From Longimicrobium sp. (GTDB lineage Bacteria > Gemmatimonadota > Gemmatimonadetes > Longimicrobiales > Longimicrobiaceae), in contig DASUYB010000065.1 in assembly GCA_036377595.1 (NCBI GenBank), positions 1 to 64,000 of the forward strand: a stretch of 64,000 nt of DNA. The letters are read 5' to 3'. Shown piece after piece: positions 1-64,000 of the stretch. The notes below the pieces were generated by a model. That model had not been told where the DNA came from, did not search any database, and saw only the letters and a program-made list of their open reading frames with translations. The position numbers and the translations under genes are program-made. Position 1 is the stretch's first letter. Every line of letters begins with the position of its first letter.

Positions 1-319
1 CCCCACCCTCTCCCGGTACGGGAGAGGGCGAGCGCTCTAAGGCGCGGGGAGAGGGCAGACCGGGGGCCGCACAGCAGCAGTCGGTTTGCCCCCGGCCTCG
101 CGGTGCACCGAAGATTGTGACCGAGCCGCAGGTGGGGCGGCAGACGGATCTACCACCCTCTCCCGTTATCGGGAGAGGGCTTGCGCTCTAAGGCGCAGGG
201 TGAGGGGCTCCGCCGCCGCGCCGGGGCCGGTGACGCGAGCGGCTGGGTTCCGTGCCATCCCGGCGCTGAGCACACGCGCCGAACTGAGGCACATACATCC
301 GACGACGGGTGACCGAACG
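1..319. repeat. Upstream spacer made of interspersed repeats (R4, R3, R4 variant)
   Basis: No gene is seen here. The stretch consists of the repeats found in the other cluster spacers: R4 (about 1-83, core CTCTCCCGGTACGGGAGAG followed by a GCGCTCTAAGGCGC segment and a CAGCAGCAGTCGG tail), R3 (about 94-145, GCCTCGCGGTGCACCG...GAGCCGCAGG) and an R4 variant (about 153-208) whose hairpin loop is TTAT. Because this is how spacers between cluster genes look, another biosynthetic gene probably lies to the left of the window (inference). The reading frame of the PKS gene stays open back to 86, but that part is only translated repeat. Confidence 0.8.
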
Positions 320-3300
320 ATGAGCGTTGAAGTGATAGAGAACGGGCACGACGGAGGGCTGACCGGCACCGAGATCGCCGTGGTAGGGATGGCGGGGCGG
401 TTCCCGGGCGCGGAGTCGCTGGACGAGCTGTGGAGCCTCGTCGCCGAGGGGCGCGAGGGGATCCGCGACTTCTCCGACGACGAGCTGCTCGCCGCCGGCA
501 TCCCCCGCGCGCTGCTCGACGACCCGGCGTACGTCAGGCGGCTGGGCGTGCTGCGCGACATCGACCGCTTCGACGCCGCCTTCTTCGGCTACGTCCCCCG
601 CGAGGCCGAGGCGCTCGAGCCCGCGCACCGCGTCTTCCTGGAGTGCGCGTGGGAGGCGCTGGAGAACGCCGGGTGCGACACCGCGCGCTTCCCCGGCGCC
701 GTCGGCGTCTACGCCGGCGCCGGCGAGCCGCACTACGCCAACCACAACCTCCTCACCCGCCCCGAGGTCATCGCGGCGCTGGGCTACTTCGCCGTGAACG
801 TGGGGAGCAACAAGGAGTTCTTCTCCACGCGCGTGGCGTACAAGCTGGACCTGCGCGGCCCCGCCGTGGGCGTGCAGACCGGCTGCTCCACCTCGCTCGT
901 CGCCATCCACGTGGCCGTGCAGGCGCTGCTCGCGCACGAGTGCGACCTGGCGCTGGCCGGCGGCGCGTCCGTCTCCGTCCCCTCTCCCTCGGGCTACCTG
1001 TGGGCGCCGGGGGGGATCATGAGCGCCGACGGCCGCTGCCGCGCGTTCGACGCGGACGCGAGCGGCACCGCGGGCGGCAACGGCGCGGGCGCCGTGGTCC
1101 TCAAGCGGCTGGAAGACGCGCTGCGCGACGGCGATCCCATCCGCGCGGTGATCCGCGGGAGCGCGGTGAACAACGACGGGTCGCACAAGGTGGCCTTCAC
1201 CGCGCCCTCCGTCGAAGGCCAGGCGGCTGTGATCGGCGAGGCGCTGGCCGTCTCCGGCATCCCCGCCGAGTCGATCCGCTACGTGGAGGGGCACGGCAGC
1301 GGCACCGAGCTGGGCGACCCCATCGAGATCGCCGCGCTGACCGAGGCGTTCCACGCGCAGACGGAGCGCACCGGCTTCTGCGCGGTGGGAAGCATCAAGA
1401 GCAACATCGGCCACACCGACGCTGCCGCGGGAGTGGCGGGCTTCATCAAGGCCGTGCTGGCGCTGGAGCACGCCACCATCCCGCCCACGGCGCACTTCCG
1501 CACGCCCAACCCCAACATCGACTTCGCCTCGTCCCCCTTCTACGTCGCGTCGCAGGCCGAGCCGTGGGAGCGGGGAAGCGAGCCGCGCCGGGCGGGCGTC
1601 AGCTCGTTCGGCATCGGGGGGACGAACGCGCACGTGATCGTGGAGGAGGCGCCGGCGCCGCGCCCGTCGCGGCCGCGCCGCCGGTGGCACGTCCTCACCC
1701 TCTCCGCGAAGACGGCGACCGCGCTGGACGCGGCGACGGAGCGGCTGGCGGCGCATCTCCGCGCGCATCCCGGTCTCCCCCTCGCCGATGTCGCGCACAC
1801 GCTGCAGAGCGGGCGCAGGGAGATGGAGCACCGGCGCATGCTCGTGGTCCGCGACGGCGAGGACGCGGCGGCGCTGCTGGAGGGCCGCCACCCCGACCGC
1901 GTCGCCTCCGGCACGGTGGACGAGACGCTGCGCTCCGTCGCCTTCCTCTTCCCCGGCGTGGGCGACCAGTACCCGCAGATGGCGCGCGGGCTGTACGACA
2001 CCGAGCCCGTCTTCCGCGCCGAGGTGGACCGCTGCGCGGAGATCCTGCGCGCGCGCTTCGGCATCGACCTCCTCGCCGCCATCCATCCCGGCGCCGCGCC
2101 GGCGGAGGCCGCGCCGGGCACGGGGCTCGATCTCCGCGCGATGCTGGCGAAGGAGGAGGCCGATCCCGCCGCGGAGCGGCTGAACCGCACCGAGCTGGCG
2201 CAGCCCGCCGTCTTCGTCATCGAGTACGCCCTGGCGAAGCTGTGGATGAGCTGGGGGATCGCGCCGCGCGCGGTGATCGGCCATTCGCTCGGCGAGTACG
2301 CCGCGGCGACGATCGCGGGCGTGTTCGCGCTGGAGGACGCGCTGGAGCTGGTGACGGCGCGCGGGCGGCTGATCTCCGACCTCCCCGCGGGCGCCATGCT
2401 CGCCGTCCCCCTCTCGGCGGAGGCGGTGCGGCCGTTCCTGGCGGAGGGCGCCGCCGTCGCCACCCTCAACGCGCCGGAGCTGTGCACCGTCGCGGGGACG
2501 CCCGAGGCCGTCGAGGCCGTCCGCCTCCGCCTCGCGGATGCCGGCCACGTAGCCCGGCCGCTGAAGACGACGCACGCCTTCCACTCGCCGCAGATGGACG
2601 CGCTCGTCGGGCCGGTGCGCGAGATGGTGGGGCGGATGCGGCTCTCCGCGCCCTCCATCCCCTTCGTCAGCAACGTGACGGGGACGTGGATCACGGCCGC
2701 CGAGGCGACCGATCCGGCGTACTGGGCGCGCCACATCCGCCAGCCGGTGCAGTTCGAGCGCGGCGTGGGCGAGCTGCTGAAGGAGCCGGGGCGCGTCCTC
2801 CTCGAAGTCGGTCCCGGACAGACGCTGTCCACCTTCGTGCGGCAGCGGCCGGACGCGGGCGGCGTCACCGTCATCCCCACCGTCCGCTACCCGTACGACC
2901 GCACGGCGGACACGGCGTTCGCCCTCGGCGCGCTCGGCCGGCTCTGGCTGGCGGGGATCACCCCCGACTGGGCCGCCTTCCACGAGGGCGAGCGGCTCAA
3001 CAAGGTCGCGCTCCCCACCTATCCTTGGGAGCGGCAGCGCTACTGGATCGACGCGCCGGCGCACGACGAGGAGCCGTCCGCCGTCGCGCGCGCTGGAAAG
3101 AAGGCCGATCCCGCCGCGTGGCTCTACACGCCGGTGTGGAAGCGCACCCCCGCCGCCCGTCCCGCCGCGGACGACGGCGCGCGCTGGCTGGTCTTCCACG
3201 ACGGCAAGCGGCTGGGGGACGACGTCGCCGCGGCGCTGCGGGCGCGCGGGCGCGAGGTCGTGCTCGTCCGCCCGGGCGAGCGCTTCGAGCAGGTCTCCGG

Positions 3301-4855
3301 TGGGGAGATGGCGATTCGTCCCGCCGCGCGCGAGGACTACGCGGCGCTGCTGGACACCGTCCGCGGCGAATCTCCCGTCCACGCGATCCACCTCTGGTCG
3401 AACGCCGAGGCCGGCGCGGAGGGGCGCGCCTTCGTCTCCCTCGCCCTTCTCGCCGCCGCGCTGGGGCACGATCGCGAGTGGAAGCCGCGGCTCGTCGCCG
3501 TCACCGCCGAGGCGCAGGACGTCACCGGCGGCGAGGCGATCGATCCCTACGCGGCCATCCTCGCCGGCGCGTGCAGCGTCGTGCGCGAGGAGCACCCGAA
3601 CGTCGCCTGCGTGGCGGTGGACGTGCTGCCGTACGACACCGCCGCGGCCGAGACTCTCGTCACGGAAGCGCTGGCCGGCGCGGGCGACGCCGTCGTCGCC
3701 ATCCGCCGCGGGCGGCGCTGGGTGCGCGGCTTCGAGGCGGTGCGTCCGGCGCCCGCCGCCGCGGTGGAGCCGGGCGACGTGTGGTTCTTCGCGGGCGGGC
3801 TGGACGGGCGCAACGACCTGCTGGCGCGGCACCTGGCCCGCCGCGGCGCGCGCCTGGCGCTCGCGCATCCCGATCTCCCGGACCGGCTGAACTGGGACCA
3901 GGTCGTCGAGCGGCGCGAGGCGGACGACCCCATGCGCCAGCTGATCGAGACCGTCCGCGAGCTGGAGGCGGCGGGGACGGAGGTGCTCGCGCTGCGGGCG
4001 CATCTCTATAACGCCACGCAGGCCGCGGACGCGCTGGCCGCCGCGGAGCAGCGCTTCGGGCGGATCGACGGCGTGGTGGTGGCGCCGCCGCTGGACGCCA
4101 TTGGCGGCTTCCAGGCGCTCGGCGACGCCAGCGCCGGCGAGTGGGCGCGCGACTTCGGCCTGTTCGCGCGGGAGCTGGAGGCGCTGGCCGCCGTCCTCGC
4201 CGCGCGCGACGTCCGGCACGTGCTGCTGGAGTCGTCGCTGACGCCGGTGCTGGGCGGGGTGGGCCACGCGCGCATCGCCGCGGCGCACGCGTTCGTCGAC
4301 GCGTTCGCGCACCGCCAGTCGCTGGACGGGCGCCGCGCGTGGACGTCGCTCGGGTGGGACCGCTGGTACGCGCCCGGCGAGCCGGCGCAGGGCTACGGGA
4401 TGAGTGCCGACGAGGCCGCCACTGTCTTCGCGCACGCGCTCTCGCTCGCCGGCGAGCCGCAGCTGCTGCTGTCGACGGGCGACGTGGCCGCGCGCATCGC
4501 CGAGGCGGGGCGGACGGAGGCGCGCGGCGCGATGGCGGCGGCGCACGCCCGGCCGCAGCTGGAGACGGAGTACTTCGCGCCGGAGACCGAGGCCGAGCGG
4601 ATGGTCGCCGGGCTCTGGCAGGAGCTGCTGGGGATCGACCGCATCGGCGTGCACGACGACTTCTTCGGGCTCGGCGGGCACTCGCTGCTGGCCACGCAGA
4701 TCGTCTCGCGCGTGCGGGAGATGTGGGGGCTGGAGCTGCCGCTGAAGACGGTGTTCGAGGCGCCCACCATCGCGCGCTACGCCGAGCTGATCGAGGCCGC
4801 GATCATGGCAGAGATCGAGGAGATGTCGGAGGAGGAGATCCTGAGCCTGGCGTAG
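320..4855 (+). CDS. Type I polyketide synthase, one module KS-AT-KR(degenerate)-ACP (PKS-1)
   Basis: This cytoplasmic megaenzyme of 1511 aa should extend an upstream chain by one malonyl unit and pass it to NRPS-A. Domains: KS about 17-440 with active Cys189 (TGCSTS), His325 (GHGSG) and His365 (NIGHTD). AT about 540-835 has nucleophile Ser656 (GHSLGEY) and HAFHS at 752-756, the pattern usual for malonyl-CoA. A KR-like region lies at about 950-1390, and the ACP carries Ser1455 (GGHSL). The KR is degenerate: the nucleotide-binding glycine motif reads GGLDGRND, and the usual YAAAN catalytic segment reads IAAAH, so Tyr and Asn are lost while the SSL serine remains. A beta-keto product is expected (inference). 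The start ATG at 320 is chosen because the KS N-terminus follows closely and everything upstream is repeat. The C-terminus (EEMSEEEILSLA) is an acidic tail shared by other proteins of the cluster, possibly for docking. Confidence 0.93.
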   Translation: MSVEVIENGHDGGLTGTEIAVVGMAGRFPGAESLDELWSLVAEGREGIRDFSDDELLAAGIPRALLDDPAYVRRLGVLRDIDRFDAAFFGYVPREAEALEPAHRVFLECAWEALENAGCDTARFPGAVGVYAGAGEPHYANHNLLTRPEVIAALGYFAVNVGSNKEFFSTRVAYKLDLRGPAVGVQTGCSTSLVAIHVAVQALLAHECDLALAGGASVSVPSPSGYLWAPGGIMSADGRCRAFDADASGTAGGNGAGAVVLKRLEDALRDGDPIRAVIRGSAVNNDGSHKVAFTAPSVEGQAAVIGEALAVSGIPAESIRYVEGHGSGTELGDPIEIAALTEAFHAQTERTGFCAVGSIKSNIGHTDAAAGVAGFIKAVLALEHATIPPTAHFRTPNPNIDFASSPFYVASQAEPWERGSEPRRAGVSSFGIGGTNAHVIVEEAPAPRPSRPRRRWHVLTLSAKTATALDAATERLAAHLRAHPGLPLADVAHTLQSGRREMEHRRMLVVRDGEDAAALLEGRHPDRVASGTVDETLRSVAFLFPGVGDQYPQMARGLYDTEPVFRAEVDRCAEILRARFGIDLLAAIHPGAAPAEAAPGTGLDLRAMLAKEEADPAAERLNRTELAQPAVFVIEYALAKLWMSWGIAPRAVIGHSLGEYAAATIAGVFALEDALELVTARGRLISDLPAGAMLAVPLSAEAVRPFLAEGAAVATLNAPELCTVAGTPEAVEAVRLRLADAGHVARPLKTTHAFHSPQMDALVGPVREMVGRMRLSAPSIPFVSNVTGTWITAAEATDPAYWARHIRQPVQFERGVGELLKEPGRVLLEVGPGQTLSTFVRQRPDAGGVTVIPTVRYPYDRTADTAFALGALGRLWLAGITPDWAAFHEGERLNKVALPTYPWERQRYWIDAPAHDEEPSAVARAGKKADPAAWLYTPVWKRTPAARPAADDGARWLVFHDGKRLGDDVAAALRARGREVVLVRPGERFEQVSGGEMAIRPAAREDYAALLDTVRGESPVHAIHLWSNAEAGAEGRAFVSLALLAAALGHDREWKPRLVAVTAEAQDVTGGEAIDPYAAILAGACSVVREEHPNVACVAVDVLPYDTAAAETLVTEALAGAGDAVVAIRRGRRWVRGFEAVRPAPAAAVEPGDVWFFAGGLDGRNDLLARHLARRGARLALAHPDLPDRLNWDQVVERREADDPMRQLIETVRELEAAGTEVLALRAHLYNATQAADALAAAEQRFGRIDGVVVAPPLDAIGGFQALGDASAGEWARDFGLFARELEALAAVLAARDVRHVLLESSLTPVLGGVGHARIAAAHAFVDAFAHRQSLDGRRAWTSLGWDRWYAPGEPAQGYGMSADEAATVFAHALSLAGEPQLLLSTGDVAARIAEAGRTEARGAMAAAHARPQLETEYFAPETEAERMVAGLWQELLGIDRIGVHDDFFGLGGHSLLATQIVSRVREMWGLELPLKTVFEAPTIARYAELIEAAIMAEIEEMSEEEILSLA

Positions 4856-5345
4856 GGACCCTCACCCCCCGGCTTCCTCTGCCGACAGCAGGCCCCGACA
4901 GCAGGCCCCGACAGCAGGAGAGGGGGAGACCTCAGTGCGGGTGGGTGGTGACGGAAGTGGGTGGCCCTCCCCGGCTCGCCCTCCCCGGCTCGCCTAGGCT
5001 CGCCACCCCTCCCGTACCGGGAGGGGTAGGGGTGAGGAGATCGGCGCGGACAGCGGGGATGGGCGCGGCCGCGGGGTGGCCCCCTCCCCCGGCCCCTCCC
5101 CCGCTGCGCAGGGGAGGGGAGAACAAAGCGCGGGGAAGGCGACGGGAGCGGACCGCGGGCCTCGCGGTGCACCGGAGCTTCTGACCGCGCCGCCAGATGC
5201 GCGGCAGATGGCACCCCCACCCTCTCCCGGTACGGGAGAGGGCGAGCGCTCTAAGGCGCGGGGAGAGGGCGGCCGGAGGGCCGCACGAAGGACGAAGGCT
5301 GATGCGGGTTTCGAGCGAATCCGAGCGACGACTGAAGGATACACG
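4856..5345. repeat. Spacer PKS-1/NRPS-A: mosaic of R1-R2-R3-R4 repeats
   Basis: No gene is seen. A 13-bp unit (CGACAGCAGGCCC) is repeated about three times at 4882-4918. Then come R1 (about 4964-5037, hairpin core CCCTCCCGTACCGGGAGGG), R2 (about 5041-5135, CCCCTCCCCCGCTGCGCAGG ending near GAACAAAGCG), R3 (about 5155-5209) and R4 (about 5213-5285). The last 60 bases before NRPS-A are unique and hold a ribosome binding site, GAAGGA, at 5334-5339. I see no convincing promoter or terminator apart from the repeat hairpins. Confidence 0.75.
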
Positions 5346-8300
5346 ATGAGCGATACGACCACGGGAGCGAAGGCCGACCGCCTGGCCGAGGCCAAGCGCC
5401 TGCTGCTGGAGAAGCGCCTGCGCGGCGAGGTGAAGCGCGCGCCACGCGAGACCATCGGCAAGGCGCCGGGCGGGCCCGCGTACCCGATGAGCTACCAGCA
5501 GGAGCAGCTCTGGTTCCTGGACCAGCTCCAGCCCGGCAGCCCGTTCTACAACATCCCCGGCGCGTCGCTCGTGTCCGCGCGCATCGACGTGCCCACGCTC
5601 GAGCGCGCGCTCGGCGAGGTGGTGCGGCGCCACGAGGGGCTGCGCACCGTCTTCCGGCTGGTCGACGGCAAGCCCATGCAGATCGTCCAGCCGCCCTACC
5701 CCGTGTCCATCGAGGTCGAGGACCTGCGCGGGCCGGGCGGCCAGGACGCACCCGCCGCGGTCGTGCGCCGCAAGGCCAGCGACTGGGGCTCGCTCCCGTT
5801 CGACCTGCAGCGCGGGCCGCTTTTCCGCGCGCGCCTCTTCCGCGTGTCCGACGCCGACTACCTGCTGGTCTTCAACATCCACCACATCGTCACCGACGGC
5901 TGGGCCATGCCGATCGTGTCGCGCGACATGGAGGAGCTGTACGACGCGTTCAGCCGCGGCCTCCCCTCGCCCCTTGCCGAGCTGCCCATCCAGTACGCCG
6001 ACTACTCGGTCTGGCAGCGGCGGCACCTGCAGGGCGAGACGCTGGAGAAGCAGCTGGCCTTCTGGCGCCGCCACCTCGACGGCGCCCCCGCGGCGCTCGA
6101 TCTCCCCTACGACCGTCCCCGCCCGGCCGTCTCCAGCAACCGGGGGACGATGTACCGCTGGACGTATCCCGGCCGGCTGGTGGACCGGCTGCGGCGCCTG
6201 GGCCGCGAGGAGGGCGCGTCCATCAACATGGTGTTCATGGCCGGGTTCAACCTCCTGCTGCAGCGCTACAGCGGGCAGGACGACCTGGTCGTGGGCACGC
6301 TGCTGGGCAACCGCAACCGCGCCGAGCTGGAGCCGCTGGTGGGCTACCTGGTGAACTCCGGCGCCATCCGCACCCGGCTGGACGGCGACCCCACCTTCCG
6401 CGAGGTCGTGCGCCAGGTGCGCGCGTCGATCCTGGAGGCCGACGCCGCGCAGGAGGTGCCGTTCGACATGGTGGTCGACGCCGTGGGCGCGCCGCGCGAC
6501 CCCGGGCGGAATCCGCTCTTCCAGGTGATGTACTTCCACCACACCTTCGTCGGCTCGCACCACCTCGACGACGCCGAGGGGCTGGCAGGGTCGCTCAACC
6601 TCCGCTCCCTCTACCAGGAGGGCGAGGCGGTGCTGGTCGACACCGGCGCCAGCAAGTTCGACATGACCTGGGCGACGCTGGAGATGAACGACTCCATGCC
6701 GTCCATGGTCGAGTACAGCACCGACCTGTTCGACGAGTCCACCATCGCCCGCATGGTGGCGCACCTGCGCGTGCTGCTGGAGGACGGCTGCGACCGCCCC
6801 GACCTCCCCGTCTCGCAGCTGGAGATGGTGAGCGAGGAGGAGCGCGCGACACTGCTGGCATGGGGGACCAACGAGCGCGGCTTCCCGCGCGAGACGCTGC
6901 CCGCGCTGCTCGAGGCGCAGGCCGCGGAGACGCCCGACGCCGTCGCGCTGGAGTTCGACGACGCGGCATGGACGTACGCCGAGCTGGCCGCGCACGCGCG
7001 CCGCATCGCCGCGTGGCTGGGGCGGCTGGGGGTGCGGCCGGGCGACGCCGTGGGCGTGGTCACCGCCAACAGCGCGCGGGTGATGGCGGCCATCGCGGGG
7101 ATCCTGCGGGCGGGCGCGGCGGTGGTCCCGCTCGACCCCGAGTATCCGCCCGAGCGCCTGGCCTTCATCGCCGACGACACGGAGCTGCGCGTCTTCCTCA
7201 CCGAGGGCGACCTGATGGCGTGGCTGGGCGAGCGCCCGCACGCCTCCCTCGTCCGCCTGGACCGCGAGTGGGCGGAGATCGAATCGCTCTCACCCGACCA
7301 GGATCTCCCGTCGTTCGGCGCGGAGTCGGTGGCGTACATCATCTACACCTCGGGATCGACGGGCACGCCGAAGGGGGTGCGCGTGCCGCACCGCTCCATC
7401 GTGCGGACCTGCCATCGCCCCGACTACGTGGATCTCGGGCCGCAGTCGCGCGTCGCCCAGCAGAGCAGCCTCCTCTTCGACGCGTCGATCTTCGAGATCT
7501 GGGGCGCGTTCCTGAACGGGGGCACGCTGGTCAACATCGACCGCGACTTCCTGCTCGACGCGGCGGGCTACGACCGGAAGCTGGTGGAGAAGCGGGTGAA
7601 CGTCGTGTTCCTGACCACCGGGATGTTCAACCAGGTGGCGGACACCAACCTCTCCACCTTCGCCTCGCTCGACCAGGTGCTCACCGGCGGCGAGGCCATC
7701 TCCCGCGCGCACGCCCGGCGGGTGGTCGAGGCGCATCCCGGGCTCCGCCTCCTGCACATGTACGGGCCGACGGAGAGCACGGTCTACACCACCAGCCATC
7801 CCCTCCGCGCGGAGGACTTCGATCGCGCGATCGTCCCCATCGGCACGCCGGTGGGGGGGACGCGCGCGTACGTGGTGAGCGCGGGCGGGCGGCTGGCGGG
7901 CGTCGGCGTGCCCGGCGAGCTGTGGGCCGCGGGCGACGGCGTGGCGCTGGGCTACCACCGCCGCCCGGAGCTGGACGCCGAGCGCTTCGTGGCCGACCCG
8001 TTCGCGGGCGAGGGGCGCGCGTACCGCACGGGCGACCGGGTGCGCTGGGCGGCCGACGGCGTGCTGGAGTTCCTGGGCCGCATCGACGACCAGGTGAAGG
8101 TGCGCGGCTTCCGCATCGAGCCCGGCGAGGTCGAGGCGGCGCTGCGGCTCCATCCCGCCATCCGCGACGCCGCGGTCGCCGCGCGCGAGGACACGGGGGA
8201 GAAGAAGCTGGTCGGCTACCTCGTCCCCGTCGCCGAGGCGCCGTCGGTCGACGAGGTGCGCGCGTTCCTGAAGGGGCATCTCCCCGAGTACTACGTCCCC

Positions 8301-10073
8301 ACCGTCTTCGTCACCGTCGACGCGCTGCCGCTGACGCCGGCGGGGAAGGTCGACCGCAAGCGGCTTCCCGCGCCCGAGGGGCGGCGGCTGGAGAGCACGC
8401 AGGGGTTCGTGGCCCCGCGCACGCCGGCGGAGGAGACGCTGGCGCGGATCTGGGCCGAGGTGCTGAACGTCCCCCGCGTGGGCGTCTACGACAACTTCTT
8501 CTCGCTGGGCGGGGATTCGATCCTCTCCATCCAGGTAATCGCGCGCGCGCAGCAGGCGCATCTCCGCATCAGTCCGCGGCTCCTGTTCGTGCACCAGACG
8601 GTGGCCGAGCTGGCTGCCGCCGTGGGCGAGACCGCGCACTTCGCCGCCGAGCAGGGGGTGGTCACCGGGCCCGTGCCGCTCACCCCGGTGCAGCGCTGGT
8701 TCTTCGCGCAGGGGTCGCCCGAGCCGCACCACTTCAACCTCGCCGCGGCGTTCGACGCAAAGCAGCAGATCGACGCGGGGGTGATGGAGCGCGCCGTGGC
8801 CGCCGTCCTCGCGCACCACGACGCGCTGCGGATGCGGTACAGCCAGGTGGACGGCGTGTGGTCGCAGACGGACGCCGATCTCTCCGATCCCACGCCGTTC
8901 GAGACCATCGACCTCTCCGCGGTCCCCGCGGCGGAGCGGGAGGCGGCGTTTACCGCGCGGGCGGAGGCGCTGCAGCGCTCGCTCGACCTCGCCTCCGGCC
9001 CCGTCGTCCGCTGGGCGCTGGTGGAGATGGGGGACGGGGCGCAGCGCCTGGTCTTCATCGCCAACCACCTGGTGATGGACGCGGTGGCGCTGGGTGTCGT
9101 CCAGGCGGACCTGGAGACCGCGTACCGCCAGCTGGCGGCGGGCGAGGAGGTCCGTCTCCCGGCCAAGACGACGTCGTTCCAGCACTGGGCCGAGCGGCTG
9201 GCGCAGCACGCCAGCAGCGGCGAGGTGCGCGCGCAGGCGGCGTACTGGCTGGAGCAGGGCGGCGCGGCGCCGCTCCCCGTCGACACGGCGGAGACGTCGA
9301 ACCGCGAGGGCGAGGCGGAGCGCATCAGCGTGGCGCTGGACGAGGAGACCACGCACGCGCTGCTGCACGACGTACCCTCCGTCTACCAGACGCAGGTCAA
9401 CGACGTGCTGCTGGCCGCGCTCGCCCGCGCCTTCCGCGGGTGGACGGGGGACCGGTCGCTCCTCGTCGACCTCGAGGGCCACGGCCGCGAGGACCTGTTC
9501 GACGGGGTGGACCTGTCGCGCACCGTGGGCTGGTTCACCGCCATCCACCCCGTGCGGCTGGAGCTGCCGGAGGACGGCGGCGAGGGCGAGGCGATCAAGG
9601 CGGTGAAGGAGCAGCTGCGCGCGGTGCCCGAGCGGGGGATCTCGCACGGGCTGCTGCGCTGGCTGTCGGACGACCGCGAGATCCACGCGCAGCTGGCCGC
9701 GCGGCCGCAGCCGCAGGTCTCCTTCAACTACCTGGGGCGGATGGATGGCGGCGCGGAGCCCGAGGACGCGCTGCTCACCGGCGCGGACTGCCACCTCGGC
9801 GACGGCCGCAGCCCCGCCGGCCCGCGTCCGCACCTGATCGCCGTGGACGCGGCGGTCGGCGACGGGCGGCTGTGGGCGACGTGGACCTACGGCGCGCGCA
9901 TCCACCGCCGCGAGACGGTGCAGCGCGTGGCGGACGCGTTCGTGGACGAGCTGCGCGCGCTGGTGGAGCACTGCCGCCACCCCGAGGCCGGCGGCTACAC
10001 GCCGTCGGACTTCGCGCTCGCCGGGCTGGACCAGGCGGGCCTCGACGCGCTGTTCGCGGAGATCGGGGAGTAG
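5346..10073 (+). CDS. Non-ribosomal peptide synthetase, one module C-A-T-E (NRPS-A)
   Basis: This 1575-aa protein adds one amino acid and epimerises it. C domain about 35-470 with HHIVTDG (second His180); A domain about 510-1010 ([10 protein letters not shown] near 664); T domain Ser1058 in LGGDSI, the form typical before E domains; E domain about 1105-1550. My hand-aligned specificity code is DAFFLGMVYK. It lies between remembered Ile (DGFFLGVVYK) and Leu (DAFMLGMVFK) codes, so a branched aliphatic residue is likely. The E domain keeps EGHGRED and RTVGWFT, but its second motif reads [10 protein letters not shown] (Asn1240-His1241) instead of HHLxxDxxSW; the catalytic second His is kept. This A domain has the normal short A7-A8 linker with no palindrome insert. 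The C-terminal [12 protein letters not shown] tail resembles a COM donor, matching the start of NRPS-B. GAAGGA lies six bases before the ATG. Confidence 0.93.
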
Positions 10074-10638
10074 GGGCCGGCTCGCTCGCCCTCCCCGGGC
10101 GCCCTCCCCGGCTCGCTTAGGCTCGCCACCCCTCCCGTACCGGGAGGGGTAGGGGTGAGGACATTTGCGCGCACGGCGGGGATTGGCGCGGCCGCGGGGT
10201 GGCCCCCTCCCCCGGCTCCTCCCCCGCTTCGCAGGGGAGGGGAGAACAAAGCTTGGGAGCCGAGATGGTGCAGCCCACGGGCCTCGCGGTGCACCGGAGG
10301 TTCTGACCGAGCCGCGGGCGGCGCGGCAGACCGGAACCCCACCCTCTCCCGGTACGGGAGAGGGAGAGCGCTCTAAGGCGCGGGGAGAGGGCGGACGGAA
10401 GGCCGCACAGCAGCAGTCGGTTGGCCTCCGGCCCCCGCGGTGCACCGGGGCCTCTGACCGAGCCACAGGCTGCGCGGCAGACCGGAACCCCGCCCTCTCC
10501 CGGTACGGGAGAGGGAGAGCGCTCTAAGGCGCGGGGAGAGGGCGAACGGAGGGGCGCACAGCTGCCGGACGTTCGCAAGTGACGATCGATGACACCCGGC
10601 GGGTCGGGTGACCGCCTCGTATCAACGCACAGGATTCG
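10074..10638. repeat. Spacer NRPS-A/NRPS-B: R1-R2 then two R3-R4 units
   Basis: No gene is seen. R1 lies at about 10085-10160, R2 at about 10165-10252, then R3 (about 10274-10330), R4 (about 10335-10420), R3 (about 10430-10482) and R4 (about 10485-10560). The doubled R3-R4 unit explains why this spacer is longer than the one before. A unique stretch of about 75 bases precedes NRPS-B, with AGGA at 10631-10634. Confidence 0.75.
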
Positions 10639-13600
10639 ATGGACCGCAGGAACGTAGAGGACGTTTATCCGCTGTCGCCGCTGCAGCACGGGCTGCTCTT
10701 CCACGCCGTGCTGCGGCAGGGCGCGTACTGGGAGCAGTTCCCGCTGCTGCTGCACGGGCCCGTCGACGCGGACGCGCTGGAGCGCGCGTTCCGCGGCGTC
10801 GTGGCGCGCCATCCCGCGCTGCGCACCGGCTTCGTGTGGGAGAACGTCGCCCAGCCGCTGCAGGTGGTCTACCGCGTGGCCGAGCCGCCCGTCTCGCGGC
10901 ACGACTGGACGCGCGCGGCACAGTGGCGCGCGGAGCTGGCCGCGCTCCTCGACGCCAACCGCGCCGCCGCCCGCGACCTCAAGCGCGCGCCCCTGGTCCG
11001 GCTCGACCTCGCGCGCGTCGGCGCCGAGGAGACGGTGATGCTCCTCGGCTTCCATCACCTGGTGATGGACGGCTGGTCGTTTCCCATCGTCGTGGACGAG
11101 CTGATCCGGCTGTACCGCGCCGAGATCACCCATCACCCCGCGCAGCTGCCGCCGGCGCCGCGCTACCGCGCCTACGTGGCGTGGCTGCAGGCGCGCGACG
11201 CGTCGGCCGACGAGCGGTTCTGGCGCGCGGCGCTCGACGGCTTCGCCGAGCCCACGCCGCTCCCTCTCGACGGCAGCGGCGCCGGCGCCGGCGGCGACGA
11301 GCAGGCGCTGGAGACGCTCGTGGTGGGCGACGAGGCCAGCGCGCGCATGGCCGCCGTGGCGCGCGAGCTCGGCGTCACCCCCGCCACGCTGGCGCAGGCC
11401 GCCTGGTCGCTCGTCCTGGCGCGCTTCGCCGGCGCGGACGACGTGGCGTTTGGCACCACCATCTCCGGCCGCCCGCCCGAGCTGGCCGAGGTGGGGGGGA
11501 TGGTGGGGCTGTTCATCAACACCATCCCCGCCCGCGTCCGCCTGGACGCAGGCGCGCGGCTGGGCGAGTGGCTGCGCGGCATCCACCGCGCGCAGGCCGA
11601 GGCGCGCGAGCACGGCTACGCGTCGCTGGTGGACGTGCAGGGATGGAGCGCCGTGCCGCGCGACCGCTCGCTCTTCGAGTCGCTGCTGGTCTTCGAGAAC
11701 TATCCCACCCCCGCGGACGACGACGTGGGGCCGCGCGTGTCGCCGCTGCCCAGCGCGGAGCGCAGCACCTACGCGCTGACGCTGACCTGCGGCCCCGGCC
11801 CGCACGGCTTCGAGCTGCGGCTGGCGTACGAGACCGCGCGCTTCGACGCCGTCGCGGCGCGGCGCATCCTGGCCGCGACCGCTGCCGCGCTCGACGCCGT
11901 CCGCGGCGCCGCGGACGCGCGCGTGGGCGATCTCTCCGTGCTCACCGCGGCGGACCGCAAGCGGCTGGACGCCTGGTCGCGCGGGCCGGCGCTGGCCGTG
12001 ACCGACGCGCCGGTGCACGCGCGGGTGGCCGCGCAGGCCGCGCACACGCCCGATGCCGTGGCCGTGGACGCGCTCGACGGGGCGCTGACTTACACGCGGC
12101 TGGAGGCGCGCGCGCAGGCGGTCGCCGCGGCGCTGCGGGCGCGAGGCGTGGGGCGGGGCGCGCTGGTCGCCGTCTGCCTCGAGCGCGGGGCCGATCTTCC
12201 CGCGGCGCTGCTGGGGGTGATGAAGGCGGGCGCGGCGTACGTTCCCATCGACCCGTCGTATCCCGCCGAGCGCGTGCGGTGGATGCTGGAGGATTCCGCC
12301 GCGGCCGTCGTCGTCACCACGCCCGCCATCGCCGAGACGCTGCCCGAGACGGGGGCGGAGGTGATGGCGATCGACGGGATCGTTCCCGCTCCGGATCTCC
12401 ATCTCCCCCAGGTGGATGGGGACGACGTCGCGTACGTGGTCTACACCTCGGGGACGACGGGGCGGCCCAAGGGCGCGGCCATCCCGCACCGCGCGCTGGC
12501 CAACCACTGCGCGTGGATGCAGGACGCCTTCCCGCTCGGCCCGGGCGACCGCGTGCTGCAGAAGACGCCGGTGTCGTTCGACGCGTCGGTGTGGGAGTTC
12601 TGGGCGCCGCTCGTGGCCGGCGCCACGCTGGTGATGGGCGGCCCCGACGCGCACCGCGACCCCGCCGCGCTGGCGCGGGAGACGGCGGAGCGGGGGATCA
12701 CCGTCCTCCAGCTCGTTCCCGCGCTGCTGCGCGCCGTCGTCGACGAGCCGGCGTTCGCGCGCGCGACGCGGCTGCGCCGCCTCTTCGCCGGCGGCGAGGC
12801 GCTCCCCGCCGACCTCGCGCGCCGCGCCGCCGATCTCCATCCCCGGGCCGAGATCGTGAACCTCTACGGCCCGGCGGAGGCGTGCATCGACGCCGCCGCG
12901 CACCGGTTCGGCGGGGACGGCGGGGCGATGGTCCCGCTCGGGCGGCCCATCTCCAACCTGCGCGCGTACGTGCTCGACGGCGCGCTGTCGCCCGTTCCCC
13001 CCGGCGCGCCCGGCGAGCTCTATCTCTCCGGCCCGGCGCTGGCGCGCGGCTATCTCCATCGCCCCGCGCGGACCGCCGCGTCGTTCCTCCCCGACCCGTT
13101 CGCGGAGGCGCCCGGCGCGCGCATGTACCGCACGGGCGACGTGGCGAGATGGACCGAAGTGCGAGAGTGCGAAAGTGCGAAAGTGCGAGAGGGAGACGAT
13201 TCCACTTTCGCACCCTCGCACCCTCGCACTTTCGCACTCGACTTCCTCGGCCGCGCCGACGCGCAGGTGAAGCTCCGCGGCGTCCGCATCGAGCCGGGCG
13301 AGGTGGAGGCCGCGCTGGCCGCCCTCCCCGGCGTGCGCGAGGCCGCCGTCGCCCTGCGCGGCGAGCGCCTGGTCGCCTGGGTGGCGGGGGATGAGGATGC
13401 CGTCGCGGCCGACGCGCTGGCGCGGGCGCTCCGCGCTCGGCTCCCCGAGGCGATGGTGCCGTCGGTCTTCGCCACGGTCGACGCGCTGCCGCGGACGGCG
13501 GGGGGGAAGATCGACCGGCGCGCGCTTCCCGATCCCGCGCCCGCCGCGGCGGCCGAGTTCGTGGAGCCGCGCACGGAGACGGAGCGCGCCATCGCGGAGA

Positions 13601-13878
13601 TCTGGCGGCAGGTGCTGGGGATCGACCGCGTCGGCGCGGAGGACTCGTTCTTCGCGGCGGGCGGGCACTCGCTGCTGGCCATGCAGGTCGCGTCGCGGGT
13701 GAAGGCCGCGCTGGAGACCGACGTTCCCCTGCGCGTGCTGTTCGACCACCCGCGCCTGTGCGACCTGGCGGCGTGGATCGACGCCCAGCGTGAGGCCGAG
13801 TTGCAGGCGCTGCTGGCCGAGCTGGACGCGATGAGCGACGAGGAGGCCGCCGCCCTCGCCGACGTGGGAGAGGGGTGA
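10639..13878 (+). CDS. Non-ribosomal peptide synthetase, one module C-A-T (NRPS-B), predicted Gln
   Basis: This 1079-aa protein begins MDRRNVEDVYPLSPLQHG, the short COM-acceptor-like start of a DCL condensation domain. That is expected because NRPS-A ends with an epimerisation domain. C domain about 8-440 with HHLVMDG (His140); A domain about 455-955 (TSGTTGRPKG near 603); T domain Ser1011 (AAGGHSL). The specificity code reads DAWQFGLIDK, which I remember as a glutamine code. Between motif A7 (YRTGDVAR) and A8 (LGRADAQVK) the normal short linker is replaced by an in-frame palindrome insert at 13156-13240. The C-terminal tail LDAMSDEEAAALADVGEG is acidic, as in PKS-1, PKS-2 and NRPS-E. The stop overlaps the region of the next start (2 bases before the ATG of NRPS-C), so the two are probably translationally coupled. 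Confidence 0.93.
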   Translation: MDRRNVEDVYPLSPLQHGLLFHAVLRQGAYWEQFPLLLHGPVDADALERAFRGVVARHPALRTGFVWENVAQPLQVVYRVAEPPVSRHDWTRAAQWRAELAALLDANRAAARDLKRAPLVRLDLARVGAEETVMLLGFHHLVMDGWSFPIVVDELIRLYRAEITHHPAQLPPAPRYRAYVAWLQARDASADERFWRAALDGFAEPTPLPLDGSGAGAGGDEQALETLVVGDEASARMAAVARELGVTPATLAQAAWSLVLARFAGADDVAFGTTISGRPPELAEVGGMVGLFINTIPARVRLDAGARLGEWLRGIHRAQAEAREHGYASLVDVQGWSAVPRDRSLFESLLVFENYPTPADDDVGPRVSPLPSAERSTYALTLTCGPGPHGFELRLAYETARFDAVAARRILAATAAALDAVRGAADARVGDLSVLTAADRKRLDAWSRGPALAVTDAPVHARVAAQAAHTPDAVAVDALDGALTYTRLEARAQAVAAALRARGVGRGALVAVCLERGADLPAALLGVMKAGAAYVPIDPSYPAERVRWMLEDSAAAVVVTTPAIAETLPETGAEVMAIDGIVPAPDLHLPQVDGDDVAYVVYTSGTTGRPKGAAIPHRALANHCAWMQDAFPLGPGDRVLQKTPVSFDASVWEFWAPLVAGATLVMGGPDAHRDPAALARETAERGITVLQLVPALLRAVVDEPAFARATRLRRLFAGGEALPADLARRAADLHPRAEIVNLYGPAEACIDAAAHRFGGDGGAMVPLGRPISNLRAYVLDGALSPVPPGAPGELYLSGPALARGYLHRPARTAASFLPDPFAEAPGARMYRTGDVARWTEVRECESAKVREGDDSTFAPSHPRTFALDFLGRADAQVKLRGVRIEPGEVEAALAALPGVREAAVALRGERLVAWVAGDEDAVAADALARALRARLPEAMVPSVFATVDALPRTAGGKIDRRALPDPAPAAAAEFVEPRTETERAIAEIWRQVLGIDRVGAEDSFFAAGGHSLLAMQVASRVKAALETDVPLRVLFDHPRLCDLAAWIDAQREAELQALLAELDAMSDEEAAALADVGEG
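13156..13240. repeat. In-frame A7-A8 palindrome, copy 1 (NRPS-B)
   Basis: The left arm is built of octamers of the GTGCGAAA/GTGCGAGA type and the right arm is its near reverse complement (TTCGCACCCTCGCAC...). It is translated VRECESAKVRE, a short loop GDDS, then TFAPSHPRTFAL. The loop is the shortest of the nine copies. Confidence 0.9.
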
Positions 13879-13880
13879 CG

Positions 13881-16800
13881 ATGGCCGACGCGACCGACCG
13901 CCTGGCCGGCCTCTCGCCCGAGAAGCGCCGCCTGCTGGAGATGCGCCTGCGGATGGCCCGGCAGGCCGCGTCCTCCGGCGACCCCGGCACGCTCCAGCCC
14001 CGGGCGCGGCCCGACGGCACGGCGCCGCTCTCCTTCGCGCAGCAGCGGCTGTGGGTGCTGGAGCGGATGGCGCCGGGCGAGCCCACCTGGAACATCCCCA
14101 CGGCCATGCGCCTGCGCGGCGCGCTCGACATCTCCGCGCTGGAGCGCGCGCTCGACGCGCTGCGGCGGCGGCACGAGTCGCTGCGCACCACCTTCGCCGA
14201 GCGCGAGGGGCGGGCGGTGCAGGTCGTCCACCCCTTCGCCCCCGTCCCCCTCCCCGTTGACGACCTGTCCGGGCTCGGCCCGGAGGCGCGGGTGGCCGAG
14301 GCCACGCGGCGCGCGCAGGCCGACATGGACACGGGGTTCGACCTGGAGGCGGGGCCGCTCTTCCGCGCGCGGCTGCTGCGCCTGGGCGACGACGACCACG
14401 TGCTGCTGATGTGCGTCCATCACATCGTCAGCGACGGGTGGAGCATGGGAGTGATCCAGCGCGAGATGGAGCGGCTGTACGCCGCCTTCGCCGCCGGGCT
14501 TCCCGATCCCCTCGCGCCGCCGGCGCTGCAGTACGCGGATTACGCCGCCTGGCAGCGCGAGCAGCTGTCGGGCGAGCGGCTGCAGGGCGCGATCGACTTC
14601 TGGCGGCGCGCGCTGGACGGCGCCCCGCCCGCGCTGGAGCTGCCGGCCGACCATCCCCGCCCGCGCGCGCAGCGCAACCGCGGCGCGCGCACCTACGCCG
14701 GGCTCCCGCGCGAGGCCACCGAGCGGCTGCGCGAGCTGGCGCACGCCGAGAACGCCACCCTCTTCGCCGTGCTGCTGGCGGCGCTGCGCGTGGTCCTCAC
14801 CCGCTGGAGCGGCGAGGACGACGTGGTGATCGGCACCCCCGTGGCCGGCCGCACCAGGGTGGAGACGGAGGCGCTGGTCGGCTACTTCATCAACACGCTG
14901 GCGCTGCGCACGCCGCTGGCTGGCGACCCGTCGTTCCGCGCGCTCCTGCGCCGCGAGCGCGACACCGCGCTGGACGCATTCCAGCACCAGGAGCTCCCCT
15001 TCGAGCGCGTGGTGGAGGAGCTGAAGGTGCCGCGCGATCCGGCGCGCAGCCCCGTGTTCCAGGTGATGTGCTCGCTGGCCAACGCCACCGGCGGCGGCGC
15101 GCCCGCCTTCGCCGGGGTGAAGGTGGAGCCGGTGGAGGTGGAGCTCAGCTTCAGCAAGTTCGACCTCTCCTTCGAGGCGCACGACCTGGCCGAGGGGCTT
15201 GCGGTGGCCTGCGACTACGACACCGCGCTGTTCGAGAAGGCCACCGCGCAGGCGCTCGTGGACCACCTCGTCCTCGTCCTCGCCCGCGCCGCCGGGTCGC
15301 CCGACGCGGCGGTCTCCGCGCTGGCCGCCGGGCCGCGGGGCGTGGCGGAGACGGCGCTCGAGCGCGCCTCCGCCGCCTGCGCGCGCGGCGAGACGGTGCC
15401 GGCGCGCTTCCTGGCTTGGGCGCGGCGCGCACCGGACGCCCCCGTACTGGCTTGGCGCGATGGGGGGATGAGGTACGCGGAGCTCGCCGCGCGCTCCGGC
15501 GCGCTGGCCGCGGATCTCCGCGCTGCCGGCGCGCGCGCGGAATCCATCGTCGGCGTCTATGCGGACTGGTCGCCGGAGCTGGTGGTGGCGCTGCTGGGGG
15601 TGATGCGCAGCGGCGCCGCGTATCTCCCGCTCGACCCGTCCCTTCCCGCCGAGCGCATCGCGTGGCTGCTGGAGGATTCGGGCGCCCGCACGATCGTCAC
15701 CACGCCCGCGCTCCGCGATCGCATCTCCTCTGATCTCCCCGTCGTGCTGGTGGATGCGTCCGCGGCGGCGGGGGACGAGGGGGAGGGGGACGAGGAGATC
15801 GATCCCGCTTCCGCCGCGTACCTGCTGTACACGTCGGGGACGACGGGGACGCCGAAGGGGGTGGTCGTACCGCACGGCGCGGCGGCGGCGCACTTCGCGG
15901 CCGTCGCGGAGGCGTTCGGGCTGCGCGCGGACGACCGCGTGCTCGGCTTCGCGGCGCCGTCGTTCGATCCGTCGCTGGAGCAGGTGCTGGCGCCGCTGGC
16001 CGTCGGCGCGTCGGTGGCCGTGCGCGACGCGGAGCCGTGGGCGCCGGCGGAGCTGCCGGAGCGGCTGGCGGCGCTCGGCGTCACCGTCGCCAATCTCCCC
16101 ACCTCGTACTGGCACCAGCTCGTCCGCGACGCGGACGCCGCGGCGGCCACGAAGCAGGCGGTGCGCCTCCTCGTCGCCGGCGGCGAGGCGATGCACCCCG
16201 ACGCGGCGCGCGCGTGGGACGCCCTTCCCGGCGGCGCCGCGCTGCTGAACGGCTACGGGCCGACCGAGGCCGTCGTCACCGCCGCCGTCTTCCCCGTCCC
16301 CACCGGCTTCGCGGACGCCGATCCCGCGCGGATGCCGATCGGCGCGGCGGTGGGCGGGCGCGAGCCGCGCGTACTGGACGCGGCGCTGCGCCCGGTGCCC
16401 GACGGCGTGCCGGGCGAGCTGTATCTCGGCGGCTTCGCGCTGGCGCGCGGCTACCTCGGCCGCCCCGCGCTGACCGCGGCGAGCTTCGTCCCCGACCCGT
16501 TCTCCGCCACGCCCGGCGCGCGCATGTACCGCACGGGAGACCGGGTGCGATGGACGAAAGTGCGTGAGTGCGAAAGTGCGAAAGTGCGAGAGTGCGAAAG
16601 TGCGAAAGTGCGAGAGTGCGAAGGTGATCCGCACGGCGCCGAAACCACTTTCGCACCCTCGCACCCTCGCACTTTCGCACTCGATTACCTCGGCCGCGCC
16701 GACGCCCAGCTGAAGATCCGCGGCGCGCGCGTGGAGCCGGGCGAGGTCGAGGCCGCCCTGCGCGCGCTCCCCAACGTCGCCGACTGCGCGGTCGCCGCGC

Positions 16801-19800
16801 GCGCGGACGCCGCCGGGGCGATGCGGCTGGCGGCGTACGTCGTTCCCCGCGGCGCGTTCGATCCGGCGGCGGTGCGCGCGGAGCTGTCGGCGCGGCTCCC
16901 CGCCTATCTCGTCCCCTCCGCCATCGTCGCCGTCGACGCGCTGCCGCGCACGGCGACCGGGAAGATCGACCGCCGCGCCCTCCCGTCCCCCGACTTCGGC
17001 GCGGCGCGCGCTTCCCGCGGCGAGGCGCCCGCGACGCCCGACGAGGAGCTGCTGGCGGCGATCTGGCGCGAGGTGCTCTCCATCGACGCCGTGCACGCGG
17101 GCGACGACTTCTTCGAGCTGGGCGGCCACTCGCTCCTCGCCACCCAGGTGGTGACGCGCGTGCGGGCCGCGTTCGGGGTGGAGCTGCCGCTGCGCGCGGT
17201 GTTCGAGGCGCCCGTGCTGCGCGCGCAGGCCCGCCGCATCGCCGAGCTGCGCCTGGCGGGTGAAGGCGCGCCCGCCGGGCCCATCCCGCGCGCGGACCGC
17301 GCGCGGCCGCTCCCTCTCTCCTTCGCGCAGGAGCGCCTCTGGTTCATCGACCAGCTGGAGCCGGGGAACGCCGCGTACAACGTTCCCGTGGCGCTGGAGC
17401 TGCGCGGCGCGCTCGACGTGGCCGCGCTGGAGCGCGCGCTCGGCGAGGTCGTCCGTCGCCACGAGCCGCTGCGCACCGTGTTCGCGCACGACGGCGACGC
17501 GCCCACGCAGGTGGTCCAGCCGTTCGCCGGCTTCCCTCTCCCCGTCGCCGATCTCACGTCGCTGCAGGGAGATGAGAGAGAGGCGGAGACGGAGCGCATC
17601 CTCGCCGACGAGGCCACGCGCGCGTTCGACCTGGCCACCGGGCCGGTGCTCCGCGCGCGGCTGCTGCGGCGGGGGGATGGAGATCACGTCCTCTCCCTCG
17701 TCCTGCACCACGTCGCGACGGACGCGTGGTCGTCGGGGGTGCTCTTCGGCGAGCTGGCGGCGCTGTACGACGCCTTCCGGCGGGGCGACGAGTCGCCGCT
17801 CGCCGATCTCCCCGTGCAGTACGCGGACTTCGCGGCGTGGCAGCGCGGCTGGCTGCGCGGCCCGGCGCTGGAGCGGCAGGCGGCGTACTGGCGCCGCAGG
17901 CTGGCCGGCATCCCCGCGGTGCTCGACCTCCCCGCCGACCGGCCGCGGCCGGCGGTGCAGGACCTGGCCGGCGCGCTCCTCCCCTTCTCCCTCCCCGCGG
18001 ACGCGGTGGCCGGCGCGCGCGCGCTGGCCCGGCAGGAGGGCGCCACGCCGTTCATGGTGCTGCTGGCCGCCTTCTCCGCGCTCGTCCACCGGCTGACGGG
18101 CGAAGAGGACGTGGTCGTCGGCACGCCCATCGCCAACCGCATGCGGCCGGAGCTGGAGCGGCTGGTCGGCTTCTTCGACAACACGCTGGCGCTGCGGGCC
18201 GACGTGTCGCGCGACCCGGGCTTCCGTGCGCTCCTGGCCCGCGTGCGCGAGACCACGCTCGAGGCGTACGCGCACCAGGACGTGCCCTTCGAGAAGCTGG
18301 TCGACGAGCTGAAGACCGAGCGCAGCCTGAGCCACACCCCGCTCTTCCAGGTGATGCTCACGCTGCAGAACGCGCCGACGGCATCCGCCGTCCCCGCGCT
18401 CGGCGAGGTGGAGGTTCTTCCGCGCGCGGTGGAGACGGGGACGTCGCGCTTCGACCTGACGCTGATCCTGGCCGAGTCGCCCGACGGCGGTATGGGCGGA
18501 TGGGCCGAGTACGCGACCGCGCTCTTCGACGAGACGTCGATCGAGCGGCTGACGCGGCACCTCGGCGCGCTCCTCGGCGCCGCCGTCGCCGCGCCCGACG
18601 CGCCGCTCTCGACCCTGTCCTTCCTGTCCCAGGAGGAAGAGGAGCAGGTCGTCCGCGGCTTCAACGCCACCGACCGCCCGCGCGCGGCGGAGACGGTGCA
18701 TGCGCTCGTTTCCGCGCAGGCGGCGCGCACGCCGGACGCGGTCGCCGTCGAGCAGCGCGGCGAGCGGGTGACGTACGCCGAGCTGGAAGCGCGCGCCAAC
18801 CGCCTCGCGCACCGGCTGCGGCGGCTGGGCATGGGCCCCGACGCGCGCGTGGCCGTCGCCATGGAGCGGTCGATCGAGATGGTTGTGGCCACTTTGGCCA
18901 CTCTCAAGGCGGGCGGCGGCTACGTCGCGGTCGACCCGAACTATCCCGCGGACCGCGTGGCCTACATGCTCGCGGACAGCCGCGCCGCGGTCGTCGTCAC
19001 CACCTCCGCCGTGGCCGCGCGGCTGCCGGCGAGCGGCGCGGCGGTGCTGCGCGTCGACGCCGAGCGCGACGCCATCGCCGCCGAGCCGCCGGACGACCCG
19101 CGCGTGCCGGTCGATCCCGAGAACCTCCTCTACGTCCTCTACACCTCGGGGTCGACGGGGAAGCCGAAGGGCGCCGCGCTCCCGCACCGCGCGCTCGCCA
19201 ACCTCCTCCGCTGGCAGACGGAGCGGTGGGGGATCGGCGGGGAAGGGGATGGAGCCGGTGTGGAGGGGGCGAATGAATTCGCTGCAACAACCACACGAAG
19301 TCTGCCTTCGCAGACTACCGGCGACGGCGCGGACGCCGCCGCGGCGCGCGCGACGGCCCCCGCGCGGACGCTGCAGTTCGCGTCCCTCTCGTTCGACGTG
19401 TCGTTCCAGGAGATCTACTCGACGTGGGCGAGCGGCGGCACGCTCGTCCTGATCGACGACGACACGCGGCGCGATGCCGAGGCGCTGATCGCGCACCTGC
19501 GGGAGCATCGCGTCGAGCGGCTCTTCCTCCCCTTCGCCGCGCTGCAGAACCTGGCGGAGACGGCGGAGGGGATGGACGCGCGCCTCCCCGATCTCCGCGA
19601 GGTGATCACGGCGGGCGAGGCGCTGCGGTCTACGCCGCAGCTGCGCGCGTTCTTCGCGGCCAATCCCCAGGCGCGGCTGGAGAACCAGTACGGGCCGTCG
19701 GAGACGCACGTCATCTCCGCCCACCTGCTGGAGGGTGACACGGAGGCGTGGGCCGCGCTCCCGCCGATCGGCGCGCCGGTGGACAACACGCGGCTGTACG

Positions 19801-22800
19801 TGCTCGACGCGCGGATGCGCCCCGTCGCCGCCGGCGTGCCCGGCGAGCTGTACGCGGGCGGCGCCAACCTGGCGCGCGGCTACCTGGGCCGCCCCTCGCT
19901 CACCGCGCAGAAGTTCGTCCCCGACCCGTTCGGCGCGCCGGGCGGACGGCTGTATCGGACGGGCGACCGGGTGCGGTGGACGGAGTGCGAAAGTGCGAAG
20001 GTGCGAGAGTGCGAAAGCGACTCATCGCGCGACGGAACCACTTTCGCACCCTCGCACTCTCGCACTTTCGCACTCGAATACCTCGGCCGCACCGACTTCC
20101 AGGTGAAGATCCGCGGCTTCCGCGTGGAGCCGGGCGAGATCGAGGCGGCGCTCACCGAGCACCCCTCCGTCGTGCAGGCCGCCGTGGTCGTCCGCGGTGA
20201 GGGGGCGGGGAAGCGCCTGGCCGCGTACGTCGTTCCCGCCGCGGGGATGGCGCCGTCGATCGCCGACCTGCGCGCGCACCTGGCGGCGAATCTCCCCGAG
20301 TACATGGTGCCCACGGCGTGGCGGGTGATGCCGTCGCTGCCGCTGACGCCCAGCGGGAAGGTAGACCGCCGGTCGCTCCCCGAGCCCGAGGCCATGCCCA
20401 CGGCCGCGCACGTGCCGCCGCGCACCCCCGCGGAGCGGATGGTGGCCGACGCGTGGGAGGCGGTGCTCGGCGTCCGCCCCGGCGCGCACGACAACTTCTT
20501 CGACCTGGGCGGGCACTCGCTGCGCGCCACGCAGGTGGTCGCCCGCATCCGCCGCGCGTTCGGCGTGGACCTCCCCCTCCGCGCGCTCTTCGAGGCGCCC
20601 ACGGTGGCGGGGCTGGCCGAGCGCGTCACCTCCGCCCGCCGCGGCGGCGACGCCCATCTCCCTCCGCTCGTCCCCACCGAGCGCGGGCGCACCTCGCCGC
20701 TGTCGTTCGCGCAGCAGCGCTACTGGTTCGTGGAGCGGATGGGCGCCGCCGGGCCCGCCTACAACATGCCGATGGAGCTGCGCCTCCACGGCCGCCTCGA
20801 CCTCGGGGCGATGGAGGCCGCGCTCAACGCCCTCGTCGCGCGGCACGAGGCGCTGCGGACCACCTTCCACTTCCGCGACGGCGCGCCATTGCAGGAGGTG
20901 GCGCCGGAGCTGTTCATCCCCCTTCCCGTGACCGACCTGTCCGCGCTGGGAGAGTCGGAGCGCGATGCGGAAGCCGCGCGGCGCGGCGAGGCGGAGGCGC
21001 GCACGCCGTTCGACCTGGCCGCGGGGCCGCTGATCCGCTGGCAGCTCCTGCGATTGGGGGAGGAAGAGCACGAGCTGCTGCTGAACATGCACCACATCAT
21101 CTCCGACGGCTGGTCGATGGGGGTGCTGTTCCGCGAGCTGGGCGCGCTCTACGCCGCCGCGCTGGAGGGGCGGGGCGATCCGCTGCCGCCGCTGGCCATC
21201 CAGTATCCCGACTACGCCGCCTGGCAGCGCGAGCGGATGAGCGGCGAGGCGCTGGAGCGCGAGCTGGCGTGGTGGCGCGAGCGGCTGGAGGGCGCGGCCA
21301 CGCTGGCGCTTCCCACCGACCGCCCGCACCCGCCGGTGCAGAGCTTCCGCGGCGCCTCGCACCCGTTCGACATGCCGCCGGAGCTCGTCGCCCGCGTCGA
21401 GGCGCTGGCCCGCGCGGAGAACGCCACGCCGTTCATGGTGCTGCTGGCCGCCTTCCAGGCGCTCCTCGCGCGCTGGTCGGGGACGGAGGACGTGGTGGTC
21501 GGCTCGCCGGTGGCCGGGCGGGTGCCGGAGGAGACGGAGGGGCTGATCGGCACCTTCGCCAACACGCTGGCGCTGCGCACCGACCTCTCCGGCGACCCGA
21601 CGTTCCGCGCGCTGCTGGAGCGCGTGCGCGAGCGCGTGGTCGACGCGTACGCGCACCAGGACCTCCCCTTCGAGCGGCTGGTGGAGGAGCTGAAGGTGGA
21701 GCGCAGCCTGAGCGTGCACCCGCTCTTCCAGGTCGTGTTCTCCATGCACGCGCAGGGCGCCCCCGCGCCCGCTCTCCCCGGCCTGCGGGTGGAGATGCGG
21801 GAGGGGCAGACGTCCACGGCCAAGGTCGATCTCCTCCTCGCCCTCGCCCACGCGGACGGGCGGATGGCCGGCGTCTTCGAGTACGCGCGCGACCTGTTCG
21901 ATCCGGAGACCATCGAGCGCCTCTCCGCGCACTTCGAGGTGCTGCTCGACGCCATCACGCGCGCGCCGGGCGAGCGCATCTCCGCGCTGCGGGTGATGAG
22001 GGAGGACGAGGAGGCGTACGTCCTCCGCGCGCTGAACGACACGGCGGCCGATCATCCCCGCGGCCTGGGGATCCACCAGCTCTTCGAGGCGCAGGCGGAG
22101 CGCACGCCGGACGCGGCGGCCGTGGTCCACGCCGGCGCGCGCTGGACGTACGCGGCCGTCGAGTCGCGCGCGAACCGGCTGGCGCGGCGGCTCCGCGCGC
22201 TGGGGGTGGGGCCGGAGGTGAAGGTGGCCGTCTGCATGGAGCGCACGCCGGAGCTGGTGGTCGCGCTCTACGCGGTGCTGAAGGCGGGCGGCGCGTACGT
22301 CCCCGTGGACCCCGCCTACCCGGCCGACCGCATCGGCTTCATGGTGGCCGAGTCGGGCGCGCCCGTGGTGCTCACCCACGCCTCGCTCGCGGCCTCGCTC
22401 CCCGCGACGGGCGCCCGCGTGCTGCGCGTGGACGCGGACTGGGAGGCGGAGGTCGCGGGGGAATCGGACGCGCGGCTGGATCTCCCCGCGGACGAGCGGA
22501 CGCTGGCGTACGTGATCTACACCTCGGGGTCGACGGGACGGCCGAAGGGGGTGCAGATTGAGCATCGCAGCACCGTCGGCCTGCTGCACTGGCTGCGCGG
22601 GCACGTGTCGGACGACGAGCGGCGGGCGGTGCTGGGATCGACCTCCGTCTCCTTCGACGTGTCCATCGCGGAGATCTTCGGCACGCTGTCGTGGGGCGGC
22701 ACCCTCGTCCTGGTGCGCGACGCGCTGGCGCTGCGCGGGGTGGACGAGCCGGTGGCGCTGGCCAGCATGGCGCCCAGCGCGGCCGCCGAGCTGCTGCGCA

Positions 22801-24035
22801 CCGGCGGGATCCCGCGCTCGCTGCGGCGCATCAACCTGGGCGGCGAGGCGCTCCCCGCCGCGCTGGCGCAGGGGCTCCACGCGCTGGGGACGCTGGAGAC
22901 GGTGGGGAACTACTACGGGCCGACGGAAGACACCACCTACTCGACCTGGCACTTCGTCCCCCCCGGCGCCGAGCGCGTCTTCGTGGGCCGCGCCGCGCCG
23001 AACAAGCGGATGTACGTGCTCGACGCGCATCTCCGCCCCGTGCCGTTCGGCGTGGCCGGCGAGCTGTGGATCGGCGGCGAGGGCGTGTCGCGCGGCTATC
23101 ACCGGCGCCCGCGGATGACCGCCGAGCGCTTCGTTCCCGACCCGTTCTCCGGCGTCCCCGGCGCGCGGATGTATCGCGTGGGCGACCGGGTTCGCTGGCG
23201 GAGCGGGGCGGAGGCGGGAAGTGCGGAAGTGCGTGAGTGCGGAAGTGCGCCGGATTCCGCGCGCGAGGAGCGCACTCACGCACTCGTGCACTCACGCACT
23301 TCCGCACTCGTGCACTCACGCACTCACGCACTTCCCGCCCCGGCGACGGCGGTGCTCGAGTACCTCGGCCGCATCGACTTCCAGGTGAAGCTGCGCGGCC
23401 ACCGCATCGAGCCGGGCGAGATCGAGGCGGAGCTGATGCGCGATCCCGGCGTGCGCCAGGCGGTGGTGGCCGCGCGCGGCGAGGACGCGGCGGCGCGCCT
23501 GGTGGCGTGGATCGTTCCCGCCGGCGACGAGCCCAGCCCGGCCGAGCTGCGGGCGTGGCTCCGCGCGCGGGTGCCGGAGTACATGATCCCCTCGGCCTTC
23601 GTCATCGTGCCCGAGTTGCCGCTGTCCCCGAACGGCAAGGTGGACCGCGACCGGCTTCCCGACCCCGCGCCCGAGCGCCCCGCCGAGGCCGCGCCGAAGA
23701 GCGCCGCCGAGCGCGCCGTGGCCCGGGTGTGGGAGGAGGTGCTGGGGGTGCCGGTGGGGGTGGACGACAACTTCTTCGAGATCGGCGGGCACTCGCTGCT
23801 GCTGGCGCGGGTGCAGGAGGCGCTGCGCGCGGCGATGGCGACGGAAGTGTCGGTGATCGACCTCTTCCAGTTCGCCACCGTGCGGCAGCTCGCCGAGCAG
23901 CTCGACGCCCGCGCGAAGGCCGCCGCGGCGCCCGACGACCCCGCCGCCGCGCCGCGCGACGAGACCGCGGCGGCGCAGGTGGGGCAGGACCGCGCGGCGA
24001 TGCGGCGGGAGATGCTGCGGCGGTCTCCTAGGTAG
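13881..24035 (+). CDS. Non-ribosomal peptide synthetase, three modules (C-A-T)x3 (NRPS-C)
   Basis: This 3384-aa protein has three elongation modules. Module 1: C about 35-470 (HHIVSDG), A about 485-1030, T Ser1084. Module 2: C about 1140-1575 (HHVATDA), A about 1600-2165, T Ser2213. Module 3: C about 2270-2705 (HHIISDG), A about 2735-3250, T Ser3305. Hand-read codes: A1 DPENVGGVTK (no match remembered), A2 DVQFIAQVIK (close to the Pro code DVQFIAHVVK, with Gln for His), A3 DVASNGYTYK (no firm match). All three A domains carry A7-A8 palindrome inserts, and A2 also carries a NEFAATTT element. The ATG at 13881 is preferred to the in-frame GTG at 13875, which overlaps the previous stop, because GGGAGAGGGG at 13866-13875 is better placed for it. 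The C-terminus (after Ser3305 about 80 residues) is polar and ends RREMLRRSPR; the stop lies in a tandem repeat. Confidence 0.93.
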   Translation: MADATDRLAGLSPEKRRLLEMRLRMARQAASSGDPGTLQPRARPDGTAPLSFAQQRLWVLERMAPGEPTWNIPTAMRLRGALDISALERALDALRRRHESLRTTFAEREGRAVQVVHPFAPVPLPVDDLSGLGPEARVAEATRRAQADMDTGFDLEAGPLFRARLLRLGDDDHVLLMCVHHIVSDGWSMGVIQREMERLYAAFAAGLPDPLAPPALQYADYAAWQREQLSGERLQGAIDFWRRALDGAPPALELPADHPRPRAQRNRGARTYAGLPREATERLRELAHAENATLFAVLLAALRVVLTRWSGEDDVVIGTPVAGRTRVETEALVGYFINTLALRTPLAGDPSFRALLRRERDTALDAFQHQELPFERVVEELKVPRDPARSPVFQVMCSLANATGGGAPAFAGVKVEPVEVELSFSKFDLSFEAHDLAEGLAVACDYDTALFEKATAQALVDHLVLVLARAAGSPDAAVSALAAGPRGVAETALERASAACARGETVPARFLAWARRAPDAPVLAWRDGGMRYAELAARSGALAADLRAAGARAESIVGVYADWSPELVVALLGVMRSGAAYLPLDPSLPAERIAWLLEDSGARTIVTTPALRDRISSDLPVVLVDASAAAGDEGEGDEEIDPASAAYLLYTSGTTGTPKGVVVPHGAAAAHFAAVAEAFGLRADDRVLGFAAPSFDPSLEQVLAPLAVGASVAVRDAEPWAPAELPERLAALGVTVANLPTSYWHQLVRDADAAAATKQAVRLLVAGGEAMHPDAARAWDALPGGAALLNGYGPTEAVVTAAVFPVPTGFADADPARMPIGAAVGGREPRVLDAALRPVPDGVPGELYLGGFALARGYLGRPALTAASFVPDPFSATPGARMYRTGDRVRWTKVRECESAKVRECESAKVRECEGDPHGAETTFAPSHPRTFALDYLGRADAQLKIRGARVEPGEVEAALRALPNVADCAVAARADAAGAMRLAAYVVPRGAFDPAAVRAELSARLPAYLVPSAIVAVDALPRTATGKIDRRALPSPDFGAARASRGEAPATPDEELLAAIWREVLSIDAVHAGDDFFELGGHSLLATQVVTRVRAAFGVELPLRAVFEAPVLRAQARRIAELRLAGEGAPAGPIPRADRARPLPLSFAQERLWFIDQLEPGNAAYNVPVALELRGALDVAALERALGEVVRRHEPLRTVFAHDGDAPTQVVQPFAGFPLPVADLTSLQGDEREAETERILADEATRAFDLATGPVLRARLLRRGDGDHVLSLVLHHVATDAWSSGVLFGELAALYDAFRRGDESPLADLPVQYADFAAWQRGWLRGPALERQAAYWRRRLAGIPAVLDLPADRPRPAVQDLAGALLPFSLPADAVAGARALARQEGATPFMVLLAAFSALVHRLTGEEDVVVGTPIANRMRPELERLVGFFDNTLALRADVSRDPGFRALLARVRETTLEAYAHQDVPFEKLVDELKTERSLSHTPLFQVMLTLQNAPTASAVPALGEVEVLPRAVETGTSRFDLTLILAESPDGGMGGWAEYATALFDETSIERLTRHLGALLGAAVAAPDAPLSTLSFLSQEEEEQVVRGFNATDRPRAAETVHALVSAQAARTPDAVAVEQRGERVTYAELEARANRLAHRLRRLGMGPDARVAVAMERSIEMVVATLATLKAGGGYVAVDPNYPADRVAYMLADSRAAVVVTTSAVAARLPASGAAVLRVDAERDAIAAEPPDDPRVPVDPENLLYVLYTSGSTGKPKGAALPHRALANLLRWQTERWGIGGEGDGAGVEGANEFAATTTRSLPSQTTGDGADAAAARATAPARTLQFASLSFDVSFQEIYSTWASGGTLVLIDDDTRRDAEALIAHLREHRVERLFLPFAALQNLAETAEGMDARLPDLREVITAGEALRSTPQLRAFFAANPQARLENQYGPSETHVISAHLLEGDTEAWAALPPIGAPVDNTRLYVLDARMRPVAAGVPGELYAGGANLARGYLGRPSLTAQKFVPDPFGAPGGRLYRTGDRVRWTECESAKVRECESDSSRDGTTFAPSHSRTFALEYLGRTDFQVKIRGFRVEPGEIEAALTEHPSVVQAAVVVRGEGAGKRLAAYVVPAAGMAPSIADLRAHLAANLPEYMVPTAWRVMPSLPLTPSGKVDRRSLPEPEAMPTAAHVPPRTPAERMVADAWEAVLGVRPGAHDNFFDLGGHSLRATQVVARIRRAFGVDLPLRALFEAPTVAGLAERVTSARRGGDAHLPPLVPTERGRTSPLSFAQQRYWFVERMGAAGPAYNMPMELRLHGRLDLGAMEAALNALVARHEALRTTFHFRDGAPLQEVAPELFIPLPVTDLSALGESERDAEAARRGEAEARTPFDLAAGPLIRWQLLRLGEEEHELLLNMHHIISDGWSMGVLFRELGALYAAALEGRGDPLPPLAIQYPDYAAWQRERMSGEALERELAWWRERLEGAATLALPTDRPHPPVQSFRGASHPFDMPPELVARVEALARAENATPFMVLLAAFQALLARWSGTEDVVVGSPVAGRVPEETEGLIGTFANTLALRTDLSGDPTFRALLERVRERVVDAYAHQDLPFERLVEELKVERSLSVHPLFQVVFSMHAQGAPAPALPGLRVEMREGQTSTAKVDLLLALAHADGRMAGVFEYARDLFDPETIERLSAHFEVLLDAITRAPGERISALRVMREDEEAYVLRALNDTAADHPRGLGIHQLFEAQAERTPDAAAVVHAGARWTYAAVESRANRLARRLRALGVGPEVKVAVCMERTPELVVALYAVLKAGGAYVPVDPAYPADRIGFMVAESGAPVVLTHASLAASLPATGARVLRVDADWEAEVAGESDARLDLPADERTLAYVIYTSGSTGRPKGVQIEHRSTVGLLHWLRGHVSDDERRAVLGSTSVSFDVSIAEIFGTLSWGGTLVLVRDALALRGVDEPVALASMAPSAAAELLRTGGIPRSLRRINLGGEALPAALAQGLHALGTLETVGNYYGPTEDTTYSTWHFVPPGAERVFVGRAAPNKRMYVLDAHLRPVPFGVAGELWIGGEGVSRGYHRRPRMTAERFVPDPFSGVPGARMYRVGDRVRWRSGAEAGSAEVRECGSAPDSAREERTHALVHSRTSALVHSRTHALPAPATAVLEYLGRIDFQVKLRGHRIEPGEIEAELMRDPGVRQAVVAARGEDAAARLVAWIVPAGDEPSPAELRAWLRARVPEYMIPSAFVIVPELPLSPNGKVDRDRLPDPAPERPAEAAPKSAAERAVARVWEEVLGVPVGVDDNFFEIGGHSLLLARVQEALRAAMATEVSVIDLFQFATVRQLAEQLDARAKAAAAPDDPAAAPRDETAAAQVGQDRAAMRREMLRRSPR
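16556..16683. repeat. In-frame A7-A8 palindrome, copy 2 (NRPS-C A1), expanded left arm
   Basis: This is the longest copy. Its left arm holds at least seven octamer units and is translated KVRECESAKVRECESAKVRE, while the right arm is the usual TFAPSHPRTFAL. The 8-residue period VRECESAK equals three octamers (24 bp), so unit gain in steps of three keeps the frame. Confidence 0.9.
19268..19316 (+). repeat. NEFAATTT element, coding copy in NRPS-C A2
   Basis: The sequence GCGAATGAATTCGCTGCAAC leads to a terminal hairpin (AGTCTGC-CTTC-GCAGACT, 19299-19316) and is read ANEFAATTTRSLPSQT. It lies before the A-domain segment FASLSFDVS, in a loop enlarged to roughly 19222-19365. Related copies lie at 48799-48845 (coding) and 60899-60948 (non-coding, opposite strand). 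Confidence 0.85.
19983..20076. repeat. In-frame A7-A8 palindrome, copy 3 (NRPS-C A2)
   Basis: Arms of about 35 nt differ at only a few positions and flank a loop of about 24 nt. It is translated CESAKVRECES, loop DSSRDGT, then TFAPSHSRTFAL. The loop is nearly identical to those of copies 6 and 7 in NRPS-E. Confidence 0.9.
23216..23336. repeat. In-frame A7-A8 palindrome, copy 4 (NRPS-C A3), divergent
   Basis: This is a diverged family member. Units are GTGCGGAA and GTGCGTGA, and the right arm is longer (THALVHSRTSALVHSRTHAL). Outer ends GGGAAGTGCG and CGCACTTCCC pair. It sits at the same A7-A8 position as the others. Confidence 0.85.
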
Positions 24036-24072
24036 CCCTCCCCGGGTAGCCCTCCCCGGGTAGCCCTCCCCG
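24031..24072. repeat. Three tandem 14-bp units spanning the NRPS-C stop codon
   Basis: GGTAGCCCTCCCCG is repeated three times. The TAG stop of NRPS-C (24033-24035) lies inside the first unit. A similar GGGTAGCCCTCCCC junction supplies the stop of PKS-2 at 29103-29105. Confidence 0.85.
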
Positions 24073-24575
24073 GCTCGCCTAGGCTCGCCACCCCTCCCGT
24101 ACCGGGAGGGGTAGGGGTGAGGACACCGGCGCGGGCGGCGGGAATGGACGCGGCCGCGGGGTGGCCCCCTCCCCCAGCCCCTCCCCCGCTGCGCAGGGGA
24201 GGGGAGAACAAAGCGCGGGGGACGCGACGGAAGCGGACCACGGGCCTCGCGGTGCACCGGAGGCTGTAACCGCGCCCGTGGCTGCGCGGCAGATCGGAAC
24301 CCCACCCTCTCCCGGTACGGGAGAGGGCGAGCGCTCTAAGGCGCGGGGAGAGGGCGGACCGGGGGCTGCACAGCAGCAGTCGGTCGGCCTCGGGCCTCGC
24401 GGTGTACCGGAGTCTCTGACCGAGCCGCAAGACGCGCGGCAGATGGCACCCCACCCTCTCCCGGTACGGGCCCCGTTATCGGGAGAGGGCGAGCGCTCTA
24501 AGGCGCGGGGAGAGGGCCGCCGCGCCGGCGCTGGCGACGTGATTCACAGTTGGAGACGATAAAGAGCACAGTGTG
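24036..24575. repeat. Spacer NRPS-C/PKS-2: tandem 14-mers and R1-R2-R3-R4 mosaic
   Basis: No gene is seen. After the tandem units come R1 (about 24075-24122), R2 (about 24125-24220), R3 (about 24240-24295), R4 (about 24299-24385), R3 (about 24395-24446) and an unusual R4 (about 24450-24518). In the last one, the GGTACGGG left part is joined to a CCCCGTTATCGGGAG right part, as if two R4 subtypes had recombined. The 50 bases before PKS-2 are unique and less GC-rich. Confidence 0.75.
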
Positions 24576-27500
24576 ATGAGCATGATCGATACGCAGGCAA
24601 TCGAGCAGACCACCGCCGACGCATCGCCCGGCGGCGACTTCGACGTGGCGGTGATCGGGATGGCGGCGCGCTTTCCCGGGGCGGACGACCTGGACACGTT
24701 CTGGGCCAACCTCCGCGACGGGAAGGAGTGCATCACCTTCTTCTCCGACGACGAGCTGCGCGCCGCGGGCTTCCCGGATGCCGTTCTCGCCGATCCCAGC
24801 TTCGTCAAGGCGACGGGGAAGCTCTCCGACGTGGAGCACTTCGACGCCGCGTTCTTCGGCTTCAGCCCGCGCGAGGCGGAGACGCTGGAGCCGGCGCACC
24901 GCCTCTTCCTCGAGGTGGCGTGGGAGGCGATGGAGGACGCGGGGTGGGAGCCCGGCCGCGTTCCCGGCGCCGTGGCGGTCTACGCCGGCGCGGCGGGGGC
25001 GGGGTATGGCGACCGCGTCCGCGCGAACGCCGAGATCATGGCCGCCGGCGCCTTCCAGGTGAAGCTCGGCTCCGCGCCCGACTTCCTGGCGACGCGCGTG
25101 GCGTACAAGCTCGACCTGCGCGGGCCCGCCGTCTCCGTGCAGACCGGGTGCTCGACCGGCCTCGTCGCCATCCACCTCGCGGCGCAGGGGCTGCTGCGCG
25201 GCGAGTGCGACCTGGCGCTGGCCGGGGGCACCTGCGTCAACGTTCCCGCCGAGAGCGGCTACATGTACTCGCCGGGGAGCATCCTCTCTCCCGACGGCCA
25301 CTGCCGCGCCTTCGACGCGCACTCGGCCGGGGCGATCGGCGGCAACGGCGCGGGCGTGGTCGTGCTCAAGCGCCTGGCCGATGCGCTGCGCGACGGCGAC
25401 GCCATCCACGCGGTGATCCGCGGCAGCGCGGTGAACAACGACGGCGCCGCCAAGGTCGCCTACACCGCGCCCGGCGTGGAAGGCCAGGCCGCCGTCATCG
25501 GCGAGGCGCTGGCGCTGGCGGGCGTCGACCCCGACACCGTGGGCTTCGTGGAGACGCACGGCACGGGGACGGAGCTGGGCGACACCATCGAGATCGCCGC
25601 GCTGACGCGGGCGTACCGCGCGTCGACGCGCCGCACCGGCTTCTGCGCGCTCGGCGCGGTGAAGACGAGCGTCGGCCACCTCGACACCGCGGCGGGGATC
25701 GCGGGCTTCATCAAGGCCGTCCTGGCGCTGGAGCACGGCGAGATCCCACCCCTGGTCAACTTCACCGCGCCCAACCCGCGGCTCGATCTCCCGTCGTCGC
25801 CCTTCTACGTCCCGTCCGTCGCGAAGGGGTGGGAGACGGACGGGCATCCGCGCCGCGCGGGCGTCAGCTCGTTCGGCATCGGCGGGACGAACGCGCACGT
25901 GGTGCTGGAAGAGGCGCCGGCGACGTCGCCCTCCGGCCCGTCGCGGCCGTGGCAGCTCCTCGCCGTCTCCGCGCGCAGCGGGGCGGCGGCGGACGCGGCG
26001 GCTTCGCGCCTCGCCGACCATCTCCAGCAGCATCCCGACCTCCCCCTCGCGGACGTCGCCTTTACCTTGCGCGAGGGGCGGCGCGCCTTTTCGCACCGCC
26101 GCGTCGCCGTGGTGCGTGCGGGCGAGGACGCGGCGGCCATCCTCCGCGGCGCCGTCCCCGGGCGCGTGGCGGGCGGCGTGGCGGAGGCGAACACGCCGTC
26201 GGTCGCCTTCCTCTTCCCGGGGCTGGGGGATCACTACCCGAACATGGCGCGCGGGCTGTACGAGGCCGAGCCCGCCTTCCGCGCCGAGGTGGACCGCTGC
26301 GCGGAGATCCTGCGCCCGCTCCTGGACCTCGACCTCCGCGAGGTGGTGTTCGCGGGCGACGCGCCGTCCGACGCGGCGCCGTCCACGAGCATCGACCTGC
26401 GCCGCATGCTGCAGCGCGACGAGCCGAACCCCGCGGCCGCGCGGCTGAACCGCACCGACGTGGCCCAGCCCGCCGTCTTCGTCATCGACTACGCGCTGGC
26501 CAGGCTGTGGATGAGCTGGGGGATCGTCCCCGACGCGGTGATCGGCCACTCGCTGGGCGAGTACGCGGCCGCGTGCATCGCCGGCGTGCTCTCGCTGGAG
26601 GATGCGCTGCGCCTCGTCGCCGGCCGCGCGCGGCTGATCGACGCGCTTCCCGGGGGGGTGATGCTCGCCGTCTCCACCTCTCCCGACGCGCTCCGTCCCC
26701 ATCTCCCCGAAGGGGTCGGGATCGCGACGGTGAACGCGCCGGGGCTGTGCGTGGCGGCCGGGCCGGAGAGCGGCATCTCCATCCTGGAAAAGCGTTTGGG
26801 AGATGCAGGGATCGTCGCGCGCAGGCTGCCGACGACGCACGCCTTCCACTCGCCGATGATGGCGCCCGCGGCGGATGGGGTGGCGCGGCTCGCGGCGGCG
26901 GTGCGGCTCTCCCCGCCGAAGATCCCCATGGTGAGCAACGTGACGGGGACGTGGCTGGCGGACGCGGAGGCGACGGACCCGGCGTACTGGACGCGCCACA
27001 TGCTCGGCACCGTGCGCTTCGCGGAGGGGATCGGGGAGCTGCTGCGCGAGCCCGGCCGCGTGCTGCTGGAGGTCGGCCCCGGCCAGACGCTCGGCACCTT
27101 CGTCCGCCAGCGCCCGGGTGGGGACGGCGAGGAGGCGCCCGCGGCCATCGTCCCCTCCATCCGCTTCGCGTACGACCGGCGGCCGGACCAGGCGGTGCTG
27201 CTGGAGGCGCTGGGCCGGCTCTGGCTCGCCGGCGTCTCCGCCGACTGGGGCGCGTTCCGCGGCCCGGAGCGCCGCCGCCGGGTCCATCTTCCCGCCTATC
27301 CGTGGGAGAAGCAGCGCTACTGGGTCGACGCGCCCGACGACGCGGCGTTCTCCATCGCGCCGCGGGCGGAGGGGAAGCGCACCGATCCGGCGGATTGGAC
27401 GTACGTGCCGACGTGGACGCGCACGCGCGCGGCGACGCCCGCGGCGGACGAGGGGCGCGTGCTGCTCATCACCGACGGCGGCGCGCTGGGCGACGCGCTG

Positions 27501-29105
27501 GCGATCGAGCTGCTGGGCACGGGCCGCCCGCTCGTCTCCGCGCGACCGGGGGACAGGTTCGCGCACACGGCGGACGGCTTCACGCTGCGCGCCGACCACC
27601 GCGAGGACTTCCGCGCGCTGGCCGACGCGGTGAAGGACGATCCGCCGCGCGTCGTCGTCCACGTCTCCAACGATCCCGTCGCCTTCCTGCTGCTGGCGGC
27701 GGCGCTGGCGCACGCGGGCGTGGAGGCGCGCGTCGTCGCCGTCACCCGCGGCGCGCAGGAGGTGAGCGGCGACGAGGAGATGGACCCGCGCGCGGCGGCG
27801 ATCCTGGGCGCGCTGCGCGTCGTCCAGCAGGAGCACCCCGGCCTCGCCTGCCGCGGCGTCGACGTCGTGGGCGAAGACCCCGCGCTCGCCGCCCGCCTCG
27901 CCGGCGAGGTGCTGGCGGACGCGGACGAGCCCGTCGTGGCGCTGCGCGGGCGGCACCGCTGGGCGCGCGGCTTCCGGGCGGCGCGCGTGGAGCGGCCGGC
28001 GGCGGCGAAGGAAGGCGGCGTCTACGTCTTCGTCGGGGGGATGGAGGGGCGCGGCGCCGCGCTGGCCGCGGCGCTGGCGCGGACGCCGGGCGTGCGCATC
28101 GCGGTGCTCGATCCGCGCGTACCCGGACGCGGCGAGCTGGACTTCCTGCTGAGGATGGTGGCGCCGGACAACCCGGTGTACGCCGCGGGGATGGCCGTGC
28201 GCGGGCTGTGGGAGGCGGGCGTGGAGATGATCACCGACCGCGCCGACGCCGTGCACGAGCTGGAGGCCGGCTTCCGCCGCGTGGAGGAGCGCTGGGGGCG
28301 GATCGACGGGGTGATCCACGAGCTCGGCACCGGCACGCTCGGCACCCTGGCCGCGACCGACGAGGTGCACCCCGCCGGCTGGGCGCTGGAGATCGAGACG
28401 CTGCGGGAGCGCCTGGCCGCGCTGGAGCGCGCGCTCGCCGGCCGCGCGCCGGAGTGGGTGCTGCTGGAGTCGTCGCTCGCGGGCGTCCTGGGCAGCCCCG
28501 GCCGCGTGCGCGTGGCGATGGCGAACGCGCTGGCCGACGCCTGGGCGCAGCGCGCGGCCCGCTCCGGCGCGCCGTGGACGAGCGTGGCGTGGGACCGCTG
28601 GGCCGCCGCGCCGCTCGCCGATGGCGACGACCTGTGGATCACGCCCGACGAAGTCGCCCCCGCGCTGGGCCGCGTCCTCGCGCTGGCGGGCGAGCCGAAC
28701 GTCCTGGTGTCGACGGGCGACCTGGAGGCGCGCGTCCGCCGCAGCGCCGAGCCGGCCGCCGAGGCCGCCGCGCCGGCGCAGCGCTACGCCCGGCCCGACG
28801 ACCTGACGACCGAGTACGCGCCGCCGGAAACGGAGACGGAGGAGCGCATCGCCGAGGTGTGGCAGAGCCTGCTGGGCGTGGACCACGTGGGGGTGCACGA
28901 CGACTTCTTCGCGCTGGGCGGGCACTCGCTCCTGGCGACGCAGATCATCGCGCGGCTGAAGGACATGTTCGAGCTGGAGCTGCCGCTGAAGGTGATCTTC
29001 GAGGCGCCGACCATCGCCAGGCTGGCCGTGCTGGTGGAGGAGGCCATCCTCGCGGAGATCGAGGAGCTGACGGACGAGGAGGCGGAGGAGCTGGTGGCGG
29101 GGTAG
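24576..29105 (+). CDS. Type I polyketide synthase, one module KS-AT-KR(degenerate)-ACP (PKS-2)
   Basis: This 1509-aa protein is the close counterpart of PKS-1 and should add a malonyl unit to the peptide delivered by NRPS-C. KS about 20-440 with Cys192 (TGCSTG), His328 (THGTG) and His368 (VGHLD). AT has Ser659 (GHSLGEY) and a HAFHS motif starting at His755, the malonyl-type pattern. The KR-like region (about 950-1390) is degenerate: the glycine motif reads GGMEGRGA and the usual YAAAN reads VAMAN, so the catalytic Tyr is missing. ACP Ser1451 (GGHSL). The tail IEELTDEEAEELVAG is acidic, like PKS-1. ATG 24576 is preferred over the GTG three bases upstream. An FkbH-like gene follows. FkbH proteins load glyceryl units onto ACPs, so this ACP might also be a target, although the intact malonyl AT argues that it need not be (inference). 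Confidence 0.93.
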   Translation: MSMIDTQAIEQTTADASPGGDFDVAVIGMAARFPGADDLDTFWANLRDGKECITFFSDDELRAAGFPDAVLADPSFVKATGKLSDVEHFDAAFFGFSPREAETLEPAHRLFLEVAWEAMEDAGWEPGRVPGAVAVYAGAAGAGYGDRVRANAEIMAAGAFQVKLGSAPDFLATRVAYKLDLRGPAVSVQTGCSTGLVAIHLAAQGLLRGECDLALAGGTCVNVPAESGYMYSPGSILSPDGHCRAFDAHSAGAIGGNGAGVVVLKRLADALRDGDAIHAVIRGSAVNNDGAAKVAYTAPGVEGQAAVIGEALALAGVDPDTVGFVETHGTGTELGDTIEIAALTRAYRASTRRTGFCALGAVKTSVGHLDTAAGIAGFIKAVLALEHGEIPPLVNFTAPNPRLDLPSSPFYVPSVAKGWETDGHPRRAGVSSFGIGGTNAHVVLEEAPATSPSGPSRPWQLLAVSARSGAAADAAASRLADHLQQHPDLPLADVAFTLREGRRAFSHRRVAVVRAGEDAAAILRGAVPGRVAGGVAEANTPSVAFLFPGLGDHYPNMARGLYEAEPAFRAEVDRCAEILRPLLDLDLREVVFAGDAPSDAAPSTSIDLRRMLQRDEPNPAAARLNRTDVAQPAVFVIDYALARLWMSWGIVPDAVIGHSLGEYAAACIAGVLSLEDALRLVAGRARLIDALPGGVMLAVSTSPDALRPHLPEGVGIATVNAPGLCVAAGPESGISILEKRLGDAGIVARRLPTTHAFHSPMMAPAADGVARLAAAVRLSPPKIPMVSNVTGTWLADAEATDPAYWTRHMLGTVRFAEGIGELLREPGRVLLEVGPGQTLGTFVRQRPGGDGEEAPAAIVPSIRFAYDRRPDQAVLLEALGRLWLAGVSADWGAFRGPERRRRVHLPAYPWEKQRYWVDAPDDAAFSIAPRAEGKRTDPADWTYVPTWTRTRAATPAADEGRVLLITDGGALGDALAIELLGTGRPLVSARPGDRFAHTADGFTLRADHREDFRALADAVKDDPPRVVVHVSNDPVAFLLLAAALAHAGVEARVVAVTRGAQEVSGDEEMDPRAAAILGALRVVQQEHPGLACRGVDVVGEDPALAARLAGEVLADADEPVVALRGRHRWARGFRAARVERPAAAKEGGVYVFVGGMEGRGAALAAALARTPGVRIAVLDPRVPGRGELDFLLRMVAPDNPVYAAGMAVRGLWEAGVEMITDRADAVHELEAGFRRVEERWGRIDGVIHELGTGTLGTLAATDEVHPAGWALEIETLRERLAALERALAGRAPEWVLLESSLAGVLGSPGRVRVAMANALADAWAQRAARSGAPWTSVAWDRWAAAPLADGDDLWITPDEVAPALGRVLALAGEPNVLVSTGDLEARVRRSAEPAAEAAAPAQRYARPDDLTTEYAPPETETEERIAEVWQSLLGVDHVGVHDDFFALGGHSLLATQIIARLKDMFELELPLKVIFEAPTIARLAVLVEEAILAEIEELTDEEAEELVAG

Positions 29106-29712
29106 CCCTCCCCGGCGGGCCCTCCCCGGCTCGCCCGCCCCGGCTTGGCCGACGCGACGGGAATTGATGTGCGGCGCGGCATCGCGCCCTCCCCGGCTCG
29201 CCTAGGCTCGCCACCCCTCCCGTACCGGGAGGGGTAGGGGTGAGGAGATCGGCTCGGGCGGCGGGGATTCGCGCGGCCGCGGGCGGCCCCCTCCCCCGGC
29301 CCCTCCCCCGCTGCGCAGGGGAGGGGAGAACAAAGCGCGGGGGAGAGACGGAAGCCGACCACAGGCCTCGCGGTGCACCGGAGGTTCTGAACGAGCCGCA
29401 AGATGCGCGGCAGATGGCACCCCACCCTCTCCCGGTACGGGAGAGGGAGAGCGCTCTAAGGCGCGGGGAGAGGGCGGACGGGGGCCGCACAGCAGCAGTC
29501 TGTTTGCGTCCGGCCTCGCGGTGCACCAAAGGCTGTGAACGAGCCGCGGGTGGGGCGGCAGACGGGACGCCCACCCTCTCCCGTTATCGGGAGAGGGCTT
29601 GCGCTCTAAGGCGCAGGGTGAGGGGTTCCGCGGCCGCGCAGGCGTCCGCATCACCGATGAGATCACGCGGGGCCTTGTTCCCGCCGACGCACACGACCGA
29701 GCAGACGAGACG
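29106..29712. repeat. Spacer PKS-2/fkbH-like: R1-R2-R3-R4-R3-R4 variant
   Basis: No gene is seen. R1 lies at about 29184-29247, R2 at about 29255-29345, R3 at about 29364-29416, R4 at about 29420-29505, R3 at about 29513-29565 and an R4 variant with a TTAT loop at about 29572-29625. About 85 unique bases precede the next start, with only a weak ribosome binding site (GAGACGAGACG). Confidence 0.75.
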
Positions 29713-30795
29713 ATGAGCATCACCACGAACGAAGCGCCGACGACGATGACGGAGAAGGCCAAGAAGCCCAAGGGGGTGAAGTGCGTCGTGTGGGACCTGG
29801 ACCACACGGTGTGGGACGGCATCCTGCTCGAGGACGACAACGTCGAGTTGCGGCCGGGCGTGCTGGACATCATCCGCGCGCTGGACGAGCGTGGCATCCT
29901 GCAGTCCATCGCCAGCCGCAACGACCACGACCGCGCCATGGAGCGGCTGCGCGCGCTCGGCATCGCCGACTTCTTCCTCCATCCCCAGATCGACTGGAAC
30001 GCCAAGGGGCAGAACGTCGAGCGCATCGCCAAGAAGCTGAACATCGGGCTCGACACCTTCCTGTTCATCGACGACCAGCCGTTCGAGCGCGAGGAGGTGG
30101 CGTTCGCCTGCCCGCAGGTGCGCACCATGGACGCGGCCGACCTCGCCGGGCTCCTCGACCTCCCCGAGATGAACCCCGAGTTCATCACCGACGACAGCCG
30201 GCGGCGCCGCGAGATGTACCGCGCCGACATCGAGCGGCAGCAGGCCGAGGAGGGCTTCGCCGGGCCCAGCGAGGAGTTCCTGCGCACACTGGAGATGCGC
30301 TTCACCCTGGGGCCGTGCAGCGTGGACGACCTGCAGCGCGCCGAGGAGCTGACGGTGCGCACCAACCAGCTCAACACCACCGGCTACACCTACGGCTACG
30401 ACGAGCTCGACGCCTTCCGCACCTCGCCCGGCCACGTCCTTCTCGTGGCGGGATTGGAGGACCGCTACGGCACCTACGGGAAGATCGGGCTGGCGCTGGT
30501 GGAGAAGACCACGACGGAGTTCTGGACCGTCAAGCTGCTGCTGATGAGCTGCCGGGTGATGAGCCGCGGGGTGGGCACCATCATGATGAGCCACATCATG
30601 GAGCTGGCGAAGGCGGAGGGGGCGAAGCTGCGCGCCGAGTTCGTCCCCAACGGGCGCAACCGGATGATGGAGGTCACCTACCGCTTCGGCGGCTTCCGCG
30701 AGGTGGAGCGCCGCGGCGAGATGATCCTCTTCGAGCACGACCTGGCGACGATCGCCCCGTTCCCGGAGTACGTGCGGGTGGACGTGGGGGCGTAG
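29713..30795 (+). CDS. fkbH: FkbH-like HAD-family/GNAT protein (glyceryl-ACP formation)
   Basis: This soluble 360-aa protein has an N-terminal HAD-IIIC phosphatase region with the nucleophile motif DLDHT (Asp28, Asp30) followed by VWDGIL, and a later FIDDQPFEREE motif near 118. A C-terminal GNAT-like half (about 190-345) contains RTNQLNTTGYTY and YGKIGLALVEK. FkbH enzymes take 1,3-bisphosphoglycerate, remove phosphate and load a glyceryl unit onto an acyl carrier protein, usually as the first step to methoxymalonyl-ACP or as a starter or C3 unit. The usual partners (free-standing ACP, FkbG methyltransferase, FkbI and FkbK dehydrogenases) are not seen in the window. Its position between PKS-2 and NRPS-D suggests it serves this assembly line, but which carrier it loads is unknown. 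The ATG is set by homology at the N-terminus; upstream is repeat. Confidence 0.88.
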   Translation: MSITTNEAPTTMTEKAKKPKGVKCVVWDLDHTVWDGILLEDDNVELRPGVLDIIRALDERGILQSIASRNDHDRAMERLRALGIADFFLHPQIDWNAKGQNVERIAKKLNIGLDTFLFIDDQPFEREEVAFACPQVRTMDAADLAGLLDLPEMNPEFITDDSRRRREMYRADIERQQAEEGFAGPSEEFLRTLEMRFTLGPCSVDDLQRAEELTVRTNQLNTTGYTYGYDELDAFRTSPGHVLLVAGLEDRYGTYGKIGLALVEKTTTEFWTVKLLLMSCRVMSRGVGTIMMSHIMELAKAEGAKLRAEFVPNGRNRMMEVTYRFGGFREVERRGEMILFEHDLATIAPFPEYVRVDVGA

Positions 30796-31282
30796 GAACG
30801 GGCGGGGATAAGGGAGATTGGGGGATAGAGGGAGACGCGGGGGAAAGGCATCGTGCCCGGCGCGGCGCGGAGGCCCTCTCCCCCCGCCCCCTCCCCCAAA
30901 ACCGACTGGGGGAGGGGGAGACCTCAGCGCGGGGTCGGATTCGGTTCGGACGGCGGGCGGTCGCGCGGCCGCGAGCGGCCCCCTCCCCCGGCCCCTCCCC
31001 CGCTGCGCAGGGGAGGGGAGAACAAAGCGTGGGGGCCGCGATGGAGCAGCCCACGGGCCTCGCGGTGCACCGGAGGTTTGACCGCACCGCAGGCGGGGCG
31101 GCAGACGGGAGCCCTACCCTCTCCCGTTATCGGGAGAGGGCTTGCGCTCTAAGGCGCAGGGTGAGGGGGGCGGCCGCGGAGACGTACGCGAGCAGGGCCG
31201 GGACGTCTCCCCGGCAGACGCAGGATCGAGGATTCGACGATTTCGGCTGTGGAACGATCACGTTGACGCGAGCCATAGGACC
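30796..31282. repeat. Spacer fkbH-like/NRPS-D: hairpin repeat, R2, R3, R4 variant
   Basis: No gene is seen. A GC-rich hairpin of the CCTCCCCCAAAACCGACTGG type lies at about 30883-30925; this family also occurs in NRPS-F and at 59681. It is followed by R2 (about 30950-31035), R3 (about 31050-31110) and an R4 variant (about 31112-31168). R1 is absent here, unlike the spacers that follow a megaenzyme. About 110 unique bases precede NRPS-D. Confidence 0.75.
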
Positions 31283-34200
31283 ATGCAGGACCTGCTGAAC
31301 CGCAAGGCCGGACTCTCCGACGCCAAGCGCGCGCTGCTCGAGAAGCGGCTGCGCGGCCAGGCGCGCTCGCACCGCGCGCGCGAGGCCGTCACCCGCTGCG
31401 CCGGCGAGGGGCCCGTGTTCCCGCTCTCGTTCGCGCAGGAGCGGATGTGGTTCCTGGCGCAGATGGACCCCGGCTCGCCCATGTACAGCGTGCCCCTGGC
31501 CATCTCCATCCGCGCCGACGTGGACGTGCCCACGCTGGAGCGCGCCCTCACCTCGGTGGTGCGCCGCCACGAGACGCTGCGCACCGTCTACCGCATGGTC
31601 GACGGCGAGCTCAGGTCCATCGTCCTCCCGCCCTATCCCGCGCGCGTGGAGGTGTTCGACTGGCGCGATCGCGTCGCCGCCGGCGAGGACGTGCACGCGC
31701 TGGTGGCCGAGGAGGGCGCGCGGCCCATCGACATCTCCACCGGCCCGCTCTACCGCGTCACCCTGCTGCGCGTGAGCGAAGAGCGGTACGTGATGGTGAC
31801 CACCGTGCACCACATCGCCACCGACGGGTGGTCGATGCCCATCATCAACCGCGAGATCGACTACGCGTACGGCCGCTTCGTGCGCGGGCTGGAACTGGAC
31901 CTTCCCGAGCCGGAGCTGCGCTACGCCGACTACGCCGTGTGGCAGCGCCGCTGGCTCTCGGGCGACACGCTGCAGGAGCAGGTGGACTACTGGCGCAACC
32001 TCCTCGCGGGGGCGCCCGCGCTGGAGCTGCCCACCGACCGGCCGCGCCCGGCGGAGCAGAGCCACCGCGGGACCTTCCACCGCTTCAACATCCCCCCCGA
32101 CGTCACGCTGCCCATGCGCGAGCTGTGCGCGCGCGAGACGGTGACGCTGAACATGGTGCTGATGGCGTCGTTCATGGCGCTGCTGCACAAGCTGTCGGGG
32201 CAGGACGACATCGTCGTCGGCACGCTGCTGGGCAACCGCAGCCGCGCCGAGCTGGAGCAGATCCTGGGCTACTTCGTGAACACCGCGGCGCTCAGGATGG
32301 ACGTGGCCGGCGACCCCACGTTCATGGACCTGGTCCTCCGCGCGCGCACCGCCGTGCTCGAGGCCGACGCGCACCAGGACCTGCCGTTCGAGAAGCTGGT
32401 GGACGAGCTGGACCTGCCGCGCGACCTCAGCCGGCACCCGGTGTTCCAGGTGATGTTCTTCCACCACGTGTTCGTGGGCGTGCACCGCGCCTCGGCCGAC
32501 GGGATGGTGACGCCGCTCGACCCGCAGCCGGTCTACGCGGAGAACAGCGTGTCGCTGGTGGACACCGGCGTCAGCAAGTTCGACATGATGCTGTGCACCA
32601 TGGAGGCCGGCGACGGCCTCATGGCCATGCTGGAGTACAACACCGACCTGTGGGACGCGCCCAGCATGCAGGCGTTCGGCGCGCGCATGCTGAACCTGAT
32701 GCGCGGCGCCGTCGCCCGGCCGCACGCGCGGCTCTCCGAGCTGTCGATCCTCGACGAGGCCGAGCGGCGCGCCGTCCTGGGCGACTTCAACGCGACCGAC
32801 CGCGAGCTCCCGTACCTCCCCCTCGCCCGCCGCTTCGAGCAGCAGGCGGCGGCCACGCCCGGCGCGCCCGCGCTGACGCACGAGGGGACGACGCTCGCCT
32901 ACGCGGAGCTGAACGCGCGCGCGAACCGGCTCGCGCGGCGGCTGCGTGCGCTGGGGGCGGGGCCGGAGGTGCGCGTGGGCGTGTGCCTGGAGCGCACGCC
33001 GGAGCTGATCGCCGCGCTCCTCGCCGTCGCCAAGGCGGGGGCGGCGTGGGTGCCGCTCGACCCGTCGTATCCCCCCGCCCGCATCCGCGCGCTGCTGGCG
33101 GACGCCGGCGCGCCGCTCGTCGTCACCACCTCGGGGCGATGGGAGGCGATCGCGTCCGACGGCCTCGCGCCTGTCCTCGTCGACGCGCACGGCGATGAAA
33201 TCTCCCATGAAGATTCTGGGGATCTGGGGATCGGGATCGATCCGGCGAGCCTCGCCTACGTCCTCTTCACCTCGGGGTCGACGGGGACGCCGAAGGGGGT
33301 GGAGATCCCCAACGGCGCCGTCTCGAACCTCCTGGGGTGGATGCGCGAGATGGTGGCGGACGAGGAGCGCGCGGTGGTGCTCGGTTCGACGTCGACCTCG
33401 TTCGACGTCTCCGTGGCGGAGATCTTCGACACGCTGTGCAACGGCGGGCGGCTCGTCCTCGTCGGCAACGCGCTCGATCTCGTCGGGCTCCCCGGCGCGG
33501 ACGAGGTGCGGATGGGGGTGATGGTGCCCACCGCCGCCGCCGAGCTGCTGCGCGCGGGCGCGCTCCCTCCGTCGCTGGCCACGCTGAACCTGGCCGGCGA
33601 GGCGCTCCCCGACACCCTCGTCGACGCGCTGTACGCCACGGGGACGGTGCGCACCGTCCGCAACATCTACGGCCCCACCGAGGCCACCGTCTACGCCACC
33701 GCCGGCGTGTGCGCGCCCGGTGCGCCGGTGACCATCGGCCGCCCCGTCGCCAACACGCGCACGTACGTGCTGGACGCGGCGCTGCAGCCGGTGCCGCCGG
33801 GCGTGTTCGGCGAGCTGTACCTGGCCGGCGCGCAGGTGGCGCGCGGCTACGGCGGCCGCCCCGCGCTCACCGCCGAGCGCTTCGTCCCCGACCCGTTCTC
33901 CGGCGTCCCCGGCGCGCGGATGTACCGCACGGGGGATCGGGTGCGGTGGAAGGAAGTGCGAGAGTGCGAAAGTGCGAAGGTACGAAAGTGGAACGACGCG
34001 GGAGATGCTTCGTCTCGCGGCGAATCCGCTCTCGCACCCTCGCACCCTCGCACTTTCGCACTCGAATACCACGGGCGCTTCGACACGCAGGTGAAGGTGC
34101 GCGGCCACCGCATCGAGCCGGGCGAGGTGGAGCACGCGCTGATGCATCACCCCGCTGTGCTCGAGGCCGCCGCGGCCGTGCGCGACGGGCGGCTGGTGGC

Positions 34201-36067
34201 GTGGACCGTGGCCGCGCCGGGGGCGGAGGCCGCGACGGGGGCCGAGCTGCGCGCCTTCCTGCGCGAGCGCCTCCCCGAGTACATGGTGCCCGCGGCCTTC
34301 GTGGCGATGGACGCCTTCCCGACGACAACGAGCGGGAAGATGGACCGTGCCGCGCTCCCCGAGCCGGCGGCGGAGAAAGCGCCCGCGGCCGCCGCGTCGG
34401 AGGGAGACGCGCCGGCGAACGCGGTGGAGGAGGCGCTGGCGCGGATCTGGGCGCAGGTGCTGCGGCGCGAGCGGGTGGGCGTGCACGAGAACTTCTTCGA
34501 GCTGGGGGGAGATTCGATTCTCTCCATCCAGGTCATCCTCCGCGCGGCGCAGGAGGGGATCCGCATCGTGCCGCGCCAGATCTTCGCGCACGCCACCGTC
34601 GCCGAGCTGGCCGCGGTCGCGGGGACGGCGCCCGTCGTCGTCGCCGAGCAGGGCGCGGTGACGGGCGAGGCGCCGCTGACGCCCGTGCAGGCGTGGTTCT
34701 TCGCGCAGGACCTCGCGGACGCGCACCACTGGAACCAGGCGTTCCTCCTCCGCGCCACGGAGCGCATCGACGCGGATCTCCTCGCGCGGGCGGCGGACGC
34801 GCTGCTGGCGCACCACGACGCGCTCCGCGCCCGCTTCGTCCGCACCGGCGACGGGTGGACGCAGCGCTTCGACGCGCCCGGCGGCCCGTCCCCCGTCTTC
34901 GTCGTCGATCTGGGTGACGTCTCCGACGCGGCATTGGCGGATGCGATCGCCGCGCGGGCGACGGAGGCGCAGGCGTCGCTCGACGTGGAGCGCGGACCCG
35001 TGATCTCCATCACCCTGTTCGACTGCGGTGCGCATCGCCCGCAGCGGCTGCTCGTCGCCGCGCACCATCTCGTCGTCGACGCGGTCTCGTGGCCGCCGCT
35101 GCTCGCGGATCTGGAGGCGGCGTACCGCGCGCTGGCCGCCGGATCGGATCCCCATCTCCCGCCCAAGACCACGTCGTACGCGCACTGGGCGCGGCGGCTG
35201 GCGGCGTTCGCGCGCACCCCCGAGGTCCGCGGCGAGACGGGCTACTGGAGCGGCATCCCCACCCATCTCCCCCCGCTCCCCGTGGACGCGGAGGGAGAGG
35301 ACGTGGAGGGCGCCGCGGACGCCGTGGCCGTGGAGCTGGACGAGGCCGAGACGCGGGCGCTGCTGGAGGAGGTGCCGCCCGTCTACGGCACGCAGGTGAA
35401 CGACGCGCTCCTGGCCGCGCTGGCCATCGCGCTGCGCGAGTGGACCGGGCGCGAGGAGGCGCTGGTGGAGCTGGAGGGGCACGGCCGCGAAGACCTGTTC
35501 GAGGACGTGGATTCCAGCCGCACCGTGGGCTGGTTCACGACGATGTATCCCGTCCTCCTGCGCGCCGTGGGCGACGTGGGGGCGACGGTGAAGGCGGCGA
35601 AGGAGACGCTGCGCGCCGTCCCGCGCCGCGGCATCGGCTACGGGATGCTGCGCTGGATTGGCGAGCCGGCCGACCGCGCGCTGCTGGCGTCGCGCGCGCG
35701 GCCGGAGGTGAGCTTCAACTACCTGGGGCAGGTGGACGGCAGCGCGCAGGGAGACCGCTCGCCGCTGCTGGTGCCGGCAGAGGAGCCGGCGGGCGCGGTG
35801 CGGTCGCCGCGGGCGCAGCGGCGCCACCGCATTGCCGTGGAGGGGATGACGGCGGGCGGGCGGCTGCGGATGGCGTTCTGGCACTCCACCGCCGTCTACC
35901 GCCGCGAGACGGTGGAGCGGCTGGCGGAGGCGTACGCGTCTGCGCTGCGGGCGCTGATCGCGCACTGCCGCGAAGGCGGCGCGGGCGGCTTCACCCCGTC
36001 CGACTTTCCCGAGGCCGGCCTCGACCAGGCATCGCTCGACGCGCTGATGGCGCAGCTGGGCGGGTGA
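31283..36067 (+). CDS. Non-ribosomal peptide synthetase, one module C-A-T-E (NRPS-D)
   Basis: This 1594-aa protein is the counterpart of NRPS-A in the second half. C about 35-470 (HHIATDG, His177), A about 505-1020, T Ser1078 in LGGDSI, E about 1125-1570 with an intact HHLVVDAVSW (His1261-His1262), EGHGRED and RTVGWFT. An epimerised residue is expected. The hand-read code DVAVNAIVYK has no firm match. Its pattern D(V/L)xxN(A/G)xxYK recalls cyanobacterial Ala/Gly-type codes such as DLFNNALTYK (low confidence). A7-A8 contains palindrome copy 5. The N-terminal helix [16 protein letters not shown] is shared in kind with NRPS-A, -C and -F. The C-terminal TPSDFPEAGLDQ tail is COM-donor-like and faces the COM-acceptor-like start of NRPS-E. 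The ATG at 31283 is chosen because the 47 codons before it lie in repeat DNA. Confidence 0.93.
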   Translation: MQDLLNRKAGLSDAKRALLEKRLRGQARSHRAREAVTRCAGEGPVFPLSFAQERMWFLAQMDPGSPMYSVPLAISIRADVDVPTLERALTSVVRRHETLRTVYRMVDGELRSIVLPPYPARVEVFDWRDRVAAGEDVHALVAEEGARPIDISTGPLYRVTLLRVSEERYVMVTTVHHIATDGWSMPIINREIDYAYGRFVRGLELDLPEPELRYADYAVWQRRWLSGDTLQEQVDYWRNLLAGAPALELPTDRPRPAEQSHRGTFHRFNIPPDVTLPMRELCARETVTLNMVLMASFMALLHKLSGQDDIVVGTLLGNRSRAELEQILGYFVNTAALRMDVAGDPTFMDLVLRARTAVLEADAHQDLPFEKLVDELDLPRDLSRHPVFQVMFFHHVFVGVHRASADGMVTPLDPQPVYAENSVSLVDTGVSKFDMMLCTMEAGDGLMAMLEYNTDLWDAPSMQAFGARMLNLMRGAVARPHARLSELSILDEAERRAVLGDFNATDRELPYLPLARRFEQQAAATPGAPALTHEGTTLAYAELNARANRLARRLRALGAGPEVRVGVCLERTPELIAALLAVAKAGAAWVPLDPSYPPARIRALLADAGAPLVVTTSGRWEAIASDGLAPVLVDAHGDEISHEDSGDLGIGIDPASLAYVLFTSGSTGTPKGVEIPNGAVSNLLGWMREMVADEERAVVLGSTSTSFDVSVAEIFDTLCNGGRLVLVGNALDLVGLPGADEVRMGVMVPTAAAELLRAGALPPSLATLNLAGEALPDTLVDALYATGTVRTVRNIYGPTEATVYATAGVCAPGAPVTIGRPVANTRTYVLDAALQPVPPGVFGELYLAGAQVARGYGGRPALTAERFVPDPFSGVPGARMYRTGDRVRWKEVRECESAKVRKWNDAGDASSRGESALAPSHPRTFALEYHGRFDTQVKVRGHRIEPGEVEHALMHHPAVLEAAAAVRDGRLVAWTVAAPGAEAATGAELRAFLRERLPEYMVPAAFVAMDAFPTTTSGKMDRAALPEPAAEKAPAAAASEGDAPANAVEEALARIWAQVLRRERVGVHENFFELGGDSILSIQVILRAAQEGIRIVPRQIFAHATVAELAAVAGTAPVVVAEQGAVTGEAPLTPVQAWFFAQDLADAHHWNQAFLLRATERIDADLLARAADALLAHHDALRARFVRTGDGWTQRFDAPGGPSPVFVVDLGDVSDAALADAIAARATEAQASLDVERGPVISITLFDCGAHRPQRLLVAAHHLVVDAVSWPPLLADLEAAYRALAAGSDPHLPPKTTSYAHWARRLAAFARTPEVRGETGYWSGIPTHLPPLPVDAEGEDVEGAADAVAVELDEAETRALLEEVPPVYGTQVNDALLAALAIALREWTGREEALVELEGHGREDLFEDVDSSRTVGWFTTMYPVLLRAVGDVGATVKAAKETLRAVPRRGIGYGMLRWIGEPADRALLASRARPEVSFNYLGQVDGSAQGDRSPLLVPAEEPAGAVRSPRAQRRHRIAVEGMTAGGRLRMAFWHSTAVYRRETVERLAEAYASALRALIAHCREGGAGGFTPSDFPEAGLDQASLDALMAQLGG
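33953..34064. repeat. In-frame A7-A8 palindrome, copy 5 (NRPS-D)
   Basis: The left arm is translated VRECESAKVRK, the loop is long (WNDAGDASSRGES), and the right arm reads ALAPSHPRTFAL. It lies directly before EYHGRFDTQVKVRG (motif A8). Confidence 0.9.
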
Positions 36068-36084
36068 TCCAAAAAGAAATGGGC

Positions 36085-36144
36085 TCACGCAGAGGAGCAG
36101 AGGCAGCAGAGGAAGTTCTCTGCTCCCTCTGCTGCTCTGCGTGA
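36085..36144. repeat. 60-bp inverted repeat between NRPS-D and NRPS-E
   Basis: An almost continuous palindrome starts TCACGCAGAGGAGCAGAGG and ends with the reverse complement CTCTGCTGCTCTGCGTGA, meeting near AAGTTCTC. It is the only notable feature of the 128-bp spacer, which lacks the R1-R4 mosaic. It could act as an mRNA hairpin or processing site, or be one more dispersed repeat; there is no T-tract after it. Confidence 0.85.
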
Positions 36145-36195
36145 CACCATCAACCAGATCGGCCGACGCGACGACGCCGGTCGCGATGACGTGAT

Positions 36196-46020
<9,825 letters not shown>

Positions 46021-46466
46021 GAGCCCTCACCTGGCATCGCGCCCTCTCCGGCATCGCGCCCTCTCCGGCTCGCCTAGGCTCGCCACCTCTCCCCTACCGG
46101 GAGAGGTAGGGGTGAGAACATCGGCGCGGGCGGCGTGGATTCGCGTGGCCGCGGACTGGCCCCCTCCCCCGGCCCCTCCCCCGCTGCGCAGGGGAGGGGA
46201 GAACAAAGTGGGGGGTACGTGACGGTGCCGACCTCCGGCCTCGCGGTGCACCGGAGCCTGTAACCGAGCCGCAGGCTGCGCGGCAGACCGGAACCCAACC
46301 CTCTCCCGGTACGGGAGAGGGCGAGCGCTCTAAGGCGCGGGGAGAGGGCGGACGGAAGGCGGCATTGCAGCAGTCGGTTGGTCTCCGGCCTCGCGGAGAG
46401 GGCGGGACGGGCGCGCGCTGACGGTGCGGATCTGCGCACGTGAACGGGTTACCTGTTGAAGTCTAG
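46021..46466. repeat. Spacer NRPS-E/NRPS-F: R1-R2-R3-R4 mosaic
   Basis: No gene is seen. A CATCGCGCCCTCTCCGG unit is repeated twice just after the stop. Then come R1 (about 46060-46120, with a GAGAGG variant stem), R2 (about 46125-46210), R3 (about 46231-46283), R4 (about 46287-46375) and a fragment of R3. The ribosome binding site before NRPS-F is weak (TTGAAGTCTAG). Confidence 0.75.
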
Positions 46467-49400
46467 ATGACCGAAGTCTCGAAGAAGCTGGGCGAGCTGT
46501 CGCCGGAGCAGCGGAAGCTCCTCGCGCTCCGGCTGCGGATGCAGAAGGCGAAGGAATCCGCCCCCGCGCCGCAGGAGCGCGAGGGCGGCGTCTTTCCGCT
46601 CTCGTTCGCGCAGCAGCGCATGTGGCTGCTGGACCGGCTGGACCCCGGCGCCACCGCCTACAACCTCGCCTTCCCCTGGCGCCTGCGCGGCCCGCTCGAC
46701 GTGCCCGCGCTGGAGCGCGCCGTCGCCGAGATCGTGCGGCGGCACGAGACGCTGCGCACCCGCATCGACGTCCGCGACGGCGAGCCCGCGCAGGTCGTCG
46801 AGCCGTTCCGCGAGTGGACGCTCCCCGTCGTCGACCGCCCCATCCCCGAGGCGGAGCGCGAGGCGGAGCTGGCGCGCATCGCCACGGAGGAGGCGAACCG
46901 GCCGTTCGACCTGGCCGCGGGGCCGCTCTTCCGCGCGCTGCTGGTGCGCGCCGCCGACGACGACCACCTCTTCGTCTGGTCCGTCCACCACGTGGTCGGC
47001 GACGGCTGGTCCACCGGCGTGTTCGACCGCGAGCTGAAGGCGCTGTACGAGGCGTTCGCCGCCGGCCGCTCGTCGCCGCTGCCGCCGCTGCCCATCCAGT
47101 ACGGCGACTTCGCGGTGCGGCAGCGCGAGCGGCTGTCGGGCGAGGCGCTGGAACGGCAGGTGGCGTGGTGGAAGGATCGCCTGGCCGGCGCGCCCGCGCT
47201 GCTCGAGCTGCCGACGGACCGCCCGCGCCCCGCCGTCCGCTCCGACCGCGGCGACGTCGTCGGCTTCGAGGTGGAGGGCGTCGCCGCGGCGGTCGAGGCG
47301 CTGGCGCGCGAGGCCGACGCCACGCCGTTCATGGTGCTGCTCGCGGCGTGGCAGGCGCTGCTCGGGCGGTGGTCGGGGCAGGACGACGTGCTGGTCGGCA
47401 CGCCCATCGCCAGCCGCACCACGCCGGACGTGGAGCCGCTGATCGGCTACTTCGCCAACACGCTGGTGCTGCGCGGCGACCTGGGCGGCGACCCCACCTT
47501 CCGCGCCCTCCTCGCCCGCGTGCGCGAGGCCACGCTGGGCGCGTACGAGCACCAGGATCTCCCCTTCGAAAAGCTGGTGGAGGAGATCAACCCCGGGCGC
47601 AGCCTCAGCCACACGCCGCTCTTCCAGGTCGCGTTCGTCTTCCAGAACCTGGCCGCGGCCACGGGCATCACCGAGCAGCGCCGGCTGGGCGACGCGGCGA
47701 TGGAGCCCGCCGGCCGCGGCCGCGAGACCGCCAAGTTCGACCTCACGCTGACGCTGGTGCAGGACTCCGGGCGTACCCTCGGCAGCCTCGAGTACGCCGC
47801 CGAGCTGTGGGACCGCGCCACGGTGGAGCGGATGATCGGCCACCTCGGCGTCCTGCTGCGCGAGGCGCTGCGGCGGCCGGACGCGCGCATCTCCGATCTC
47901 CCGCTGCTGATGGACGCCGAGCGCGTGGAGCTGGAGGCGCGCGCCCGCCCCGCCGCCGCCTTCGCTGCGGACGAGCCGCTGCACGTCCGCTTCGCCGCGC
48001 AGGCCGCGCGCTCGCCGGACGCCGTCGCGGCGACGTACGAGGGCGAGCGGCTGACGTACGCGGAGCTGGACGCGCGCGCGAATCGACTCGCGCATCACCT
48101 GGCCGCGCGCGGCACGCGGCCGGGCGATCTCGTCGGCCTGTGCGTGGAGCGCTCGCTGGAGACGGTGGTCGGCATCCTGGGCATCCTCAAGGCCGGCGCC
48201 GCCTATCTCCCGCTCGACCCGGCGTACCCGGACGAGCGCATCGCGCACATGCTGGCCGACTCCGGCGCGCGCCTCGTCCTCGCGACGGCGGACCTCGCGT
48301 CGCGGGTTTCGGGAGATGGCATCACCGCGATCCTCCTCGATTCCGACCGCGCGGAGATCGACGCGCATCCGTCCATCCCCCCCGCCGTGGAGGTGGATGG
48401 CGATGCGCTCGCGTACGTCATCTACACCTCGGGCTCGACGGGGCGGCCGAAGGGCGTGCAGGTGACGCACGCGAACGTGATGCGCCTGTTCGCGGCGACG
48501 GACGAGTGGTTCGGCTTCGGCGCGGACGACGTGTGGACGCTCTTCCACTCGTACGCGTTCGACTTCTCGGTCTGGGAGATCTGGGGCTCGCTGCTGTACG
48601 GCGGCCGGCTGGTGGTCGTCCCCTTCTACGTCAGCCGCAACCCCGACGCCTTCCGCGACCTGCTCGCCCGCGAGCGCGTGACGGTGCTGAACCAGACCCC
48701 CAGCGCCTTCCGCCAGCTCATCCGCGCCGACGAGGAGGCGTGGGGAGATCGCAGTCGCTCGGCCTCTGGTGGCCAGGCCCCGGCGCGGGGGAGCCGGGCG
48801 AATGAATTCGCGGCAACAACTACACAAAGTCCGCCTTCGCGGACTGGGGCGCTGGCTGGTCCTGCCGAAGCAGACCCCGACGCGGGCTCCAACGCGCATC
48901 CCGCGGCTGCGAGCGGGCTTGCGCTCCGCTGCGTCATCTTCGGCGGCGAGGCGCTGGACCCGGCGTCGCTGCGCGGGTGGGTGGAGCGGCACGGCGACGA
49001 GGCGCCGCGGCTGGTCAACATGTACGGCATCACCGAGACGACGGTGCACGTCACCTATCGCGTGATCCGCGAGGCGGACGTGCTCGCCGGCTCGGCCAGC
49101 CCGATCGGCATCCCCATCCCCGACCTGTCGGTGCAGGTGCTCGACCCGCGCGGCCGCCCCGTCCCCGTGGGCGTGGTGGGGGAGATGTACGTCGGTGGCG
49201 CGGGGGTGGCGCGCGGCTACCTCGGCCGTCCCGCGCTGACCGCCGAGCGCTTCGTCCCCGATCCGTATCCGCCCGTCCCCGGCGCGCGCCTATACCGCTC
49301 GGGAGATCTGGCGCGGTGGACCGAAGTGCGAGAGTGCGAAGGTGCGAAAGTGCGAGAGCGGGACGCCGCGGCCGACGCCTCGTCCGGCGCTGAGTCCACT

Positions 49401-52400
49401 TTCGCACTCTCGCACCCTCGCACTCTCGCACTCGAGTACCTCGGCCGCGCCGACGACCAGGTGAAGGTCCGCGGCTTCCGCATCGAGCTGGGCGAGATCG
49501 AGTCGGTGCTGCTCGAGCATCCGCGCGTCCGCGAAGCCGTCGTCCTCGCCCGCGGCTCCGGCGACGACAAGCGCCTCGTCGCCTGGGTCGTCCCGTCGAA
49601 CGGAGACGCTGCGGTTCCCCCTCCCCCAGTCGGTTCCGGGGGAGGGGGTGGCGAGCGTAGCGAGCCGGGGGAGGGGGCGTCCGCAGCGCGGCTGACGGCG
49701 GAGCTGCGCGCGCACCTGTCGTCGCATCTCCCCGACTACATGGTGCCGTCCGCCTTCGTGGCGATGGACGCGCTGCCGCTGACCCGCAACGGCAAGGTCG
49801 ACCGCCGCGCGCTGCCGGAGCCGGACCTCGCCGCGTCGGCCGTGGAGTACGTCGCGCCGCGCACGCCGGACGAGGAGACGCTCGCCGGCATCTGGGCTCC
49901 ACTACTGGGAGTGCCGCGCGTCGGGGCGGAGGACGAGTTCTTCGCGCTCGGCGGGCACTCGCTGCTGGCCACGCGCGTCATCACCCGCGTCCGCGAGGCG
50001 TTCGGCGTCGACCTCCCGCTCCGCGCCGTCTTCGAATCTCCCACCCTTTCCGCGCTCGCCGCCGAGATCGGCCGGCTGGCGGGGACGGGGACGGAGGCGC
50101 CGCCCATCGTCCCCGTCGACCGCACGGGCGACCTGCCGCTGACCTTCGCGCAGGAGCGGCTCTGGTTCGTGGACCGGATGGAGCCCGGCAGCATGGTCGT
50201 CACCATGGGCTCCGTCTACCGCCTCTCGGGCGCGCTGGACGCCGCCGCGCTCGAGCGCGCGCTGGGCGAGGTGGTGCGCCGCCACGAGTCGCTGCGCTCC
50301 GTCTTCCCCGAGGTCGACGGCACGCCGGTGCAGCGCGTGCTCCCGTGGCGCGCGTACCATCTCCCGACGACGGACCTAAAGGCGCTGCCGGAGGACGAGC
50401 GGGGCGCCGCGGCCGGGCGCATCGTGCGCGAGCCGTTCACCACGCCGTTCGACCTGGCGCGCGGGCCGCTGCTGCGCGCGGTGCTGGTGCGGCTGGACGA
50501 GGGCGAGCACCTGTTCGCCTTCAACCTCCACCACGTGGCGGGCGACGGGTGGTCGCTCGGCATCTTCTTTGGCGAGCTGGCGGCGCTCTACGACGCGTTC
50601 GCGCGCGGCGAGCCGTCGCCGCTCGCCGAGCCGGCGGTGCAGTTCGGCGACTACGCCGCGTGGCAGCGCGCGTGGCTGCGGGGCGAGGTGCTGGAGCGGC
50701 AGCTCGCCTACTGGCGCGGCAATCTGGCCGGCGCGCCGCCGCTGCTGGAGCTGCCCACCGACCGCCCGCGCCCCGCCGTCCAGAGCTACCGCGGCGCCGA
50801 CGAGCATGCCGTCCTTCCCGCGGACGAGCTGGCGGCGATCCACGCGCTCGGCCGCGCCGAGGGGGCCACGCTGTTCATGACGCTGCTGGCGGCGTTCTCG
50901 CTCGTCCTCGGCCGGCTGGCGGGGCACGACGACGTGGTGGTGGGCACGCCCATCGCGGGGCGCACACGCGCGGAGACGGAGCGGCTGATCGGCCTCTTCC
51001 TCAACTCGCTGGCGATGCGCACGGACCTCGGCGGCGACCCCTCGTTCCGCGAGTTGCTCCGCCGCGTGCGCCGCACCACGCTCGACGCGTACGCGCACCA
51101 GGACGTGCCCTTCGAGTTGCTGCTGGCCGAGCTGCAGCCCCGGCGCAGCGTGAGCCACACCCCCGTGTTCCAGGTGATGCTGAACCTGCAGAACTACGAG
51201 GGCGGGGAGATGCGGTTCGGCGGGGTGGAGGTCGAGGGATACGGCCACGCGGGCGAGCAGACCAGCAAGTTCGACCTCACGCTGTACGCCACGGAGATGC
51301 CGGACGGCCTGGCGCTGCGCCTGGTGTACGCGCGCGACCTGTTCGGCGCCGCGCGGATGCGCGAGCTGCTGGACCAGCTCCGCGCCGTCCTCGCGCAGGC
51401 CGCGGCGGACCCGGACGCCGCCACGTCGCGCATCACGCTGCAGACGGAGATGGCGCGCGCGGTGCTCCCCGACCCCGCGGCGGAGCTGTCGAACGCGTGG
51501 CGCGGCAGCGTCCCCGAGCTGTTTGCCCGCCGCGCGTGCGAGGCGCCGCACGCCCTCGCCGCCGAGGATCCGCGCGAGCGCTGGACCTACGCCGAGCTCG
51601 ACGCCGACACGGCGGAGATCGCGAACGACCTCGTCGCCGCCGGCTTGGGGAGCGGCGACGTCGTCGCGATCTGGGGCCACCGCGGCACGGCGCTGGTCCG
51701 CGCGCTGCTGGCCACGCTGCGCTCTGGCGCCGCCTTCCTGGTGCTCGACCCCGCGTATCCGCCCGCGCGCCTGGCCGACTACGTCCGCATCGCCCAGCCC
51801 AAGGCTTTCCTGGAGATCCCCGCCGCCGGCGACATCCCCGCCGAGCTCGAATCCGCACTCGCCGAAACCGTCCGCTGCGGCATCACCATCTGCGGAAAAC
51901 CAGGCGCCGTACCCGCGGGACGTCATCCTGAGGCCGGCCACACCGAACCCGCGTCCGCACCAGAGGATGCAGGCCGAAGGATCTATAGCCCGGGGGAGCA
52001 CACAGCCGGGGACGCGAGCGAAAGCCACCCCGGCGCCGCAGTAATCCACGGCAGCGCCGAAGCCAGCCCGGCCGCGCCGGCATCGGGCGGCTACCTCTCC
52101 CGGTACGGGAGAGGTGGCGAGCCTAAGCGAGCCGGAGAGGGCGCCCCAGCCGGAGAGGGTGCGCTGCCGGAGTCGCGCGCCGAGATCGGCCCCGACACCC
52201 TCGCCTACCTCTCCTTCACCTCGGGCACCACGGGCACGCCCAAGGCGGTGATGGGCCGCCACGGCTCGCTCACGCACTTCACCCCGTGGCTCGCGGAGAC
52301 GTTCGGCCTCTCCGCCGGCGACCGCTTCAGCCTGCTGAGCGGCCTGGCGCACGACCCGCTCCACCGCGACGTGTTCACGCCGCTGCAGCTGGGCGCCGCC

Positions 52401-55400
52401 GTGGTCGCGCCCGAGCCCGACGAGGTCGCCGCGCCCGGCTATCTCGCGCGCTGGATGCGCGAGGCCGGCATCACCGTGGCGCACCTGACGCCCGCGATGG
52501 GCCAGCTCATCGCCGACGTCCCCGGCGGGGTGGAGCGCGCCGCGCCGGTCGAATCCCTGCGCCGCGCCTTCTTCGTCGGCGACGTGCTCACGCGCGGCGA
52601 CGTGGAGCGCCTGGGCCGCCTCGCGCCCAACCTCACCGTCGTCAACTACTACGGCTCCACCGAGACGCAGCGCGCCGTCGCCTACCACGTCGTGCAGATG
52701 GACGAAGATGGTGATGGAGATGCCGCCCGCGAGGTGATCCCGCTCGGGCGTGGCATCCCCGGCGTGCAGCTGCTCGTCCGTTCCACGAGCGGCGGAATGG
52801 CGGGGATCGGCGAGGTGGGCGAGGTGTGGCTGCGCAGCCCGCACGTGGCGCTCGGCTACCTGGGCGACGCGGACCTCACGGCATCGCGCTTCGTGCGCAA
52901 CCCATGGCGCGGCGATGCGTGGGACGTGCTGTACCGCACCGGCGACCTCGGCCGCTACCGCCCCGACGGCGAGGTGGAGCCGATGGGCCGCGCCGACCAG
53001 CAGGTGAAGGTCCGCGGCTTCCGCGTGGAGCTGGGCGATATCGAGGCCGCCCTCGCCCGCCACCGGCAGGTGCGCGAAGCCGTCGTGATCGCCCGCGGCG
53101 ACGCAGCCGACCGCCGCCTCATCGCCTACATCGTCCCCCAGCGCCTCTCCGGCGGTGATCCGCAGGACGCGCTTCAGGCCGCGCCGACCCCGTCCCTCCC
53201 CCAGTCGGTTTTGGGGGAGGGACAGGCGAGGAACGAGCCAGGGAGAGGGCCTCGCGAGGTCGCGGCCGCGCAGGTGCCCGTGGAGGGCGCGAGTCCCGGC
53301 CCTGACCCCGAGACCCTTCGCGCCCACCTCCGGGCATCGCTGCCGGAGTTCATGCTCCCCGCCGCGTTCGTCACGCTCGAGCGGCTGCCGCTGACGCAGA
53401 ACGGCAAGGTCGACCGCCGCGCGCTCCCCGATCCCGCGCCGGAGCACGCGGAGACGCGCACCGCGCCGCGCACGGAGACGGAGCGCGCCGTCGCGGAGAT
53501 CTGGCGCGAGGTGCTGGGTCACGAGGTGGGGGTGGAGGACGATTTCTTCGCCAGCGGCGGCCATTCGCTCCGCGCGACGCAGGTGCTGTCGCGCATCGAG
53601 CATCGCTTCGCCGTGAGGCTGCCGGTGAAGACGATCTTCGCCGCGCCCACCGTCGCCGCGCTCGCCGCCGAGATCGACGCGCGCGGCGGCGACTTCATCG
53701 CATCCCCCGACACCGGCGAGTTCGCGTCCGAGTATGGCGAGGGCGTCTACCCGCTGTCGTTCGCGCAGCAGCGACTCTGGCTGCTCGACCGTTTGGAGCC
53801 GGGGAGCGCCGCGTACAATCTCCCCGCCGCGTACCGCATCCGCGGCGCGCTCGACGCCCCCGCGCTGGAGCGCGCGCTCGGCGAGATCGTTCGCCGCCAC
53901 GAGACCCTCCGCACGCGCATCGAGACGCGCGGTGATGACGAGCCCGTGCAGGTCGTCGACCCCGCGGACGATTTCCATCTCCCGATCATCGAAAAGCCGG
54001 AGATAGCGGACGACGAGCTGCGCCGCATCGCCACGGACGAGGCCGCGCGCCCGTTCGACCTCGCGCGCGGCCCCCTCTTCCGCGCGATGCTCGTCCGCAT
54101 CGCCGCGGACGACCACGCGCTGCTCTGGACGCTGCATCACGCCATCAGCGACGGCTGGTCGACGGGCATCCTGCTGCGCGAGCTGAACGTGCTGTACTCG
54201 GCGTTCGCAGCCGACCCACTCAGCACTCAGCACTCAGCACTCAGCACTTCCGTACCCGATCTCCCGATCCAGTACGGCCAGCACGCCGTCCGCCAGCGCC
54301 GCCGCCTCTCCGGTGCCGCGCTCGACGAGCAGGTGCGCGTGTGGAAGGAGGCGCTCGCCGGCGCGCCGTCGCTGCTGGATCTGCCCACGGATTGGCCGCG
54401 CCCGGCGGTGCAGAGCTATCGCGGCGCCACGCTCGGCTTCGGGCTTCCGGACGAGCTGATGGCGCGCGTCGCCGGGCTCGCGCGGCGCGAGGGGGCCACG
54501 CCGTTCATGGTGCTCCTGGCCGCCTACCAGGCCGTGCTCTCGCGCTGGTCGGGGCAGAACGACGTCGTGGTCGGCACCCCCGTGGCCAACCGCACCTCGG
54601 CCGACGTGGAGCCGCTGATCGGCTTCTTCGCCAACACCCTGGCGCTGCGCGGCGATCTGTCCGGCGCGCCCACCTTCCGCGAGCTGCTGGCGCGCGTGCG
54701 CGAGGCGTCGCTCTTCGCGTTCGACCGCCAGGACCTGCCGTTCGAGAAGCTGGTCGAGGAGCTGCAGCCCGAGCGCAGCCTCGCGCATTCGCCCGTCTTC
54801 CAGGTGATGTTCGCGCTGCAGAACGTGCCGCGCGAAGGCCCGCGCCTGGACGGGCTCGAGATGTCGCCCATCGGCCGCGCCGGCGAGGCGGCCAAGTTCG
54901 ACCTCTCGCTCACGCTGGTGCAGGCGCCCGACCGCACCTTCGGCGCGGCCGAGTACGCGACCGACCTGTTCGACGAGGCCACGATCCAGCGCTTCGTCGG
55001 CCACTTCGCCACGCTGCTGGACGCGGCCACGCAGCAGCCCGACGCGCGCGTCGCCGATCTCCCGCTGATGCCCGACGCGGAGCGCGACGAGCTGATGCGC
55101 ATCTCCGCCGGCCCGGAGGTCGCGCGCGAGCCGTCGCTCACGCTGCACGGGCTGTTCGAGGCGCAGGCCGCGCGCACGCCCGACACCGTCGCCGTCACCT
55201 TCGAGGGAAGGTCGCTGACGTACGCGGAGATGGATGGCCGGGCCAATCAGCTCGCGCATCTCCTCCGTGCGCGCGGCGTCGGCCCGGAGACGCCCGTCGC
55301 AGTCTTCATGGAGCGTTCGCTGGAGATGGTGATCGCGCTCTACGGGGTGCTCAAGGCGGGGGGATGCTACATCCCCGTCGACCCCGAGTACCCGGCCGAG

Positions 55401-57830
55401 CGCATCGCGTACATGCTGGAGGATTCCGCCGCGCGCGTCGTCCTCACGCAGCAGCGGTGGATGGAGATGCTTCCCGCCCCGGCCGAAGCCATCGCGCTCG
55501 ACGCGCCCGGCGTGCTCGACGGCTTCCCCTCATCGTCCGTCGATGGAGATGCCGATCCCGACGCGCTGGCGTACGTGATCTACACGTCGGGATCGACCGG
55601 CCGGCCGAAGGGCGCGGGGAACGCGCACCGCGGCATCGTCAACCGCATCCTGTGGATGCAGGAGACGTTCGCCCTCGGCGCGGACGACGTGGTGCTGCAG
55701 AAGACGCCGTTCTCGTTCGACGTCTCCGTCTGGGAGTTCTTCTGGCCGCTGATGGCCGGCGCGCGGCTGGCCGTGGCCGCGCCCGGCGCGCACCGCGACC
55801 CCGCGCGGCTGACGGAGACCATCGCGCGCGAGCGGGTGACGACGCTGCACTTCGTCCCCTCCATGCTGCGGCTCTGGCTGGACGAGGCGGCGCCGGAGCG
55901 CGTCCCCACCCTCCGCCGCATCGTCGCCAGCGGCGAGGCGCTGCCGCCGGAGCTGCGCGACCGCTTCTTCACGCGACTCCCCGGCGTCGAGCTGCACAAC
56001 CTCTACGGCCCCACCGAGGCCGCCGTCGACGTTACCTGGCACCCGTGCGTGCCGGGCGAGGCGGCGGTGCCCATCGGCCGCCCGGTGGCCAACACGCGTA
56101 TCCACGTGCTCGACGCGCGCGGCAACCCGTGCCCGCCCGGCGTCCCCGGCGAGCTGCACATCGCCGGCGTGCAGGTGGGCCGCGGATACCAGCATCGCCC
56201 CGCGCTCACCGCCGAGCGCTTCGTCCCCGACCCGTTCGCCGATCATCCCGGCGCGCGCATGTACCGGACTGGGGATCGGGCGAGGTGGACGGAAGTGCGA
56301 AAGTGCGAAAGTGCGAAGGTGCGAAAGCACGACGGTGAAGACGCGGCCTCTCCCAGCGCCGAGACCACTCTCGCACCCTCGCACTCTCGCACTTTCGCAC
56401 TCGAGTACCTGGGGAGATACGACTTCCAGGTGAAGATCCGCGGCCTCCGCGTGGAACTGGGCGAGATCGAGGCCGCGCTCGCCGCCGATCCGTCCGTCCG
56501 CGAAGCCGTCGTCGCCGCGCGGGGGGAGGGCGAGGACGCGCGCCTCGTCGCGTGGGTCGTCCCCGCGGATGGAGATGGGATTTCCGCCGATGTGCTGCGC
56601 GAGCGCCTCGGTCGCGCGCTGCCGCCGTACATGGTGCCGGGCGCGTTCGTGGAGATGGACGCGCTCCCGCTCACCCCCAGCGGCAAGGTCGACCGCAAGT
56701 CGCTCCCCGATCCCGACATGCGCGCGCGGCCGGATGCGTTCGTCGCGCCGTGGACGGCCACGGAGATCGAGCTCGCCGACGTCTGGCGCGAGGTGCTGGG
56801 CGTGGAGCGCGTCGGCGCCGCGGACGACTTCTTCGCGCTGGGCGGGCACTCGCTGCTGGCGGTGAAGCTGGCGTCGCGCATCCGCCAGCGCTTCGGGCGC
56901 GAGCTGCCGCTGGCGGAGCTCTTCCGCAGTCGCACCCTGCGCGCGCTCGCCGCCGCCCTCGAGCGCGATGGTGGTGGCGCGCCCGCGTCGCCGCTGGTCG
57001 CGCTGCTCGCGGGCGGCACGCGGACGCCGATCTTCTGCGTGCACCCGGCCGGCGGCACCGTCTTCCGCTACGCCGACCTGTCGCGCCACCTGGGCCCCAG
57101 CCAGCCGTTCTACGGCCTCCAGGCGCAGGGCGTGAACGACGACGCCGAACCGCTGGCCACGGTCGACGAGATGGCGGAGCGCTACCTCGACGCCATCCGC
57201 GACGCCTTCCCGCGCGGCCCGTACGTGCTCGCCGGCTGGTCGGCGGGCGGCGTGATCGCGTACGAGATGGCGCGGCGGCTCGGGGAGATGGGCGAGGCCG
57301 TCCCCCTCGTCGTCCTCCTCGACACCCACGCGCCGAATGAGGACTGGGAGACGCGGGCGCCCGACGAGGTGGACCTGTATCTCCGCTACACGCACGACCT
57401 TGCCGGCGTCGGCCCCGAGCGGCTGGCGGAGCTGGAGATGGAGCTGCGCCCGCTCGCGGGCAACGCGCGCCTCCCCGCGCTGGCGGCGTGGATCGCGCGC
57501 AGCGGCCTCCCCGTGGCCGAGGCCACGCTCGCGCAGATCGGCCGCAGCGTGCGCGTCTTCGCCACCACCATGCGCGCCGTCAACGAGCACCGTCTCGGCG
57601 CCTACGCGGGCGACGTCCTTCTCGTCGAGGCCGCCGACGGCATCCCCGGCCTCCCCGCGCCCGAGGGCGGCATCGCCGCCGCCTGGCGCCCGCACGTGCG
57701 GGGGAGCCTGGAGGTGCGCACCGTCCCCGGCACCCACGGCACCTTCATCAGCGACCCGTATGCGGCGGAGGTGGCGCGGGTGCTTGAAGAATGTTTTGCG
57801 CGTTCAGGGAATCCCGCCGTTGTGATCTGA
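46467..57830 (+). CDS. Non-ribosomal peptide synthetase, three modules plus thioesterase (C-A-T)x3-TE (NRPS-F)
   Basis: This 3787-aa terminal subunit has module 1: C about 30-470 (HHVVGDG), A about 505-1110, T Ser1165; module 2: C about 1220-1655 (HHVAGDG), A about 1680-2315, T Ser2367; module 3: C about 2425-2870 (HHAISDG), A about 2890-3410, T Ser3462; thioesterase about 3510-3785. Codes: A1 DFWNIGMVHK (exact Thr code), A2 DPRHFVYRAK (Lys2/aminoadipate-type motifs, LAHDPLHRDVF and ETQRAV), A3 DVWHVSLVDK (Ser-like). The TE has nucleophile Ser3592 (GWSAGG), candidate Asp3619 (LLDTHAP) and His3757 (GTHGTF), and should release or cyclise the product. The N-terminus LSPEQRKLLALRLRMQ may dock. 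This protein carries the most in-frame repeats: palindromes in A1 and A3, a NEFAATTT element and GC-rich hairpin in A1, about 290 bp of mixed repeats plus a hairpin element in A2, and an ACTCAGC array in C3. Confidence 0.94.
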   Translation: MTEVSKKLGELSPEQRKLLALRLRMQKAKESAPAPQEREGGVFPLSFAQQRMWLLDRLDPGATAYNLAFPWRLRGPLDVPALERAVAEIVRRHETLRTRIDVRDGEPAQVVEPFREWTLPVVDRPIPEAEREAELARIATEEANRPFDLAAGPLFRALLVRAADDDHLFVWSVHHVVGDGWSTGVFDRELKALYEAFAAGRSSPLPPLPIQYGDFAVRQRERLSGEALERQVAWWKDRLAGAPALLELPTDRPRPAVRSDRGDVVGFEVEGVAAAVEALAREADATPFMVLLAAWQALLGRWSGQDDVLVGTPIASRTTPDVEPLIGYFANTLVLRGDLGGDPTFRALLARVREATLGAYEHQDLPFEKLVEEINPGRSLSHTPLFQVAFVFQNLAAATGITEQRRLGDAAMEPAGRGRETAKFDLTLTLVQDSGRTLGSLEYAAELWDRATVERMIGHLGVLLREALRRPDARISDLPLLMDAERVELEARARPAAAFAADEPLHVRFAAQAARSPDAVAATYEGERLTYAELDARANRLAHHLAARGTRPGDLVGLCVERSLETVVGILGILKAGAAYLPLDPAYPDERIAHMLADSGARLVLATADLASRVSGDGITAILLDSDRAEIDAHPSIPPAVEVDGDALAYVIYTSGSTGRPKGVQVTHANVMRLFAATDEWFGFGADDVWTLFHSYAFDFSVWEIWGSLLYGGRLVVVPFYVSRNPDAFRDLLARERVTVLNQTPSAFRQLIRADEEAWGDRSRSASGGQAPARGSRANEFAATTTQSPPSRTGALAGPAEADPDAGSNAHPAAASGLALRCVIFGGEALDPASLRGWVERHGDEAPRLVNMYGITETTVHVTYRVIREADVLAGSASPIGIPIPDLSVQVLDPRGRPVPVGVVGEMYVGGAGVARGYLGRPALTAERFVPDPYPPVPGARLYRSGDLARWTEVRECEGAKVRERDAAADASSGAESTFALSHPRTLALEYLGRADDQVKVRGFRIELGEIESVLLEHPRVREAVVLARGSGDDKRLVAWVVPSNGDAAVPPPPVGSGGGGGERSEPGEGASAARLTAELRAHLSSHLPDYMVPSAFVAMDALPLTRNGKVDRRALPEPDLAASAVEYVAPRTPDEETLAGIWAPLLGVPRVGAEDEFFALGGHSLLATRVITRVREAFGVDLPLRAVFESPTLSALAAEIGRLAGTGTEAPPIVPVDRTGDLPLTFAQERLWFVDRMEPGSMVVTMGSVYRLSGALDAAALERALGEVVRRHESLRSVFPEVDGTPVQRVLPWRAYHLPTTDLKALPEDERGAAAGRIVREPFTTPFDLARGPLLRAVLVRLDEGEHLFAFNLHHVAGDGWSLGIFFGELAALYDAFARGEPSPLAEPAVQFGDYAAWQRAWLRGEVLERQLAYWRGNLAGAPPLLELPTDRPRPAVQSYRGADEHAVLPADELAAIHALGRAEGATLFMTLLAAFSLVLGRLAGHDDVVVGTPIAGRTRAETERLIGLFLNSLAMRTDLGGDPSFRELLRRVRRTTLDAYAHQDVPFELLLAELQPRRSVSHTPVFQVMLNLQNYEGGEMRFGGVEVEGYGHAGEQTSKFDLTLYATEMPDGLALRLVYARDLFGAARMRELLDQLRAVLAQAAADPDAATSRITLQTEMARAVLPDPAAELSNAWRGSVPELFARRACEAPHALAAEDPRERWTYAELDADTAEIANDLVAAGLGSGDVVAIWGHRGTALVRALLATLRSGAAFLVLDPAYPPARLADYVRIAQPKAFLEIPAAGDIPAELESALAETVRCGITICGKPGAVPAGRHPEAGHTEPASAPEDAGRRIYSPGEHTAGDASESHPGAAVIHGSAEASPAAPASGGYLSRYGRGGEPKRAGEGAPAGEGALPESRAEIGPDTLAYLSFTSGTTGTPKAVMGRHGSLTHFTPWLAETFGLSAGDRFSLLSGLAHDPLHRDVFTPLQLGAAVVAPEPDEVAAPGYLARWMREAGITVAHLTPAMGQLIADVPGGVERAAPVESLRRAFFVGDVLTRGDVERLGRLAPNLTVVNYYGSTETQRAVAYHVVQMDEDGDGDAAREVIPLGRGIPGVQLLVRSTSGGMAGIGEVGEVWLRSPHVALGYLGDADLTASRFVRNPWRGDAWDVLYRTGDLGRYRPDGEVEPMGRADQQVKVRGFRVELGDIEAALARHRQVREAVVIARGDAADRRLIAYIVPQRLSGGDPQDALQAAPTPSLPQSVLGEGQARNEPGRGPREVAAAQVPVEGASPGPDPETLRAHLRASLPEFMLPAAFVTLERLPLTQNGKVDRRALPDPAPEHAETRTAPRTETERAVAEIWREVLGHEVGVEDDFFASGGHSLRATQVLSRIEHRFAVRLPVKTIFAAPTVAALAAEIDARGGDFIASPDTGEFASEYGEGVYPLSFAQQRLWLLDRLEPGSAAYNLPAAYRIRGALDAPALERALGEIVRRHETLRTRIETRGDDEPVQVVDPADDFHLPIIEKPEIADDELRRIATDEAARPFDLARGPLFRAMLVRIAADDHALLWTLHHAISDGWSTGILLRELNVLYSAFAADPLSTQHSALSTSVPDLPIQYGQHAVRQRRRLSGAALDEQVRVWKEALAGAPSLLDLPTDWPRPAVQSYRGATLGFGLPDELMARVAGLARREGATPFMVLLAAYQAVLSRWSGQNDVVVGTPVANRTSADVEPLIGFFANTLALRGDLSGAPTFRELLARVREASLFAFDRQDLPFEKLVEELQPERSLAHSPVFQVMFALQNVPREGPRLDGLEMSPIGRAGEAAKFDLSLTLVQAPDRTFGAAEYATDLFDEATIQRFVGHFATLLDAATQQPDARVADLPLMPDAERDELMRISAGPEVAREPSLTLHGLFEAQAARTPDTVAVTFEGRSLTYAEMDGRANQLAHLLRARGVGPETPVAVFMERSLEMVIALYGVLKAGGCYIPVDPEYPAERIAYMLEDSAARVVLTQQRWMEMLPAPAEAIALDAPGVLDGFPSSSVDGDADPDALAYVIYTSGSTGRPKGAGNAHRGIVNRILWMQETFALGADDVVLQKTPFSFDVSVWEFFWPLMAGARLAVAAPGAHRDPARLTETIARERVTTLHFVPSMLRLWLDEAAPERVPTLRRIVASGEALPPELRDRFFTRLPGVELHNLYGPTEAAVDVTWHPCVPGEAAVPIGRPVANTRIHVLDARGNPCPPGVPGELHIAGVQVGRGYQHRPALTAERFVPDPFADHPGARMYRTGDRARWTEVRKCESAKVRKHDGEDAASPSAETTLAPSHSRTFALEYLGRYDFQVKIRGLRVELGEIEAALAADPSVREAVVAARGEGEDARLVAWVVPADGDGISADVLRERLGRALPPYMVPGAFVEMDALPLTPSGKVDRKSLPDPDMRARPDAFVAPWTATEIELADVWREVLGVERVGAADDFFALGGHSLLAVKLASRIRQRFGRELPLAELFRSRTLRALAAALERDGGGAPASPLVALLAGGTRTPIFCVHPAGGTVFRYADLSRHLGPSQPFYGLQAQGVNDDAEPLATVDEMAERYLDAIRDAFPRGPYVLAGWSAGGVIAYEMARRLGEMGEAVPLVVLLDTHAPNEDWETRAPDEVDLYLRYTHDLAGVGPERLAELEMELRPLAGNARLPALAAWIARSGLPVAEATLAQIGRSVRVFATTMRAVNEHRLGAYAGDVLLVEAADGIPGLPAPEGGIAAAWRPHVRGSLEVRTVPGTHGTFISDPYAAEVARVLEECFARSGNPAVVI
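48799..48845 (+). repeat. NEFAATTT element, coding copy in NRPS-F A1
   Basis: It is read RANEFAATTTQSPPSRT and ends in the hairpin AGTCCGC-CTTC-GCGGACT (48828-48845). It sits in a loop enlarged to roughly 48745-48920, between the segment TPSAFRQL and RCVIFGGEAL, a different A-domain loop from the NRPS-C copy. Confidence 0.85.
49323..49434. repeat. In-frame A7-A8 palindrome, copy 8 (NRPS-F A1)
   Basis: It is translated VRECEGAKVRERD, loop AAADASSGAES, then TFALSHPRTLAL, directly before EYLGRADDQVK. Confidence 0.9.
49615..49679. repeat. In-frame GC-rich hairpin element in NRPS-F A1
   Basis: CCCCCTCCCCCAGTCGG pairs with a following GGGGGAGGGGG and continues with GGCGAGCGTAGCGAGCC. It is read as low-complexity VPPPPVGSGGGGGERSEPGEG, in the C-terminal subdomain between VAWVVPSNGD and LTAELRAHL. 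The same hairpin family lies at 30883, 53191 and 59681. Confidence 0.85.
51918..51990. repeat. In-frame copy of a dispersed repeat in NRPS-F A2 (shared with 59531-59605)
   Basis: The ends GACGTCATCCTGAGGCCGGCC and AGGCCGAAGGATCTATAG match, in reverse orientation, the ends of the intergenic segment 59531-59605. The middle parts differ. It is translated as part of a non-conserved loop before the A3 motif of the adenylation domain. Confidence 0.8.
52093..52142 (-). repeat. R1 intergenic repeat inside NRPS-F A2, reverse orientation
   Basis: The hairpin ACCTCTCCCGGTACGGGAG is followed by GTGGCGAGCCTAAGCGAGCC, the reverse complement of the R1 element of the spacers (GGCTCGCTTAGGCTCGCCAC). It is read in frame as [18 protein letters not shown]1 is therefore not confined to spacers. 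Confidence 0.85.
53191..53256. repeat. In-frame GC-rich hairpin element in NRPS-F A2
   Basis: The sequence is nearly the same as the non-coding copy at 59681-59744, including the tail with GACAGGCG, CCAGGGAGAGGGCCTCGCG. It is read PSLPQSVLGEGQARNEPGRG, between YIVPQRLSGGD and RAHLRASLPEFM, the same A-domain loop that holds the element at 49615 in A1. Confidence 0.88.
54218..54248 (+). repeat. ACTCAGC heptamer array inside NRPS-F C3
   Basis: Four complete ACTCAGC units plus ACT are read LSTQHSALST. They lie between LNVLYSAF and VPDLPIQYG, where the other C domains have a short loop. Confidence 0.88.
56292..56403. repeat. In-frame A7-A8 palindrome, copy 9 (NRPS-F A3)
   Basis: It is translated VRKCESAKVRKHD, loop GEDAASPSAET, then TLAPSHSRTFAL, before EYLGRYDFQVKIRG. 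Confidence 0.9.
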
Positions 57831-57834
57831 TAAA

Positions 57835-57872
57835 CGAACTACCCCCGCGACCAATCTCGCGGGGGCAGTTCG
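57835..57872. terminator. Hairpin between NRPS-F and yhaV (convergent genes)
   Basis: Stem CGAACT-(A)-CCCCCGCGA pairs with TCGCGGGGG-(C)-AGTTCG around a short CCAATC loop. It lies four bases after the NRPS-F stop and just downstream of the minus-strand yhaV stop, so it can serve both convergent genes. There is no strong T-tract on either side. Confidence 0.75.
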
Positions 57873-57883
57873 TTGCACGTGGT

Positions 57884-58369
57884 TCAATCGGGCTCGTCAA
57901 GCCGATCAGCTTCCTCCAGCAGATCGGCCATCTCCGAAGGCGGGCGGCCTCGCTCGAGCATCTGCCTGAATACGACGTAGGGATCGGTGCGCGCTCCGGC
58001 CTTTCGCAGCGTGTCCTCATCGTTCAGCCACGTATATACGATCACGCGGCTGGGCGAGTGGAATCGGAAGAAGAGCCTGAAGCGACGTGCGAACTTGGCG
58101 CGCCGCCAGTGTCGATGAGCCGTGCCGAGCGTGTTGCCCTGACGGAATTGCGGCGCATCCGGATTCGCCGGAATCACCTCGAAAAGCAGGTGGACGAGCA
58201 GGGCGAAGAGCTTTGCCCGGGGATGGCCCCGGTAACCTTCCGGATCCGCTTGCCTCAGTCTTCGCACTTCCGCCTGCAGAGCGGCGTATTGCCGCGCGAA
58301 TTCACGCCAGGCCAGGAGCGTCCATCCATGCGCCTCCGTCCGTCTCGGCTCGTCACGGGAGGGTGACAT
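57884..58369 (-). CDS. yhaV: YhaV-type toxin (type II toxin-antitoxin)
   Basis: This 161-aa protein matches the YhaV family along its length as I remember it. It starts with NGWTLL-like HGWTLLAWREFARQYAALQAEV, then FRQGNTLGTAHRHWRRAKF, RFRLFFRFHSPSRVIVYTWLNDEDTLRKAG, and RTDPYVVFRQMLERGRPPSEM near the end. YhaV is a RelE-superfamily endoribonuclease that cleaves mRNA and is neutralised by PrlF. The start ATG (58367-58369) lies inside the end of the prlF reading frame with a 17-bp overlap, the usual antitoxin-first order, so the two are co-translated. Conserved Arg residues in the RFRLFFRF segment are present, so nothing suggests a broken toxin. Confidence 0.88.
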   Translation of the reverse strand: MSPSRDEPRRTEAHGWTLLAWREFARQYAALQAEVRRLRQADPEGYRGHPRAKLFALLVHLLFEVIPANPDAPQFRQGNTLGTAHRHWRRAKFARRFRLFFRFHSPSRVIVYTWLNDEDTLRKAGARTDPYVVFRQMLERGRPPSEMADLLEEADRLDEPD

Positions 58370-58694
58370 CGCCGAGATCCTCGTCCAGGTCCACGGCGAT
58401 GCCCTTCACGAGCTCACGGGCTTCCCGCACGAGCTCGGGATCGAACGGCCGGAGAGAGTCGGGGTGTTCGAGCATGTCGCGCTCGATGAATGCGAGCCAT
58501 GCCGCGATCACCGGATCGTCCACCTCCGCCTCGGGAACCGTTTCCGGCACCGCGTGGAACAGCAGCGTACCTGGCCCGATGACGTGCACCTCGAACCGGC
58601 CCTCCGTCAGCTCCGGGTGTGCCCGGAACATCGCTGCCTCGACGGCGAATGCCCGCGAGTTGCCGACGGTGGTTGCCTTTGCAGAGTAGGACAT
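58353..58694 (-). CDS. prlF: PrlF-type antitoxin (SpoVT-AbrB-like)
   Basis: This 113-aa protein has an N-terminal swapped-hairpin-like region (AKATTVGNSRAFAVEAAMFRAHPEL). Its C-terminus, FIERDMLEHPDSLRPFD...LVKGIAVDLDEDLGDV, corresponds to the PrlF/SohA tail (RPF...GMDVNIDDEIGD). PrlF binds and inhibits YhaV and represses its own promoter. The start at 58694 is fixed by a strong GGAGG (58700-58704, minus strand) five bases upstream; the frame stays open further upstream but has no support there. It overlaps the yhaV start by 17 bp. Confidence 0.86.
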   Translation of the reverse strand: MSYSAKATTVGNSRAFAVEAAMFRAHPELTEGRFEVHVIGPGTLLFHAVPETVPEAEVDDPVIAAWLAFIERDMLEHPDSLRPFDPELVREARELVKGIAVDLDEDLGDVTLP

Positions 58695-58714
58695 AGGTTC
58701 CTCCAAGACTGTTC

Positions 58715-58748
58715 GTACAACTATACGTACATCCCGTTGGCTCGTCAA
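58715..58748 (-). promoter_or_regulatory. Predicted promoter and operator of prlF-yhaV
   Basis: Reading the minus strand, a -35 box TTGACG (58743-58748), a 17-bp spacer and a -10 box TATAGT (58720-58725) lie just upstream of the prlF ribosome binding site. The -10 is embedded in an inverted repeat with GTAC half-sites (58715-58718 and 58727-58730), a plausible site for autorepression by the antitoxin complex. This is the best sigma-70-like promoter I see in the window. Confidence 0.7.
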
Positions 58749-58835
58749 CGAGAACTCCCGTGGGCCGTCAGGTACGAATCGAGCATCACCGCGCAAACAA
58801 CCACCAGTGAACCGACCAGGCGAAGGAACCCACGT

Positions 58836-59438
58836 ATGGCAATCCGATTGGCGTTTTTGACGGTAGCTGCCCTCTTGGCCCTCGCCGGGCCGGCGGCGGC
58901 GCAGTATCAGCGGCTCGGCTTCCTGGCGGCGGGGCCGGGCGGCGCGCCGGAGGAGGCGTACCTGGACGGGCAGTTCACGATTGCGGGCGGGTTCATCGCG
59001 CGGTTCGGGCCGCCGGTGGGGCTGAGCGTCGGCATCCGCAGCATCAGCGGCTACTCGCGCTTCAGCGCCGACGAGGCCGCGCTCCTCGACTCGCTCGGCA
59101 TCTCCTCGGGCGAGGTGGAGGGCGGGCACGCGACGGTCACGGAGGTGGGGCTCGACCTGATGGCGGGGTACGACACCGGCGCGCTGGGCGGCTACGGCTG
59201 GTACGGCATCCACTACTACAACGAGTCGCGCAGCGACGCCGAGATCACCACCCCGTCCGGCACCTTCACGACGCAGCAGCGCGACCGCGCCGACCTGGGC
59301 CCGTCGTACGGCGCGGGGCTGCTCTTCCACGTCGGCCCGCGCGCCGCCGTGTTCGGCGAGTGGTTCCGCGGCGGCGGCTTCGACGACCGCATGATCCGCA
59401 TGGACGGCCTGCGCTTCGGCGTCAGCGGCGTGTTCTGA
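58836..59438 (+). CDS. Exported outer-membrane-like beta-barrel protein, hypothetical
   Basis: This 200-aa protein has a clear signal peptide (MAIRLAFLTVAALLALAGPAAAQ, cleavage expected after AAA, about residue 22). The mature part is rich in Gly and aromatic residues with alternating strand-like segments (FTIAGGFIARFGPPVGLSV, TEVGLDLMAGYD, YGWYGIHYYNES, YGAGLLFHVGPRAAVFGEWF). It ends FGVSGVF, a C-terminal Phe as in many outer-membrane barrels. This looks like a small outer-membrane beta-barrel of unknown role. The start is chosen for the signal peptide; GAAGGA lies about ten bases upstream. It is divergent from prlF and unrelated to the peptide cluster in any visible way. Confidence 0.75.
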   Translation: MAIRLAFLTVAALLALAGPAAAQYQRLGFLAAGPGGAPEEAYLDGQFTIAGGFIARFGPPVGLSVGIRSISGYSRFSADEAALLDSLGISSGEVEGGHATVTEVGLDLMAGYDTGALGGYGWYGIHYYNESRSDAEITTPSGTFTTQQRDRADLGPSYGAGLLFHVGPRAAVFGEWFRGGGFDDRMIRMDGLRFGVSGVF

Positions 59439-59821
59439 CGCGGCGGCAGACACCGTGGTCCGTGCGCTGATCCGGATACCAAGTCGGGGTGAAGTATCGG
59501 TGCGTTCCAACGAATCTCGTGCTGCCGCGGTTATAGATCCTTCGGCCTGCAAACGCTTGCGCAGACGCTGATTACGGTCTGGCCGGCCTCAGGATGACGT
59601 CAGCGTGGGATCGGTCGGGGTGCATCAACCGAGTTCACGGATTTCGTATGAGATGAGTCGCCGCGAGCGGAGCGAGCCCCCGTCCCTCCCCCAGTCGGTT
59701 TTGGGGGAGGGACAGGCGCGGAGCGCCAGGGAGAGGGCCTCGCGGCGTTCGCAATCCCCGGACATGACGAAGCGCCCCCGCGGCCAGGCCGCGGGGGCGC
59801 TTCCCATCTCCATCTACGCCG
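59439..59821. repeat. Spacer with dispersed repeats and a terminator
   Basis: No gene is seen. Segment 59531-59605 (ends GATCCTTCGGCCTGC and GGCCGGCCTCAGGATGACGTC) has a coding relative at 51918-51990. Segment 59681-59744 is the non-coding copy of the GC-rich hairpin element found in frame at 53191. A strong hairpin at 59770-59802 follows. Confidence 0.75.
59770..59802 (-). terminator. Strong hairpin downstream of the NGP-repeat gene
   Basis: A near-perfect palindrome, AAGCGCCCCCGCGG pairing with CCGCGGGGGCGCTT, lies about 20 bases past the stop of the minus-strand gene, where a Rho-independent terminator would be expected; only a weak T-run follows. Confidence 0.75.
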
Positions 59822-60631
59822 TCACGACCGGCCGCGGCGGACCACCACGGGGCCGTTCGTCGTCACCGCGCGCACGGGGGCGCCGCCGCCGCCCAGCTCG
59901 GTGGTGAACTGCCGCGGGAAGCGGCCCTGCACCGGCACGGGGATGTCGATGTTCATAGGCCCGTTGACCGTCCCCGTCGTGAGCGTGGCGCGGTAGCCCG
60001 CGGGGATCGACAGCGTCACCGGTCCGTTCGTGGTCGCGGCGTCGAGCCCGGCGCCGTCCCAGCGCGAGCCGGTGAGGGAGACGGCGAGCGGCCCGTTCTG
60101 CGCGCGGGCGCGCACGTCGCCGCCGAGGGCGCGCAGCGCGAGCGGGCCGTTGTGCGCGCTCAGCTCCATCCGCCCGGTGACGCCGTTGACGCCGATCGGC
60201 CCGTTGTTGGTGGTCAGGCGCAGGTCCATCCGGCGCGGGACGAAGATCTCGTAGCTCACCGCGTAGCCGCGGTTGCGCGCCGTCTCCGGGCCGTCGGCGT
60301 AGATCTCGCCACCGGCGGTGTGCACGCGCACGCTGCCGGCGATGCGCCGCGCCTCGTCGTCCGACGGCGCCCACGCCTGGATGCGCTCGCGGACCAGCAC
60401 GTCCGCGCCGTCCCACGCCTTCACCGACACGCCGCCGTTCTCGCGCCCGTCCACCGACAGCAGCCGGGGCGCGGCGATGCGCACCTCGCGCTGCTCGCAG
60501 TAGTGCTCGCGGTCGCTGTTTCGGTTCCAGCGGCGGCACTGGGCAACCCAGTCCTCGTCGTCGTCCTGCGCGGCGGCGGGGCGGGGGAGGAGCGCCAGCG
60601 CGGCCAGCGCCATCAGGCTGAGGGTTCGCAT
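59822..60631 (-). CDS. Exported NGP-repeat protein (DUF4097-like adhesin fold), hypothetical
   Basis: This 269-aa protein starts MRTLSLMALAALALLPRPAAAQ, a signal peptide with cleavage expected after AAA. After a Cys-containing segment (VAQCRRWNRNSDREHYCEQRE), the body is a series of short beta repeats with Asn-Gly-Pro turns: NNGPIGV, HNGPLAL, QNGPLAV, TNGPVTL, VNGPMNI and TNGPVVV. This is the pattern of DUF4097/putative auto-transporter adhesin-like beta-helix proteins of the envelope, whose function is unknown. The start at 60631 is chosen for the signal peptide; the longer open frame up to 60805 is translated repeat DNA. Single gene, with its own terminator hairpin downstream. Confidence 0.75.
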   Translation of the reverse strand: MRTLSLMALAALALLPRPAAAQDDDEDWVAQCRRWNRNSDREHYCEQREVRIAAPRLLSVDGRENGGVSVKAWDGADVLVRERIQAWAPSDDEARRIAGSVRVHTAGGEIYADGPETARNRGYAVSYEIFVPRRMDLRLTTNNGPIGVNGVTGRMELSAHNGPLALRALGGDVRARAQNGPLAVSLTGSRWDGAGLDAATTNGPVTLSIPAGYRATLTTGTVNGPMNIDIPVPVQGRFPRQFTTELGGGGAPVRAVTTNGPVVVRRGRS

Positions 60632-61091
60632 CTCGGGATCTCGTCTCGGAGGGTGATCGCCGTCGTCATTGCAGCATTCGACACCATCAGTCGCGCGATG
60701 GTTTGAATGCGTTGTGCGGCGATGTCGTGTCCGCCCGGCGCGGATCCCCCCCACCCCCGGCCCCTCCCCCACGAGGGGGGAGGGATGGGGGAGGGGAGAC
60801 CTCATCGCGGTGAGAACTTTCTGCTCGATTCGGCGCCTGATCGCCAGTCACGAATGCCCATCGCGCGCGCCGAAAGCTTCGTCCGAGCCGCCGCCGGTAG
60901 TCCGCGAAGGCGGACTTCGTGTGGTTGTTGCAGCGAATTCATTCGGCCCCCATCAGTTTAGCCATCCCCCTTCCGGCACCTCTCTCCGAGCCCCGTTCTT
61001 CACCCGTTCCCGACCCGCTTTCCGTCCGCGCTCCATCCCCCCATCTTCATCTCCAAGCCCTCACATCGTCTCGCACCCAGCATCCCCCCCG
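60632..61091. repeat. Spacer with R6 and NEFAATTT repeats
   Basis: No gene is seen. R6 (about 60739-60810, minus orientation) is a GC-rich hairpin (CCCCTCCCCCACGAGGG) with copies at 62061 and 63521. The non-coding NEFAATTT element lies at 60899-60948. The remainder up to the hydrolase start is C-rich and shows no clear promoter. Confidence 0.7.
60899..60948 (-). repeat. NEFAATTT element, non-coding copy
   Basis: In reverse it reads CCGAATGAATTCGCTGCAAC ... and ends in the hairpin AGTCCGC-CTTC-GCGGACT (60899-60916). It is nearly identical to the coding copies at 19268 and 48799, which shows that the coding copies are instances of a dispersed DNA repeat and not part of the NRPS fold. Confidence 0.88.
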
Positions 61092-61958
61092 ATGCCGCAC
61101 ATCCACGTCAACGGCGCGCAGTTGTGGTACGACGACACCGGCACCGGCGCGGAGACCCTCGTCTTCGCGCACGGGCTGCTGTGGGACGGGCGCATGTTCG
61201 ACGATCAGGTGGCCGCGCTGCGCGACCGCTACCGCTGCGTCACCTTCGACTTCCGCGGCCAGGGGCGCAGCGAGGTGACGAAGGGCGGCTACGACATGGA
61301 CACGCTTTCCGACGACGCCGCCGCGCTGATCGAGCGGCTGGGGTGCGCGCCCTGCCACTTCGTGGGGCTGTCGATGGGCGGCTTCGTGGGGATGCGGCTG
61401 GCGGCGCGGCGCCCGGAACTGATCCGCTCGCTGGTGCTGATGGAGACGTCGGCGGACCCCGAGCCCGCGGAGAACGCCCCCCGCTACCGCGCGATGGGGC
61501 GCGTCGTGCGCGTGCTGGGGAAGGTGGGGATGAAGCTGGTGATGCCTCGCGTGATGCGCATCATGTTCGGCAGCAAGTTCCTCGACGACCCCGCCCGCGA
61601 GGCCGACCGCAACCTCTGGCGCGAGCGCGGGATGGCGAACCACCGCGTCGGCATCGTCCGCGCGCTGCGGGGGGTGATCGAGCGCAAGCCCATCTACGAC
61701 GAGCTGGGCGACATCTCCTGCCCCACGCTGGTGATGGTGGGCGACCAGGACGTGGCCACGGTGGTGGAGAAGGCCGAGCGCATACGCGCCGCCATCCACG
61801 GCGCGCGCCTGGTGATCATCCCCGGCGCCGGCCACACCTCGTCGGTCGAGGAGCCCGCGTTCGTCAACCGCGTGCTGACGCAGTTCCTGGCGCGGCTGCC
61901 GTCGCCGGCGCCGCCCACGAGCCCGTCGCCCGCGGATGCCAATGGGACGGGCGGGTAA
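61092..61958 (+). CDS. Alpha/beta hydrolase
   Basis: This cytoplasmic 288-aa alpha/beta-hydrolase-fold enzyme has an oxyanion region HGLLWDGRMF, the strand-turn DFRGQGRS, a nucleophile elbow GLSMGG (Ser near residue 96), acid candidate Asp in VGDQDVAT, and catalytic His in GAGHTSSVEEP. It resembles the 3-oxoadipate enol-lactonase/haloperoxidase-like branch; the substrate cannot be read from the sequence. The last 20 residues (SPAPPTSPSPADANGTGG) are low-complexity. A hairpin (61980-62002) follows. It stands upstream of an acyl-CoA dehydrogenase in the same direction, about 240 bp away. Confidence 0.88.
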   Translation: MPHIHVNGAQLWYDDTGTGAETLVFAHGLLWDGRMFDDQVAALRDRYRCVTFDFRGQGRSEVTKGGYDMDTLSDDAAALIERLGCAPCHFVGLSMGGFVGMRLAARRPELIRSLVLMETSADPEPAENAPRYRAMGRVVRVLGKVGMKLVMPRVMRIMFGSKFLDDPAREADRNLWRERGMANHRVGIVRALRGVIERKPIYDELGDISCPTLVMVGDQDVATVVEKAERIRAAIHGARLVIIPGAGHTSSVEEPAFVNRVLTQFLARLPSPAPPTSPSPADANGTGG

Positions 61959-61979
61959 ACCCGCGGCTGGAACCTTGGG

Positions 61980-62002
61980 AAGCCCGCAAACCGCGCGGGC
62001 TT
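61980..62002 (+). terminator. Hairpin after the hydrolase gene
   Basis: AAGCCCGC pairs with GCGGGCTT around AAACCGC, about 20 bases after the stop. There is no long T-tract, so it may also be a repeat hairpin. Confidence 0.55.
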
Positions 62003-62060
62003 GAACCGCAATAACGGTGGGGAGACGGACGCGTCGACCCCGTCGGCCGAAGCCTTTCAC

Positions 62061-62142
62061 CGCGCTGAGGTCTCCCCTCCCCCATCCCTCCCCCCTCGTG
62101 GGTCCTCGTGGGGGAGGGGCCGGGGGTGGGGGGGATCCGCGC
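62061..62142 (+). repeat. R6 repeat with a small internal duplication
   Basis: GCTGAGGTCTCCCCTCCCCC followed by a GGGGGAGGGGCCGGGGGTGG arm. Compared with the copy at 63521-63590 it contains an extra CTCGTGGGT unit in the loop, a tandem duplication of about 9 bp. Confidence 0.8.
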
Positions 62143-62199
62143 CGGGCGGGCACGATCTCACCCCGTCGCACCGATGCCCGAACCGCTTCCGAGCCTGCG

Positions 62200-63390
62200 A
62201 TGATCGCCGACCCACGCCCCGAGCTTCGCCCGCTCCTCGACCGCATCGCCGCGTTCGTGCGCGACGAGCTGGGGCCGCTGGAGACACGCTTCCTCGCCGG
62301 GCCGGTGCGCGCCATCCTCCCCGCGCTGCGCGACGCGCGCGAGCGGGTGAAGGCGGCGGGGATGTGGGCGCCGCACCTGCCGCGCGAGCTGGGCGGGCTG
62401 GGGCTGCCGCTGGCTGACTTCGCGCACGTCAGTGAGGCGCTGGGCCGCTCGCCGCTGGGACACCTCGCCTTCAACTGCCAGGCGCCCGACGTCGGCAACA
62501 TGGAGCTGCTGCACGCACACGGCAGCGACGGGCAGAAGGATCGCTGGCTCGAGCCGCTCGCCGCCGGCGAGATCCGCAGCTGCTTTTCGATGACCGAGCC
62601 CGACCGCGCCGGCTCCAACCCCGTCTGGCTGGAGACCACGGCCGTGCGCGACGGCGGCGACTACGTGATCGACGGCCGCAAGTGGTTCACCTCGTCGGCC
62701 GACGGCGCGGCGTTCGCCATCGTCATGGCCGTCACCAACCCCGGCGCGGCGTCTCCGCACCAGCGCGCGAGCATGATCGTCGTGCCGACGGACACGCCGG
62801 GGTTCCGCATCGTCCGCAACATCCCCGTGATGGGCGAGGCGGGCGAGGACTGGTTCTCGCACGCCGAGGTGGCGTACGAAGGGTGCCGGGTGCCGGTGGA
62901 GAACCGCATCGGCGCGGAGGGCGCGGGGTTCCTGCTGGCGCAGGAGCGGCTGGGGCCGGGGCGCATCCACCACTGCATGCGCTGGATCGGGATCGCCGAG
63001 CGCGCGTTCGAGCTGATGTGCCGCCGCGCCGCCACCCGCGAGCTGTCGCCCGGCGAGCCGCTGGCGCGCCAGCAGTCGGTGCAGCACGCCATCGCCGAGA
63101 GCCGCGCGGAGATCGACGCCGCGCGCCTGCTCACCCTCGACGCCGCCGCGCGCATCGACGCCCACGGCGCCCGCGCGGCGAGAGTGCAGATCAGCACCAT
63201 CAAGTTCTACGTCGCGGGAATGCTGCAGCGCGTGCTGGACCGGGCGATCCAGGTGCACGGCGCGCTCGGCGTCACCGACGACGTGCTGCTGGCCTGGTGG
63301 TGGCGCCACGAGCGCGGCGCGCGCATCTACGACGGCCCCGACGAGGTCCACAAGTCGCTGGTCGCCCGCGAGGTGCTGAAGAACTTCTGA
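62200..63390 (+). CDS. Acyl-CoA dehydrogenase family protein
   Basis: This 396-aa flavoenzyme has the usual family length. It shows the N-terminal helical domain (ELGGLGLPLADFAHVSEALGRS), the FAD/substrate region CFSMTEPDRAGSNP, the beta domain GRKWFTSSADGAAFAIVM and EVAYEGCRVPVENRIG, and the C-terminal helical domain ending IQVHGALGVTDDVLLAWWWRHERGARIYDGPDEVHKSLVAREVL, with the quinone-like YDGPDE motif of this family. It oxidises an acyl-CoA at the alpha-beta bond. The next gene is an ACAD10/11-type phosphotransferase, so the pair probably handles hydroxyacyl-CoA breakdown (known pairing in bacteria and in fused animal proteins) and is not the FkbI of the peptide cluster. The start ATG is preceded by repeat DNA. 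Confidence 0.9.
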   Translation: MIADPRPELRPLLDRIAAFVRDELGPLETRFLAGPVRAILPALRDARERVKAAGMWAPHLPRELGGLGLPLADFAHVSEALGRSPLGHLAFNCQAPDVGNMELLHAHGSDGQKDRWLEPLAAGEIRSCFSMTEPDRAGSNPVWLETTAVRDGGDYVIDGRKWFTSSADGAAFAIVMAVTNPGAASPHQRASMIVVPTDTPGFRIVRNIPVMGEAGEDWFSHAEVAYEGCRVPVENRIGAEGAGFLLAQERLGPGRIHHCMRWIGIAERAFELMCRRAATRELSPGEPLARQQSVQHAIAESRAEIDAARLLTLDAAARIDAHGARAARVQISTIKFYVAGMLQRVLDRAIQVHGALGVTDDVLLAWWWRHERGARIYDGPDEVHKSLVAREVLKNF

Positions 63391-63437
63391 GCGCGACGGA
63401 TTCAGGGGGATGGCATCCGTGTGCTCGGCGAGCATCC

Positions 63438-63590
63438 TCGCGGCCGCGGACGGCTCCCTCCCCCCGACCCCCTCCCCCGCTTCGCAGGGGCGGGGGAGCA
63501 CTCAGCGCCGAATCCGCTTCCGCGCTGAGGTCTCCCCTCCCCCATCCCTCCCCCCTCGTGGGGGAGGGGCCGGGGGTGGGGGGGATCCGC
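63438..63590. repeat. R2-like and R6 repeats in the spacer before the phosphotransferase
   Basis: An R2-like hairpin (about 63438-63508, CCCTCCCCCGCTTCGCAGG) is followed by R6 (63521-63590). The same families thus continue outside the peptide cluster. Confidence 0.75.
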
Positions 63591-63644
63591 GGCGGCGGAC
63601 ACGCGCATCTCCGCTCGCCGCACCGCCGTCACCCGACATCCCCC

Positions 63645-64000
63645 ATGCCCGACACCCCCTCGCCCATCGACCGCGACGCGCCCGTCCGCCCGGGCGAGGA
63701 GCTGGACGCCGCCGCGCTCGCCGCCTGGCTGCGCGAGCGCCTCGCGGACGTCGGCGAGGTGGAGGTGCGGCAGTTCCCGCGCGGCTTCTCCAACCTCACC
63801 TACCTGGTGAAGGCCGGCGGGCGCGAGATGGTGCTGCGGCGCCCGCCCTTCGGCGCGGCGGTGCGCGGCGGGCACGACGTGGTGCGCGAGCACGGCATTC
63901 TCGCGGCGCTGCACCCCGTCTGGCCGCGCGTCCCCCGGCCGGTGCTGTGCTGCGAAGACCCGGCCGTGCTCGGCGCGCCCTTCTACCTGATGGAGCGCGT
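63645..64000 (+). CDS. Phosphotransferase (aminoglycoside phosphotransferase family, ACAD10/11-type), cut by window end
   Basis: The first 118 codons are visible: MPDTPSPIDRDAPVRPGEEL..., then RQFPRGFSNLTYLVKAGGREMVLRRPPFGAAV, GHDVVREHGILAALHPVWPRVPRPVL, and AVLGAPFYLMERV at the window edge. The SNLTYL and VLRRPPFG segments are the nucleotide-binding start of the APH/ACAD10-ACAD11 phosphotransferase family, which phosphorylates hydroxyacyl-CoAs ahead of dehydrogenation. It follows the acyl-CoA dehydrogenase in the same direction, the usual pairing. The catalytic loop and stop lie beyond the window. Confidence 0.85.
   Translation, partial: MPDTPSPIDRDAPVRPGEELDAAALAAWLRERLADVGEVEVRQFPRGFSNLTYLVKAGGREMVLRRPPFGAAVRGGHDVVREHGILAALHPVWPRVPRPVLCCEDPAVLGAPFYLMER

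What the first reader, a model, noticed from the sequence alone, without database searches (positions are those of the whole stretch)
13156..56403. Nine of twelve adenylation domains carry an in-frame palindromic repeat at the same site
Seen directly: at 13156, 16556, 19983, 23216, 33953, 38756, 42061, 49323 and 56292 the short linker between A7 (YRTGDxxRW) and A8 (LGRxDxQVK) is replaced by 31-43 residues. They are encoded by a palindrome: octamers (GTGCGARA) on the left, reverse complement on the right. The reading frame is the same each time (VRECESAK... / TFAPSHPRTFAL). The site is just before the A8 hinge about which the C-terminal subdomain rotates during catalysis. The A domains have different codes (Gln, Thr, Ser, Val and Pro types), so descent from one module is not obvious. 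The parallel I know is Rickettsia palindromic elements in proteins. The A7 codons (..GGGTGCGGTGG..) contain GTGCG, which gives microhomology with the octamer. I know of no description of such a family targeting NRPS hinges.
Basis: partly seen in the sequence, partly recalled or inferred. Interest (0 to 1): 0.88.

Follow-up and report, generated by a model that had tools for sequence, protein, structure and literature searches.

The report
Palindromic repeats inside peptide-synthetase adenylation domains
In one bacterial genus, palindromic DNA repeats that otherwise lie mostly outside genes sit in frame in the same surface loop of dozens of peptide-synthetase adenylation domains, and they look as if they were copied from domain to domain.

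Summary
Nine of the window's 12 NRPS adenylation (A) domains have the short A7-A8 hairpin turn replaced by an in-frame palindrome: eight of GTGCGARA octamers, one (23216) of GTGCGGAA/GTGCGTGA variants. The octamer palindrome is a genome-wide repeat; outside A domains the copies examined are not convincingly coding. In this genome 24 of 89 A7-A8 segments examined carry it; five congeners have it too, and it was found in no other genus searched. The insert is scattered over the A-domain tree (35 changes, 175 domains). Inserts 93% identical sit in domains with ~58-61% identical cores, and 23 of 24 resemble another A-domain insert more than any of 41 non-A copies. Best reading: one or few founder insertions in a permissive beta-turn, then short-tract transfer between A domains. 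'Same reading frame' is largely trivial (8 is coprime to 3). Two more repeat families sit in frame in other A-domain loops of the window, and one is nested inside the octamer insert in 13 A domains of a congener. It works like Rickettsia palindromic elements, but with one hot site and signs of module-to-module spread. Route of transfer and lack of function are inferred.

The parts
13153..13239 (+). octamer palindrome in frame, A7-A8 turn, A domain with A7 at 13126
16554..16682 (+). octamer palindrome in frame, A7-A8 turn (long left array)
19980..20075 (+). octamer palindrome in frame, A7-A8 turn
23199..23357 (+). variant-octamer (GTGCGGAA/GTGCGTGA) palindrome in frame, A7-A8 turn
33950..34063 (+). 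octamer palindrome in frame, A7-A8 turn
38746..38850 (+). octamer palindrome in frame, A7-A8 turn
42058..42153 (+). octamer palindrome in frame, A7-A8 turn; domain used for AlphaFold2
49320..49433 (+). octamer palindrome in frame, A7-A8 turn
56289..56402 (+). octamer palindrome in frame, A7-A8 turn
49610..49690 (+). second repeat family (CCTCCCCCAG...GGGGGAGG hairpin) in frame in a loop between A8 and A10
53178..53268 (+). second repeat family in frame in the corresponding loop of an A domain that lacks the octamer insert
19270..19320 (+). third repeat family (CGAATGAATTCGCNGCAACAAC...) in frame in an A-domain core loop
48799..48850 (+). third repeat family in frame in another A-domain core loop
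8022..8099 (+). canonical A7-A8 segment without insert; its closest G033 domain on the tree carries the composite insert
45304..45381 (+). A7-A8 segment without insert (A7 reads YLTGD)
52932..53009 (+). A7-A8 segment without octamer insert

Best explanation
A genome-wide palindromic repeat (GTGCGNRA array, spacer, reverse-complement array) once entered the A7-A8 beta-turn of an NRPS adenylation domain in an ancestor within this Gemmatimonadota genus. The turn is a hairpin and the array is open in most frames, so the insert was tolerated as a floppy loop. It then spread to many non-orthologous A domains of the same genomes by non-reciprocal transfer of the insert with about 15 nt or less of flank (short-tract gene conversion through the conserved A7 and A8 motifs, or an equivalent copying event), while array length and octamer type drifted and became locally homogenised; other repeats later landed inside it. 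Shown: same site, open frame, genome-wide repeat, presence in six genomes of one genus and in no other genus searched, scatter over the A-domain tree, insert similarity far above core similarity, kinship of A inserts, composite insert in one congener. Inferred: a single or few founders, gene conversion as the route, neutrality for enzyme function.
For: Genome-wide repeat: 231 exact 24-mer places in the genome, 0 for the reversed control. Coding frame: of 53 clusters classified in fetched stretches, all 24 A-domain copies are in a continuous frame; of 29 others 3 were called continuous, each unconvincing on inspection. Scatter: 35 changes on a 175-domain FastTree tree built without the linker, at least 31 forced by well-supported branches; shuffled mean 46.7, so there is some clustering too (0 of 500 shuffles as low). 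Insert-core mismatch: 0.92-0.93 insert identity with core identity 0.54-0.65. A-type kinship: 23 of 24 nearer to another A insert than to any of 41 non-A elements, 18 of 24 nearer to an A insert of another species (22 and 19 of 23 against 19 elements). A 73-nt A-type query gives full-length hits above 79% only in A domains, though only 40 of 135 candidates were scored. All 54 octamer-tagged insertions of 14 aa or more lie at A7-A8. Right junction at 2 or 10 nt (one octamer apart) in 56 of 59 inserts. Within 15 nt of the insert, bases that differ from the insert-less ortholog are shared more with insert-bearing than with insert-less paralogs, with no consistent excess beyond. AGA/AGG at the A7 Arg: 16 of 25 with insert against 2 of 20 without in G033 (P 0.0003), 4 of 23 against 0 of 38 in G000 (P 0.017), 0 of 6 against 0 of 28 elsewhere.
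Against: One non-A element (G000 C145, L174:2014-2086) is nearly identical to the A insert L075_1865 without A-domain flank: the element can move as a unit, so some A copies may be direct insertions. Comparing insert centres alone did not separate A from non-A copies: 17 of 44 nearer to another genome's A centre, 28 of 44 to a same-genome A centre, 12 of 26 non-A centres nearer to a non-A centre. Averaged flank profiles show no identity peak for insert-bearing pairs. The flank test rests on 14 differing positions in two ortholog pairs. Left junctions show 14 different distances. AGA could come from the octamer itself rather than from co-transfer, and is not seen in the other congeners.
Confidence: 0.6

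Rival explanations
1. Repeated independent insertion: the octamer palindrome is a mobile (REP/MITE-like) element, moved in trans, that prefers the A7-A8 sequence and enters it again and again.
For: Right junction nearly fixed, 56 of 59 at two positions; octamer-tagged insertions never in other A-domain loops although other repeat families are; one non-A copy nearly identical to an A insert, without flanks; shared flank is 15 nt or less. Y1 transposase genes occur in 9 of 10 genus genomes.
Against: A inserts resemble A inserts, in 18 of 24 cases also those of another species, more than 41 non-A copies of their own genome. Y1 transposases occur with or without octamer arrays, so no link is shown. 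A target consensus in the non-A copies was not examined systematically.
Confidence: 0.22
2. Vertical descent: an ancestral A domain with the insert was duplicated into today's modules and the insert lost in others.
For: Several apparent G000-G033 ortholog pairs (sister rows of the tree) both carry inserts, and the state is clustered more than in shuffles.
Against: 35 tree changes; precise loss would have to restore the canonical turn each time; near-identical inserts in domains with 54-65% core identity; apparent orthologs differ in insert type or presence (8022 against G033 L143_6322, L084_9104 against L142_5947).
Confidence: 0.1
3. The insert is a selected feature of the enzyme or of the mRNA (for example a hinge spacer, a translational pause hairpin, or a recombination tag between the A-domain core and its C-terminal subdomain).
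For: Very stable hairpins in the five inserts folded (z down to -11.4); frame kept; main motifs intact; recurrent site; upstream-downstream similarity is less correlated in insert-bearing pairs (0.26 against 0.43 in G000, 0.24 against 0.40 in G033).
Against: AlphaFold2 gives the insert as disordered (block pLDDT 43-53); the two solved homologs whose alignments were printed lack it; 65 of 89 A7-A8 segments in the same genome do without it; best-neighbour agreement between upstream and downstream parts is no lower in insert-bearing domains (14 of 55 against 29 of 120).
Confidence: 0.08

Closest known systems
Rickettsia palindromic elements (RPE), as described in the MITE review PMC10969869 (passages read)
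   Same: Palindromic repeats, part of them found in frame inside protein genes and kept as extra peptide.
   Different: Different sequence and host; octamer arrays with variable copy number instead of ~150-bp units; one hot site in one domain family repeated in dozens of paralogs; signs of spread between A domains; nested second family.
REP/BIME and REP-associated Y1 transposase (RAYT) systems (recalled, no paper read)
   Same: Short palindromic high-copy repeats; Y1_Tnp proteins occur in the genus.
   Different: Tandem octamer arms; REP signature motifs were not looked for; no link between Y1_Tnp presence and octamer arrays.
[quoted passage not shown]
   Same: Coding repeats with DNA dyad symmetry that are shuffled within genomes.
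   Different: PARCELs are tandem 25-residue repeats in ORFs lacking assigned function; here one insert in a catalytic domain.
Coding palindromes in nematomorph mitochondria (PMC6649704, abstract and outline read)
   Same: Long inverted repeats inside functional coding genes.
   Different: There both arms encode conserved protein sequence; here the arms encode an added loop.
Interrupted adenylation domains with an inserted auxiliary domain (search listing only; PDB title of 5wmm; rest recalled)
   Same: Material inserted into an A domain without destroying the fold.
   Different: Those are folded catalytic domains; here a repeat-encoded, predicted disordered loop at A7-A8.
Intragenomic A-domain recombination in wollamide/desotamide NRPSs (PMC9205934, passages read)
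   Same: Exchange between A domains of one genome.
   Different: There the predicted tract is the substrate-binding part between A2 and A5/A6; here the A7-A8 insert with about 15 nt of flank at most.

Membership tests
In-frame palindromic repeats of the RPE kind | Palindromic DNA repeat present in many copies in the genome | tested here: met
   231 24-mer places, 0 reversed control; palindromes listed; hairpins. Some non-A copies are one-sided arrays (29 of 41 have both orientations)
In-frame palindromic repeats of the RPE kind | In-frame copies in otherwise intact protein genes | tested here: met
   24 of 24 A-domain copies in continuous frame; A3 and A5 motifs in 55 of 55 insert-bearing domains, no stop
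In-frame palindromic repeats of the RPE kind | Copies in unrelated genes | tested here: not met
   In the 53 clusters classified the octamer family is convincingly in frame only in A domains; this is a sample, and the other two families were checked in NRPS loci only
Rickettsia palindromic elements (family proper) | Occurs in Rickettsia, with the sequence of a described RPE family | tested here: not met
   Host: a same-genus genome (G042) shares a whole contig with a record titled Gemmatimonadetes bacterium. RPE sequences themselves were not compared
REP elements mobilised by RAYT | REP palindrome linked to a cognate Y1 transposase | tested here: inconclusive
   Y1_Tnp in 9 of 10 genus genomes, also in genomes without octamer arrays; gene neighbourhoods not examined
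Normal conserved A-domain feature | Insert present in A domains of many unrelated bacteria | tested here: not met
   4 of 395 phylum genomes at E <= 1e-8, all in the window's genus, with at most 16 candidates scored per genome; 13 fetched domains from G048 and four genomes of other genera have none; absent from the two solved sequences printed

The most novel reading that the evidence does not exclude
The A7-A8 turn of adenylation domains acts as a homing-like site: a small coding palindrome spreads through the modules of NRPS megasynthases by copying itself, with a few bases of flank, into empty A7-A8 sites of the same genome, and in turn serves as a landing pad for further repeat families, so that repeat DNA is steadily converted into new protein sequence at one enzyme hinge.
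Probability: 0.25. Interest if true: 0.86.

Novelty: new variant of a known kind. Interest (0 to 1): 0.72.

Why it matters
It gives a bacterial system with many natural replicates (24 A domains in one genome, 27 of the 50 fetched from another) for asking how palindromic repeats enter proteins and how assembly-line modules exchange small pieces of DNA. The A7-A8 turn, next to the A8 hinge, appears to accept from about 10 to 84 extra residues, which could be of use for tagging or engineering NRPSs. It also makes RPE-like protein growth testable outside Rickettsia, in a domain with a simple activity assay.

Tried and rejected
Rejected: assembly error (same site in five other genomes of the genus). 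Rejected: frame conservation as evidence of selection. Rejected: a normal part of A domains. Led nowhere or against: comparison of insert centres alone (not discriminating; followed by whole-element local scores); sliding identity profiles around the insert (no peak); nearest-neighbour test for breakpoints at the insert (no difference in rate; weaker correlation in insert-bearing pairs); Y1 transposase as a marker; RNA fold of the third repeat family (window 48795-48880, z -1.0, 28 of 200 shuffles as stable); the second family at 53178-53268 gave z -3.4.

Rows dropped and limits: 14 domains cut by locus ends were left out of the tree, and duplicate rows out of later counts; one edge cluster; L084_13733 was missed by the motif search (A8 reads LARIDEQAK) and added by hand. 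A domains were found by motif, so some may be missed. Congener loci were picked because they matched the insert or A-domain query, so their insert fractions are not genome fractions. The genome search scored only part of its candidates: 150 of 464 for G000, 40 of 135, at most 16 per genome. The notes give 25 inserts and 12 nested ones for G033; the recount is 27 and 13. Literature: no paper on such palindromes in NRPSs turned up in nine searches of the held open-access library; that is not proof that none exists. One genome announcement (PMC7291104) was read whole and did not bear on the question.

Full report
What is there. The window is contig C65 of a 7.2-Mb draft genome in 208 contigs. It holds polyketide and nonribosomal peptide synthetase genes (Pfam KS, AT, KR and carrier domains in one ORF, C, A and carrier domains in another; 8 ORFs scanned) with 12 A domains. 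In nine of them the short hairpin between A7 and A8 is replaced by an in-frame palindrome. In canonical domains 13 residues separate the GD of A7 from the GR of A8; here it is 36 to 60. Eight inserts use GTGCGARA, the one at 23216 uses GTGCGGAA and GTGCGTGA. The octamer is ten times over-represented in the window (52 against 5.09 expected). The five inserts that I folded form RNA hairpins of -59.3 to -71.5 kcal/mol with z-scores of -6.9 to -11.4.

The frame. Because 8 and 3 share no factor, every frame of an octamer array reads a rotation of the same 8-residue cycle. 46% of all octamers give arrays open in all six frames; for the composition of GTGCGAAA it is 400 of 1120, of GTGCGAGA 440 of 840; GTGCGTGA arrays are not open. 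All 28 non-A palindromes tested have at least two open frames. So the constant peptide is expected and the repeat is easy to read through; only the total length must be a multiple of three.

The repeat in the genome. (GTGCGARA)3 has 231 exact places in the genome and none for the reversed pattern. Many non-A copies have the same build: array, spacer, reverse-complement array (29 of 41 have both orientations). A codon-score test of 53 clusters in fetched stretches of this genome found all 24 A-domain copies in one continuous frame; 26 of 29 others were not, and the three exceptions are weak: L005, whose downstream side scores badly; L027, with a stop upstream; L069, a chance cluster inside an A domain without insert. 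In a sample of 146 genomes of the order, 8 have the 24-mer: 6 of 10 in the genus, window genome included, and 2 in other genera of the family.

The insert in other A domains. Among the A7-A8 segments of this genome found by motif in the fetched stretches, 24 of 89 carry the insert (L084_13733, with an unusual A8, seen). Congeners: 27 of 50 fetched segments in G033, 5 of 13 in G009, 2 of 12 in G027, 1 of 7 in G042, 1 of 6 in G003 (a short, degenerate one); none in 13 segments from G015, G018, G036, G048 and G052. Congener loci were chosen by match, so these are not genome fractions. The four congeners without octamer arrays (G021, G024, G040, G048) showed no insert either, but G024 and G040 have no A-domain match at all and G021 one. 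A search of 395 genomes of the phylum with the second insert subtype found it in 4 at E <= 1e-8, all in the genus; at most 16 candidates were scored per genome, so absence elsewhere is not exhaustive. G042 is identical over a whole 5225-bp contig to record JAHWJJ010000352.1, titled Gemmatimonadetes bacterium; that is the only basis for naming the phylum. I do not know the genus name.

Nested and other repeats. In G033, 13 A domains have linkers of 71-97 residues: a second palindromic family, GTCCCTCCCCCAGGCAGTTTTGGGGGAGGGAC and its tail, lies inside the octamer insert. That family, with up to 2 mismatches, has 70 places in the window genome, 29 in G033, 17 in G027 and 11 in G021. In the window it sits in frame by itself in a loop between A8 and A10 of two A domains (49620 and 53195). 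A third family, CGAATGAATTCGCNGCAACAAC with up to 1 mismatch, has 115 places in this genome, 137 in G033 and 128 in G009, and sits in frame in A-domain core loops at 19270 and 48799. Of 68 insertions of 14 or more residues found in 175 aligned A domains, 62 carry motifs of one of the three families; all 54 octamer-tagged ones are at A7-A8, the other 8 in about four other loops; 6 carry none. The simple motif test can tag chance matches, perhaps the two rows of G042 L159.

How it spread. A FastTree tree of 175 A domains built without the linker needs 35 changes of insert state, fewer than the shuffled mean of 46.7 (0 of 500 shuffles as low), but at least 31 are forced by well-supported branches. 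Inserts 92-93% identical sit in domains with cores 54-65% identical. Several modules of the window are sisters of G033 modules on the tree, yet the G033 copies have the composite insert, also where the partner in this genome has none (window 8022 against L143_6322; L084_9104 against L142_5947). 23 of 24 inserts of this genome score higher against another A insert than against any of 41 non-A elements, and 18 of 24 score higher against an A insert of another species. The exception, L075_1865, matches a non-A copy on contig C145 almost exactly and without A-domain flank, which suggests that the element can also move alone. The right junction is at 2 nt (37) or 10 nt (19), one octamer apart, in 56 of 59 inserts, while the left junction takes 14 distances. 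In the two ortholog pairs with and without insert, bases within 15 nt of the insert that differ from the ortholog are shared with other composite-insert paralogs more than with insert-less G033 domains (0.64 against 0.23, 0.75 against 0.43, 0.33 against 0.03, 0.59 against 0.24; 14 positions in all); beyond 15 nt there is no consistent excess. AGA or AGG at the A7 arginine goes with the insert in G033 and weakly in G000, not in the other genomes. By simple patterns 25 inserts are type 1 throughout and 19 type 2 throughout, with a few mixed ones such as G033 L135_10636 and L139_15675, as recombination between inserts would give. Against this, averaged flank profiles show no identity peak, and insert centres alone do not separate A from non-A copies.

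Effect on the enzyme. AlphaFold2 on 12 window sequences gives mean pLDDT 83.7; residues 414-421 and 424-436 are below 50, between strands 399-411 and 439-446. The model matches NRPS A domains in the PDB; in the two solved sequences whose alignments were printed the match stops at about residue 409-411 and resumes at 441. A3 and A5 motifs are present in 55 of 55 insert-bearing domains; strict patterns find A8 in 50 and A10 in 47 (insert-less domains: 117, 113, 116 and 102 of 120). Of the eight A10 misses four keep a GK and four show none within the 110 residues inspected, one of them (49293) because an insertion pushes its NGKVDR further on. No insert-bearing domain has a stop, one insert-less domain has. 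So the insert most likely forms a floppy loop on the turn before the A8 hinge and is tolerated; no activity was measured.

Verdict. A real and striking case of palindromic repeats turned into protein at one site, related in kind to Rickettsia palindromic elements (PMC10969869, passages), with two aspects that I have not found described: one hot site shared by dozens of paralogous domains, and signs of domain-to-domain spread. The route of spread and the lack of function are inference.

Noticed in passing
window 49620 and 53195; further copies at 30890 and 59685: In-frame copies of a genome-wide CCTCCCCC/GGGGGAGG hairpin repeat in a loop between A8 and A10 of two A domains; the copy at 59685 lies beyond the last NRPS ORF.
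   Followed up: yes
window 19270 and 48799; further copy at 60924-60945: In-frame copies of a third genome-wide repeat (CGAATGAATTCGCNGCAACAAC, peptide ANEFAATTT) in two different A-domain core loops.
   Followed up: partly
window domain with A7 at 52932, and L074 domain with A7 at 13393: A shared peptide pattern RHPEAG..ASA..AGRRIY in insertions of two A domains suggests a fourth repeat family in frame.
   Followed up: no
L174:2014-2086 (G000 C145): Non-A octamer palindrome nearly identical to the A-domain insert L075_1865 but without A-domain flank: a sign of movement as a unit.
   Followed up: partly
L092:2335-2564, L093:2219-2474, L218:5-116: Long octamer arrays, minisatellite-like; L218 is at a contig end, so such arrays may break the assembly.
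   Followed up: no
G000 whole genome: 117 AMP-binding_C matches in one 7.2-Mb genome, most of those with long open frames looking like NRPS modules: a rich repertoire.
   Followed up: no
window 58356-59552 (-): ORF with a PrlF antitoxin match at its C-terminal end, just after the NRPS genes.
   Followed up: no

Follow-up and report, generated by a model that had tools for sequence, protein, structure and literature searches.

Dispersed spacer repeats translated in frame within adenylation-domain loops of nonribosomal synthetases in a Longimicrobium genome

Selfish palindromes inserted in frame are known mainly from Rickettsia and from some REP-rich species, where they lie in scattered, unrelated genes; a transposase gene flanked by inverted REPs is a layout termed a REPtron. 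The Rickettsia elements (RPEs) are palindromes that lie in frame inside genes for proteins (Ogata et al., 2000, 2002; summary in the text of PMC10969869). Intragenic REPs that code for 20–82 amino acids were described by Di Nocera et al. (2013; main text of PMC3733652), and the texts of these two sources establish in-frame intragenic REPs and RPEs, CGTC-tagged ones included (PMC3733652, PMC10969869). In the main text of PMC3733652 the CGTC REPs have a stem of 8–9 bp and a loop of 4–5 nt, and the intragenic targets that are emphasised are genes for DNA synthesis and repair; a search of that main text found no mention of nonribosomal synthetases.

We analyzed a window of 64,000 nucleotides of Longimicrobium DNA, the source genome (G000) being a 7.2 Mb draft in 208 contigs. 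The window contains the nonribosomal synthetase (NRPS) gene NRPS-F, which encodes three adenylation (A) domains and lies in a cluster that also has PKS genes. The features are collected in Table 1. The second A domain of NRPS-F (the A2 domain) has the variant GLAHDPLHRD in its A4 region, which we take to be a trait of Lys2-type domains. Its closest named relatives come from Gemmatimonadota/Gemmatimonadetes metagenome bins, and plasmid records searched with the whole gene gave generic NRPS similarity only.

Table 1. Coordinates of the features discussed in the text (window positions, except for the two Y1_Tnp loci).
Feature	Position	Strand	Remark
Family C block, A7–A8 loop of upstream NRPS gene	13157–13241	+	
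Family C block, A7–A8 loop	16545–16684	+	Longest arm (64 nt)
Family D block, long A3–A7 core	19254–19356	+	Core of 271 aa
Family C block, A7–A8 loop	19968–20077	+	
Diverged family C block	23217–23349	+	Precedes GRIDF (A8) motif
Family C block, A7–A8 loop	33954–34063	+	
Family C block, A7–A8 loop of NRPS-E	38755–38853	+	
Family C block, A7–A8 loop of NRPS-E	42046–42154	+	
Intergenic copy of family B, immediately downstream of NRPS-E	46033–46109	-	Closest window relative of the in-gene copy
NRPS-F megasynthase gene containing the insert	46467–57830	+	3787 aa
Family D repeat, A4–A5 loop of NRPS-F A1	48783–48851	+	RANEFAATTTQSPPSRTG
Family C octamer hairpin, A7–A8 loop of NRPS-F A1	49322–49447	+	VRECEGAKVRE..FALSHPRTLAL
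Family E-like repeat downstream of A8, NRPS-F A1	49607–49690	+	
A2 domain of NRPS-F, Lys2-like	51498–53460	+	Core motifs intact; AlphaFold2 fold, PDB matches
Spacer-type insert, translated, in the A2–A3 loop of the NRPS-F A2 domain	51918–52175	+	Loop length, codon statistics, pLDDT
Family A dispersed repeat core, CGTC-tagged, arms ATCCT..GGCC / GGCC..AGGAT	51919–51990	+	blastn, copy census
Linker separating family A and B repeats	51991–52090	+	~100 nt
Family B dispersed repeat, CTAC + CTCTCCC..GGGAGAG hairpin	52091 to ~52178	+	Core 52091–52146, conservation weaker beyond
Family E repeat downstream of A8, NRPS-F A2	53188–53274	+	TPSLPQSVLGEGQ..; predicted disordered, model residues 556–597
Heptamer repeat (CACTCAG)n, condensation-domain loop of NRPS-F	54217–54251	+	
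Family C octamer hairpin, A7–A8 loop of NRPS-F A3	56283–56410	+	
Intergenic family A copy	59519–59601	-	Near the site named by the initial annotation
Family D around Y1_Tnp gene, C192	L191 1137–1184 and 1986–2027	+ and -	
Family D around Y1_Tnp gene, C130	L190 1366–1393 and 1906–1938	+ and -	

The A2–A3 loop of the NRPS-F A2 domain is anomalously long. The distance from DPAYP to FTSGTTG is 164 residues, compared with 79–93 in 16 distinct homologous A domains with a measurable loop, a set that includes NRPS-E A3 of the same cluster; this sister domain, which the initial annotation described as short, has 81. The comparison therefore gives a net insert of ~77 residues (71–85). The reading frame of NRPS-F is uninterrupted across 51880–52170, as annotated, but the extent then given to the spacer DNA, the whole of this interval, needs a modest correction. 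The insert is real and contains two repeat families, but its net length is less than the 97 codons of the interval, which starts with a native β strand (model residues 127–130) and has ~100 nt in its middle part without a convincing match elsewhere in the genome sample. We also looked for an unrelated conserved loop of equal length in orthologues, which the initial annotation had set against its own reading, and found none among the homologous domains with a measurable loop. The sole other long loop, of 114 residues in an A domain of G008 (same genus), holds a different dispersed repeat, which has 54 other matches in G008. Because its repeat family differs and belongs to the genome of G008, this is an independent second event in the A2–A3 loop. 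The same G008 domain has a second repeat-like insert (PLPLSARNEQGGGRGEGP) ahead of LRRAFFVGD (L149, G008:C449, 5836–5960).

The codon statistics of 51885–52176 are of the non-coding type. The stretch has log-odds of −0.27 per codon; 1045 windows of long genes average 0.54 (sd 0.14), and none of them scores as low. GC3 is 0.70 in the insert, 0.97 upstream and 0.94 downstream, and coding statistics are strong on either side. An AlphaFold2 model of the A2 domain, built with 18 sequences, has a mean pLDDT of 78.4. Model residues 141–158 and 168–226, which lie inside the insert, have pLDDT below 50, as do residues 556–597 (53163–53288, spanning the family E block) and the three residues at the C-terminal end; elsewhere the model is a confident A domain, and the top PDB matches are NRPS adenylation domains. 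The insert is predicted to be a disordered loop within a confidently folded A domain, and the predicted loop-derived peptides include HPEAGHTEPASAPEDAGR and AGEGAPAGEGALPESR. The many insertions in NRPS-F could be read as the mark of a decaying gene, with a dispensable A2 domain gathering insertions. We regard this as highly unlikely: the A-domain motifs are kept, the frame of the whole protein is open between flanks with strong coding statistics, and the blocks observed are restricted to loops, whereas decay would bring frameshifts too.

A blastn search with window positions 51870–52190 against the source genome gave at least 53 hits (40 of 450 candidates scored), and these separate into two dispersed families, at query positions 31–143 (window 51900–52012) and 203–301 (52072–52170). 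Copies were counted in a 1.89 Mb sample, which is 26% of the genome. The family A core has 65 copies, 63 of them intergenic and two genic, both in NRPS genes; the family B core has 46, of which 45 are intergenic and the only genic one is that in the NRPS-F A2 domain. Family A copies start with CGTC in 56 of the 60 with covered ends. The stem (ATCCT..AGGAT) begins with AT, its arms are tens of bases apart, and copies are found as +- neighbours or dimers. In family B, CTAC (GTAG reversed) stands beside the stem in 32 of 46 copies, with the consensus CTACCTCTCCC. Family B folds better than shuffled sequences (z −2.54); family A has its arms but folds no better than shuffles (z −0.55). Within the genus, family A is strong in G001 and G003 and weak in a third genome, G002; it was not found in the remaining relatives searched.

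These families bear out the relationships that had been annotated. The repeat near 59531 is an intergenic copy of family A, at 83% identity and on the minus strand, and the 17-nt head GACGTCATCCTGAGGCC is identical at 51919 and 59585. The element called R1 is family B: 52091–52115 matches 11 other window sites with at most three mismatches (shuffles expect 0.00), and its description as reverse-oriented is correct because the nearest copies are on the minus strand. Downstream of megasynthase genes, spacer copies of family B are regularly laid out in -/+ pairs about 190 bp apart (window 4965–5274, 24063–24356, 46033–46350 and elsewhere). The open frame is not remarkable in itself, given that 16 of 35 copies of family A and 10 of 22 of family B are open in the frame used here. 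Nor does the insert appear to be one captured intergenic stretch: A and B are never adjacent in that order among the genome hits or in the 1.89 Mb sample, where the linker between them has no convincing match elsewhere. The homologues, of which the best has only ~76% protein identity and none is a close orthologue, yielded neither the insertion ends nor a target-site duplication.

The insertion event itself is well supported. The reading follows from the identity of the repeats, their absence from homologous domains, the non-coding codon use, the intact motifs and the recurrence of such insertions in G008 and in about 30 blocks of the source genome; the repeat families, the codon statistics and the predicted disorder together uphold the earlier proposal that intergenic repeats entered a gene. 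Families A and B probably inserted into the A2–A3 loop and survived because they were in frame and because this loop tolerates disorder. The dispersed REP-like spacer elements would have arrived through transposition, or else through repair or recombination that drew on spacer DNA. Only insertions that kept the reading frame and fell in a tolerant loop would have survived, the A2–A3 loop itself being presumably neutral.

The case first annotated is one of about 30 in-frame repeat blocks in the source genome. When spacers were searched against the genes in 1.13 Mb, 30 interior blocks were found, 29 of them in NRPS genes; the remaining one is borderline, and its gene lies at the end of a contig. 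In the 1.89 Mb sample, with genes called by a simple codon-based custom caller, 30 blocks fall in 15 of the 24 A-domain genes, whose interiors total 228 kb, and one falls in the 1,419 other genes (919 kb interior), where it is a collagen-like coding repeat. The bias is strong (binomial P ~2e-20 on interior length; Fisher by gene 1e-28), and the sampling of contigs partly for repeats and NRPS genes affects the NRPS count but not the scarcity elsewhere. The pattern extends to G003, where 4 of 6 A-domain genes hold 13 blocks and 144 other genes hold 1, and to G001, where 1 of 3 A-domain genes holds 2 blocks and 124 other genes hold none. Gene length as the sole cause is disfavored by eight other genes, a small sample, that are 4 kb or longer and have no block. 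With about 30 in-frame repeats there and almost none elsewhere, NRPS enzymes therefore seem to be places where repeats can land and be tolerated. The CACTCAG heptamer array also occurs in spacers, and its copy in the condensation-domain loop reads in frame as LSTQHSALSTS.

A draft of this many contigs, with an insert made of repeats, might also suggest that a short-read assembler stitched a repeat into the gene. Such an artefact is extremely unlikely, because the sequences on either side are parts of a single A domain in a single frame, and because similar events are seen at about 30 sites and in three further genomes of this genus.

The blocks (NRPS genes on contigs C65, C108 and C25; window 13157–56410) lie mostly in the A7–A8 loop, immediately ahead of the hinge motif A8. 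Across 169 A domains of other bacteria the A7–A8 loop has 12–16 residues (13 in 164 of them); in 18 domains of the source genome and one of G001 it has 36–50 residues and carries a family C octamer hairpin. Hairpins of this type are also common in spacers, and family C folds far better than shuffles (z −8.8). The better-than-shuffled folding of families B and C, and the recurrence of one element, always in one frame, in many A7–A8 loops, are consistent with an adaptive role for the added peptide or the RNA hairpin, for example in partner contact, translation pausing or mRNA stability. Such a role nevertheless seems very doubtful: the A2–A3 insert is predicted to be disordered, its codon use is unadapted, different families occupy that loop in different genomes, and family A folds no better than shuffles. 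Furthermore, 26 A domains of the source genome, those on C79 and C175, manage without, having normal 13-residue A7–A8 loops and no repeat blocks. The repeat-bearing loop is present in 8 of 10 A domains on C65, 9 of 15 on C108, 1 of 4 on C25, 0 of 15 on C79 and 0 of 11 on C175 (C65 and C108 together against C79 and C175: 17/25 vs 0/26, P 7e-8). These 26 domains imply that tolerance alone does not predict where repeats are found. Passive tolerance in a permissive loop is the most likely explanation.

On a tree of A domains, the repeat-bearing A7–A8 loop needs 13 changes, gains and losses pooled, of which at least 10 are forced by well-supported branches, some branches of the tree being long. This count disfavors a single inherited insertion as the source of all the loops. 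One loop interior (TCGCGYGACGRAACC...) occurs five times genome-wide, only in A7–A8 loops of distant A domains, which disfavors purely fresh insertion for all of them; in addition, some loop pairs are ~90% alike, with flanks at 67–80%. From the tree changes, the shared interior and the alike loop pairs, it seems that loops were gained from spacer-type DNA and were also copied from one A domain to another; some insertions may thus have been copied later, seemingly in the A7–A8 loop.

The same three observations would also suit repeats that act as recombination seams, where like DNA in equivalent loops enables pieces of A domains to be exchanged between modules and this exchange, not fresh insertion, spreads the loops, and A-core recombination is already known to drive NRPS evolution (PMC8097286). 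We consider this unlikely. The exchanges described in PMC8097286 fall mainly within Acore and preserve the Asub interface, no second A domain with the A+B arrangement of the A2–A3 insert was found in the 1.89 Mb sample, and small gene conversion of loops would look identical with no need for a role in module exchange. A broader reading, in which NRPS genes of this genus are a preferred reservoir of spacer repeats and same-family repeats in equivalent loops of many A domains supply portable homology, so that modules swap A-domain pieces more readily, is more doubtful still, although if true it would mean that selfish repeats speed the diversification of peptide products. The insertions mark sites at which adenylation domains naturally accept added sequence, which is of use in NRPS engineering, and the repeat-bearing loops offer a direct route to asking if repeats shape the evolution of NRPS modules.

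In the main texts of the open-access literature searched, we found no description of repeats in Longimicrobium spacers or NRPS loops, and the concentration of repeats in NRPS adenylation-domain loops is apparently the undescribed part. The elements themselves resemble published ones in several respects. Family A shares with the CGTC REPs in the main text of PMC3733652 the CGTC end tag, a stem starting with AT and the +- dimers, but its loop is far longer than 4–5 nt, so that the short-loop geometry is lacking. Family B carries the GTAG tag of the GTAG REPs of that text (as CTAC) adjoining its stem.

A likeness to RAYT/REPtron systems is seen in family D, which also occurs in NRPS-F. The source genome has two Y1_Tnp (RAYT-type) genes above the cut-off, and family D brackets both in inverted orientation; a candidate transposase therefore exists for this family. 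The only families with matches at the two loci are C, D and F; unlike the REPs of a REPtron, families A and B match near neither gene.

The closest parallel in outcome is with the Rickettsia RPEs, which we compared by description. Families A and B are RPE-like in the general sense that they are dispersed in many copies and that the in-frame copy is missing from homologues. Both systems comprise several families of short dispersed repeats, in frame, that add peptide to the product. They differ in their targets: RPEs are found in many unrelated genes, whereas the repeats described here lie nearly all in NRPS genes, so that in-frame insertion by several unrelated families, in four genomes of one genus, is concentrated in one gene class, for the most part at corresponding loops of a single type of domain, the adenylation domain.
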